A DNA stretch of 43,172 nucleotides from a virus. Below are positions 1-43,172 of the stretch, piece after piece. Location: IMG/VR virus record IMGVR_UViG_3300042260_000225, positions 1-43,172 of that record; one strand, written 5' to 3'. Position 1 is the stretch's first letter; every line of letters begins with the position of its first letter. The notes below the pieces were generated by a model. It was given only the letters and a program-made list of their open reading frames with translations, was not told the origin of the DNA and made no database searches. The translations under genes and the position numbers were made by a program.

Positions 1-210
1 AGTTTAGTTGATAAACTAGTTCGTGAAAATTATGAATCGATTACAAAAAACGGCATCGATATTGTAAATACTAAAATTCATAATTTAGATCCAAAACAAA
101 TAGAGCAATTAAAAGGCACTTTAGATTTTATGATTGCATATTTTACAGAATCAGAAGAATATGAAAAGTGTGCAGTTTTACACAAATACGTAGAAGAACT
201 TCAACAATAA
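1..210 (+). CDS. Small phage protein of unknown function, C-terminal part (5' end outside window)
   Basis: An open frame enters from the left edge in frame 1 and ends at the TAA at 208-210, giving 69 residues. The visible part is charged and helical. Its end (IAYFTESEEYEKC followed by a leucine/lysine-rich helix) matches the C-terminus of the small gene at 1382-1639 (IKYFEEVEEYEKC), so the two are paralogues or share a small helical-hairpin domain. No catalytic motif is visible and I cannot assign a function. A strong terminator follows about 25 bases downstream, so this is the last gene of its transcription unit. Confidence 0.7.
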   Translation, partial: SLVDKLVRENYESITKNGIDIVNTKIHNLDPKQIEQLKGTLDFMIAYFTESEEYEKCAVLHKYVEELQQ

Positions 211-230
211 TTTTTGGAGGTAAATATAAA

Positions 231-263
231 ATGCAGGGCACGAAAGTGCCCTTTGTTTTTTAA
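231..263 (+). other. Ten-codon mini-ORF with a consensus Shine-Dalgarno, overlapping a terminator
   Basis: GGAGG at 216-220 lies 10 bases before an ATG at 231, which opens a ten-codon frame (MQGTKVPFVF) ending at TAA 261-263. The frame contains the whole terminator hairpin at 236-261. This is the only textbook Shine-Dalgarno I noticed next to a start in the window. It could be a leader peptide whose translation affects the terminator, or a coincidence. Expression is unproven. Confidence 0.25.
236..261 (+). terminator. Rho-independent terminator
   Basis: The stem GGGCAC (236-241) pairs with GTGCCC (246-251) around a GAAA tetraloop (242-245). A T-rich run follows, 252-261. It ends the unit containing the gene at 1-210. 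Confidence 0.85.
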
Positions 264-267
264 ATTA

Positions 268-280
268 AATATATAATACA
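268..280 (+). promoter_or_regulatory. Late-type promoter box TATATAATA
   Basis: TATATAATA (270-278) sits about 20 bases before the ATG at 298 and directly after a terminator, as expected for a promoter starting a new unit. The same box recurs upstream of many genes here (for example 2484, 6341, 7040, 29385). It resembles the T4 late box TATAAATA. No clear -35 element is visible. Confidence 0.55.
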
Positions 281-297
281 ATATTAAAATAATAACT

Positions 298-489
298 ATG
301 GAACCAAAAGCATTAACAGACATCGCGACTCAGCTTAAAAGAATTGCCGATATAATGGAACGTAATGAAAAGCGTAACCTTATTAAAAATGATGGCATAG
401 AAAAAGTTAAAGAAGCAATTAAAATTCGCAAAGATGAATTATTACGAAACATTAAGGGTGCCAAAGACGGCAAGTCCGGAAGAGATTAA
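298..489 (+). CDS. Small charged helical protein, unknown function
   Basis: A 63-residue frame that is mostly charged and predicted helical, with an N-terminal LTDIATQLKRIADIM heptad-like pattern and a lysine/arginine-rich C-terminus. It starts 20 bases after a promoter-like box. Its last 56 bases overlap the start of the DnaJ-like gene in another frame. The overlap suggests translational coupling, as re-initiation could feed the downstream gene. I do not recognise the family. Confidence 0.6.
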   Translation: MEPKALTDIATQLKRIADIMERNEKRNLIKNDGIEKVKEAIKIRKDELLRNIKGAKDGKSGRD

Positions 490-1243
490 ATCTGCGTATC
501 GTAAACTAGCTAAAGAATATCATCCTGATAAAAATACTGGTGAAGATACCAAACAGCAATTTCAACAAATACAAGAGGCTTATTCAGTTTTAGGTGATAA
601 TAATAAAAGACAAGAATACGACTCAAGGAATAATCAACCCAATTTAGAAGATTTACTTAGAAACTGGGGATTTGGTAATAATTTTGCCGATGACTTTAAT
701 ATGCACTTTGGTGGATATAGAAATAATCCAAATGCCAAAGGTCAAGATATTAGAGTTACTGTACCTATAACTATAAGTGACATCTATAACGGATTTTCGA
801 GATCTATTGATGTTGGAACTGGTAGAATTAATGCTAATGTGCCTAAAGGCGCCAGAGAAGGTTCTAAATATAAAATGGCAGGTAAAGGTCAACCCAATCC
901 TTTTAATTCTAATGCACCAGCCGGCGATTTAATTATTAATGTCAATGTACAGTATGATGAAAATTATATCATACAAGGTGATGATGTAATGATTGAAAGC
1001 TTTGTTAAATTCTATGATATGATCTTAGGTACCAACTTAGAAGTTAAAATACCAAGTGGTAAAATATCTATAAAGATCCCAGAAAATACATCACCCGGTA
1101 AAATATTAAGAGTACCTGGAAAAGGCTTACCAATAGCAGGCACCGAAATGGCCGGAGCTCTACTAATAAAGATCAATACTAATTTTCAAAATTTAAACGA
1201 CGAACAGCTATCTTTAATTAAAAAAATTAAAGAATTAAACTAA
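434..1243 (+). CDS. dnaJ: DnaJ-like co-chaperone (type II Hsp40, no zinc finger)
   Basis: The 269-residue protein begins with a complete J domain (residues 1-62) carrying the HPD tripeptide at 30-32, which stimulates Hsp70 ATPase. A short Gly/Phe/Asn-rich linker follows (about 68-100), then a C-terminal substrate-binding region (about 105-265) with the DnaJ_C pattern, including VPKGAREGSKYKMAGKG and IPENTSPGKILRVPGKG. The cysteine-rich zinc domain of classical DnaJ is absent, so it resembles CbpA or type II Hsp40s. It probably recruits host DnaK to phage proteins such as virion or replication complexes. The start at 434 is fixed by the intact J domain and lies inside the preceding small gene. 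Confidence 0.92.
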   Translation: MNYYETLRVPKTASPEEIKSAYRKLAKEYHPDKNTGEDTKQQFQQIQEAYSVLGDNNKRQEYDSRNNQPNLEDLLRNWGFGNNFADDFNMHFGGYRNNPNAKGQDIRVTVPITISDIYNGFSRSIDVGTGRINANVPKGAREGSKYKMAGKGQPNPFNSNAPAGDLIINVNVQYDENYIIQGDDVMIESFVKFYDMILGTNLEVKIPSGKISIKIPENTSPGKILRVPGKGLPIAGTEMAGALLIKINTNFQNLNDEQLSLIKKIKELN

Positions 1244-1289
1244 TACCCATGACGCACATGTTCTATTAAATCTCAAGCGGACCAAGAGT

Positions 1290-1353
1290 AATTTTATTAA
1301 TATAATAAAATTTCGCAATAGGCCACTCGATAAACGCTATGTAAATATATAGC
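1290..1353 (+). promoter_or_regulatory. Two AT-rich hairpins in the leader of the 85-residue gene
   Basis: AATTTTATTA (1290-1299) pairs perfectly with TAATAAAATT (1303-1312) over a 3-base loop. GCTATGT (1336-1342) pairs with ATATAGC (1347-1353) with one G-T pair and an AAAT loop. A TAAATATATA promoter-like string lies in the second hairpin, about 30 bases before the ATG at 1382. The arrangement resembles the other hairpin-plus-promoter leaders in this window but is weaker and more AT-rich. Confidence 0.4.
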
Positions 1354-1381
1354 ATAAGAAAGATAAAAATACCACAAGAAC

Positions 1382-1639
1382 ATGAGTTACATATCAAATG
1401 AGGAGAAAGATCAACTCATGAGATCTAGCTACTATATAATAACAAGAAACTTTACTAAAACGGTAAATCGTTTTATTGCGTTTCAAGATGGAAGTAATTC
1501 TATAGAAATACCTCACGGTATAGGCCAAAGATCAAAATTCATAGATTTATTAATTAAATACTTCGAAGAAGTCGAAGAGTATGAGAAGTGCGATAAACTC
1601 GTGAAGCTGAAAGAGTTAGTCGTGGATGCAGGTGATTAA
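1382..1639 (+). CDS. Small phage protein, paralogue of the gene at the left edge
   Basis: An 85-residue protein with an N-terminal mixed region (about 1-48, ending in an EIPHGIGQR segment) and a C-terminal helical hairpin (about 50-80) with YFEEVEEYEKC. The C-terminal segment matches the end of the gene at 1-210, indicating duplication or a shared domain. No enzyme motif is visible. It is preceded by a 138-base leader with two AT-rich hairpins and followed after 25 bases by the PhoH-like gene, so the two are probably co-transcribed. Function unknown. Confidence 0.7.
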   Translation: MSYISNEEKDQLMRSSYYIITRNFTKTVNRFIAFQDGSNSIEIPHGIGQRSKFIDLLIKYFEEVEEYEKCDKLVKLKELVVDAGD

Positions 1640-1664
1640 CCACAAATTAAACAAAAACTAAATT

Positions 1665-2399
1665 ATGCAAAAAAGATCAGCAGAAAGTAAAACAAAATCA
1701 ACTAGCAGCAGACCAACAGCTGCCAAACCAAAAAAGACAACAGTTAAAGAATTAGATTTAGTAGGAGTACAATTAAAACCAAGTCAACAAGATTATTTTC
1801 AGCAGATCCAAAAGAACGAAATTACATTTTGTTCAGGACCAGCAGGTACGTCGAAAACATTTACAGCATGTTTTACGCCATTACATTTATTAGCCACAAA
1901 ACAAGTTTCCAAAATCATTTTATGTAAACCAATTCAGGAATCTGGAGAAAAGTTAGGATTTTTACCTGGCGATATCGCAGATAAAATTGATCCATACATG
2001 CAATCTTATATTTCAAATTTTAAAAAGATTGTAGGCGATGAATTAACAGAAGGCTTAATTTCTTCAGGTGCAATAGAATTCAAACCACTTGCATTTATGA
2101 GAGGTGATACATTCGACGATGCATTTATGATTTTAGATGAAGCGCAAAATGCACAATGGCATGCATTAATATTATTTATAACAAGGATGGGCAAAAATTC
2201 AAAGGTTTTAGTCACTGGAGATATTAGTCAGTATGATATTGCTAAAGATAAAGTATCATTTCATAAATTTATTAAAATTTTTAGCAAAGTTCGAGGTGTT
2301 GGGGTTCATGAGTTTACAACAAAAGATATTGTTAGAGCTAAAATACTTCAAGATATAGTAAACATATATGATAAATGGAAAGATGAAAATAATCTTTAA
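1665..2399 (+). CDS. phoH: PhoH-like P-loop ATPase
   Basis: The 244-residue protein has a basic, low-complexity N-terminus (1-30) followed by a PhoH domain (about 35-235). Walker A is GPAGTSKT (58-65), with serine where most relatives have glycine. Walker B is FMILDEAQN (154-162), and the TGD sensor motif is at 184-186. PhoH-like proteins are common in large phages; they are related to superfamily I helicases and linked to RNA metabolism, though their phage role is not settled. The gene follows the 85-residue gene closely. Its stop overlaps a TATAAATA-like box at 2400-2409. Confidence 0.93.
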   Translation: MQKRSAESKTKSTSSRPTAAKPKKTTVKELDLVGVQLKPSQQDYFQQIQKNEITFCSGPAGTSKTFTACFTPLHLLATKQVSKIILCKPIQESGEKLGFLPGDIADKIDPYMQSYISNFKKIVGDELTEGLISSGAIEFKPLAFMRGDTFDDAFMILDEAQNAQWHALILFITRMGKNSKVLVTGDISQYDIAKDKVSFHKFIKIFSKVRGVGVHEFTTKDIVRAKILQDIVNIYDKWKDENNL

Positions 2400-2514
2400 T
2401 ATATAAATAAAGTCGGGCGTAAAATGTTGAATTTGTAGTTACTTTCATAAAATTTTTACGCTTGATTTTTTCATAAATAAAAAGATATATAATATAACTA
2501 CAAATATATCAACA
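2400..2514 (+). promoter_or_regulatory. Leader of the homing endonuclease: two late-type boxes and start-occluding inverted repeat
   Basis: TATATAAATA is at 2400-2409 and GATATATAAT at 2484-2493. TGTTGA plus ATTTGTAGTTA (2425-2441) pairs with TAACTACAAAT (2495-2505) and TCAACA (2509-2514), with a 3-base bulge ATA at 2506-2508. The 3' arm ends 3 bases before the ATG at 2518. A transcript from the second box should start near 2500 and lack the 5' arm, while read-through from phoH would carry the full hairpin. GCGTAAAA (2417-2424) can also pair with TTTTACGC (2454-2461), giving pseudoknot topology with the long hairpin. T4 I-TevI is regulated by the same logic. Confidence 0.6.
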
Positions 2515-2517
2515 TTT

Positions 2518-3324
2518 ATGAAAAACTACAAATATTATTATGTATATCGCATAACAAATATACTCCATAATAAACATTATTATGGATATCGATCGTCAGA
2601 CATTGAACCAATATTAGATATTGGAGTAAAATATTTTTCTTCAAGCAAAGATAGAGATTTTATAAAAGATCAAATTCAAAATCCACATAATTATAAATAC
2701 GTAATTGTTTGCATTTTTGACAACAGAGAAGATGCACATAATCTAGAAATAAAGCTACATGCAAAATTTAATGTAGGTTCTAATCCATCTTTTTATAATA
2801 AAGCAAACGCAACTTCTTCTAAATTTTCAATAACTGGAACTACATTATCTGAAGAAACCAAGAAAAAAATGTCACAATCCCGTAAAGGAAGAATAGTTAC
2901 GCAAGAAACGCGTGATAAAATCTCTATTGCAAATGCTGGAACTAAACATGATGATGCTTTTAAAGATGCTATTAGAAAACGTATGTTAGGTAATACAAAT
3001 AATATCGGTAAAAACCACAGCGAAGCTTCTAAATTAAAAATGTCAAAATCTCTTAAAGGAAAGCAGCCGTGGAATAAAGGTTTAAATACGCCAGATGATG
3101 TTAAAATAAAACAATCATTATCTAAGTTAAACATGACACAGGAACAGAAAAATAAAATGCATTCTTGGAAAAAAGGGCGTCCGTGCCCAGACAATGTTAA
3201 ATTAAAATTATCTAAACCACAAACTAAAATACAATGTCCACATTGTAAAAAAATAGGTGGAATTTCAGCAATGAAACAAAATCATTTCGATAGATGTAAA
3301 TTAGTAGATAATCCAGAGAAATAA
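2518..3324 (+). CDS. GIY-YIG homing endonuclease with NUMOD3 repeats and a C-terminal zinc motif
   Basis: The 268-residue protein starts with a GIY-YIG nuclease domain (about 5-95). YVY is at 8-10 and YYGYR at 21-25, with the presumed catalytic arginine at 25 and glutamate near 77 in NLEIKLH. NUMOD3-type DNA-binding repeats follow (about 105-235), with the pattern S-x-E-x-x-x-K-x-S-x-x-x-K-G. A CPHC-x12-H-x4-C motif that could bind zinc is at the C-terminus. It is a free-standing mobile endonuclease, similar in layout to Seg or I-TevI enzymes, inserted between phoH and the RNase HII gene. Expression is probably kept late by the upstream hairpin. No intron boundary is evident. Confidence 0.9.
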   Translation: MKNYKYYYVYRITNILHNKHYYGYRSSDIEPILDIGVKYFSSSKDRDFIKDQIQNPHNYKYVIVCIFDNREDAHNLEIKLHAKFNVGSNPSFYNKANATSSKFSITGTTLSEETKKKMSQSRKGRIVTQETRDKISIANAGTKHDDAFKDAIRKRMLGNTNNIGKNHSEASKLKMSKSLKGKQPWNKGLNTPDDVKIKQSLSKLNMTQEQKNKMHSWKKGRPCPDNVKLKLSKPQTKIQCPHCKKIGGISAMKQNHFDRCKLVDNPEK

Positions 3325-3336
3325 AAACAAAGTAGA

Positions 3337-3381
3337 AGACATGTGTATAAGTATTATAACTTTAATAATATACACATGTCT
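3337..3381 (+). promoter_or_regulatory. Perfect 13-bp hairpin hiding the RNase HII start codon, promoter-like loop
   Basis: AGACATGTGTATA (3337-3349) is perfectly complementary to TATACACATGTCT (3369-3381), with a 19-base loop. The ATG at 3376 lies inside the 3' arm. The loop contains TATTATAA (3352-3359), which could be a -10 box giving a transcript starting near 3366 that lacks the 5' arm. There is no T-run, so this is not a simple terminator. An operator role of the palindromic repeat is an alternative. Confidence 0.65.
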
Positions 3382-4008
3382 GAAACTAGATACGTATTAC
3401 TCAAATCACACTACAACGAAGACCAATCAATCGTAGAAGTTGGCGTAGACGAAGTAGGTCGAGGATCTCTTGCAGGTCCAGTCACTATCGCGGCATGTAT
3501 TATGCCTAACAACTTTTCCCACCCACTTGTAAAAGATTCTAAATTGCTTTCTGAAAAACAAAAAGAAGAAGCCTATAAAATTGTAATGGCAAATGCTATT
3601 GCGTGGGACGTAGTTCATGTAGATGAATCTATTATCGAAAACATGAATATTCTTAATGCAACTTTGCATGGAATGGGTAAAGCTTTAGAAGGTGTTTACG
3701 CTAAAAAAGATTTTGATTTTGTTCTTGTTGATGGAGATCAATTCCATGGATTTGAAGGTAAAAACTTTGCAACTATCGTGGGCGGAGATAATAAATACAC
3801 TTCTATCGCAGCAGCTTCTATTATTGCAAAAGTACATCGTGATAATTGGATGAAAGAATGTGAAGAAGGCAAAATATACGGATGGGCTTCGAACAAAGGA
3901 TATGGCACAAAACAACACATCGATGCTATTAAAGAGCACGGATCTTGCAAATACCATAGACCTAGTTTCATTTCACATATCGTTACAACAACAACAGAAT
4001 TATTTTAA
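3376..4008 (+). CDS. rnhB: Ribonuclease HII
   Basis: The 210-residue protein has the full RNase HII signature: VGVDEVGRGSLAGPV with D25 and E26, VDGD with D119, and a conserved SIIAKVHRD with D156, giving the four acidic metal-binding residues. The C-terminal YGWASNKGYGT and HRPSF segments are also typical. It cleaves the RNA strand of RNA-DNA hybrids and excises misincorporated ribonucleotides. I chose ATG 3376 because the family start lies close to it. A GTG at 3343 would add 11 residues and lies in the 5' part of the hairpin. T4 uses an unrelated RNase H, so this enzyme looks acquired from bacteria. It is coupled to the next gene by TAATG. Confidence 0.95.
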   Translation: MSETRYVLLKSHYNEDQSIVEVGVDEVGRGSLAGPVTIAACIMPNNFSHPLVKDSKLLSEKQKEEAYKIVMANAIAWDVVHVDESIIENMNILNATLHGMGKALEGVYAKKDFDFVLVDGDQFHGFEGKNFATIVGGDNKYTSIAAASIIAKVHRDNWMKECEEGKIYGWASNKGYGTKQHIDAIKEHGSCKYHRPSFISHIVTTTTELF

Positions 4009-4352
4009 TGAGAAATTTATTTAATGGAATTATTTTATTAACGATCGGACAAGTGATTGTTTGGTTTCAAACCAATGGTCAGTTTGTGTGGCCATTCTTT
4101 AAAAGAAATCCATTAGTGATAGCTTTAATCGGCGGTAGCATAGTTTCATATACATTTATTCTAGGCACTAAAGAATTAGCTCAATATTACGAAGGAGCTC
4201 TTTGGCCTGGAAGATTTATTGGATTCAGTGTTGGTATGCTAGCTTTTTCTGCATTAACATATACTATGATGGACGAAGGAATCAACACGAAAACAGGAGT
4301 TTCATTGATATTAGCAGTAATTCTATTATGCGTCCAGTTGTTCTGGAAATAA
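4008..4352 (+). CDS. Four-helix integral membrane protein
   Basis: The 114-residue protein has four predicted membrane segments, about 3-23, 35-57, 68-90 and 95-113, joined by short loops. The start overlaps the RNase HII stop by one base (TAATG), so translation is coupled, and a terminator follows. Size and topology would allow a holin or a small membrane protein modifying the host, but no lysis gene is adjacent and I see no diagnostic motif. Some small phage membrane proteins resemble DMT/EamA half-repeats, which is another possibility. Confidence 0.75.
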   Translation: MRNLFNGIILLTIGQVIVWFQTNGQFVWPFFKRNPLVIALIGGSIVSYTFILGTKELAQYYEGALWPGRFIGFSVGMLAFSALTYTMMDEGINTKTGVSLILAVILLCVQLFWK

Positions 4353-4378
4353 ATGTTAATAACTTTTAAAAATAATTA

Positions 4379-4409
4379 AGCCCAAATTTTTTAGTTTGGG
4401 CTTTTTTTT
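4379..4409 (+). terminator. Rho-independent terminator, part of a repeated cassette
   Basis: AGCCCAAA (4379-4386) pairs with TTTGGGCT (4395-4402) and is followed by eight T. The flanks are shared with the terminator at 20969-20996: TTAATAACTTT with AAAATAATTA before, and TATATTTACAG with AATTAAAACAAA after. Confidence 0.88.
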
Positions 4410-4410
4410 G

Positions 4411-4419
4411 TATATTTAC
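4411..4419 (+). promoter_or_regulatory. Host-like promoter box TATATTTAC
   Basis: TATATTTAC lies 23 bases before the ATG at 4443, directly after a terminator. It fits the Bacteroidota primary-sigma -7 element TAnnTTTG except at the last positions. Similar boxes at 4667-4675 and 21000-21008 have nearly the same spacing to the next gene and the same A-rich leader (AATTAAAACAAA). No convincing -33 TTG was found. Confidence 0.5.
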
Positions 4420-4442
4420 AGAGTAATTAAAACAAACATAAT

Positions 4443-4631
4443 ATGAAATACGAAATAGTCCTATCATCCGATCAAATTCTTGAAATTAAAAAACAAAACA
4501 TTGAAGTAGAATATCTCGACAAGGTACCTACAACTTCCGGAGGTTTCTTTGTCTCTATCACAATCAAAGATTCTACAGACATTTTAAGTTTATTTTACGC
4601 AGGTAGTTATTACGCACTTAGTAAAAAATAA
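4443..4631 (+). CDS. Small protein of unknown function
   Basis: A 62-residue frame starting in an A-rich leader behind a host-like promoter box. It has alternating hydrophobic strands (KYEIVLSS, GGFFVSITI) and no recognisable motif. It is bounded upstream by a terminator and downstream by a second host-like promoter, so it may be a small early gene. Coding is supported by its placement and clean boundaries rather than by homology. Confidence 0.55.
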   Translation: MKYEIVLSSDQILEIKKQNIEVEYLDKVPTTSGGFFVSITIKDSTDILSLFYAGSYYALSKK

Positions 4632-4666
4632 TTGCTTAAATATTTTTTTATATCAAATCTTTTTAG

Positions 4667-4675
4667 TATATTTAC
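4667..4675 (+). promoter_or_regulatory. Host-like promoter box TATATTTAC
   Basis: TATATTTAC lies 25 bases before ATG 4701. It is followed by an A-rich leader (repeats of AAAAACA), like the boxes at 4411 and 21000. This probably drives the 133-residue gene and the UV endonuclease. Confidence 0.45.
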
Positions 4676-4700
4676 ATTATAATAATAAAAACAAAAACAA

Positions 4701-5102
4701 ATGAATATTCAAGAATTTAAATGCAATGGAATTGGAAACACTCAAGCAGCAAACAATGTTAAACCAATTATACAAACTGCAGTTTCAGTACTTAGATTAC
4801 GTAAATCTAATGACGAAATTATTGCTAGCTTTCCAGTAAACGATGACTATTATGTTGGTAGTAGATTTAGTAATGATGAAGCTGTCGCAACACGAGTTTG
4901 TTCAGGTTTAGTAAATTATGCAGAAAAACAACTGTATAATAAAAGCACTAATGAATACGCTTCTCCTTTAATTGTTGAAAGTTTTATCACAGCTTTGGTA
5001 GATTCTTTAAGTGGCACAGAAATGGATGCTATTATTTTAGAAGGTATGCGTGATTGCGCTTCAGCTGATCATTGGTATAAATTTGAAAAACAATGGGACT
5101 AA
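4701..5102 (+). CDS. Conserved-looking protein of unknown function
   Basis: The 133-residue protein has mixed alpha/beta character, a central FPVNDDYYVGSRFS segment and two cysteines in the second half. It starts after a host-like promoter and an A-rich leader without Shine-Dalgarno. It ends 16 bases before the UV endonuclease start, so they probably share a transcript and it may be expressed early. I do not recognise a family. Confidence 0.7.
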   Translation: MNIQEFKCNGIGNTQAANNVKPIIQTAVSVLRLRKSNDEIIASFPVNDDYYVGSRFSNDEAVATRVCSGLVNYAEKQLYNKSTNEYASPLIVESFITALVDSLSGTEMDAIILEGMRDCASADHWYKFEKQWD

Positions 5103-5118
5103 TCAACATATAATTCAT

Positions 5119-6045
5119 ATGAAAATAAATTTAGGATATTGTTGCATCAATATGACTTTGCAAAAAGAACGTAAAGTTACTATTGGTCGTGGTATGATTA
5201 AGAAAACATTCACAGAGCGTGGTATTAATTACGCTAGCGAATTGGCTTTGGCAAATGTCAAAGACATGGTAGAAATTATCAAATGGAATCATAAGAATGG
5301 AATTTCGCTTTATCGCATGAGTTCTGATATGTTTCCATGGTGTAGCGAATACGAACTCAAAGACTTGCCAGATTATGATAAGATTTGTAATATTCTTAAA
5401 GGTGCAGGTACTTTAGCAAGCCAATATGGTCAAAGATTGACATTTCATCCTGGTCCATTTTCAGTTTTGGCTTCTGCGAATCCAGATGTAGTTACTAAAA
5501 CCATTAGAGATTTAAATACGCATGGCGAGATCATGGATCTTATTGGTCTACCTCGTACACCTTACGCAGCTATTAATATACATGTTAATACTACAGCGCC
5601 AGATAAAGAATCTGCTATGCAAAGATTTTGTCAAAACTTTCAATTACTAAACGAGTCAGTTAAGTCTAGACTAGTTGTAGAAAACGATGACAAGGAATCA
5701 CAGTACACAGTCCAGGACTTATATGATTCTGTATACAGTAACATACACGTTCCAATTACATTTGACTACCACCATCACTGGTGCCATCCTGGTCAATTAG
5801 ATCAAGAAGCTTCTTTAAAATTAGCAGCAAAATCTTGGCCTAAAGATGTCAAACAACTTACGCACTTCTCTTCGTGTAAAACCATTCACGAAGATGCATC
5901 TCAAACTAATAAAAGGGCTCACGCAGATTACTTATATGATGTTATAGATTCATATGGTCTAGATATCGACGTTGAAGTAGAAGCTAAGGCTAAAGAATTG
6001 GCAGTATTTCAATATTTGAAACAAAATAAATTACAATTAGTATAA
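5119..6045 (+). CDS. uvsE: UV damage endonuclease (UvsE/UVDE family)
   Basis: The 308-residue protein matches UVDE, a TIM-barrel metal-dependent nuclease that nicks DNA 5' of cyclobutane dimers and 6-4 photoproducts. The N-terminus MKINLGYCCIN is typical. Metal-binding candidates occur in order: H in LTFHPGPF, H in INIHVNT, E in VVENDD, D and H in FDYHHHW, H in LTHFSSC, H in HADYL and E in VEVEAKAKE. The start at 5119 matches the family; an in-frame ATG at 5050 would overlap the previous gene. Such an enzyme would protect a large genome in sunlit water and suggests an environmental phage. Confidence 0.93.
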   Translation: MKINLGYCCINMTLQKERKVTIGRGMIKKTFTERGINYASELALANVKDMVEIIKWNHKNGISLYRMSSDMFPWCSEYELKDLPDYDKICNILKGAGTLASQYGQRLTFHPGPFSVLASANPDVVTKTIRDLNTHGEIMDLIGLPRTPYAAINIHVNTTAPDKESAMQRFCQNFQLLNESVKSRLVVENDDKESQYTVQDLYDSVYSNIHVPITFDYHHHWCHPGQLDQEASLKLAAKSWPKDVKQLTHFSSCKTIHEDASQTNKRAHADYLYDVIDSYGLDIDVEVEAKAKELAVFQYLKQNKLQLV

Positions 6046-6058
6046 AAAATAAAAAATT

Positions 6059-6304
6059 ATGTCAGAACTTAAATTAAAAGCATTAAAGGCACGTTATAGC
6101 GCGCAAAGATTAGAAGCTTTAGCTACTATTGAAGTTTATATGTCAAATTCTGTTGGAATCGGTGAACATCCACAGATCATTGACGAAATTGATAATTTGG
6201 TTAGAAAAGTAGATGAAGCCGAAGGTTTACTTAAAACGCTAGATTCTATTTTTAAAGTAGAAGATCAAATTGTCGAACAAGTCGATCAGACAGCAACCAA
6301 CTAA
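6059..6304 (+). CDS. Small acidic helical protein
   Basis: An 81-residue, almost entirely helical and acidic protein, with two predicted helices (about 1-30 and 37-75) broken by a VGIGEHPQI turn. It starts 13 bases after the UvsE stop with an A-rich spacer and is followed at once by a terminator, so it is the last gene of that unit. It may be a small binding partner or structural protein. No family recognised. Confidence 0.65.
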   Translation: MSELKLKALKARYSAQRLEALATIEVYMSNSVGIGEHPQIIDEIDNLVRKVDEAEGLLKTLDSIFKVEDQIVEQVDQTATN

Positions 6305-6310
6305 AATTAA

Positions 6311-6335
6311 AAGAGGACAAAAGTCCTCTTTTTTT
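6311..6335 (+). terminator. Rho-independent terminator
   Basis: AAGAGGAC (6311-6318) pairs with GTCCTCTT (6323-6330) over an AAAA loop, followed by a T-run to 6335. It separates the UvsE unit from the next late-type promoter. Confidence 0.88.
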
Positions 6336-6340
6336 ATTTA

Positions 6341-6350
6341 GATATATAAT
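6341..6350 (+). promoter_or_regulatory. Late-type promoter box GATATATAAT very close to the start codon
   Basis: GATATATAAT at 6341-6350 lies directly after a terminator and only 5 bases before ATG 6356. If it works like a T4 late box, with start about six bases downstream, the transcript would begin at or next to the A of the ATG and be leaderless. Confidence 0.5.
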
Positions 6351-6355
6351 TAAAT

Positions 6356-7048
6356 ATGAGCAAAGAACAAACATATAGCGATTATCCTACGGCTGCATCT
6401 AAAAATGCACAAAAAGCAATAGACTGGAAAGAAAAATACGGCAGAGATGTCGTAACAGCCGGTACTGCAGTTGGTTGGCAAAGAGCACACCAATTAGCTA
6501 AAGGCGAATCTTTATCTGAGGATGTTGTTTCTAGAATGGCGCAATTTAACAGACATAGAAAAAATTCAACAATCGCACCAGAATTTAAAGACGAACCTTG
6601 GAAAGATAGAGGCCACGTAGCTTGGCTTATTTGGGGTGGAACTGAAGGTGTTGATTGGGCTATGGAAACGATGGATAAAATAAAAGCAGCAGAAGAAGTA
6701 ACAGAATGGCTTAACACTTGCGAGTCATATCTATATTCTCTTGATTTTCTAATGGAAAATAAACTAAGAGATTTACAAATGCAATCTAGCGATTTATTAC
6801 AAAAACTTGGAGAAGCTAGACAAAAAACTGGAGATCTTAGAAAAAAAGTAATGGAGCTAAAGGGTAAAAAAGCAGATATGTGGAAAATTCAAATAGCTGA
6901 ATTAAATATTAAGAAAAACGATCTTAAAATTCAAATGCTATCTATTGCTGATATAGTAAACAAATTAAAAATGAGATATGCAACCGAAGGTCTAACATTT
7001 GGTGAATTTCTAATTATTAACGAATCTCTAAAAAAATTAGATATATAA
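6356..7048 (+). CDS. Phage protein with a conserved RHKKN-type head-associated domain and coiled coil
   Basis: The 230-residue protein has an N-terminal domain (about 8-105). Its ordered motifs are NAQKAIDWKEKYG, TAVGWQRAHQLAKGE, RMAQFNRHRKN, PWKDRGHVAWLIWGG and an ending GVDWA. From memory, this pattern occurs in phage virion proteins, sometimes next to or fused with prohead proteases and other head proteins, with unknown biochemical role. The C-terminal half (about 110-215) is a long charged coiled coil. The gene starts immediately after a late-type box, consistent with a virion protein made late. The function is inferred, not shown. Confidence 0.65.
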   Translation: MSKEQTYSDYPTAASKNAQKAIDWKEKYGRDVVTAGTAVGWQRAHQLAKGESLSEDVVSRMAQFNRHRKNSTIAPEFKDEPWKDRGHVAWLIWGGTEGVDWAMETMDKIKAAEEVTEWLNTCESYLYSLDFLMENKLRDLQMQSSDLLQKLGEARQKTGDLRKKVMELKGKKADMWKIQIAELNIKKNDLKIQMLSIADIVNKLKMRYATEGLTFGEFLIINESLKKLDI

Positions 7049-7049
7049 T
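7040..7049 (+). promoter_or_regulatory. Late-type promoter box GATATATAAT overlapping a stop codon
   Basis: GATATATAAT overlaps the stop codon (7046-7048) of the preceding gene and lies 31 bases before ATG 7081. It probably gives the acidic capsid-targeted protein its own late transcript. Confidence 0.5.
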
Positions 7050-7080
7050 CTTTAAAACATAATAAAATAATATCATTATC

Positions 7081-7788
7081 ATGGCAAAATTAAAAACATT
7101 TGAACAGTATGTTTCCGAAATGGACAGAGCTGAAGAAATTGAAAAAGAAATCGTAGATTTAGGTACTCCAGAAGAAGAGTCAGCTGAAGATGCGGACAAA
7201 GTACAATCACCTGAACAAGAAGCTAACGAAGCGAATGATGTAACTGGTACAGAAGCAGATGGGTTAAAAAATGACTTAAATGACAAGACTCCAGAAGTTA
7301 TCGATGCTGACGGTAAAAAATACGCTAAAGCAGAAGACAGAGCAGAAGACGATTCAGCTGAAGTAAATGCAGATTTAAAAGATCAAGCTGAAGGTGAAGA
7401 TATCGGTAAAGAAGTATCTGAAGCTGAAGAAAAGGAAGAAGTAGAAGAATCTTCAGAAGAGGAAGACGCTGAAAAAAAAAGTAAAGACGAACCTAAAAGA
7501 CCAGTAAGTGAAATTCTTAAAGAATGCTACGGCATGATGAAAGAAGAGGCTGCTGCTTGGGAAAACGACGAGCACGACGAGCACACTATCGAAACTTATA
7601 TGACAGAAAATGCTGCATTAATCGGTGGATTCGCTGCTAATACTTTAAAAGAAATGAAAGAAGACTATGCGTTAGAAGCTTATGAAGCTGCGTGTAATCA
7701 AATTAAAGAAGCTTTTTGTAAAAAAGTTGACGAGTGTAAAGAATCTAACATGACACCCGGAGAAAGAGAGCAAGAAGAAGCTAACTAA
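7081..7788 (+). CDS. Very acidic protein with capsid-targeting-like N-terminus, candidate internal head or scaffold protein
   Basis: The 235-residue protein starts with LKTFEQYVSE (residues 4-13), close in pattern to the T4 internal-protein capsid-targeting sequence MKTYQEFIAE, which is cut after the glutamate by the prohead protease. Residues 14-145 are an extremely acidic, low-complexity region rich in Glu, Asp and Ala. Residues 145-235 form a compact helical domain with four cysteines. Composition and tag suggest a protein packaged in the prohead core, either scaffold-like or injected with the DNA. The promoter just upstream is late-type and a strong terminator follows. A second gene with a similar tag is at 21036. 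Confidence 0.65.
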   Translation: MAKLKTFEQYVSEMDRAEEIEKEIVDLGTPEEESAEDADKVQSPEQEANEANDVTGTEADGLKNDLNDKTPEVIDADGKKYAKAEDRAEDDSAEVNADLKDQAEGEDIGKEVSEAEEKEEVEESSEEEDAEKKSKDEPKRPVSEILKECYGMMKEEAAAWENDEHDEHTIETYMTENAALIGGFAANTLKEMKEDYALEAYEAACNQIKEAFCKKVDECKESNMTPGEREQEEAN

Positions 7789-7814
7789 TATATAAGCGTA
7801 TCATCTTATATTTG

Positions 7815-7848
7815 AAAGGAGATCCCATAACGGATCTCCTTTCTTTTT
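7815..7848 (+). terminator. Rho-independent terminator
   Basis: AAAGGAGATCC (7815-7825) pairs perfectly with GGATCTCCTTT (7832-7842) over a 6-base loop, followed by CTTTTT. The 11-bp stem is strong. Confidence 0.9.
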
Positions 7849-7866
7849 GTAAACAAACCCTAAGAA

Positions 7867-7885
7867 ATTAGTATAAATAACTAAT
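7867..7885 (+). promoter_or_regulatory. Late-type box TATAAATA inside a short inverted repeat
   Basis: TATAAATA (7872-7879) equals the T4 late consensus. It is flanked by ATTAGT (7867-7872) and ACTAAT (7880-7885), a 6-bp inverted repeat. The ATG of the deaminase gene is 18 bases downstream of the box. Confidence 0.55.
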
Positions 7886-7897
7886 AAGATTTAAAAT

Positions 7898-8338
7898 ATG
7901 CCTAGAATTCCCATAGACAAAATATATATGCAAATAGCCTATCAAGTGGCTAAACTATCTTATGCCGAAAGACGTAAGGTTGGATGTGTTATTGTTAAAG
8001 ACGAGCAAATCGTTTCATTTGGCTATAATGGAACACCACATGGATTTGACAATGAATGCGAAACGTATTCAAAGGACGGATGCGAATGCACTACCAAAAG
8101 AGAAGTATTGCACGCGGAATCAAATGCGCTAACCAAGTTGGCAAAATCTACCTTGACTTCCAAGGACACTATTCTTTACACTACTACACTACCTTGCTTT
8201 GATTGCGCTAAATTGATTATTCAAGCCGGAGTAAAAGAGGTTTATTATTGTGAAGACTATCGTGACATGTCAGGTATTATGTTATTACAGCGCGCGGGTA
8301 TTGAGGTCAATCAAGTGATTGTCTGGAACAATGATTAA
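7898..8338 (+). CDS. Deoxycytidylate (dCMP) deaminase
   Basis: The 146-residue protein has the zinc-dependent deaminase signature: HAE at 72-74 (zinc ligand and proton shuttle) and PCFDC at 99-103 (two zinc-binding cysteines). Upstream, VGCVIV and GYNGTPHGF are typical of the dCMP deaminase/ComEB group. It converts dCMP to dUMP and so feeds thymidylate synthesis for phage DNA. It is shorter than T4 Cd (193 residues) and closer to bacterial or siphophage forms. An extra cysteine cluster (positions 54, 62 and 64) may bind a second zinc, as in T4 Cd. It has its own late-type promoter. Confidence 0.93.
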   Translation: MPRIPIDKIYMQIAYQVAKLSYAERRKVGCVIVKDEQIVSFGYNGTPHGFDNECETYSKDGCECTTKREVLHAESNALTKLAKSTLTSKDTILYTTTLPCFDCAKLIIQAGVKEVYYCEDYRDMSGIMLLQRAGIEVNQVIVWNND

Positions 8339-8344
8339 TTAATT

Positions 8345-8354
8345 TATATAAATA
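8345..8354 (+). promoter_or_regulatory. Late-type box TATATAAATA close to the start
   Basis: TATATAAATA at 8345-8354 is 8 bases before ATG 8363. By T4 late spacing the transcript would have only about 3 leader bases, so it may be nearly leaderless. Confidence 0.5.
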
Positions 8355-8362
8355 ACTAGAGT

Positions 8363-8587
8363 ATGGGCTTTAATGTAAGGCATTATCCAGAGGACGTTAC
8401 AATATTACAAGACAAACTAGCCAAAGAGGGCTCTCGTTATTTTTACAATATGTACCTTAAGAGAGTAGACTGTTGGATGGGTTCAGATATGACCAAGGAA
8501 TCAGAACGATTTATAGATAAATTTATGGAGAAGTATAATGAAACAAATATTGAATTTCATAGCATCTCTGAGACACAAGAAGCGTAA
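8363..8587 (+). CDS. Small protein of unknown function
   Basis: A 74-residue protein, charged and probably alpha-helical, with an N-terminal MGFNVRHYPEDV segment and no known motif. It follows the deaminase after 24 bases and a late-type box. Its stop precedes the likely start of the next gene by 10 bases. It is kept because of its tight fit in the gene string, not because of recognised homology. Confidence 0.6.
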   Translation: MGFNVRHYPEDVTILQDKLAKEGSRYFYNMYLKRVDCWMGSDMTKESERFIDKFMEKYNETNIEFHSISETQEA

Positions 8588-8597
8588 TCAGACAATT

Positions 8598-9173
8598 ATG
8601 AGTAATAATACAGAACAGTTAGAAAAAACAAGGGTATTCCAATGGATCAAAGGGGATTCATTCGGAAAAGTAGTGACGTTAAAATCCGAGGATAGTGAAT
8701 TTTTATATTTCGCAGATGGTTCTCAGATATACAAGGCCGTTGCAAAGGAATTCTTAATGGAATCAGAAGACGGTGATATGCCTCTACCAGATGCTAAGCC
8801 TTTAGGAAATGGGTCTAAGGTTAATTCTAGAACCAGTATTATAGCGGAAAATGTGTATGAAGATAAATCTCCCACGCAAATTTCCCAGCAAATCCCCCAA
8901 CAAATTTCCCAACAAATACCTACAGAAACGCCACTTCAATCTCTAATTGCCAAACTATCTCAGAAGAATGTGGAAACTGTAGATTTTAGTTTAGGAATTA
9001 ATCTACCTAAGAAAGAAGTCTTTGCCATTCTATTAGAGAACTCAGATGAAGAGCGAGACGAATTAATAAATACGATCACAGAATCAGTAGCCTCCAAGAT
9101 TGAAATAGATAGTCTAAAGGAATACTTAAAAGAACAATTAAACACATACATAAACAATTATTACAATGGCTAA
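8598..9173 (+). CDS. Unknown protein with Gln/Pro-rich linker
   Basis: The 191-residue protein starts at ATG 8598. An in-frame ATG at 8538 would overlap the previous gene and give a poor N-terminus. Residues about 8-55 look like a small beta barrel (FGKVVTLKSEDSEFLYFADG). A low-complexity linker of ISQQIPQQ-type repeats follows (about 95-110). The C-terminal part (about 115-190) is helical and acidic and ends with a predicted amphipathic helix. Its last codons overlap the next gene by 8 bases. Function unknown. Confidence 0.65.
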   Translation: MSNNTEQLEKTRVFQWIKGDSFGKVVTLKSEDSEFLYFADGSQIYKAVAKEFLMESEDGDMPLPDAKPLGNGSKVNSRTSIIAENVYEDKSPTQISQQIPQQISQQIPTETPLQSLIAKLSQKNVETVDFSLGINLPKKEVFAILLENSDEERDELINTITESVASKIEIDSLKEYLKEQLNTYINNYYNG

Positions 9174-9546
9174 AAAATCATCAAGCAGTAGACGCGAAAG
9201 ACGTAAAAATTATAGCAAGGCTGGATTTTTAAAAATCAAAAACGATTATAATCCTCTTGGAGAAGTGCTAAAAGGATGGTACAAGAAAACATCTGAAGAA
9301 GGTAAGTTAGCTCATGAAGCACATACTAGAATGGTGCAAGAACAAATCGAAGAAGCTTTGCAAGCCGCTTTAAATAAATCTAAAGAAAATTGGGTAAATT
9401 CAGGTTATAACGCTGAAGAAATTGCAATGTTAGAAGAAGCTTATGTTTTAAGATCTGTTAAAAATAAAGCAACACTAACCGAAGATAGAAAAAAGGCTAA
9501 AAGATTAGAAAAAGAAGCTTACAAATTAAAATTAGCTAGAGCATAA
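9166..9546 (+). CDS. Small basic helical protein
   Basis: A 126-residue, lysine/arginine-rich, largely helical protein. It has a basic N-terminus (KKSSSSRRERRKN), a middle helix rich in Glu/Gln/Ala and a basic C-terminal helix. Charge suggests nucleic-acid binding, but there is no defined motif. It overlaps the upstream gene by 8 bases and the downstream gene by 1 base (TAATG), so the whole string 8598-10849 is probably translated as one coupled operon. Confidence 0.65.
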   Translation: MAKKSSSSRRERRKNYSKAGFLKIKNDYNPLGEVLKGWYKKTSEEGKLAHEAHTRMVQEQIEEALQAALNKSKENWVNSGYNAEEIAMLEEAYVLRSVKNKATLTEDRKKAKRLEKEAYKLKLARA

Positions 9547-9863
9547 TGCAAAATATAAGATTAGAACTAGCAGATAATGGCATTATCAAGATAGTCGAAG
9601 ACGATAATATTAATGCGGCGGGAGAAGTTTATACTTCTGTTACTGTATATGATTTTGAAAGTTCTAATTCTACTGAATCTAAGATTAACTTCATCAATGA
9701 TTTAATCTTAGATTCTGGTCTAGAGCTTGGTAACTCTAAGGATAAAAACCAAATAAAAATATCAGTAGAATGGGGCGATGAATATCAACCATCAAAAGCT
9801 GAAATCGAAGAAAAGATTAAGGAGCTTAAAAGCGATCTTAAATACTTCGAAGAGATGTTATAA
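9546..9863 (+). CDS. Small acidic protein of unknown function
   Basis: A 105-residue acidic protein with beta-rich N-terminal two thirds (MQNIRLELADNGIIKIVEDD) and a C-terminal helix (about 80-105, KAEIEEKIKELKSDLKYFEE). It starts inside the previous stop (TAATG) and abuts the next gene with no spacer. No family recognised. Confidence 0.65.
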   Translation: MQNIRLELADNGIIKIVEDDNINAAGEVYTSVTVYDFESSNSTESKINFINDLILDSGLELGNSKDKNQIKISVEWGDEYQPSKAEIEEKIKELKSDLKYFEEML

Positions 9864-10265
9864 ATGAAATTAATCATAGATTGTGTTTGGTGTTCAAACA
9901 GAAGAGATTTTGTCAAATTTTTAAAAACAGCGGATGCTTACGAATCTGTAATAGATTACTATGCAATTAATGTTAAGTTGTCAAAATCTGATCCTGATGG
10001 AATTCAACCAACTGACACAATCATAGGATTACATTTAGTTAAAGGCATTCAAGATGCCAAAAACAATAACAAGTCTAAATTACTTTATGTAATTAAAAAT
10101 CTAAATGCAGAAACTATTGAAACTGTATCAGATATGTTTTGTTCAATTTATGAAATAGAAGAAAACGAAATGAGTATTTCTTTATTCATTATTAACAGAG
10201 ACGACTACCCTGGAAAAACAGTTTTATCCAAGTTTGATTCTGTTAAATTTATTGAAAAGGTATGA
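9864..10265 (+). CDS. Unknown protein, alpha/beta
   Basis: A 133-residue protein with alternating hydrophobic strands and helices: LIIDCVW at the start, TIIGLHLV, KLLYVIKNL and ISLFIINRDD. It looks like a small globular alpha/beta domain without P-loop or metal motif. It immediately follows the previous stop and overlaps the next gene by 4 bases (ATGA). Function unknown. Confidence 0.65.
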   Translation: MKLIIDCVWCSNRRDFVKFLKTADAYESVIDYYAINVKLSKSDPDGIQPTDTIIGLHLVKGIQDAKNNNKSKLLYVIKNLNAETIETVSDMFCSIYEIEENEMSISLFIINRDDYPGKTVLSKFDSVKFIEKV

Positions 10266-10849
10266 TAAGACATCGTTTATTTTCAAAAGGCGAAACCGTA
10301 TATGCCTTACTTTCCAATTTTAGATACCCTAATGTTTTATTTCCGGTGCAAGCTGTCATCTATGATGTAAAGTTTGACACTGATATGCCTCAATATCAAC
10401 TTAAAATAAGTAAGTTTTACGATGACGTAGCTTTCTTAAAAAGATATTTCTTTGGCCTTACATTCAAACGTGATTTTGATTCTAAACAAACTAAGATCAA
10501 CCTTAAGCGTTCACTTTATCCAACAATACAAGATCTTGAAAGAGTATTTACTGAGAAATGGGAAAGCTACATGATTGCAGTTGATTCTGTATACTGCGTA
10601 AAAACACAAGGAGAACTTAAAGAGCTCTTTAATTCACTTCAAGATCACTTCGTTGAGAAGAATATCAAAGATTTGTGGGATCTGACCAGTCGCTCCTTTT
10701 ATTCAAAGGGACAATATTACTACCACGCTCGTGGAGAATTCGAAGCTTCACTTAAAAAATTCTTAGCTGATAGAGTTAAACCAGAAAAAGATTATTTCGA
10801 TAAATTATTATACCGAGCTGATAATAAAGAGCTTGATAATATTGAATAA
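10262..10849 (+). CDS. Unknown protein with beta-barrel-like N-terminus
   Basis: A 195-residue protein with an N-terminal beta-rich region (about 1-60), in which GETVYALLSN and FPVQAVIYDV resemble a small SH3/Tudor-like barrel, followed by a mixed helical region rich in Lys, Phe and Tyr. It is the last gene of the coupled string; the next gene lies beyond a 59-base hairpin leader. A role in virion assembly is possible from position only. Confidence 0.65.
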   Translation: MIRHRLFSKGETVYALLSNFRYPNVLFPVQAVIYDVKFDTDMPQYQLKISKFYDDVAFLKRYFFGLTFKRDFDSKQTKINLKRSLYPTIQDLERVFTEKWESYMIAVDSVYCVKTQGELKELFNSLQDHFVEKNIKDLWDLTSRSFYSKGQYYYHARGEFEASLKKFLADRVKPEKDYFDKLLYRADNKELDNIE

Positions 10850-10854
10850 TATTA

Positions 10855-10908
10855 AATAAGATATATATGTAATAAAGCCGCTTAGGCATTTAACACATAT
10901 AACTTATT
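10855..10908 (+). promoter_or_regulatory. Hairpin leader with a late-type box in its 5' arm, abutting the start codon
   Basis: The 5' arm 10855-10870 (AATAAG then ATATATATGT) pairs with the 3' arm 10893-10908 at 14 of 16 positions. The 3' arm ends directly before ATG 10909. GATATATATG (10860-10869) is the promoter-like box. A transcript starting about seven bases after it would lack the 5' arm. The loop holds a small GCC/GGC stem (10877-10887). Confidence 0.55.
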
Positions 10909-12606
10909 ATGGCAGATAATCAATTAGAAGAAATATTAAAAAATACACCTAAAAAGGACGTATTGTCAAAACCATCGATTGATGAGAACCCAGGTGAAAT
11001 TCCTTCAACCGATCCAACTGCAAAAACAGAAGTCAAAGAAGGTTCTAATCTTGAAGCAAAATCAAAAGCTATACCTATATATGATAAAATAGCAATGTCT
11101 ACATCATATACGACTAAAGATACTAAAAAAACAATTGATGGTAAAAATACTCAGCAATCTATTTTTAATAATTTTGCTCTATACAGATTCAATGGTACTC
11201 CATTTTTAGAAGCTAAAGAAGATTCTTACGATAAAATTGATTTTGGAGATGCAAGTATTTATGAAAATCCAACAGTATCTAAGATAATTGAAAAATGTAA
11301 TAGCGGATCTGATAAAATACAACAAAGTTATAAATACGAATGGTCTGACTTTGCTCTTTGTAAATATTTAGGTAAAATACCAAACAACCACATGATAACA
11401 TTACGTAGGTTTTCATTTCCTATTGGTGATGATATTATGAATATAAAAATGCCAAACAAAGAAGGCGATCTAGTTCCAGTACCACAACCAGATGTTGCCA
11501 GAGCTGTTACTTGGATGTCAGAGGTTACTGGTAACAAATTAGAAGAAATATTAAAATTTGATTATAATTATAAATGGAAACCAGTAGAAGCCGATGTGCA
11601 AGAGTTAGACTCGCAAACACAAGCAAGAAGAGGTAAGCTAGGATCATTTATAGATAATAGCACAATATTAAGTTCTTTAAATGCTACAGCTAATGGTATA
11701 GATGCAGCTGGACAAAGAAGAATAGAATCTCAAGGTTCTGGATTTGATGCATTTAAAACAACATATCCTAACCACGTATTTGGGCCATATAACTCCATTA
11801 GATCTATGATTATTAGAGATGGTGGTATGGAATTCAATCAGTCTTTTACTCTTAAATTTCAATATGAAATGAGAGCTATTGGTGATGCTAATCCTAAAGC
11901 TTTATTTTTAGATCAGTTTGCAAACATGTTAACTCTAACATATTCGAATGCGCCATTTTGGGGTGGAGAAGTTAGATATTTAAATACGGGTAAAGGATCT
12001 ATAGGAAGACCGTTGGGCGATATTAGTAAATTAAAAAATGGACAGTACGGTGATTTTTTTAAATCTGTGTTAGGTGATTTAAAAGGTTTAGCGGGTGGTG
12101 GAACCATGGCAGGCATTACAAGTCTATTGGGTAAAACAGCTAACAATTTATTAGGAGGAGCTTTGATGGATTTATTTAATACACCACAAGGTGGTCAAAT
12201 AGCTGCTGCTCTTTTAACGGGTGATCCAACAGGATCTTGGCACGTTACTATCGGAAATCCATTAAATCCTATTGCAGTTATTGGTAATCTAATTTGCGAA
12301 AAAACTGAAGTACAATTTCTAGGACCATTAGGACCTTTAGATTTTCCTGAGAATTTAGAAGTTTCGATTACTTTAAAACCAGGTAGACCAAGAGATAAAT
12401 CTGAAATAGAATCTATGTTCAATTCCGGTAAAGGAAGATTCTACATAACACCGCAAAGTGGTCCAGATATAAATAAAGAAAAGATAACAGGTTCTGCAGC
12501 TGGCGATGCAACACATACTTCAGCGCCTCATTTATATGCAACTAAATCTGGTGTACAAATGTCACCTACAGAATTTGAAGAATATAAAAAATTAGCTAAC
12601 GGATAA
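10909..12606 (+). CDS. Tail/baseplate structural protein
   Basis: The 565-residue protein has a disordered, charged N-terminus (about 1-55) and a beta-rich body with YRFNGTPFLE and MITLRRFSFPIGDD segments. A Gly/Ala/Leu-rich hydrophobic stretch is at about 385-430. The C-terminal domain (about 435-525) has DPTGSWHVTIGNPLNPI and GRPRDKSEIESMFNSGKGR. From memory, this C-terminal pattern recurs in structural proteins of large myoviruses. It overlaps the gp53-like gene by TAATG and opens the baseplate cluster behind a late-type hairpin promoter. It could be a tube/baseplate junction or hub-associated protein; the exact T4 counterpart is unclear. Confidence 0.7.
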   Translation: MADNQLEEILKNTPKKDVLSKPSIDENPGEIPSTDPTAKTEVKEGSNLEAKSKAIPIYDKIAMSTSYTTKDTKKTIDGKNTQQSIFNNFALYRFNGTPFLEAKEDSYDKIDFGDASIYENPTVSKIIEKCNSGSDKIQQSYKYEWSDFALCKYLGKIPNNHMITLRRFSFPIGDDIMNIKMPNKEGDLVPVPQPDVARAVTWMSEVTGNKLEEILKFDYNYKWKPVEADVQELDSQTQARRGKLGSFIDNSTILSSLNATANGIDAAGQRRIESQGSGFDAFKTTYPNHVFGPYNSIRSMIIRDGGMEFNQSFTLKFQYEMRAIGDANPKALFLDQFANMLTLTYSNAPFWGGEVRYLNTGKGSIGRPLGDISKLKNGQYGDFFKSVLGDLKGLAGGGTMAGITSLLGKTANNLLGGALMDLFNTPQGGQIAAALLTGDPTGSWHVTIGNPLNPIAVIGNLICEKTEVQFLGPLGPLDFPENLEVSITLKPGRPRDKSEIESMFNSGKGRFYITPQSGPDINKEKITGSAAGDATHTSAPHLYATKSGVQMSPTEFEEYKKLANG

Positions 12607-13127
12607 TGAATTTAAAAACTTTCGAAAACAAAAGAGTTATAGATAACGTGGTCGTGATGACTGAACCTACATTATTATTTTCAACTTCTAATACAGAGAT
12701 TGTTAATAAAATAATAGTGGGTAAAGAATACGCGTGTAGAATAGATCTTTTAGCTGAAAGGTACTACGGTGATGCTAGTTATGCTGATTATTTATTAAAA
12801 TACAACAACATATCAAATCCATTCACGATAGCTGAAGGAGATATTTTGTTAGTGCCATCTATAAAAGCTGGTTTAATTAATTTTAAAAAGCCAATCGATA
12901 AATTAACCGAAGAAGACGGAGATGTGATTAGGGATAAATTCTTAAAAACTAAACGTTTACCTATTGAAGATCAGAAACGTATAGAATACTTAAAAAGAAA
13001 GGCAGCTCAATATCCAAATGGTGCTAGTGAAATATTACCTCCAAATGTATTAAAAACCGGAGCAGCTAACGTTACTATCAAAGATGGCGTTATCAAGCTT
13101 AATGGCACAATCGATTTAACTAAATAA
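12606..13127 (+). CDS. gp53-like baseplate wedge protein with LysM-like domain
   Basis: The 173-residue protein has a LysM-like fold around residues 40-97: CRIDLLAERYYGDASYADYL, YNNISNPF and EGDILLVPS. This matches the T4 gp53 wedge family and the analogous LysM wedge/hub adaptors of contractile tails. The remaining C-terminus (100-173) is charged and then beta-rich. It lies between a large structural protein and the gp27-like hub, as expected for a baseplate protein, and is translationally coupled to the upstream gene. Confidence 0.75.
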   Translation: MNLKTFENKRVIDNVVVMTEPTLLFSTSNTEIVNKIIVGKEYACRIDLLAERYYGDASYADYLLKYNNISNPFTIAEGDILLVPSIKAGLINFKKPIDKLTEEDGDVIRDKFLKTKRLPIEDQKRIEYLKRKAAQYPNGASEILPPNVLKTGAANVTIKDGVIKLNGTIDLTK

Positions 13128-13131
13128 TTTT

Positions 13132-14730
13132 ATGGCAGATACTACTCAAAAATCACCTAACGGATCTACTAGCCTTAATAGACACATTTTAGCTATTTTA
13201 GAACCATCTATTAAATTAGATGATATTAAAATAGATTCGCTTAATGAAGAGGCTGGTGATAGAAGTGAAAACTCTAAACAAATAGGTTCATGGGTTCCAT
13301 TTGTAAAAATCAATAATATTATCATTAGAGATATTAATATCGATTCATTTAGTTTGAATTTATCTGGCTTTATTCCTACTGTTAGTATTTCATTTTTAGA
13401 CGCAGATCATACGTTTTCGGCGGATGCTTTGCCAAGAGATGGTGATGTAATGAGTGTTAGAATTGCTTCAAGACAAGACAAAACGTTTAAAGATATTAGA
13501 GCTGATTTTTTAATTACCAGTGTTTTTAATAGTGAAAAAGATCCAATGGCAGATCCAACTATCATAAGAACTTTTACAATGTCAGGCATTTTAAAAGTGC
13601 CAGGTATTAATGTACACGAGAGCGTTGGTTATCCAAGTGCTAATACTGACAAACATTTAAAAGATATTGCTAGTACATTAAAATTAGGTTATGCGACTAA
13701 TATAGATGCGACTGACGATAAAATGGCAAGACTTTGTCCATTTGATAGCAGATTAAATTTTATGCAGAAATTAATCAAACATTCATATGTTAGTGATAAA
13801 TCTTTTCAAACAGGTTTTATCGATCCGTATTACTATCTTAATTTTATAGATCTTAATAAAGTTTTCAATTCTAAAAATGAATTTGAAGATAGTTTGATTC
13901 ATGTTTTCAATAGAGGATATACAGATGCTACTAATTCAGTACCTGAAATAGATTCATTTAAAAGTCAATTACTTTTATCAAATCATTTAAATTTTGGAGG
14001 TAGTTCTCAATACATCAGTGGATATGCAATTAATAATAATTCTGGTGGTATTTCATTTTCTAAAGGAACTAAGACGATATTACAATATTTTGAAAATGAT
14101 TCCGACGAAAAATTAGTTTCATTTGACATTGAACCTATCGCGTCTGAAAAAATGAGAGATAATGAAGAGCCACTAAAGGGTAGAAGAGGTGAAGCAGATT
14201 GGAAAGATGAAGTTAGACAACAATATGCTGGGAGAATGGATGTAGATCCAAATCACGGCAATACACACATAAACTATTATACGTCATCTCTTATTAATGA
14301 TATTAATAAAGCTGAAATTTATAAAATGGGGTTGAATGTAACTTTATCAACACCAAATCATGGTCTTTATAGAGGTATGAAAATCCCTGTTCTTATTTTT
14401 ACAAGAGAAATGCAAGAGGGCTTCGCTGCTAAAAATACTAAAGATAAATTAAAAGATGCTAATTTTAAAACTTTAGGTGAAGAATTGATTAAAGAAGAAA
14501 TATCTAAGACAGATCCTTTAGAAGATAAACAAGTGCTAGACGAATTTACAAGTGGATTCTATGTGATAGATACTATACGGTATGAATACACAGCAGGCGC
14601 CGATGAACCGTTTTTGCAAAAATTAACTTTATTAAGAAGAGAATGGCCAACAAAGGTAAGCGCTTTAAATAAAGAAACGATGGCTAAAGAAACCGCAAAT
14701 ACGACAACAGCAACTAAGAAAACCAAATAA
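13132..14730 (+). CDS. gp27-like baseplate hub protein
   Basis: The 532-residue protein opens with a helical region (about 1-50) followed by the hub beta-barrel signature (about 52-130): WVPFVKINNI, DSFSLNLSGFIPTVSISFLD and DGDVMSVRIAS. This is characteristic of the T4 gp27/P2 gpD family that forms the trimeric hub ring under the tube. The middle (about 150-330) resembles the hub's second tube-like domain, and the final region returns to beta structure (DTIRYEYTAG, LTLLRREWP). It stands directly upstream of one unknown baseplate gene and the two spike genes it should bind. Confidence 0.85.
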   Translation: MADTTQKSPNGSTSLNRHILAILEPSIKLDDIKIDSLNEEAGDRSENSKQIGSWVPFVKINNIIIRDINIDSFSLNLSGFIPTVSISFLDADHTFSADALPRDGDVMSVRIASRQDKTFKDIRADFLITSVFNSEKDPMADPTIIRTFTMSGILKVPGINVHESVGYPSANTDKHLKDIASTLKLGYATNIDATDDKMARLCPFDSRLNFMQKLIKHSYVSDKSFQTGFIDPYYYLNFIDLNKVFNSKNEFEDSLIHVFNRGYTDATNSVPEIDSFKSQLLLSNHLNFGGSSQYISGYAINNNSGGISFSKGTKTILQYFENDSDEKLVSFDIEPIASEKMRDNEEPLKGRRGEADWKDEVRQQYAGRMDVDPNHGNTHINYYTSSLINDINKAEIYKMGLNVTLSTPNHGLYRGMKIPVLIFTREMQEGFAAKNTKDKLKDANFKTLGEELIKEEISKTDPLEDKQVLDEFTSGFYVIDTIRYEYTAGADEPFLQKLTLLRREWPTKVSALNKETMAKETANTTTATKKTK

Positions 14731-14748
14731 CAAAACACTAAATAATAG

Positions 14749-16017
14749 ATGGCATTTTTTATACAAAACGAAGCATTTAGAAAAGCAGGACTTTTTAGAA
14801 AGGGTACTCAGCTTAAGGCATTACCATATCAAGACCCTACTTATTTAGGCTTCTTGTTGCTATTTCAATGGAATGATGTTAAAGTTACTACAAATACAAA
14901 CAGTACTTCAACACCCGATGCTATTATATCTTCACCGCTGTTTGATCCATCTGGAGCCGAAGCTTATTTAAAAAGATTAGTTCAAGCTAATGATAAATTT
15001 AAACCTAAATTAGATGCGTTAATTGCTTTTAAAAAAGGTTTAGAAAATATTAATCTAAATATGCCGTGGTATTGGCAGTCTATTGCTGGACTTGATAAAT
15101 TACAAGCTTATGATCCAAACGAGCCATATATTGGCAAAGACGGAAATGAATTGGCAATAGGTTGTTTAGAATCTATTAACTTAGCAATAACAGGTTTGAT
15201 GAGAAATTACAGAAAAGCTGTTTTTGACGAAGAAACATGGTCTTACGTTATTCCACCTAATCTAAGAAAGTTTTCAGTTAAAATTTATGTCTCTGATATA
15301 AGACCGCTTTTTAACGAAGCTGTAGATGCAAAAACTCAACCATCTAATACACAATTAGGAAACGTAAGCAATTTTAATATAGATCCTAATATAGAAGATC
15401 AACAAACACCTACAAAAGATGTTGATATTGACTTGGTCGGTTCTAATAAAAAACCGTATCTTGCATTTCAATTAACTAATTGCGAATGGAATATGCAAAC
15501 GGGAGTTTCTGCTTTTGCAGAACTTAAAAACGATGCTCCAGAAATGGCGTCTCAGGCAATTGCATTTAATTATGAACGATTAACTTCTGTTGAAATGATC
15601 GCAATGAATGGTATTATTGATGATTCTATTATAGCTTCAGTCGGTGCTCAAGCACCTGCTGCTCCTCCGGTATCAAAAAAGTCAAGTGTATTTGAAAAGG
15701 CTAAAGAAAGAGCAAATAGAGATTTAAAAAATTTAGCTGAAAAGAAAAAACAAGAAGCTATTACTACAGCGTCTTCTTTGGTTAAAGATAAAACAGGAAT
15801 TCCTTTTACAATGGATGGCATGAAACCTAAATTAGAAACTGAAGGCATTTACATGAATCTAGTTAATAAAATAGACAACGCAACGAATATACAACGATTA
15901 AATACTCGAGACATTGCCGAATCACTTTTAGGTAATGTTTATTTCGGTGCTGGACAATCTGTTCAAAATGTTTTAGATGACGGTTTGCGCAAAGCCTTAG
16001 GAAATGTTTACAAATAA
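14749..16017 (+). CDS. Baseplate/tail structural protein, possible tube-baseplate junction
   Basis: The 422-residue protein has an N-terminal domain (about 1-240) with YQDPTYLGFLLLF, an ESINLAITGLMRNYRKA helix and the strand region VKIYVSDIRPLFN. A second beta region contains YLAFQLTNCEWNMQTG (about 240-290). A basic coiled-coil-like helix follows (about 312-345), then a C-terminal helical tail. Its position between the hub and spike genes, and its beta-strand pattern, suggest a tube-initiator or hub-associated role like T4 gp48 or gp54. That equivalence is inferred from context only. Confidence 0.65.
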   Translation: MAFFIQNEAFRKAGLFRKGTQLKALPYQDPTYLGFLLLFQWNDVKVTTNTNSTSTPDAIISSPLFDPSGAEAYLKRLVQANDKFKPKLDALIAFKKGLENINLNMPWYWQSIAGLDKLQAYDPNEPYIGKDGNELAIGCLESINLAITGLMRNYRKAVFDEETWSYVIPPNLRKFSVKIYVSDIRPLFNEAVDAKTQPSNTQLGNVSNFNIDPNIEDQQTPTKDVDIDLVGSNKKPYLAFQLTNCEWNMQTGVSAFAELKNDAPEMASQAIAFNYERLTSVEMIAMNGIIDDSIIASVGAQAPAAPPVSKKSSVFEKAKERANRDLKNLAEKKKQEAITTASSLVKDKTGIPFTMDGMKPKLETEGIYMNLVNKIDNATNIQRLNTRDIAESLLGNVYFGAGQSVQNVLDDGLRKALGNVYK

Positions 16018-16032
16018 AATAGTGATACATAG

Positions 16033-16049
16033 TATATTATAGTAATATA
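16033..16049 (+). promoter_or_regulatory. Small hairpin with promoter-like sequence before the spike gene
   Basis: TATATTA (16033-16039) pairs perfectly with TAATATA (16043-16049) over a TAG loop, ending 5 bases before ATG 16055. The stem is wholly A/T, so chance is possible, but it repeats the leader architecture seen elsewhere. Confidence 0.35.
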
Positions 16050-16054
16050 TTATT

Positions 16055-17404
16055 ATGCTAGACGCTTCAAAAATTATAAATTGGATTGGTGAAGTCGTAG
16101 ACAATGCAGACCCATTAAAAAATGGAAGATGTAAAATAAAAGTCTATGGCAGATTCGATAATATTCCCAAGGATTCTATTCCATGGGCATCTCCTATGAA
16201 TAGACTTTTAGGAGGTCAGCATACTATACCAAATATAGGCGATATTGTTGAAGTTACATTCGATAACGATAACATTTATATGCCGTTATACGTATCACAC
16301 GTCAATCAAAATAAAAATCTTAAGGATAAAGTTATCAATCAAGAAGAAGAATCTAGCGCAGTAACTTCATTCTCGTTTGATATTAATCGAAAGTTTATTT
16401 TAACGTATAGTAAAGAGCTTGGCTTTGTTATCGGCAATGGAGCTGATGCGCAATCACAATCAATGATTAGGTTTGATAAAGATGGTAAGATATTCTTATA
16501 TTCTGATAATATATTTGTGTCTAAAGATGCAGATGATGAAAGTGAACCAACTGCTAAAGGTGAAACATTAAGAAAAACTTTAAGTGATTTTATAGATGCA
16601 ATTAATGCCCATAAGCATTTAACGCCTTCTGGTATTTCAGACGTGCCTATTAATAAAGCTGACTTTCAATTAATTCAAGATGATTTAGAAACTATCAAAC
16701 ACGTCGGTGGTGTGCAATCTATAGAAATGACTGATGAAGAATTAGCTGCTGCAGATTCAGCTTCATTAAGCGGTGGATCTATTAGTTCTTCAACGTTATC
16801 TGCATTAGGTGGTAATTCAAAGATAGACCCAGACGCATCTAAAAAGCTCAAGAAAGAAATTGATTCATATAAGACCGACAATATAGTTTATAAGTCTGGC
16901 TCTAAGAAACCAAAATCTGTACCAAGATCTTTGATTATGGCTATGAAAAAATATGGTATTACTAGCCCCTTGCAAAGAGCTCACTTTTTAGCGCAGTGTG
17001 CACACGAGTCTGGTGAATTTAAATGGCGTGAAGAGTTTGCTTCGGGTGCAGCATACGAAGGTAGAAAAGATTTAGGTAATACTCAAAGAGGCGATGGTGT
17101 TCGTTTTAAAGGTCGTGGCTTCGTTCAAATTACAGGACGTGCAAACTATAAACAATTTTCAAAGTATTGTGGAGAAGATCTTACTGCTAACCCAACTGCG
17201 TTGGCAACTAAGTATGCTGCAGATACTGCAACTTGGTTCTGGCAAACTAGAAAATTAAATGCTTACGCGGTAGACGATTCATTGGCCAGTATTAAAGCGA
17301 TAACGAGAAGAATTAACGGAGGCTTTAATGGTTTACAAGATCGTGTGAATAGATTTGCAGATTATTGGGCTATATTAAAAGATAATCCAAACGCATTTAC
17401 ATAA
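16055..17404 (+). CDS. gp5-like baseplate spike with OB-fold and GH19 lysozyme domain
   Basis: The 449-residue protein has three parts. The N-terminal gp5/VgrG OB-fold (about 8-85) contains WIGEVVDNADPLKNGRCKIK and PNIGDIVEVTF. A beta-rich segment (about 105-200) ends in a GETLR, HKHLTPSG motif, as at the start of the trimeric needle. A Ser/Gly linker then leads to a C-terminal glycoside hydrolase 19-like domain (about 290-440), with catalytic glutamate candidate E318 in QCAHESGEF and GRGFVQITGRANY. It should cut peptidoglycan during tail penetration. T4 gp5 uses a T4-lysozyme domain placed before the needle; here the fold and the order differ. A paralogue without lysozyme follows. Confidence 0.9.
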   Translation: MLDASKIINWIGEVVDNADPLKNGRCKIKVYGRFDNIPKDSIPWASPMNRLLGGQHTIPNIGDIVEVTFDNDNIYMPLYVSHVNQNKNLKDKVINQEEESSAVTSFSFDINRKFILTYSKELGFVIGNGADAQSQSMIRFDKDGKIFLYSDNIFVSKDADDESEPTAKGETLRKTLSDFIDAINAHKHLTPSGISDVPINKADFQLIQDDLETIKHVGGVQSIEMTDEELAAADSASLSGGSISSSTLSALGGNSKIDPDASKKLKKEIDSYKTDNIVYKSGSKKPKSVPRSLIMAMKKYGITSPLQRAHFLAQCAHESGEFKWREEFASGAAYEGRKDLGNTQRGDGVRFKGRGFVQITGRANYKQFSKYCGEDLTANPTALATKYAADTATWFWQTRKLNAYAVDDSLASIKAITRRINGGFNGLQDRVNRFADYWAILKDNPNAFT

Positions 17405-17421
17405 TATAGATAAATATTCTA

Positions 17422-18078
17422 ATGAATTCATTTAGAGACGGACATTGGCTTGGTGAGGTTATCGATAATAAAGATCCTCTTAAAAATGGCAGATGTAAGG
17501 TTAAAGTTTATGGAACTTTTGATAATCTTACACCCGATACCATACCATGGGCTAGTGCAGGAAATAGAATGGCTGTTGGTCAACATTTAATACCAAATAT
17601 AGGCGATATTGTTGCAATTACATTCGATAATGGTAACATCTATGCTCCTGTTTATTCATATCAAATTAATCAAAATAAACAACTAAAGTCTGAAGTATTA
17701 GATAGCGCTGCAAAGCCAGAGGATGTTATTGCTTTAATATATGACGCTACTAGAAATTTTAGATTTTATAAGTCTGAAGAAGATGGACTAATCATAACAA
17801 CTGGTAAAGATAAAGAATCTCAGCCCATGATTAAGTTTAAAGATGATAAAATTTATTTGAATTCCAATAACATTTTTATTGCAACAAGCCCAACTGATGA
17901 ATCAGAACCTGCAGTTAGAGGTGAAACTTTAAGAGGTATTTTAGATGATTTTATGAATGCGTTTAATTCGCATACACATCCAACGCCGACTGGGCCCTCA
18001 GGTCCACCGATTGCACCAGAATTACCTAAAGTAAAGGGTTTACAATCTAAATTAGAAAAGATTAAGCAGAAAAAGTAG
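17422..18078 (+). CDS. gp5-like spike paralogue lacking the lysozyme domain
   Basis: A 218-residue protein whose OB-fold (about 8-88) is clearly a duplicate of the upstream gene: both read NGRCK-K-VYG, IPWAS and PNIGDIV. The beta-rich segment and GETLR, NSHTHPTPTGPSGPP motif also match. It ends with a lysine-rich helix instead of an enzyme. It probably forms or completes the membrane-piercing spike, either as a homotrimer beneath the lysozyme-bearing protein or as part of a mixed trimer. The gap to the upstream gene is 17 bases. Confidence 0.85.
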   Translation: MNSFRDGHWLGEVIDNKDPLKNGRCKVKVYGTFDNLTPDTIPWASAGNRMAVGQHLIPNIGDIVAITFDNGNIYAPVYSYQINQNKQLKSEVLDSAAKPEDVIALIYDATRNFRFYKSEEDGLIITTGKDKESQPMIKFKDDKIYLNSNNIFIATSPTDESEPAVRGETLRGILDDFMNAFNSHTHPTPTGPSGPPIAPELPKVKGLQSKLEKIKQKK

Positions 18079-18105
18079 ATAGATAATCTGTAAATAAAAA
18101 TAACT

Positions 18106-19644
18106 ATGCCTGCACAGTGGCCATTATTCATAAATAACGTATCTTCAAAAATGGCGTCTAAGACACTTAAGACGTCGGATGATATGGCTATGCTTATTTC
18201 TCAAGAATATTTTAATGCAGTCAAAACTTCACAAACACCTTTCGGTAATATTCATCAATCTGGTCAAAAATCAATTTTAGACGCTGGTTTTAAAGAAGCT
18301 TTTAAACAACTTTACGAATCACAAGCACCTTCGTTAGAAGATAAAAAATTAGATCCTAATTTTGCAGATCTTAAAGATGCATTGCCTATTCCTAATATCA
18401 ATGCAAATATAGATAAAGAATTACAAACATGTTTAGAAACTAAGCCGGCCTATGTTTTTTATGATTTTGGATTTAAAACAAGTCCAGAAATTACCAAAAG
18501 CTTAATTACTGAAATTAAATATTCAGAAACTGAAGTTCCTAAAATAACTTTTAGTGGTACTGAAGGAGAAGCTCCGTATACCTTTGATTACTCCATTGAT
18601 GATGTAAATCAACAAAGTATCGCATCGGATTTATCTGGTCAAATTACTATTGATGTAGATAAATCAAAGCCCGGTAGTTTTGAATATAAATTAATAAGTA
18701 TCACAGATGCAAAAGGCGTACAAAGAATAATAAATTCATTCGTAATTGTTATTGTACCTGAAAATCAATATGAAGAAACTTATATTAAAGAAACATCAGT
18801 TAATTTACCAAAATTAAAAGATGAAGAGATAATTGAATTATTAGCCAATAAAGTTTATTACCAATACGATAAAAGCGAAGAATTTAGATTATGGCTGGAT
18901 CGATTAAAACACGGTACAAACGCAGGCTTGGGTAATAAAGTTGCATCTCTTGTTAAAAAATGGATTAGTGAAAATAAAAAAATCACTTTAACGTATAATA
19001 AGCATAAATTTCAATCCTCACACGAAGATGTTAAAACTTTACCAGATTTTGTAAAAGAAAAAGAAATTATCGTAAAGTTTACATACCATCCTATAAAAGA
19101 CAGCGTTAAAAAAGCTGAACATAAATTACTGATGGTTTTACCAGCTGTTGTAAATAAACACGAAACACGTATCGTAAATGAAAAGGTAGACTTGTGGAAA
19201 ATCGAAAGAGACAGATGGAATAAAGATAGAATTGATTGTATCAACAAAATAGCAGATTCTTATAAAAAAGATGCAGATAAAGGATCAGATGAAGCTTATG
19301 ATAAAATAGCTAAAGCTGTTATTGATTATTGGATGTCAACTGCAACAAAACCTTTCCAGCCAGGCCCTCCAATTCCGCCGTGTATGATACCTACACCCGG
19401 CACTTATATTCCAGTTTATTATGGTTCACAAAAAAGATTGGCTGCAAATTTAAAAAGAGCTTTAAATAGCGGTAAATATTTTGAATATCCGCCGACTATT
19501 CAACCAGCAACAAAGGTAGTTGCATCTGCATTAGCTGTAGCATTTGCTACACATTTAATAGAATTAAAATTTATTTACACGGGACAAATATACGTTGGCG
19601 TTTCAACCGCACCGATGGTAGGCTTTGTACCTGTAGTATTTTAA
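18106..19644 (+). CDS. Large baseplate-region protein with Ig-like insertion
   Basis: The 512-residue protein has an N-terminal helical domain (about 1-105, beginning MPAQWPLFINNVSSKMASK). An Ig-like beta domain is inserted at about 140-225 (VPKITFSGTEGEAPYTFDYS). A central charged region (about 235-410) contains a coiled coil. The C-terminal segment is proline/glycine-rich, then hydrophobic (about 415-512, PFQPGPPIPPCMIP and APMVGFVPVVF). It lies just after the spike genes, so it is probably a virion protein. The N- and C-terminal parts look like one old domain split by insertions. I cannot name a T4 counterpart. Confidence 0.6.
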   Translation: MPAQWPLFINNVSSKMASKTLKTSDDMAMLISQEYFNAVKTSQTPFGNIHQSGQKSILDAGFKEAFKQLYESQAPSLEDKKLDPNFADLKDALPIPNINANIDKELQTCLETKPAYVFYDFGFKTSPEITKSLITEIKYSETEVPKITFSGTEGEAPYTFDYSIDDVNQQSIASDLSGQITIDVDKSKPGSFEYKLISITDAKGVQRIINSFVIVIVPENQYEETYIKETSVNLPKLKDEEIIELLANKVYYQYDKSEEFRLWLDRLKHGTNAGLGNKVASLVKKWISENKKITLTYNKHKFQSSHEDVKTLPDFVKEKEIIVKFTYHPIKDSVKKAEHKLLMVLPAVVNKHETRIVNEKVDLWKIERDRWNKDRIDCINKIADSYKKDADKGSDEAYDKIAKAVIDYWMSTATKPFQPGPPIPPCMIPTPGTYIPVYYGSQKRLAANLKRALNSGKYFEYPPTIQPATKVVASALAVAFATHLIELKFIYTGQIYVGVSTAPMVGFVPVVF

Positions 19645-19650
19645 GAGTAA

Positions 19651-19659
19651 TATATAAAT
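19651..19659 (+). promoter_or_regulatory. Late-type box TATATAAAT
   Basis: TATATAAAT lies 21 bases before ATG 19681. The intervening leader is A-rich (AAAAACAAAAAA), the favoured context for SD-independent initiation in Bacteroidota. It should drive the S1-like gene. Confidence 0.5.
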
Positions 19660-19680
19660 TAATTATTTAAAAACAAAAAA

Positions 19681-20940
19681 ATGACAACACAAAAAAGAAC
19701 AAGACTTTCAGCGACAGTAGAATTAGAAGCTCCGGTAGTTGAAGTTGTAAAAAAAGAAACAAAGGGTTTCACAAATGCAAATCAATCTTTAGAAGAATTT
19801 GATTGGGATGCACACGCAGCAGATTGCCCTAGCAGAATGAGAAGAGGGAATCCTTTTGTCAAAACTAATGGTGCTACGAAAGTATTTTATCAGGGTGCAG
19901 ATGCTCAAAAATGGTTTGATTTGTATGAAGGTGTAATGGCAGATTTCAAAGCTGTTATCGAACCAAACGAACATTATGATGGTACAATTTACTCTATGAG
20001 TAATGATTGGGCTATGTTAGACGTAGGTCACAGAGAAATGGTTTATATCGATTTAGGTAGAGAACCTTCTTCTATTAGAAGTCTTATTACAGTAGGCGCT
20101 AAATTTACAGTTAGAGTTTTAAGTACTAAAAATCAAAAAGGATTTATCTTAGGTTCTATTAGCGAAGGAATGCGTCAAACTATTATCAATGATTTGAAAA
20201 AATCAATTGAATCTGGAAATACTGCATATATTGGTACAGTTACTAGTATGATTCCGGGTGGTGGTTACATGGTAAACATTCAAGGCATTGATTGCTTTAT
20301 GCCAGGTTCATTAGCAGGTGCTAATAAATTAGCTGATTTTGAATCTATTATTGGTACTGAAATGTATGTTGTTCCAGTTTCTTATTCATATGAAAAAGGT
20401 ACAGTTGTCGTATCACATAGAAAATACTTACAAGCAATGATCCCTAACGAAGTTGAAAAACTTAAATCTGTTGCTAAAGATCAAGTATTTACAGGAGAAG
20501 TTACAGGTTCTGCTAAATTTGGTATCTTTATTGAATTTAATGGATGTTTAACCGGTATGATTCACATCAATGACTTGAATGACGAATGGGCCGCTAAATT
20601 AGAAGCTAAAGAAGTTAATCCAGGTGATGCTATTGAATTCAACATCAAAGAAATCATTTCTGAAAAGAAAATTATGTTGACTCAAAAAGAAGAAGTTGAA
20701 GTAATTAATCCATGGGACGGCTTAGCTGCCAAATATAATGTACCGGTTTTAGTACAAGGTACAGTTAAAGCAACAAAAGATTACGGTATCTTTATTACAG
20801 TTGAAGAAGGCATCGTTGGTTTATTGCATATTTCAGAATTAGAAGGTATAGATACTCCTACAATTAAAAAAGGAGATCCTATTGCAGTTACTGTAACTAG
20901 AATCGATGAAGCTAGCAGAAAAGTTTTCTTAAAACTTTAA
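19681..20940 (+). CDS. Ribosomal protein S1-like protein with four S1 domains
   Basis: The 419-residue protein has an acidic/basic N-terminal tail (1-90) followed by four predicted S1 OB-fold repeats, about 95-160, 180-248, 266-336 and 354-419. The last two are clearest: FTGEVTGSAKFGIFIEF with GCLTGMIHINDL, and VQGTVKATKDYGIFITV with GIVGLLHISEL. The NPWDGLAAKY linker between repeats 3 and 4 is typical of bacterial bS1. S1 delivers mRNA to the small ribosomal subunit. A phage copy could redirect host ribosomes to phage leaders, act in transcription anti-termination, or bind RNA otherwise. It has its own late-type promoter and a strong terminator, within the baseplate genes. Confidence 0.9.
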   Translation: MTTQKRTRLSATVELEAPVVEVVKKETKGFTNANQSLEEFDWDAHAADCPSRMRRGNPFVKTNGATKVFYQGADAQKWFDLYEGVMADFKAVIEPNEHYDGTIYSMSNDWAMLDVGHREMVYIDLGREPSSIRSLITVGAKFTVRVLSTKNQKGFILGSISEGMRQTIINDLKKSIESGNTAYIGTVTSMIPGGGYMVNIQGIDCFMPGSLAGANKLADFESIIGTEMYVVPVSYSYEKGTVVVSHRKYLQAMIPNEVEKLKSVAKDQVFTGEVTGSAKFGIFIEFNGCLTGMIHINDLNDEWAAKLEAKEVNPGDAIEFNIKEIISEKKIMLTQKEEVEVINPWDGLAAKYNVPVLVQGTVKATKDYGIFITVEEGIVGLLHISELEGIDTPTIKKGDPIAVTVTRIDEASRKVFLKL

Positions 20941-20968
20941 TTGTTAATAACTTTATAAAAATAATTAG

Positions 20969-20996
20969 CCCGAGATTTTTTAATCTCGGGTTTTTT
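20969..20996 (+). terminator. Rho-independent terminator, part of a repeated cassette
   Basis: CCCGAGATT (20969-20977) pairs with AATCTCGGG (20982-20990) over TTTT, followed by six T. Both flanks are shared with the cassette at 4354-4441, although the stem sequence itself differs. Confidence 0.9.
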
Positions 20997-20999
20997 ATT

Positions 21000-21008
21000 T
21001 ATATTTAC
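21000..21008 (+). promoter_or_regulatory. Host-like promoter box TATATTTAC
   Basis: TATATTTAC lies 27 bases before ATG 21036 and just after a terminator. It is followed by AATTAAAACAAA, as at 4411. It suggests early or host-polymerase transcription of the tagged protein gene at 21036, unlike its late-type neighbours. Confidence 0.5.
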
Positions 21009-21035
21009 AGTATAATTAAAACAAATAAATAAGCT

Positions 21036-21845
21036 ATGAGTAAGATTAAATCATATGATAGATTTTTAAATGAGTCCAATTCTACTAATATAGTTGACAT
21101 TATATTAGAAGCGTTAGAACCTACTATTATTACTATGTTATCTCAAGCCGAAACAGCATACGTTAAACAATTTGGTAGAGAATTTTCAAAATATGATAGA
21201 GAAATTACTAGACTTACGTTAATATATGATATGGTAAAATCAATAGAATCATATACAATGCCATCTGATCTTTTACTTTCTATCAATGCAAGCGGAAGTC
21301 CTAAAGGAAATATTCAAATCACCGCACAAATACAAAGAAACGAAATAACATATGATTTTTCAACTGAAGTAATTTATGCTGGCGGTTATAATGTTCAAAG
21401 ATTACATTATCGTTATATTACTAAAACAAGTATTCCTAAAACTAATAGTAAAGCAGTAACTCAGGAATACAATGAAAAGATTAAGAAAATGTCTAAGCTT
21501 GAAAAACTTAATCAAGAAATTCAGAGCTATGAAATTAAAATTAAAAGAGCAACTGAAGATGTTGAAACAAATTCTAAATTAACAGTTGTTGAAATCATTC
21601 AAGTTATTAAAGATAATCCTAAAGATTCTTGGTACGAATGGCCAACTTGGAATGAGATTGTAAAACGAGATGCTGCTAAAAATTATAATAACGATGAGGC
21701 ATTCTATAATTCAGAGCGTGATAACGGGATTGCTAAAAGAATTGCATCTTGGAAAGGCATGAATATAGAATGGAAAAGAAAGTCAATAGTTGATTATCAG
21801 AAGACAATCAAGAAGTTGCAAACCAAATTAGATTCTATGTTATAG
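21036..21845 (+). CDS. Protein with capsid-targeting-like N-terminus and coiled coil
   Basis: The 269-residue protein begins MSKIKSYDRFLNE, the same pattern as residues 4-13 of the acidic protein at 7081 and as T4 internal proteins (K-T/S-F/Y-x-x-F/Y-hydrophobic-x-E). Processing after E13 would be expected if the prohead protease recognises it. The rest is mixed alpha/beta (about 25-140) followed by two long charged helices (about 145-185 and 225-268). It lies between a host-like promoter and the amidoligase gene, 48 bases upstream of the latter, so the two may work together. Candidate internal or ejected head protein; possible substrate of the amidoligase. Confidence 0.6.
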   Translation: MSKIKSYDRFLNESNSTNIVDIILEALEPTIITMLSQAETAYVKQFGREFSKYDREITRLTLIYDMVKSIESYTMPSDLLLSINASGSPKGNIQITAQIQRNEITYDFSTEVIYAGGYNVQRLHYRYITKTSIPKTNSKAVTQEYNEKIKKMSKLEKLNQEIQSYEIKIKRATEDVETNSKLTVVEIIQVIKDNPKDSWYEWPTWNEIVKRDAAKNYNNDEAFYNSERDNGIAKRIASWKGMNIEWKRKSIVDYQKTIKKLQTKLDSML

Positions 21846-21858
21846 ATAATTTGCAATG

Positions 21859-21892
21859 ATATATATAGTGAACTAATAACATTCATTATATA
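21859..21892 (+). promoter_or_regulatory. Hairpin leader of the amidoligase gene with late-type box in its 5' arm
   Basis: GATATATATA at 21859-21868 overlaps the 5' arm TATATAGTGAA (21862-21872). This arm pairs with TTCATTATATA (21882-21892) with one G-U pair and a 9-base loop. The 3' arm ends one base before ATG 21894. A transcript from the box would start near 21875, in the loop, and lack the 5' arm. A transcript reading through from 21000 would fold. Confidence 0.5.
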
Positions 21893-21893
21893 A

Positions 21894-23195
21894 ATGATAA
21901 ACCTTAAAGACTCAGACATTTTATCTAAAGCTCTAGTCGGAGTAGAATTTGAGTTCTATTCTAATACAAGCATTGAAGATACAGCCAAAGAAGTTGGCAA
22001 ATTACTTGGCAAAAAAATACGTGTAGAAAAGAAGGCTCATAGTGAATTTCAACCAACGCAGGATGAATTCAAAATGGAACCAGATATGTCTGGTGGAGCT
22101 GGATTGATTGAATTAGTTACAGGAGCAGTACCTTATTCTGCTGGTAGACTGATGATTATTAAAATGTGTGATTGGATCAAAAAGAACGGTTACACTACTG
22201 ATAGATCTTCTATTCATTTAAATTTAAGTTTTAATCCAGAATTATCTGGTAATAAGAACTTACTTTCTAAAATGAATCCATTAAAATTCATCTTAGATTT
22301 TAATGAAGATAAAGTTTGGAAAGCATTTCCAAATAGACAAGATTCAACATACGCAAAATCAATAAAATTTGTTATTCCAAGAATTGAAACATATTCTTAC
22401 AATGGAGAGCACATCAGCTCAAACAATTTTATATTCCCTAGAACAAAATATTACGGAGTTAACTTTGAAAAACTTCAAAAGAACTATCTTGAATTTAGAT
22501 ATTTAGGTGGTGAAAATTGGCATGAAAAATCTGCTAAGATTTTAAATCTTATGGATTATTTCTTAGTTCAATTGTGGACAACTGCTAGTGATAGCCAAAC
22601 ATCATTCACTGAGTTAAATAAAATCGAACTTAAAAAGATTTTAGCTGACAATAAAAAGGTAATTGATTTAAGAGTAGATTGGAGAAATATCGAAAAGAAC
22701 TTTCCAAAATGTAAATTCACAGTCGATATGTCAAATGATCCAACTGTTTTAGATTTATATTGGCCACAAATCAAAGAAAGAGTTGCTTTGTTATTTACTC
22801 AAGGTCAAATGGATAAAGGAAATATCAATTACGATTCAGATGCTGGTAGAATTCAAGTAGAGAACGGTCACTTACCATATTGCTTTCAATTAGAAGCTTA
22901 TGAATTTATAGGATGTTCACTGCAAGGTGAATTTACATATTGTGATTTCTTCACATGTGATATACAATCATCTGATATTAAAAATTGCAACATTTATTAT
23001 AACACACAAGTTAACAATTCAAAGGTAGGTTCTTGCCAAACAGCATGGAATGCAGTGCTTAAAAATTGTTATGTATATGGATCTGATACTATATTTAAAG
23101 GATCGATGCAAGGCGGAATCTTTAGAGAAGGTAAATACGATGCCAAGTTTGCTAAATTTGACGATGTTGAAATAATAAAATCTTACAAAATATAA
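21894..23195 (+). CDS. Predicted amidoligase (glutamine-synthetase-like fold) fused to a pentapeptide/beta-helix tail
   Basis: The 433-residue protein matches the Amidoligase_2 pattern in its N-terminal part (about 10-235). GVEFEF is at 16-21 with two acidic residues for metal/ATP. LIELVTGAVPYSAG has E74, SIHLNLSF has H109, and YLEFRYLGG has E201 and R203. These enzymes ligate carboxyl and amino groups with ATP, in peptide synthesis or protein tagging. The C-terminal part (about 335-428) has regularly spaced residues (GCSLQG, YCDFFTCDI, SDIKNCNIY, FKGSMQGGIF), as in pentapeptide or right-handed beta-helix folds. The neighbour upstream carries a capsid-targeting-like tag. Substrate unknown. 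An inactive structural derivative is possible. Confidence 0.72.
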   Translation: MINLKDSDILSKALVGVEFEFYSNTSIEDTAKEVGKLLGKKIRVEKKAHSEFQPTQDEFKMEPDMSGGAGLIELVTGAVPYSAGRLMIIKMCDWIKKNGYTTDRSSIHLNLSFNPELSGNKNLLSKMNPLKFILDFNEDKVWKAFPNRQDSTYAKSIKFVIPRIETYSYNGEHISSNNFIFPRTKYYGVNFEKLQKNYLEFRYLGGENWHEKSAKILNLMDYFLVQLWTTASDSQTSFTELNKIELKKILADNKKVIDLRVDWRNIEKNFPKCKFTVDMSNDPTVLDLYWPQIKERVALLFTQGQMDKGNINYDSDAGRIQVENGHLPYCFQLEAYEFIGCSLQGEFTYCDFFTCDIQSSDIKNCNIYYNTQVNNSKVGSCQTAWNAVLKNCYVYGSDTIFKGSMQGGIFREGKYDAKFAKFDDVEIIKSYKI

Positions 23196-23204
23196 TTAAT
23201 CGCT

Positions 23205-24038
23205 ATGAGTAATATTAATGACGGACAAATACCAGGTTCTACTACACCACCATCATGGGACAGTACATGTGCAAATGATTTTTTAAATCAGTTGGCAGAT
23301 GATATTACTGGTTCATGTATGATTCCTATGAACTTACCTAAAAAAGAAGTTTATAACATCGTACAACGTGCTAAGAAATGGTTTTATAAAAATTACGAAT
23401 ACTCTATGAAAGAGAGCTTTTATATTTTACCAATAGCTCTTTTTAAAACAGATTATTTTAAAGCAACGCGATCATTTACTTTACCAAAAGAAGATCCATT
23501 AACTGGCGGTGGTGAAGTATATTCAGTTTACGGTGTTCGTGAAATTGGATCTAGATTTGGTTCTGGAACTTCAGTTACTTTTACAACAGGTGATTTCGCA
23601 ATGGAAAGAATGTTATATGGTGGTCTTTACGGTGGTACAGGTGCTGTTGCTGGTGCAGAAAATTTACAATATTATGTAATTAATGAAAGTTATTTTGATT
23701 TAACTAGACAGATTTTAAATAATCCTTTGAGTTTTAATTATAACCAATTAACACATGAAATTCGTTTTACTGGAGAATTGCCTAAAAAAGATATAGTTTT
23801 AGAAATATATGAGACTATTCCTGAATGTGCTCTTTTTGCAGACGAAGCATTCTTTAGATATTGCTCAGCAAAAATTAAAATATCTTTAGGAAATAAAATG
23901 CAAATCTTTGGTTACAATTTACCTGGTGGAATTTCAGTTAACGCTGATGCAATTCAAAGTTTAGGTGAAAGTGAGTTAGAAGCAGTTATTGAAGAAATCA
24001 AATCTGACGAAGGTACAGATTGGATGATGCATTCTTAA
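23205..24038 (+). CDS. Virion structural protein upstream of the gp25-like wedge gene
   Basis: The 277-residue protein has an N-terminal helical part (about 15-80, PKKEVYNIVQRAKKWFYKNY) and a middle Gly-rich beta region (about 95-150, including LYGGLYGGTGAV). A beta/alpha C-terminal domain (about 155-260) contains LPKKDIVLEIYETIP. It starts 9 bases after the amidoligase gene and 15 bases before the gp25-like gene. Its place and composition suggest a tail- or neck-completion or baseplate protein. I do not recognise a specific family. Confidence 0.6.
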   Translation: MSNINDGQIPGSTTPPSWDSTCANDFLNQLADDITGSCMIPMNLPKKEVYNIVQRAKKWFYKNYEYSMKESFYILPIALFKTDYFKATRSFTLPKEDPLTGGGEVYSVYGVREIGSRFGSGTSVTFTTGDFAMERMLYGGLYGGTGAVAGAENLQYYVINESYFDLTRQILNNPLSFNYNQLTHEIRFTGELPKKDIVLEIYETIPECALFADEAFFRYCSAKIKISLGNKMQIFGYNLPGGISVNADAIQSLGESELEAVIEEIKSDEGTDWMMHS

Positions 24039-24053
24039 TAAAATATATACTTA

Positions 24054-24407
24054 ATGGAATTCTATATAAAATCTATTGACGATCCGCACTTTGATAAATA
24101 CAAATTGCAATCAGAAAGTGACATTGCACAAGCGATTACACAACTTGAAGTTCTTCTTTTTACAAAAAAAGGAGAAGTTTTAGGCGAACCTGATTTTGGT
24201 TGTGATTTAGAAAGTCTTATATTTGAATTTAGTTATAATGACTACCAATTAACTAGAGAAATAAACCAACAAATTGACAGATATTGTCCATTAGCTAGAA
24301 GATTACAAACTGATGTATCTACTACATATGAAAGAGGTGAAGACAGAGATGCTATATTTATAGACATAACTATCGATTCTCAATATCAAATCAAAGTAAT
24401 AATATAA
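24054..24407 (+). CDS. gp25-like baseplate wedge protein
   Basis: The 117-residue protein has the size and pattern of the GPW/gp25 family. The core segment GEVLGEPDFGCDLESLIFE (about 42-60) holds the conserved turn and aspartate/glycine residues, followed by a helix and a final strand pair (AIFIDITI, YQIKVII). gp25 is among the most conserved proteins of contractile injection systems and links the sheath to the gp6 wedge. The gp6-like gene follows after 15 bases, the usual order. Confidence 0.92.
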   Translation: MEFYIKSIDDPHFDKYKLQSESDIAQAITQLEVLLFTKKGEVLGEPDFGCDLESLIFEFSYNDYQLTREINQQIDRYCPLARRLQTDVSTTYERGEDRDAIFIDITIDSQYQIKVII

Positions 24408-24422
24408 AACATTTAAAACTAA

Positions 24423-26240
24423 ATGGCAAATTTAAAATTTTTATCAACATCTAGAATTAAAGCAGCTGAGATGTTAAACGACACTAAGACCTATATTGGT
24501 CGTGTGTATGGTCGTTTAGGTGAATTGTTTACAACAGCATCACCATTTTCACAAATCATACAAGTGGTTTCTGAATTAGGAGAATTGATATTCTTTTATA
24601 TTGAAAATTCAACAGTCGAGCAAAACATTATAACTGCACAGCAACCAGAATCTGTGTATGGTTTAGCTAGATTGGCTGGACATGACGCGTATAGAGGCGC
24701 CAGTGCTATTGGTGAAATTAAGATTAGATTGAATACATCTTCTGTAGACGACATCGCAGGCAGCTCATTAAACATTCCTGCTAATGCAATTATTACTTCA
24801 CAGTCAAATGGTTTAAAATATACATTAAGAACAAATTCAGATCAATTTAGAATTGAAAAATCTAATTCTAATTATATTCATATTCCTATTATACAAGGCG
24901 TTTTCGAAACACAAACGGTTACTTCAAACGGAACAGACCTGCAATCATTTAATATTATAACTAGAAAATGTGATCATGACAATATTACCGTTTCTGTCAA
25001 TGGCGAAAAATGGGAGAAGTATGATTCTTTATATGACATGAAACCAACAACTAAAGGTTATTTAATCAAAACTGGAATTACGGGTGGATTAGATCTTTAT
25101 TTTGGTAATGGCAATTTTGGAGCTGTACCTCAAACGGGCGCTTCAATTCAAATTGAATATTTAGTTTCTAGAGGTGCATCGGGAAACTTAAATCACTCTA
25201 AAGATTTAACATTTAAATTTGAAACTAAAGGATTTGATTCATTGGGAAATACACATAATTTAAATGATGTATTAGACGTTCAATGTACTGTTGCGCCAAT
25301 TATGGGTGCAGATGAAGAAAACTTAAGCTTAACTAAACTTATTGCTCCATTAGCTTCTAAGTCATTTGTACTTGCAACACCAGATAATTATGAATACTTT
25401 TTGTCTAAATACGGAATGTTTTCTTATTTAGATGCGTATAATACAACAGAAGATGGTTTTTTAGATGATGATAACATCATTTATTTGTTTATGTTGCCTG
25501 ATGTTAAAAGAAAATTAACTAATAACCAAGATTATTTTAGTTTACCTGTTGATGAATTTTTCTTTTCACAAGATGAGAAGAATGCTATATTAACTACTTT
25601 AGAAAAATCTGGTCAACAGATGGTAACTACTGAAGTTCAGATCGTAAATCCAGAAGTTTTAAGATTTAGAATGGACATTAAAGTAAGATATTTTGAAAAT
25701 TATTCTAAACAAGAGATTTACACTGAAATTAGATCAAAGGTTTCAGATTATTTAATGAATATTACTAGAAGAGACAGATTGCCAAAATCAGATATTATTG
25801 CTATAATTGAATCAGTTGAAGGTGTTGATTCTGTGAATGTTAGATTTGTTTCAGAATCAGAAGAATTAGCTAGAAAAAATGGTTATTATATAGTAACAAC
25901 TACTACAGTTACACCATCTACGCCAACGTTACAAGATGTTGGTAATGGTAAGTCTAAATTTGTATTCTTTAAAAAGACAGTTACTAAAAATACAGTAAAT
26001 TTTGCTGTTAATGATCCATTACCAGAATCTGTAATTGGTTTGGATTCATTTGGTGATATTATTTTAGGTAAAGAACAAGTAGCTTTATTTAGAGGTGGTT
26101 GGGATGATAGAGATGGCGTTGCAGTTTTAGATAATGCTTTATTAGGAGAACAAGCGGCACTTTCAGTTTATTTTGATGAGCCAGCTAGACCTAATACAAT
26201 CTATTCCACAATACAAACTCAAAATAGAAAGAAAATATAA
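24423..26240 (+). CDS. gp6-like baseplate wedge protein (baseplate J-like)
   Basis: The 605-residue protein has the gp6/baseplate-J layout. An N-terminal helical domain (about 1-90) contains ESVYGLARLAGHDAYRG. Beta-rich domains follow (about 95-280), including SLNIPANAIITSQ and YFGNGNFGAVPQTGASIQIEYL. A later alpha/beta domain (about 400-480) has LRFRMDIKVRYFENYSKQEIYTEI. It dimerises in T4 to form the wedge and inner baseplate ring. The family comparison and the preceding gp25-like gene give strong support. It overlaps the next small gene by one base. Confidence 0.85.
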   Translation: MANLKFLSTSRIKAAEMLNDTKTYIGRVYGRLGELFTTASPFSQIIQVVSELGELIFFYIENSTVEQNIITAQQPESVYGLARLAGHDAYRGASAIGEIKIRLNTSSVDDIAGSSLNIPANAIITSQSNGLKYTLRTNSDQFRIEKSNSNYIHIPIIQGVFETQTVTSNGTDLQSFNIITRKCDHDNITVSVNGEKWEKYDSLYDMKPTTKGYLIKTGITGGLDLYFGNGNFGAVPQTGASIQIEYLVSRGASGNLNHSKDLTFKFETKGFDSLGNTHNLNDVLDVQCTVAPIMGADEENLSLTKLIAPLASKSFVLATPDNYEYFLSKYGMFSYLDAYNTTEDGFLDDDNIIYLFMLPDVKRKLTNNQDYFSLPVDEFFFSQDEKNAILTTLEKSGQQMVTTEVQIVNPEVLRFRMDIKVRYFENYSKQEIYTEIRSKVSDYLMNITRRDRLPKSDIIAIIESVEGVDSVNVRFVSESEELARKNGYYIVTTTTVTPSTPTLQDVGNGKSKFVFFKKTVTKNTVNFAVNDPLPESVIGLDSFGDIILGKEQVALFRGGWDDRDGVAVLDNALLGEQAALSVYFDEPARPNTIYSTIQTQNRKKI

Positions 26241-26521
26241 TGGCTCAAAGTAACGATATATTAGAAGGTTTATTTAAAAATACTAAAACTAGTATTTATG
26301 ATGCGACTGATTCTGCTAAAGACGATAGACTAAACACAGGCTACGATTTTTCACAAGATCTAATGAAGAAAAATCTTTCACCATTATTATTTAAAAATGA
26401 ACACTTAGCTAACTTTATTAATTTGATACAGCTACCGATAATAAAGTTTATAAATACAGTAACGACTCTTAGAGTTTACAAATCATACACTGTCAAAAAA
26501 GACTATACGAAAGTAAGATAA
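26240..26521 (+). CDS. Small baseplate-region protein
   Basis: A 93-residue protein, mainly helical with a basic C-terminus (VYKSYTVKKDYTKVR). It starts in the stop of the gp6-like gene (TAATG) and ends two bases before the next start. Coupled translation and position suggest a small wedge accessory protein. No family recognised. Confidence 0.65.
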   Translation: MAQSNDILEGLFKNTKTSIYDATDSAKDDRLNTGYDFSQDLMKKNLSPLLFKNEHLANFINLIQLPIIKFINTVTTLRVYKSYTVKKDYTKVR

Positions 26522-26522
26522 C

Positions 26523-29351
26523 ATGACAAAATATCAAAATTTAAGATTTTTTAACGGAACTTCTGGTGAATTAGATTTTTCATATGATTCAACACTAGAA
26601 CTTTGGACAGGATCAATATACCTGCCTAAAGTTTCGGTTGGTTTATACGAGACTGCTAATTTATTCGTCTTTGAAGAAGTCGTTACGTCTTCTGGTGTTT
26701 TAGAATATGTTAGACCTATTTCAGAAAATGCAACTGATAATTCATTTGCTTTTAATTTAGAATCAGATTTAGATTTTAGTGAAGACATTAAATTATACAG
26801 CGTTGATATTATCGATAATGAATATAATGTATTTGAATTTACAACAAAATCTGAAGAGATTTTAGCTAAAACTAATTCAACAAATAATGTAATATATCAG
26901 CAAACTAACCATACGACTAATGTTATTGGCGAAACACACGAATACAAAGAAGTTGTCGATTCAATTGATAAAACACCGCTTTCGTGTAATATTGCATTAC
27001 GTTCTGATATTGAAGGCATTCACACAAGAAATTTAAATATCTTTGTTAAAGAGGATGGCGCGTACGTTCATATTGCAAAAATCTTAATATACGGTGAAAC
27101 AGAAGCCGAAGATGAGCGATTAAGTGTATTGCTTTCAAATATGGGTGCTTCTATTAAAGAAGAAGACGGTATCATATTTAGAGATTCTGACATTAATGAA
27201 ATCTCAACTGATTGGAAAATTATCAATAATAAAAGAAAGGAATTACTTTTAGAAGCACATAACATATTGCCATTTGTCGGTACATATAAAGCTCTTCTAA
27301 ATGCTATGAAATTTTATGGTTATGATAATTTAACTATAAAAGAATATTGGTTAAACATAAATGAGCAAACGCCAGGTTTTGGTAAATTAATGGCTGTTGC
27401 TATACCAAACCAAGATACTCATGGCTTTTTAGCATCTAAAGCAGATAAAATAGAGCTACCAAACTCTAATCACAAGAAAACTTCTAGATTTTCATTGGTT
27501 TATAGAATAAATGAACCAACTGAATCTTTAGACGAGTGGGATTTACCTATTGTAAAAGAAACATTTGATTTTACGCCAGATGAGGTCTTAATTAAATTAT
27601 ATGGCTTAAAAAGAAAGCTACAAACAGAATATTTGCCTTTACAAGCTAAAATTATAGACATCACTGCTGAAGGTGATTTCTTTAGTCAGTTTACGCAAAA
27701 CGTTTGGAATAATCAAAATACAATACAGGTACAAAGTTCTGGTATTGAAGTTGATTTTCACGTATTTCCAAAAAGAAGATTATTTATAGAAGATTTAAGA
27801 TTGGTTAGCCAAGACTTAGCAACTGATACTCTTTCTTTTCCATTGCAACCAATTTTAAATACTAATGTTATTGCCGATATTAAAGATTTTTATAATCATT
27901 ATTATGATAAAGAATTAAATACGTTTACTACACTAAGTACTGTACCTATCGGTTGCCCGGTTGTTTTAGAAGCTACCACACTGTCTGATTTTTATGAAGA
28001 TGCAGATTATACGTGGAATGATACAGACTTAGCAGCGAATGACTATACTAATAATGGAGCATCTATTTATACATGGGATAATATTTGGTCTAGAGACGTT
28101 TATGAAATTGAATGGATCATAAGCGGACCTAGAGATTATTTAGTAACTTACAGAGGCGCTGTCAAGGATTTATATAATATGGCCTTAGTATTGCCATACA
28201 CTGGAATTTATAACGTTACGTTAAATATGTATGACTTATATAATTCTAGATCATTTACGATTAAGAATTCTGAAATCGTTATTGAAAACAAAGCTGTTGA
28301 AATTTACGGTTTATACGAATGGAAAAATCATAACGAATCTTGGAATGATCAATCTTATACTTGGGATTTAGCGGGTGGATTCTATGATTTTTCACAAGAT
28401 AGTCCAGTATTAGTAGATGATATGATGGCTTCGTGGTATTTAACGCTAGACAGAAATAATTATATACACGATGATACTGCTGGTTTAGAATTTTCAACAG
28501 TTAGAAGATACTTGGACGTTAATTCTCCAACATCTTTTAGTGAAACTACTGGACCATATGTTTGGAATAAATTAAAACAACAGACATGGAATGACGCTTT
28601 AAATAATACATGGGATTCTACTAGAATTGGTCCTGATTTAGCGGCTTCATTTAAAATAGACATTAGAAATAATCACTTCGCTGGCGGATATTATAATGGA
28701 ACACCGTTAACTATTAAATGGAGAATTCCAGGCACTCATGAATTTATTTATGAATCATATACTATTCAAAATCAATATCCTGTAGATCAAAACGATCTTA
28801 CGGCTTGGGCTGCTATTTCCGCAGAATTAAATAGTTTAACACCAGATACTAATCCTATATTCTCTAAATTTACATGGAATCATGTTATAATAGATATTGA
28901 TGCTAATGGAATATATGATAACGGAGACTTTACTTATTATATTTTAGCAGTTGGTAAAGATTATTCTTCAACATACAATTTTGAAGATGTTTATTTTGAA
29001 AGTCCAACAGGAGGTGAAGTTATAGGTAAAATACACTACACGGCATACAATCCTACTTGGAATGACGTTGTTGTATTTGATGATCATGCTAAAGTAACAT
29101 TAATGACACACTTGACATTTGCTTTTGAAAAAACAAATATGCCTGGTGTTATTTCTTGGAAATGGACTATAAATAATACTTCGAATTCACTTTTTGAAGA
29201 AGTTGTGTGCTATAACCAATGGTTAACATATTTGTTCTCAGAAAGAGGCGATTATACTATAAAACTGGAACTAATAGATAGTAATGGAAACAAAAATGAA
29301 ATTACTAGAAATATGCTTTCTATAGTCAAGGCTGAAGAATTGTACATGTAA
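26523..29351 (+). CDS. Large distal-tail/baseplate protein with repeated Trp-Asn-Asp motifs
   Basis: The 942-residue protein is beta-rich in its first part (1-230). A helical segment at about 238-280 (NKRKELLLEAHNILPFVGTY, then AMKFYGYDNLTIKEYW) resembles tail protein I/gp7-type wedge proteins. From about 490 on, at least five copies of a T/S-W-N-D or T-W-D motif recur (about 497, 517, 606, 688 and 844), between Ig/PKD-like beta segments (for example IYNVTLNMYDLYN and GDYTIKLELIDSNGN at the C-terminus). It is probably an elongated periplasm-independent baseplate arm made of repeated beta domains. The specific T4 counterpart is unclear. Confidence 0.7.
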   Translation: MTKYQNLRFFNGTSGELDFSYDSTLELWTGSIYLPKVSVGLYETANLFVFEEVVTSSGVLEYVRPISENATDNSFAFNLESDLDFSEDIKLYSVDIIDNEYNVFEFTTKSEEILAKTNSTNNVIYQQTNHTTNVIGETHEYKEVVDSIDKTPLSCNIALRSDIEGIHTRNLNIFVKEDGAYVHIAKILIYGETEAEDERLSVLLSNMGASIKEEDGIIFRDSDINEISTDWKIINNKRKELLLEAHNILPFVGTYKALLNAMKFYGYDNLTIKEYWLNINEQTPGFGKLMAVAIPNQDTHGFLASKADKIELPNSNHKKTSRFSLVYRINEPTESLDEWDLPIVKETFDFTPDEVLIKLYGLKRKLQTEYLPLQAKIIDITAEGDFFSQFTQNVWNNQNTIQVQSSGIEVDFHVFPKRRLFIEDLRLVSQDLATDTLSFPLQPILNTNVIADIKDFYNHYYDKELNTFTTLSTVPIGCPVVLEATTLSDFYEDADYTWNDTDLAANDYTNNGASIYTWDNIWSRDVYEIEWIISGPRDYLVTYRGAVKDLYNMALVLPYTGIYNVTLNMYDLYNSRSFTIKNSEIVIENKAVEIYGLYEWKNHNESWNDQSYTWDLAGGFYDFSQDSPVLVDDMMASWYLTLDRNNYIHDDTAGLEFSTVRRYLDVNSPTSFSETTGPYVWNKLKQQTWNDALNNTWDSTRIGPDLAASFKIDIRNNHFAGGYYNGTPLTIKWRIPGTHEFIYESYTIQNQYPVDQNDLTAWAAISAELNSLTPDTNPIFSKFTWNHVIIDIDANGIYDNGDFTYYILAVGKDYSSTYNFEDVYFESPTGGEVIGKIHYTAYNPTWNDVVVFDDHAKVTLMTHLTFAFEKTNMPGVISWKWTINNTSNSLFEEVVCYNQWLTYLFSERGDYTIKLELIDSNGNKNEITRNMLSIVKAEELYM

Positions 29352-29373
29352 TTTTATTTTAGATTCCGGTTCA

Positions 29374-29427
29374 ATTTTAAAGATGATATATAATACAATA
29401 ATACGTGATAAAGCATCACATTAAAAT
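29374..29427 (+). promoter_or_regulatory. Late-type promoter within nested inverted repeats
   Basis: ATTTTAA (29374-29380) can pair with TTAAAAT (29421-29427), enclosing GATATATAAT (29385-29394) and a small hairpin GTGAT/ATCAC (29405-29409 with 29415-29419). The ATG of the next gene is 20 bases beyond. The outer stem is A/T only and weak; the promoter box is strong. Confidence 0.5.
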
Positions 29428-29447
29428 AACAAACAAACTGTTCAAAA

Positions 29448-30008
29448 ATGGCAAACATAACTTTAATTTTAGGTACTGACAGCGTTTCTTCGTCTAGAGT
29501 AACTATCAATGACAATTTCGCTAATATCAACAATGATTTAGCTTCTATTGCTGGTGTATTAGACACTACAAACGAAACAATTACATTAGCTGGTGCTAGT
29601 GCATTTGGTTCATTAAATATTGCATCTAACAAATTTATTGCAAATTCAACAGCAGTAACTTCTGCAGTTCCAGTAACTGTTAATAGTACTTTTACTGCAA
29701 ACGCTGACGTTGCATATTCTGTTAGAAAAATAGGACCAATCACTGGTACTTCTGATTTACCTGCAGCTAATGCATTTTTACACGCAACATATATCGTAGA
29801 TGCGTCAACCATCAACAGTGTAAATTTACAAGTTGGTAATGTCGGACAAGAAATTACAATTATTGCGGCTGGTGGAACATTAAGCGTTGATACTGCAAAT
29901 GTTTCTGGAGCTACTTCAATATCTCTAGCAGATAAAGGAACATTAACGATTAGATTCGCTGATGGTTTTTGGAATATCGTATCTAATTACTTAGCTACTA
30001 TTCAATAA
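29448..30008 (+). CDS. Small fibre-like or decoration virion protein
   Basis: The 186-residue protein is rich in Thr, Ser, Ala, Asn and Val and low in charge, as in phage fibres. It opens with ITLILGTDSVSSSRVTINDN, then NFANINNDL, an N-terminal attachment-like pattern. Repeating short strands follow (for example NVGQEITIIAAGG), ending in FWNIVSNYLATIQ. A dedicated late promoter implies high expression. It could be a short tail fibre, whisker-like or baseplate-decorating trimer. Confidence 0.65.
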   Translation: MANITLILGTDSVSSSRVTINDNFANINNDLASIAGVLDTTNETITLAGASAFGSLNIASNKFIANSTAVTSAVPVTVNSTFTANADVAYSVRKIGPITGTSDLPAANAFLHATYIVDASTINSVNLQVGNVGQEITIIAAGGTLSVDTANVSGATSISLADKGTLTIRFADGFWNIVSNYLATIQ

Positions 30009-30041
30009 TTGGATTACAAAACATAAAAGAAATTTCGCTAA

Positions 30042-32012
30042 ATGGCAACACCATTAATTAGAATACCACAGGAGCAAGGAGGAACGCTATATGCCTTTTC
30101 TTCAGCAGCAAGAGATTTAACAAGATCTTACTATAATCCAGATTTAAACTTTGAATTTTCAAAGTTTGCCTTGGTTAAAGTACCAGTTGTGACTGCGCCT
30201 TCACAGGGTTCTACTAATAACTACATACAATTTAATAAATTATTCGATGCATCTGGTTCAGCGTATGATGACACGACCTTAAACGGTAATGCAAATATTC
30301 ATTTCGCACAAACTTTTCAAAACTATGCGTTAAACCTTGAACAGTTGGTTTTAAACGATGACGATTTTGATTCTACTATTTTTAGTTCAGATGCTGAAAA
30401 GATTTTCTTTAAATACTTAAATAGAATTGGAGCATTCCAAGCTAGAAGCGCAACATCTCAAGAAGCTGTTGGTTCTTTAAGTAGAATGGTCGAGTTAGAT
30501 GATTCGTCACTAACAGGTACTGAATATGAAAGAGTTATTAAGTATTTAGGAAATATAGATGTTTCTAATGATAAAAATTATAAAGGTGATGTGTATAATG
30601 AAATTTTCATTAATGTACCATCTGCTGTTGGTTATACACCGAATGTTTTATTAAAATCAGCAACATATAACACAAATGCATTACAGTATGTACCTGGAAG
30701 TTTTATCGAAGGTCGTGCTGGACAAACTCATCCAGATGTTAATCTTAATTTAGAAAGTATCACCGATACCGTAGATTCAGAAATCATAATTGATCCTAAT
30801 GAATCTGGTATTGTTGAAAATGCTTTAGGTATTGATTTTACATCATCTTCATACGCTAAAATAGTAAACGATGCGGAAATGAGTTCTCTTTTTGATTATT
30901 CTAAAAGAGGTGGAGATTTCACATTTAACGCTATTCTAGTATATTACGATTTATATTCTAAATCAACACCGACGAATAGAGCTACAAACCTATACGGTGT
31001 TTTAATTTTAGATAACTTTAAAGAAGATCCAAATGGATCAGGTTGGTTTATTCCAACTCAAACAAAATACAAACCTAACGATATTACTGGTTTAAATGGT
31101 AATGCGTTCTCTTTGAAATTGAATGTTAAATTCAACAGTTCAATGGATAACGTTGGTGTTGAAAATAACATTAATGATTTTAGTACATTTGGAATGGACA
31201 TCTTTTTAGATACTGTTTCTGCACTTAGTAATGCTACTAAATTATTAAAAGATGCCGATACAAAATATACAGAAATGTTTAACAGAGTTGCAGACATTGA
31301 AAGCTTGATCTTAACATCAGCTGATATTGCAGACGTTAAAAATAGAATTGCTGCAGTTGAAAAAGACGTAGCTAATGCTAAATTAAATATGTCTCAGTCT
31401 AATACTTTACTATCATTGATTCAATCTACCAATCTTAAGATTAATCAAATGTTAGACGGTACGGTACCAACTTCAGTTCAATATAATATAGACGTAATTA
31501 AACCAGGGCCTGGTATAGGAATTGATAAATCTACTAGCAATATTATTAAAATTATTAATACAGTAGACGGTTATGAAATTTGTGAACCTTATTTATTTGA
31601 TGTTACACCAGTTTCATTTTTAAATTGGATTGTTAGTTCTAAAATAGAAGCTACTGCTCCATTTGATCCAACGCTTGCTAATAATTATGCTATATGGTCA
31701 AGATTAAAACCTTATACTAATAGAATTGCGATCGACGTTAATTCTTCAAATGCGGCTGTTAATGATGTCAATATATACATAGACGACACATCAACAACAT
31801 GGAAGAAAGGTCAAGTTGTTAAAATTAAATTTAACAACACTATTGACATTGCTGGTTTTAACGTTAAAATTTGGAGTTTAAAATCTTCTACTTTAGGTTG
31901 GACTTTAATTTCAACACTAAGCAGTTCAAGCTTTATAACGACAAAACCATATGTTGAATTAATATGCACTGATGCTGTTAATAAACAATTTGAACTAGAT
32001 ATATTAAGATAA
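30042..32012 (+). CDS. Large virion protein with coiled-coil region
   Basis: The 656-residue protein is beta-rich in its first 400 residues, with DVYNEIFINVPSAVGYTPNV and an acidic low-complexity region. A coiled coil (about 395-480) contains IESLILTSADIADVKNRIAA, and a C-terminal beta domain (about 500-656) resembles carbohydrate-binding or fibre-base folds. It lies between the small fibre protein and a 1226-residue structural gene with 1-base spacing, so it is probably part of the distal baseplate or a fibre-attachment protein. Function inferred from context. Confidence 0.65.
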   Translation: MATPLIRIPQEQGGTLYAFSSAARDLTRSYYNPDLNFEFSKFALVKVPVVTAPSQGSTNNYIQFNKLFDASGSAYDDTTLNGNANIHFAQTFQNYALNLEQLVLNDDDFDSTIFSSDAEKIFFKYLNRIGAFQARSATSQEAVGSLSRMVELDDSSLTGTEYERVIKYLGNIDVSNDKNYKGDVYNEIFINVPSAVGYTPNVLLKSATYNTNALQYVPGSFIEGRAGQTHPDVNLNLESITDTVDSEIIIDPNESGIVENALGIDFTSSSYAKIVNDAEMSSLFDYSKRGGDFTFNAILVYYDLYSKSTPTNRATNLYGVLILDNFKEDPNGSGWFIPTQTKYKPNDITGLNGNAFSLKLNVKFNSSMDNVGVENNINDFSTFGMDIFLDTVSALSNATKLLKDADTKYTEMFNRVADIESLILTSADIADVKNRIAAVEKDVANAKLNMSQSNTLLSLIQSTNLKINQMLDGTVPTSVQYNIDVIKPGPGIGIDKSTSNIIKIINTVDGYEICEPYLFDVTPVSFLNWIVSSKIEATAPFDPTLANNYAIWSRLKPYTNRIAIDVNSSNAAVNDVNIYIDDTSTTWKKGQVVKIKFNNTIDIAGFNVKIWSLKSSTLGWTLISTLSSSSFITTKPYVELICTDAVNKQFELDILR

Positions 32013-32013
32013 T

Positions 32014-35000
32014 ATGAGCGCTAATAATTCAATCTCTCAACTACTTGAACAATTTATTGAACTTTACAATAACTCTTTAAGTACGTTTGAAAAAACTAAC
32101 GAAGCTATAACAACAGACAAAGAAACTGTTGCTATAGATCTTTATGATCCTAAAAAAGGTTCGGTTAAAACGGTTCAGATTCCATCGTTTGGTTTCTTGA
32201 AAAGAGAAATTGAAAGATTAAATGGTAATCTAGATGCTTTAGCTGGAACTACTAGCACGACATCTAATGTTAAATTAAAAGATGGTTCTTTTAGAAGAAT
32301 TATTACTTCTAAATTACAAGGACCAGCCCCTAGCATTACAAATTTAGCGGCACCAACTGCATTCAAAACCAAAGCTAATGAATTTTTTGAAGACTTTTTA
32401 AATCCTTTATTAACAGTTAGTTTAAATGTAAGTGGTCAAATACCAACAACTACAGAAAAAGCATACATTGAAAGATATGTGTTTGATAGTAATGATGTAA
32501 ATAGTATTCAAGCTTTTAATTCTGTATACAAAGGATCTAACAATATTGATTACGATACTTTCGTAAAAGACATTGTACAAAATAAATATGTTTATAGAAA
32601 AGATGCTTCAGATATTGATATGCCATCAAGATCTATGGCATATTACGGTAACTTTGACGTTTTAGGTATAGACACTGCAGAGAAGACACTGGTTGTCGAT
32701 GGTGCTACTCAAACCGTAAACGTTAGATTATTTACGTTAAACCAATTAACGTACTCAGATTCATCTAAAACATTAAAAAATACAGAGACTCTTAAAGTTG
32801 GAGATTTCTTAGTAGTTAATTCAAATCAATATTCTACTAGATATAAAATCACGGCATTAAATACCGATACTTTACAAGCTGAATTAGATTTAATTGAAGG
32901 TTCAGAACCTATTAGAATTGGAGCTGGTGAATTAAAAATATACAAAGATGTTGACGTCGCAGTTAATATCGACGTTAATGTTGCTTTTAATGAATATCAA
33001 GTTGTATTCGTTAAAGCTATTGATTCAGTATCTAAAATATTGTCAGAGAGCTTTTCACCTGGTGTTGCATTTTATTCTAACGAATTACAAATTGCAACAG
33101 AGAATGGTACTGTTATGAACTTAGCTGATTATTACAGATCAGAAGTTGCTGACTTTGGTCAATTTATTAAAAGTTTTAAAATTGATTCTATTCCACCAGC
33201 ATCTGTTGGTTTAGTACCAAATGCACCAGCGTTAGATACTGCAAATTTCAAAGTAGTTCAAATCAACAAGCACTTAACTGATAATGATTCGACTAATAAG
33301 ATCAAACAACTTAAAAACGATAAACTTGCATCGGAGCAGAATCTAAAGAAATTAGATGACGCTATTTCTAAAAAGAAATCTGCAATCAATACCGTAAAAT
33401 ATAAGTCTACTGTAGAAAGAGATAGAGACACTAACGAATTAAGTACACTAGCTCAAAAGAGAACATCTGAGTCTGCTCTGTATTCTTCTGTTGTTAGTGA
33501 AATTAAATCTATTGCTAATTCTAATAATTTATCAAACGTTGCCCCTAAATATAAACTTAGAGGTTTTTGGTCTATTCCAGACCCTAAGAAGTCAAATGAT
33601 ATTGTAGAACAGGCTATAGTTCAATTTAAAATAAGATACCGTTACGTTTCTTCTAATGGTAAAACTTCACAAATTGATCAAATACCATTTCAAGATGGTA
33701 ACACAACAAAAACTGCAGCCTTTTCAAATTGGATTGAAGTAGATGGTCCTATCAGAAAAAGAATTAAAGATGCTAATGGTAAATTTTACTGGGGCACTGA
33801 TAGCGAAGAAGATGCTAATGCAGTTAATTTTAATTCATTAGACATTGCTATTCAACCTGGCGAAAAAGTAGAGATTATGGTTAAATCTCTTTCAGAAGCT
33901 GGATTCCCTGCTAATTCTATTGAATCTGATTGGTCTGATATAATGACTTATGAATTTCCAGAAGGTGAATTCACAGGTGATACTATATTAGAAGCTATCA
34001 ATGAAAATTCATTAGAGACTGTAAGAATTCAAATCACACAAGATTTAACAACAGCTGGTTTATATACACACTTAGAAGATTCATTTACTGCTAATTCTAA
34101 ATACTTTTCACACAATGCAACTTCGATTGCATCTGGTTTCTTAACGACTGAGCAAAATCCTGTTAGTTTGTTTGACAAATTAGTAGAGATGCAAACTCAA
34201 ATTGAGAAATTAAGAGCTCAAATCACTGGAACTCTTGGAGAATTAGTTGTTTATATAGAAGACGAATCAGGAGCACAAACTACTGTTTCTAATCATACAA
34301 CTGTTAAATTATTTGCAGGCTATTATGTTGATGAAATTACAAATCAAATCGATAGAAAGGGTGCAATTGTAACTAAAAGTTTCAAACTTAAATTATCAAA
34401 CAGTAAAGCTACAGATTTAGAATTAGTATCTAGATTAGTAGGAGATAGAACAAAACCAGCTTATGGTTCTGGAGCATCTACAGTTTTAGGTGTAGCTCCA
34501 GGAACTATCGACCCAACTGTATCGAGCGATACTTATTATGCAAATGAAGGTAGATATGATTTAGTTCCATTACAATATCAAAACATCAGTTCTAATTTAA
34601 CCGGTGTTGATTATATGAATGTTGCTCCATACCAATCTGGCCAATTAAGAGGTCAATATATGTATTCTAGAGCTAAGAATTTAGCTAATGATGCAGATCT
34701 TTATTCTATGACTCCACCAGATACTGATTACGGTGTTACATCATGGACTGTTGGAAATGGTGCAGATGATTTTGAGTATGGTATCAATTATAAATTTGGA
34801 ACAAATCCAGCATTAATTGGATCAGGTGATTCTAGATATTGGAATTTTGCAAACGCAACTGATGCACCTTATGCTGCTAATAATGGAACAGATGATTTTA
34901 TTTGGTCTGGAGATTATACAAATGGTTTGCCTAATACTACAGCTATCAGTACAGGTTTAAATCAAGTTAGTAAAACTGATTATGATAATGGATTGTATTT

Positions 35001-35694
35001 ACACAAAGATCACCCATTATTAAATACAGGTAGTGCTTTAACGCCATTAAATATTGCAGAAATTGGTTTAGTTTCTATGTCTAAAAATGCACCTAGAAGA
35101 GCTAATATGACAGACGGATCATTTCAAAATCCATATAAAAGAGCACATTGGCAAATGAAGTCAAATACTTCAACACCAATCGATGTATACAGAAGTTTAA
35201 AAATGTCATTCAATGCTGAAGATCAATTTTTATTAGGAGGTCATTCATGCGGAGCTTACTTATTCTTAAGTCCTATTGAAACTACAAGTTTAACAGTAGA
35301 CGCTGATAATAAATTTGGTAAGAAATCAATTGCACAAGGAGCTACTAATGCTGTTTCAGTTGATTTAATATTTCAATATAGAATGACTGATTATTTTGGA
35401 GTTTCTTCAGCCAATAACGCTGGAAGAGTTGGTGGAATTGCATCTACAAACTTAACAAACCTAACATATTCTAAAAAGATAGGATTAGATATTTTAAAAG
35501 GTGAAAACGACGTATTCTCCTTTGATATTGAAGTTTACGCTAAATATAAACCAGAAGGATCTTCAGTAGCTAACGTAACTAAAGAAATGATAGACACGTA
35601 TAGAGTACCTAGATGGCATGGTGGTAGAGAATTCGTAGATTCTGAAAATGATTTTTCAACACCAGGCTCTATAACTTCACTAAGATATATGTAA
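32014..35694 (+). CDS. Very large tail/baseplate structural protein
   Basis: The 1226-residue protein has a helical N-terminus (about 1-90) and mixed beta domains (to about 410). A strong lysine/glutamate-rich coiled coil follows (about 430-510), then a beta-rich region (about 520-640), including YRYVSSNGKTSQIDQIPFQD, that resembles a fibronectin-like domain. The long C-terminal half is rich in Asn, Thr, Gly and Tyr and fibre-like (to 1226). It is co-directional and separated by 1 base from the upstream gene. A hairpin/promoter leader follows it, so it ends a unit. It may be a peripheral baseplate protein (gp10/gp7 class) or long-fibre base. Confidence 0.65.
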   Translation: MSANNSISQLLEQFIELYNNSLSTFEKTNEAITTDKETVAIDLYDPKKGSVKTVQIPSFGFLKREIERLNGNLDALAGTTSTTSNVKLKDGSFRRIITSKLQGPAPSITNLAAPTAFKTKANEFFEDFLNPLLTVSLNVSGQIPTTTEKAYIERYVFDSNDVNSIQAFNSVYKGSNNIDYDTFVKDIVQNKYVYRKDASDIDMPSRSMAYYGNFDVLGIDTAEKTLVVDGATQTVNVRLFTLNQLTYSDSSKTLKNTETLKVGDFLVVNSNQYSTRYKITALNTDTLQAELDLIEGSEPIRIGAGELKIYKDVDVAVNIDVNVAFNEYQVVFVKAIDSVSKILSESFSPGVAFYSNELQIATENGTVMNLADYYRSEVADFGQFIKSFKIDSIPPASVGLVPNAPALDTANFKVVQINKHLTDNDSTNKIKQLKNDKLASEQNLKKLDDAISKKKSAINTVKYKSTVERDRDTNELSTLAQKRTSESALYSSVVSEIKSIANSNNLSNVAPKYKLRGFWSIPDPKKSNDIVEQAIVQFKIRYRYVSSNGKTSQIDQIPFQDGNTTKTAAFSNWIEVDGPIRKRIKDANGKFYWGTDSEEDANAVNFNSLDIAIQPGEKVEIMVKSLSEAGFPANSIESDWSDIMTYEFPEGEFTGDTILEAINENSLETVRIQITQDLTTAGLYTHLEDSFTANSKYFSHNATSIASGFLTTEQNPVSLFDKLVEMQTQIEKLRAQITGTLGELVVYIEDESGAQTTVSNHTTVKLFAGYYVDEITNQIDRKGAIVTKSFKLKLSNSKATDLELVSRLVGDRTKPAYGSGASTVLGVAPGTIDPTVSSDTYYANEGRYDLVPLQYQNISSNLTGVDYMNVAPYQSGQLRGQYMYSRAKNLANDADLYSMTPPDTDYGVTSWTVGNGADDFEYGINYKFGTNPALIGSGDSRYWNFANATDAPYAANNGTDDFIWSGDYTNGLPNTTAISTGLNQVSKTDYDNGLYLHKDHPLLNTGSALTPLNIAEIGLVSMSKNAPRRANMTDGSFQNPYKRAHWQMKSNTSTPIDVYRSLKMSFNAEDQFLLGGHSCGAYLFLSPIETTSLTVDADNKFGKKSIAQGATNAVSVDLIFQYRMTDYFGVSSANNAGRVGGIASTNLTNLTYSKKIGLDILKGENDVFSFDIEVYAKYKPEGSSVANVTKEMIDTYRVPRWHGGREFVDSENDFSTPGSITSLRYM

Positions 35695-35697
35695 TTC

Positions 35698-35746
35698 ATT
35701 AGTCCTTCTATTTAAGATATATAAAGTAATAAATAGAAGGACTAAT
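35698..35746 (+). promoter_or_regulatory. Perfect 16-bp hairpin with late-type promoter in its loop
   Basis: ATTAGTCCTTCTATTT (35698-35713) is the exact reverse complement of AAATAGAAGGACTAAT (35731-35746). The 17-base loop contains GATATATAAA (35716-35725). The 3' arm ends 2 bases before ATG 35749. There is no T-run after it, so it is not a standard terminator. A transcript starting about seven bases after the box would begin in the 3' arm and could not fold. A read-through transcript from the gene ending at 35694 would fold tightly. This is the clearest example of the leader architecture in this window. Confidence 0.8.
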
Positions 35747-35748
35747 AC

Positions 35749-38700
35749 ATGAGTTTATCAACAAATTTTAACACTGCAAATAATCAAATTGACGATCTGT
35801 CATTTGGTATTTTAAGAACTAATCCAAAGTTAAGTACTAATATAAAATTGGTAGTTAACTCATCGGGTTCCTTATACATGGATTCTATCGATGCAAATGC
35901 TATATTGGCCAATGCTTCGTTTAAAAAGTTTCCAATCAATCCATCCGGATCATATTCAATAGATATTGCCAGATTCTATAAAGATCTCCCTTTAAACTTG
36001 AGATATGATATTCTTAAAAAGAATTCAGATCTTTCTGTGTTTAGCGAATATTCTAAACAGTTTGAAGATCAATACAACTACGGTGCTTCTTTTAATTCAA
36101 CCAAATTATACGATGAACAATACAAATTCTTAGCTCCTATATGGTTAGATAAGAAGGTGCCATCTCATTTTGTAATATACAGAGTTGATGCTACAGACTA
36201 TAGCACTTTATTAGATGATAGCTTAGCTTCTCAAAATAATAGAATAATGCAGCTTTTAAATAAGGCCACGATTGTTAAAACATTTGACATGACTGATAAT
36301 TCTAAATTAGGAAAGTACATAACAAGTCATGTTAACGATGCTGCATTTCCAATCGCGCCTATCATTCAAAATTTTGATGCGTCTAGCCATACAACATATT
36401 GCGGCATAGATGTTGTTAAAGGTGGATTTGTTCAAAAAAGAGAATATACAAATAGAGATTTATTAGTAGATAAAATAGAAATTCTTAATAATCAAATTAT
36501 AACTGATGGTTTTGAAAGAAATCAATTAGCTGTTGCTAATTTAATCAATATTGAATTTTTATTTGATGATGATCACGCAACAGATTATAAAGTTTATAGA
36601 TATTTTGGATTATACACAGATGCAATATATGAAGGTGAATTTAAAGTAAACGACGTTGTAAATAATGATGCAGATCAAAGTGTTATTATTGAAAATGGAG
36701 GCGTTTTATCTTATTATGATTTACCAGTTGGAATATCTCACCAAGATATGTTTTTAAATACAAAGGATTTAAGTCATCCAACATTAAACTGGATTAGATC
36801 ACCATACAACAATTTCTTTCACGTTAAAAATGGTATTAGTTTTGACAATACTAAAAATATACCAGTAAGCTTAGAAAATAAAACAATTTCTGAATTCACT
36901 GACGATGTATTGGCCGGAACTTTAAAAATCAATATTTTATCTAAAGAGGCAAAAGACTTTATTAAATTCAAATTAATAGACACGCCACATCATGGTGATA
37001 AAATATATTTAACTGCAATTTCTGAATTTAAAGCTGACGATTTCAACTTAACGTCATTTACATACATGGCAGATAATTCTTTGCAAGTCGGTAAATTTGA
37101 ACAAAACAGATATTCATTATTAGGTGATTTAAAGCATGTTTTGCATGCGCTTGCTTCATGTATAACACATTCTGATAATCCTTTTGTCGCTACTGTTGTT
37201 GCAGACACAATTGTTATAGAAGATTATGCACAAGGATATGATAGAAATTCTGTTGCCTTTGGTATTAGAACTGGTAATATTTCAGATTTTATACAAGTAA
37301 TTTCTGGTAAATTGTCAAACATTAATAATTCTATTTTGCCAGTTGGTAGTTTAACCAATTTTAATGATTGGACTAATTACTCTATGACTGGTGGTAAAGA
37401 TGAAAACCGATTCATATACTTAGAAAAACAACAATTAGGTAATCTTAAAGTAGGTCACATAATTAAAGATCCTGTGTTGAATACAAAATCTGAAGTTTTA
37501 GAAATTTTAGAAGATGCATTTGATTCTGACTTTTACAGAATATGTTTATCTAAAAAAATCAATAAACTAAACACATATACCAATTTAAATTATTATCAAT
37601 CTCCAGTAACATACTATGGTAAATTTAGCGCATACAATTTAAAGGATTTTGATTTTGATTTCTACGATACTTCTAACTCAAATTATGGAGAATTAGCATT
37701 AGACGATTTAATCGTGGCATCTAGTGTTAATGGCACATATTATAGATATTATGATTTAGCATGCTCTTCTTCGTTTTTAATTGGACACGAAGAATACTAT
37801 CCAAGTTTAGTTTCTTTAACAGAAGCTGATATCGTGAATAGATTAGAGGACGTTGGTAATAAATTTAACGTAGATTCTAATATTGCTGTAAAAGATTTAA
37901 AAATCTATTCAGAATATGATAGATTATATGAAAATGAATTAAAGGAAACTTCTCTTTTGAGTAGAGTAGTTCCACATATTAATAAATTTGCGCTTAAAGA
38001 TTCTTTTAATGCAAGAATGAATCCATATTTATTTACTGTAAGCGAAGCTTTCGGTTCAGATAATATGTCGCCTAATGTAGAATCTGGTTTGGAAAGAAAT
38101 GCATTAGATTACAATATGGAATATTTTCACATTAATCAAATTCCAACTATATTTAAATATGACTCTGCTAATTTTAGCAAACTTAAGAGTTATGTTAATT
38201 TCTTAAATGATGGAGAATTAACAATTCAAAATCTTAAGAGTACGACGAACGATTACTTTAGCAAATATTTTGTTTGGGAAGGAGCTTACTTAGATTTTTC
38301 TAAAGTAACTAATATTTCATATGCGAATGGTGCAACTTATATCACATTTGATAAAGCCATTGATGAAAGTATTGTAACTAATACTGGTGTTACTAAAAAG
38401 AATGGTGTATTTGTACCTCTTACTTTGCCGTTCTTAAATAATGATAAAACAATATTAACGTGTTTAGGTACTATTCCAACACAAGATGGAATGTCTTCTA
38501 TTGTTGTTGGTGATTTATTTCAAATCAACAACGACGGTGTACAATTTATAAAAAATAAACTTAAAAAGTTATACACTAAATTTAATAAAGGTGATGCGTA
38601 TAGCTTTTCAGATACTATATTTAGAGGCTTAAAATATATTTACAAATCGAGAAAAGAAAATGTAAAGAATATTCCGACCGAATACGTAAACGATAATTTA

Positions 38701-40509
38701 GCAAATGATTATAAATTTGCAATATTAGTAAATTTAGACAAGGAGACAAACGACACTAATACTATAATAGATGTTATTAAAAATGACAAGTTTAAATTCA
38801 TTTGTGTTTATGTTAATATTTCATTGCAGAATAATAATATAAAAGAAATATCCCATAAAATTTTATACGAATTAAGACACTCTTATATTGGTAGTGCAAT
38901 ATCTGATAGTAAAATAGACGGTGCTTTAAACATATATGGAGCATACGCTAATATACAAAACTTAACAGCAACGACTGAGGTAATAATAGATGGTATAGAC
39001 GACATTAATGGTAAATCACCTATTTTTGAAAAACAAATTAGTATTACAGAAAAAGGTGCATATTCTTATTTGTTATTTGATTATAACGGTAACACGTATG
39101 CTTTTCAAATTTCTAAAGTGTTAAGTGATACTTCTATTAGTGTCATAGGTTATCCTAAATTATGGGACTCTGTGACTGATACTGTTGGAGCAGATGCTCC
39201 TAACATAATAGAGATCACTCCTTCAGATCAATCTAATTTAATATACACTTATTATGGTGGAGGCTGGGACGCATTCAAGCAAAACCTGGATGATATTAAA
39301 GCTAAATCATTTAAAGAGATTTTTAATAACTTTACTAAGAGCGTAAACTATGTAAATGTGTCAGAAACTGGTGATGTTATTAACAATTCATTTGTTTTAG
39401 AAATTGAAAATGGAACACCGTTTTACAAAGATTCATATATCAAGGCTGCAGTAGACGAAGACAAACCAAAATCTTACAAAATATCATCAGCCGAAGTTGG
39501 TAAAAAAATAGTGCAAACTGAAAATCCATATAGAACTATATTAAGACGAATGAATGGTTATTATGTACCATTGACTAAAGACGTTTTATATTTTACTGAC
39601 ATATATTCAGAAAACAAAGCTTTAAAAGATGGATCTATTCCAACTAGAGAATTGTTAATTTATAACAAATTTAATAGAACTGGAATTGCATTTAGTTCAT
39701 ACTTCGATACACTTGGTTTAAATGATTATGGAATAATTAAAAATTATTTTTATCACAAAGTAAATACTGAAGCACCCGATAGTACTTTAAAATTATCAAG
39801 CGGTACTGATAAATTGCCATTATATCCTAAGATCGGTGAAATCGCAATTAATAAAAAAGATTTAAATATTTTACAATCTAAATATTCAGAGAATTACTAT
39901 ATTAAATCTGGTGCAAATAATGAATATTCATTTGTTTCAGGTACTGTTAATCCTATTGAAGAAAAAGCATTTATGGCTTCTACTATCATGAAAGTGTCTA
40001 ACGCATACGACATTTCTTCATTTAGTGAAATACGTTTAAATAGTATAGATGAATTAAATCAATATAGAGAAAATAATAAGAACACATATTCTCTAGCTTG
40101 GACTGAAGTGGATGATAAAATATATGCTGATTTCTATGTTAAGAAAGCAGTGTTAGACGAATTGTTAGAAAGAGGTATTAAATCTTCATTTAATAGTTAT
40201 GTGACACCTTCTAAATCATACGGTGACTTAACAACAACATTAGATGATTTGCAATTATATTCGGAACAAAATATAGTGCCTAGATTTATTATTCACAGTA
40301 TAAATATTTATGCCAAAGAAGGTAAAAATATCAATACAACATTTGTAAATCAAATTGATCCATTGTTAATTGATACGGACATTCATAAAAAACAAACTAA
40401 TTATTCTATTGAAGGTTTTGTACAAGAACGTTTAAATTTTAGATTAATATATAATAAAAAACCGTCTTATAACTATGAGTTTAAAGTCGTTGTCAAAATA
40501 ATAGCATAA
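35749..40509 (+). CDS. Very large virion structural protein (long tail-fibre or baseplate-arm component)
   Basis: The 1586-residue protein is the largest product of the window. It is low in cysteine, rich in Asn, Asp, Ser, Tyr and Ile, and built of many short beta segments without a membrane span or enzyme motif. The N-terminal segment (about 1-75) includes KLSTNIKLVVNSSGSLYMDS and looks like an attachment domain. Its length, late-type promoter and place directly before two collagen-type fibres suggest a fibre shaft or peripheral baseplate arm. I do not recognise a family, and the function is inferred from position. Confidence 0.65.
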   Translation: MSLSTNFNTANNQIDDLSFGILRTNPKLSTNIKLVVNSSGSLYMDSIDANAILANASFKKFPINPSGSYSIDIARFYKDLPLNLRYDILKKNSDLSVFSEYSKQFEDQYNYGASFNSTKLYDEQYKFLAPIWLDKKVPSHFVIYRVDATDYSTLLDDSLASQNNRIMQLLNKATIVKTFDMTDNSKLGKYITSHVNDAAFPIAPIIQNFDASSHTTYCGIDVVKGGFVQKREYTNRDLLVDKIEILNNQIITDGFERNQLAVANLINIEFLFDDDHATDYKVYRYFGLYTDAIYEGEFKVNDVVNNDADQSVIIENGGVLSYYDLPVGISHQDMFLNTKDLSHPTLNWIRSPYNNFFHVKNGISFDNTKNIPVSLENKTISEFTDDVLAGTLKINILSKEAKDFIKFKLIDTPHHGDKIYLTAISEFKADDFNLTSFTYMADNSLQVGKFEQNRYSLLGDLKHVLHALASCITHSDNPFVATVVADTIVIEDYAQGYDRNSVAFGIRTGNISDFIQVISGKLSNINNSILPVGSLTNFNDWTNYSMTGGKDENRFIYLEKQQLGNLKVGHIIKDPVLNTKSEVLEILEDAFDSDFYRICLSKKINKLNTYTNLNYYQSPVTYYGKFSAYNLKDFDFDFYDTSNSNYGELALDDLIVASSVNGTYYRYYDLACSSSFLIGHEEYYPSLVSLTEADIVNRLEDVGNKFNVDSNIAVKDLKIYSEYDRLYENELKETSLLSRVVPHINKFALKDSFNARMNPYLFTVSEAFGSDNMSPNVESGLERNALDYNMEYFHINQIPTIFKYDSANFSKLKSYVNFLNDGELTIQNLKSTTNDYFSKYFVWEGAYLDFSKVTNISYANGATYITFDKAIDESIVTNTGVTKKNGVFVPLTLPFLNNDKTILTCLGTIPTQDGMSSIVVGDLFQINNDGVQFIKNKLKKLYTKFNKGDAYSFSDTIFRGLKYIYKSRKENVKNIPTEYVNDNLANDYKFAILVNLDKETNDTNTIIDVIKNDKFKFICVYVNISLQNNNIKEISHKILYELRHSYIGSAISDSKIDGALNIYGAYANIQNLTATTEVIIDGIDDINGKSPIFEKQISITEKGAYSYLLFDYNGNTYAFQISKVLSDTSISVIGYPKLWDSVTDTVGADAPNIIEITPSDQSNLIYTYYGGGWDAFKQNLDDIKAKSFKEIFNNFTKSVNYVNVSETGDVINNSFVLEIENGTPFYKDSYIKAAVDEDKPKSYKISSAEVGKKIVQTENPYRTILRRMNGYYVPLTKDVLYFTDIYSENKALKDGSIPTRELLIYNKFNRTGIAFSSYFDTLGLNDYGIIKNYFYHKVNTEAPDSTLKLSSGTDKLPLYPKIGEIAINKKDLNILQSKYSENYYIKSGANNEYSFVSGTVNPIEEKAFMASTIMKVSNAYDISSFSEIRLNSIDELNQYRENNKNTYSLAWTEVDDKIYADFYVKKAVLDELLERGIKSSFNSYVTPSKSYGDLTTTLDDLQLYSEQNIVPRFIIHSINIYAKEGKNINTTFVNQIDPLLIDTDIHKKQTNYSIEGFVQERLNFRLIYNKKPSYNYEFKVVVKIIA

Positions 40510-40510
40510 C

Positions 40511-42643
40511 ATGTCTATCATAATAAAGGAATTATTTGAAAGTGATTTAGACCAATATAACAGCGCTTGGTGGTCATCTAAAAAAATTGAAAAGTTAAAT
40601 TTTAATTTTGACCAAATTTTAATATCTGGCGGTGGACCATCAGGACCTCGTGGTTTTTCAGGAGATCAAGGTTTAGATGGAGCAAAAGGTCCACTTGGAC
40701 CTCAAGGATTAATCGGTTCTCAAGGTGTAATTGGTTCTCAAGGCGCAGACGGTGAAACCGTCTGGCTTAAAAATGAAAGTGAAAACTCAAGTCATATTAC
40801 TCTAAAAATAAATCAGTTCGGTAAATATAACCCTACCAATTTCTTATTCGGCGTTAATAATAGCACAGATCCTTTAAATGAATATAACGTAGCTAAAATT
40901 GGTATTTTAGGTAAAATTCATACTAAATTAGGTGCTTTACAAAAAAATATTGTATTTTCTTCAGATGACGAAGCAAATGATCAAATAGTTTCTATAAATT
41001 TATTTAAAGAAAACCAAGACAATATATTAGAGTACGGATTTGATGTCGCTGCTGATTCAGAATTTCAATTAATAAGCGATGAAGCTGTTTTAACATATAA
41101 CGTTAATCCTAGTGCAACATCTACATTTGGTAAATTTAATGCATCTTTATTTAATATAAAGACCATTAATTCTATATTCGGAGATACTTCTGAAACCAAC
41201 GAAATACAAGGTTCTACTAAATTTAATACTGAAAATCCTGTTGCGAATTGGATTGCACAATCATTTGATTCAAACGGTAAAGTAAAATGGGTTGATCCAC
41301 TTAAAGTTATTCCTGGTTTTCCTATTGGTAGTATCATTGCTATTAATGCAGATCAATTTAATAATAACAATTTTTTATTAAATGAAACTAAAACAGCAAC
41401 GCCTGATTATTTAGAAAATACAAACGGATCTGGTAAAACAGGTACAATGTATCAAGGCTGGTACATATGCAATGGTAAAACTTGGAAGAAAGGTGTTATT
41501 ACATTTGAATTACCTAATTTAAATTCATATTCTTATGATATTGCCGAAGATACTTCTGGTAATTCTAGTCAAGAACATGCGAGTGCATCAGTTACTAAAT
41601 TATCTATTTTAGGAGGATCAGATTTAAAGTTAGACATTACACAATCAGGCGGATCATATACTTCTAATTATACAAATCATGCAACTTCAAATCAAACTGA
41701 AATATTTAATTCTGACGGACCGTTATCCCAAAGTGATTCTAAATTAATTTATATTTGTTATTTGAAAGAAACAGGTATGCATTGGGAAGATGCTGGTAGC
41801 GGTGTGATTATTCCACCTACGCCAACATTATACGATATAAATTTATCTTTTAGCCCTATAACTAGAGCTGAAGCTTGTTTAAATCCAACGTCAGCATATA
41901 AAATAGATTTTGATCCAGCTCTTTGGACTAATTTAGGTGCCAATTTAGCAAGTAAATTAATATACAACGCTGCGGGAAATGCAGTTGTTGGATCAGGTTA
42001 TTATTCAAACGGAGGTGTAGTTAGAACATTTGTTACTGAAGCCTTCGTGGCTGTTGAAAATTGTCAAACTGTAAATAGTTTTACAGCTACAATAGGACCT
42101 AATATGTTTAACTTAAATGGTCCTGATGCTCCGTATTCAGGCTCTAGCATATTGTTATATTCAGATAGCAACCTTTTTGTCAATGCAACTAAACTATATA
42201 CAAATCCAGCTTCAACGCCATTTTATTATGCGCCTAACGGTTGGTACAGAGTAGGTCTATATAGAAGATATTGGAGCCAAGTTCAAGGCTCTTTTCTAGG
42301 AGAAGATTTCTTTGGAAATTACATATTTAATGTGTTAGCGTCTCAAAGCTATCCAAATGGAGATTATATAGCAAAAGCATCTTCTAGTTTTAATTACTGT
42401 AATCAAATATATGATGAAGTTATGTATGCATATACTGATGAAGATACATTTATGAGTACTGCTACATCTTTATCACCGGTTTATAGAAATTTATATAGTG
42501 CAACTGGTAATGAAGGATACGAGCCAATCATAACGATAGAGAATAATGCATTTTATGGCCCTGAAAACGACCTATGGTATAGACAATGCGCAAACGTCGG
42601 TGTATTGGAACAAAGAAGAACGTGTTTAACAAATTTTAGATAA
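40511..42643 (+). CDS. Collagen-repeat tail fibre with tail-collar domain and repetitive tip
   Basis: The 710-residue protein has an N-terminal attachment motif (KIEKLNFNFDQILISG, about 25-40) followed by about 14 Gly-X-Y collagen-like triplets (about 40-82). A beta-rich shaft runs to about 265. A phage tail-collar domain (about 269-345) has GFPIGSIIAI, GWYICNGKTW and ELPNLNSY. The C-terminal region (about 440-710) contains three related units, each ending in an aromatic GYYS, GWYR or DLWYR strand, similar in style to repeats of Bacteroidota surface proteins. It is probably the receptor-binding tip. Spacing from the upstream gene is 1 base. Confidence 0.8.
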   Translation: MSIIIKELFESDLDQYNSAWWSSKKIEKLNFNFDQILISGGGPSGPRGFSGDQGLDGAKGPLGPQGLIGSQGVIGSQGADGETVWLKNESENSSHITLKINQFGKYNPTNFLFGVNNSTDPLNEYNVAKIGILGKIHTKLGALQKNIVFSSDDEANDQIVSINLFKENQDNILEYGFDVAADSEFQLISDEAVLTYNVNPSATSTFGKFNASLFNIKTINSIFGDTSETNEIQGSTKFNTENPVANWIAQSFDSNGKVKWVDPLKVIPGFPIGSIIAINADQFNNNNFLLNETKTATPDYLENTNGSGKTGTMYQGWYICNGKTWKKGVITFELPNLNSYSYDIAEDTSGNSSQEHASASVTKLSILGGSDLKLDITQSGGSYTSNYTNHATSNQTEIFNSDGPLSQSDSKLIYICYLKETGMHWEDAGSGVIIPPTPTLYDINLSFSPITRAEACLNPTSAYKIDFDPALWTNLGANLASKLIYNAAGNAVVGSGYYSNGGVVRTFVTEAFVAVENCQTVNSFTATIGPNMFNLNGPDAPYSGSSILLYSDSNLFVNATKLYTNPASTPFYYAPNGWYRVGLYRRYWSQVQGSFLGEDFFGNYIFNVLASQSYPNGDYIAKASSSFNYCNQIYDEVMYAYTDEDTFMSTATSLSPVYRNLYSATGNEGYEPIITIENNAFYGPENDLWYRQCANVGVLEQRRTCLTNFR

Positions 42644-42694
42644 ACCTTAGCTAATTAAAACAGATAAATAGATAATAAAAAGACCAGTATTATA

Positions 42695-43172
42695 ATGAAT
42701 TTAAAACAGATATTCGTAATTGACACAGATAACGAAAAGTTAGACAAGGTTAATTATAACTTCGATCAGATTATTGCAAATGGAGCAGGTCCTATGGGTG
42801 CTCAAGGTGCAGTAGGTGCTCAAGGTTTTACTGGTTTGCAAGGAGATCAAGGACCTCAAGGTGCACAAGGACCTCAAGGTGCACAAGGACCTTCTGGTAA
42901 TGATGGAGATACTTCATGGAAAATTAATACTGGAGTTAATGGCTCTACTGTTTTACCAATACATGATGATTTAAATTATCAAAATCCACCGTCTATTATA
43001 ATAGGTTTAGATAAATCAGATCCTAGATATAATCAAGTTTCAGAAGATGCTGCTTTATGGATTCATAGAAAATCTAGTGTTTTCAATGATAACTTTCAAT
43101 TAACTGACGATAGTAGTGGTAATACAAAAGTTTCTTTTAGATTATTTAAAAGCAGAGGAATAGTTAAATTTG
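42695..43172 (+). CDS. Collagen-repeat tail fibre, N-terminal part (3' end outside window)
   Basis: An open frame of 159 codons begins at ATG 42695 and runs off the right edge. Its start (EKLDKVNYNFDQIIANG) matches the attachment motif of the upstream fibre. About 13 Gly-X-Y triplets follow (residues about 31-70), partly coded by a perfect tandem 18-base DNA repeat. A beta-rich shaft then begins (SWKINTGVNGST). Both fibres therefore probably dock at the same place, as alternatives or as parts of a branched set. Confidence 0.8.
   Translation, partial: MNLKQIFVIDTDNEKLDKVNYNFDQIIANGAGPMGAQGAVGAQGFTGLQGDQGPQGAQGPQGAQGPSGNDGDTSWKINTGVNGSTVLPIHDDLNYQNPPSIIIGLDKSDPRYNQVSEDAALWIHRKSSVFNDNFQLTDDSSGNTKVSFRLFKSRGIVKF
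42851..42892 (+). repeat. Tandem 18-base repeat in the collagen region
   Basis: GGACCTCAAGGTGCACAA occurs at 42851-42868 and again at 42869-42886, followed by a third partial copy GGACCT (42887-42892). It encodes Gly-Pro-Gln-Gly-Ala-Gln. Such repeats can change length by slippage and may vary the fibre. Confidence 0.9.

Follow-up and report, generated by a model that had tools for sequence, protein, structure and literature searches.

Results

Start-Codon Hairpins in the Window

The window, that is, the whole 43,172-base stretch of DNA that was analyzed (an IMG/VR virus record), has nearly all of its genes on one strand. The same is true of its relatives, contigs that reach 256 kb and have 306 of 322 called genes co-stranded, and since the genes are almost all co-directional, read-through into the genes described below is structurally possible. 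Proteins of this clade match those of large Bacteroidota phages (Flavobacterium MaF61, Tenacibaculum pT24 and PTm1, Chryseobacterium MA9V, and the Lak phages) and of huge metagenomic phages; the hosts of this virus family are probably Bacteroidota bacteria. A search for a cultured close relative with expression data found none. Genes were called with a simple script, and some starts are possibly off, while all folding energies are predictions at 37 °C.

A first-pass annotation had singled out five leaders, here A to E, in which an inverted repeat would place its 3' arm on or next to the start codon and carry a TATA-type late box in its loop or 5' arm. The features concerned are as follows.

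2409-2469, + strand: terminator-like hairpin (stem plus T-run) whose loop contains the 5' arm of A
2425-2514, + strand: long-range pairing A; 5' arm 2425-2441 (TGTTGAATTTGTAGTTA), 3' arm 2495-2514 (TAACTACAAATATATCAACA); z = 3.2
2484-2491, + strand: box GATATATA of A, between the arms
2518-3324, + strand: homing endonuclease gene, GIY-YIG/NUMOD3 (NUMOD3, E = 4e-13; phrog_314 homing endonuclease, E = 2e-31)
3338-3380, + strand: hairpin B; 5' arm 3338-3349 (GACATGTGTATA), 3' arm 3369-3380 (TATACACATGTC); z = 6.4
3344-3351, + strand: GTATAA-type box at B
3376-4008, + strand: RNase HII gene (PF01351, E = 1e-33)
10855-10908, + strand: hairpin C, AATAAG/CTTATT and TATATGT/ACATATA around a GCC..GGC stem; ATG at 10909
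10860-10867, + strand: box GATATATA in the 5' arm of C
21858-21865, + strand: box GATATATA overlapping the 5' arm of D
21862-21892, + strand: hairpin D, TATATAGTGAA (21862-21872) / TTCATTATATA (21882-21892); ATG at 21894 of an amidoligase-like gene
~35697-35745, + strand: hairpin E; 5' arm ~35698-35713 (ATTAGTCCTTCTATTT), 3' arm ~35730-35745 (AATAGAAGGACTAAT); z = 7.0
35716-35723, + strand: box GATATATA in the loop of E
35749-40509, + strand: gene E, encoding a 1586-aa protein of the virion block

The mechanical ORF list starts the RNase HII gene at GTG 3343, which falls in the 5' arm of B; we rejected this candidate, the true start being ATG 3376, so that the start codon (3376-3378) lies within the 3' arm. 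At E, the 3' arm bears the Shine-Dalgarno (SD)-like motif AGAAGGA and is followed by ATG 35749.

For each leader, the energy required to open positions -12 to +4 was compared with that of 300 dinucleotide shuffles. The values of E (start 35749; 18.7 kcal, z = 7.0) and B (start 3376; 19.2 kcal, z = 6.4) are reached by 0/300 shuffles each, those of A (start 2518; 9.3 kcal, z = 3.2) and D (start 21894; 8.8 kcal, z = 3.0) by 2/300 and 3/300. C (start 10909) is borderline, with an opening energy of 9.2 kcal that 15/300 shuffles reach (z = 2.0). Four of the five loci put forward as strong thus exceed shuffled sequence. The three proposed as weaker examples fail: native opening energy is reached by 300/300 shuffles at F (start 7898; 0.0 kcal), 51/300 at G (16055; 6.8 kcal) and 138/300 at H (29448; 2.7 kcal), in no case revealing occlusion above chance. 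The remaining window leaders that were tested are open. As for the box, GATATATA lies within or overlaps the stem at A (2484), C (10860), D (21858) and E (35716), as had been anticipated, but the B leader is without it and has the GTATAA-type box instead.

A Late-Type Box and the Predicted RNA Start

The box behaves as a genuine promoter-like motif of late type, which bears out the earlier suggestion. GATATATA is strand specific, by 30 to 1 in the 256-kb relative (G001) and by 7 to 0 in the window, and upstream of genes in the former it occurs 18 times against 0.5 expected. Among the genes that it precedes are those for tail sheath, tail tube, head maturation protease and endolysin/lysozyme. 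A gp55-like late sigma factor is encoded in G002 (phrog_234, E = 4e-8), with copies 61-73% identical in G001, G004, G006 and G007. Since GATATATA is strand specific, stands at virion genes and occurs in a clade with a gp55-like sigma, we infer that it is best read as the clade's counterpart of the T4 late box. The gp55-like factor would be the one that reads it, and the GTATAA box at B is of unproven class. A second motif, TATATTTAC, lies within 100 nt of 27 genes in the 256-kb relative, mostly 30-35 nt before the ATG; these include genes for PRPP synthetase, nicotinamide phosphoribosyl transferase, RNA ligase and deoxyribonucleotidase. A scan of the window for host-type TTTG/TAnnTTTG promoters gave nothing above chance. 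Besides the gp55-like factor, G001 encodes a second, ECF-like sigma factor (14827-15027). In Flavobacterium phage MaF61 (L153-L156) we noted an upstream motif GATAAATA, often in the form GATAAATATTTATC, possibly a late box of another variant.

Between the G of GATATATA and the ATG, distances peak sharply at 12 nt (18 genes of unrelated families), with one gene at 13 and none at 14; after a gap from 16 to 24, a broad group begins at 25. In the simplest reading, the RNA would start 12 nt after the G (G+12), which falls on the A of the ATG in GATATATA-N4-ATG genes. These 18 genes are found in G001, G002, G004, G006, G007, G008, G009 and G012, and their families include lysozyme, head protease and proteins sharing an N-terminal tag. 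They probably represent a class of leaderless late mRNAs that start exactly on the AUG. Many late-box proteins of G001 and its relatives open with a common tag like MKxxxxFEQFLNE, which we take to resemble the capsid-targeting sequences of T4 internal head proteins. A lysozyme gene of G001, with a 10-bp stem over its leaderless ATG, was considered as an analogue of T4 gene e and set aside as a single case, having no orthologue in 23 other records. In four other records (L272, L274, L293 and L321), the RNase HII gene is preceded by TGTATAAN-N4-ATG, a GTATAA box in the same 12-nt geometry, which suggests leaderless RNA there as well.

With the start at G+12, the 5' arms of E, A and B, and most of those of C and D, lie upstream of the RNA, in line with the expectation that transcription begins beyond this arm. 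The predicted opening cost drops accordingly at E (19.3 to 3.3 kcal), B (19.5 to 5.0 kcal) and A (9.8 to 0.9 kcal). The corresponding drops at C (8.5 to 2.2 kcal) and D (8.7 to 2.1 kcal) rest on short AT-rich stems.

Stems Rebuilt from Unrelated Sequence

Relatives of the N-terminal part of gene E occur among huge Bacteroidota phages, Lak and Tenacibaculum phages included. In relatives of the window, the hairpin is either identical or rebuilt. Within a set of 54 distinct leaders drawn from 78 loci, 31 fold at or below -14 kcal (1.4 expected) and 14 at or below -18 kcal (0.07 expected), and among the significant leaders there are 18 groups of 5' arms with unrelated sequences. Starting the RNA at G+12 lowers the median opening cost of the 54 from 9.7 to 3.3 kcal. 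The 5' arm adjoins the box in some phages and lies some 20 nt upstream in others; because of these differing offsets, column-wise covariation is unsuitable and unrelated arms were counted instead. The 3' arm retains an SD-like AAAGAGG or AGAAGGA across relatives and, being partly conserved in its own right, makes the pairing partly one-sided.

The RNase HII family gives a similar picture, with 27 of 52 distinct leaders at or below -14 kcal (0.9 expected), 19 at or below -18 kcal (0.08 expected) and eight unrelated groups of 5' arms among the significant ones. The stem is missing in the L300 and L254 groups, as it is at E in the L212 group and L223, which indicates that the hairpin is not essential. 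Since orthologues share history, such counts overstate independence, and it is safer to go by how many unrelated arms there are. The C family shows a moderate excess (13 leaders at or below -8 kcal against 2.3 expected) and the D family a weak one, the window copy having z = 3.0; relatives of both have shorter stems in which the box itself forms part of the 5' arm. A further gene encodes a coiled-coil protein of 127-134 aa that has a hydrophobic segment at its C-terminus. In most relatives found, the box of this gene stands in the loop of a long stem, and between G001 and G002 a G-C pair in this stem is swapped for C-G. The protein is holin-like in its architecture alone, matching no family.

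The same layout, built of unrelated stems and rebuilt repeatedly (18 arms at E, eight at RNase HII), argues for selection at the RNA level, as the first-pass annotation had held. As to compensatory changes in relatives, which it had proposed as a check, unrelated 5' arms keep the pairing and a G-C pair becomes C-G; the E and RNase HII stems are absent from some phages. These observations also bear on a DNA-level explanation, in which the repeats are palindromes around a promoter that serve as operator for a dimeric regulator. The repeats do flank the promoter, and I-TevI is known to act as an autorepressor, too, at the late promoter of its gene (PMC2988022). However, stems are unrelated both between loci and between relatives at one locus, leaving no common site sequence, and the 5' arm changes its position with respect to the box without losing its pairing with the start region. 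A change of stem sequence and offset with retention of pairing points to selection for pairing rather than for a bound DNA sequence, and we regard an operator as very improbable. Counts of G-U against A-C mismatches, tried as proof of RNA pairing, were dropped because of a bias of the energy model and contradictory families.

Late-box genes make no general use of SD sequences; SD-like leaders occur only in the E family, and few of them are strong. As a separate observation, 10 of the 17 records searched encode ribosomal protein bS21 (G001, at 141831-141971, and nine others). In G001 and G005 this gene lies near phoH/rnhB, while E leaders bear the SD-like AAAGAGG.

Homing Endonuclease Genes and Terminator-Like Stems

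The endonuclease gene of the window is a cassette inserted between phoH and rnhB, and the arms of A are retained in L018 and L020. The terminator-like stem at 2409-2469 differs in sequence among the window, L018 and L020 with its pairing and loop segment retained, and is missing wherever the endonuclease is missing. Other homing endonuclease genes have comparable leaders. In front of a GIY-YIG/NUMOD3 endonuclease gene in G009, a near-perfect stem has GATATATA in its loop and a 3' arm that ends on the ATG; a GIY-YIG endonuclease gene in L098 (at 3344) has a near-perfect stem with a box in its loop; and start-occluding stems precede an HNH-type endonuclease gene in G002 and a third endonuclease gene in G006, the opening cost for an HNH-type endonuclease being 21 kcal.

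Could the inverted repeats be intrinsic terminators with a nested promoter, halting transcription from upstream and not translation? A terminator-like stem precedes A, a T-run is present at one copy of the coiled-coil gene, and in relatives the dCMP deaminase gene has the leader AAAAAGTCTATATATAATA...TATATAGACTTTTTTTATG. However, the 3' side of the stem has no T-run at B, C, D, E and the G009 endonuclease, nor in the majority of the E (54) and RNase HII (52) leaders, and the stems finish at or on the ATG. Termination is therefore an unlikely account of these repeats. In the dCMP deaminase leaders (L039, L033, L018 and others), the terminator-like hairpin encloses a TATA box directly before the start; it is absent from the window's own clade.

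Hairpins Are Confined to Particular Genes

The proposal that such hairpins are used genome-wide is not supported by folding against shuffles. Across 893 starts in six clade genomes, starts are mostly less structured than their shuffles, with no general excess of structured ones (opening cost of at least 6 kcal at 29 starts, 27.5 expected). There is only a small strong tail, six starts with an opening cost of at least 12 kcal against 0.1 expected and 0 in 412 coding-ATG controls, which makes start-codon hairpins gene specific. The majority of late boxes in the clade have no hairpin. About one in nine late-box leaders has a strong stem (~11 of 97 significant at p <= 0.01), and the significant ones are concentrated in a few gene families. 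In the distant huge phages LR756500, LR745206, LR756501 and MaF61, late-type boxes exist and hairpins are at or near chance, so that the hairpin appears to be a feature of the clade.

AT-rich leaders that hold a self-complementary box might fold by chance, which is the case at F, G and H and may explain part of the folding at C and D. It does not account for the others. A duplex across the box at or below -16 kcal occurs in 10 of the 97 GATATATA leaders, against 0.54 in shuffles that leave the box intact and 0.69 after an exchange of 5' arms among these loci, and box leaders from outside the hairpin families yield no such stems. For E, B and the endonucleases chance folding is refuted by the shuffle tests, and as a general explanation we consider it next to negligible.

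Discussion

Stems in excess of shuffles, their repeated replacement, a strand-specific box, a gp55-like sigma factor and the G+12 start together constitute the computed support for a control at the start codon. We think it likely that these leaders are start-gated translation switches of the T4 e/soc/I-TevI type. RNA from an upstream promoter would carry both arms and fold, hiding the start codon together with the preceding ~12 nt, and would be poorly translated. RNA from the gene's own late (or GTATAA-type) promoter would have its 5' end in the loop or in the 3' arm, ~12 nt downstream of the first box base, and would stay open for want of the 5' arm. Such a switch presumes three things that we infer: read-through RNA extending into these genes, a block of initiation by the folded leader in the host, and late-only expression. 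In Flavobacterium johnsoniae, translation initiation depends on how structured the start codon is (PMC6847099). Late-only expression would best suit the endonucleases and the lysis-like gene, and a temporal reading of the switch is plausible.

The same RNA gate may serve another purpose, isolating a gene's output from that of co-transcribed upstream genes at all times and thus controlling dose. Gene E lies within a late-type block, 54 nt behind another virion-block gene, so that read-through there would mostly be late RNA itself; its gate may therefore separate E output from read-through rather than from early RNA, setting an independent dose instead of late-only expression. That hairpins are confined to certain genes agrees with this purpose, but the endonucleases and the lysis-like gene are of the kinds that T4 controls by timing (PMC3014915, PMC2988022). 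We rate dose control a real contender, if somewhat short of an even chance.

Returning to the start-gated switch, its broadest form would be that, in this clade of one-strand phages with a gp55-like sigma, translation of selected genes is decided by the start of transcription and not by whether mRNA is present, with the late promoter both opening gated genes and making leaderless mRNAs, and with the gate rebuilt many times from unrelated sequence at the same genes. On this general statement our judgment is evenly balanced. A control scheme of a few T4-type genes would thereby extend to large phages of a distant lineage, with hosts that make little use of SD pairing, and how selected genes stay silent where nearly all genes share one strand becomes testable. 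Rebuilding from unrelated sequence at one gene is strong evolutionary evidence for function, and the hairpin families provide a ready set of natural variants.

Several known systems invite comparison. In Bacillus subtilis, a conserved leader hairpin hides the ribosome site of sigG and lowers translation of this stage-specific gene (PMC5942855); there, it is the gene's own transcript that is damped, and the abstract of that study describes no nested promoter. Large phages encoding bS21 (PMC9723584) are like those of our clade in size, in their predicted Bacteroidetes hosts and in the ribosomal protein gene, and they show late-stage expression of structural genes in lake metatranscriptomes (PMC9723584); promoters and leader hairpins are not treated there, and this is a likeness rather than an established identity of clades.

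The closest parallels come from T4. Read-through RNA of e and soc is folded and their late-promoter RNA open (PMC3014915), and likewise in the I-TevI family (PMC2988022). The homing endonuclease genes I-TevI, I-TevII, I-TevIII, segB and Aeh1 mobE have start-occluding stems (PMC2988022). The likeness extends to the late box between the arms, seen at A and in G009, the genes here being of GIY-YIG/NUMOD3 and HNH type; in contrast to that group, they are free-standing, in distant phages, and the window copy adds a terminator-like stem with the 5' arm in its loop. The leaders of T4 e (lysozyme), soc and 49 also sequester the start region in read-through RNA, and late promoters at the 5' strand of e give late RNA without that strand, a pattern found across related T4-type phages (PMC3014915). 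The predicted stems and the placement of promoters match, and the homing endonucleases share the arrangement, which supports the analogy drawn with e, soc and I-TevI. Our phages differ from these T4 cases in their probable Bacteroidota host with little SD use, in a box that reads GATATATA or GTATAA where T4 has TATAAATA, in the genes concerned (RNase HII and the ~1586-aa virion-block protein), and in stems, known here from sequence prediction, that have repeatedly been swapped for unrelated ones. The mechanism itself is already known; measured against the literature searched, the new elements are the lineage in which it would operate, the genes and the box involved, and the repeated rebuilding of the stems.
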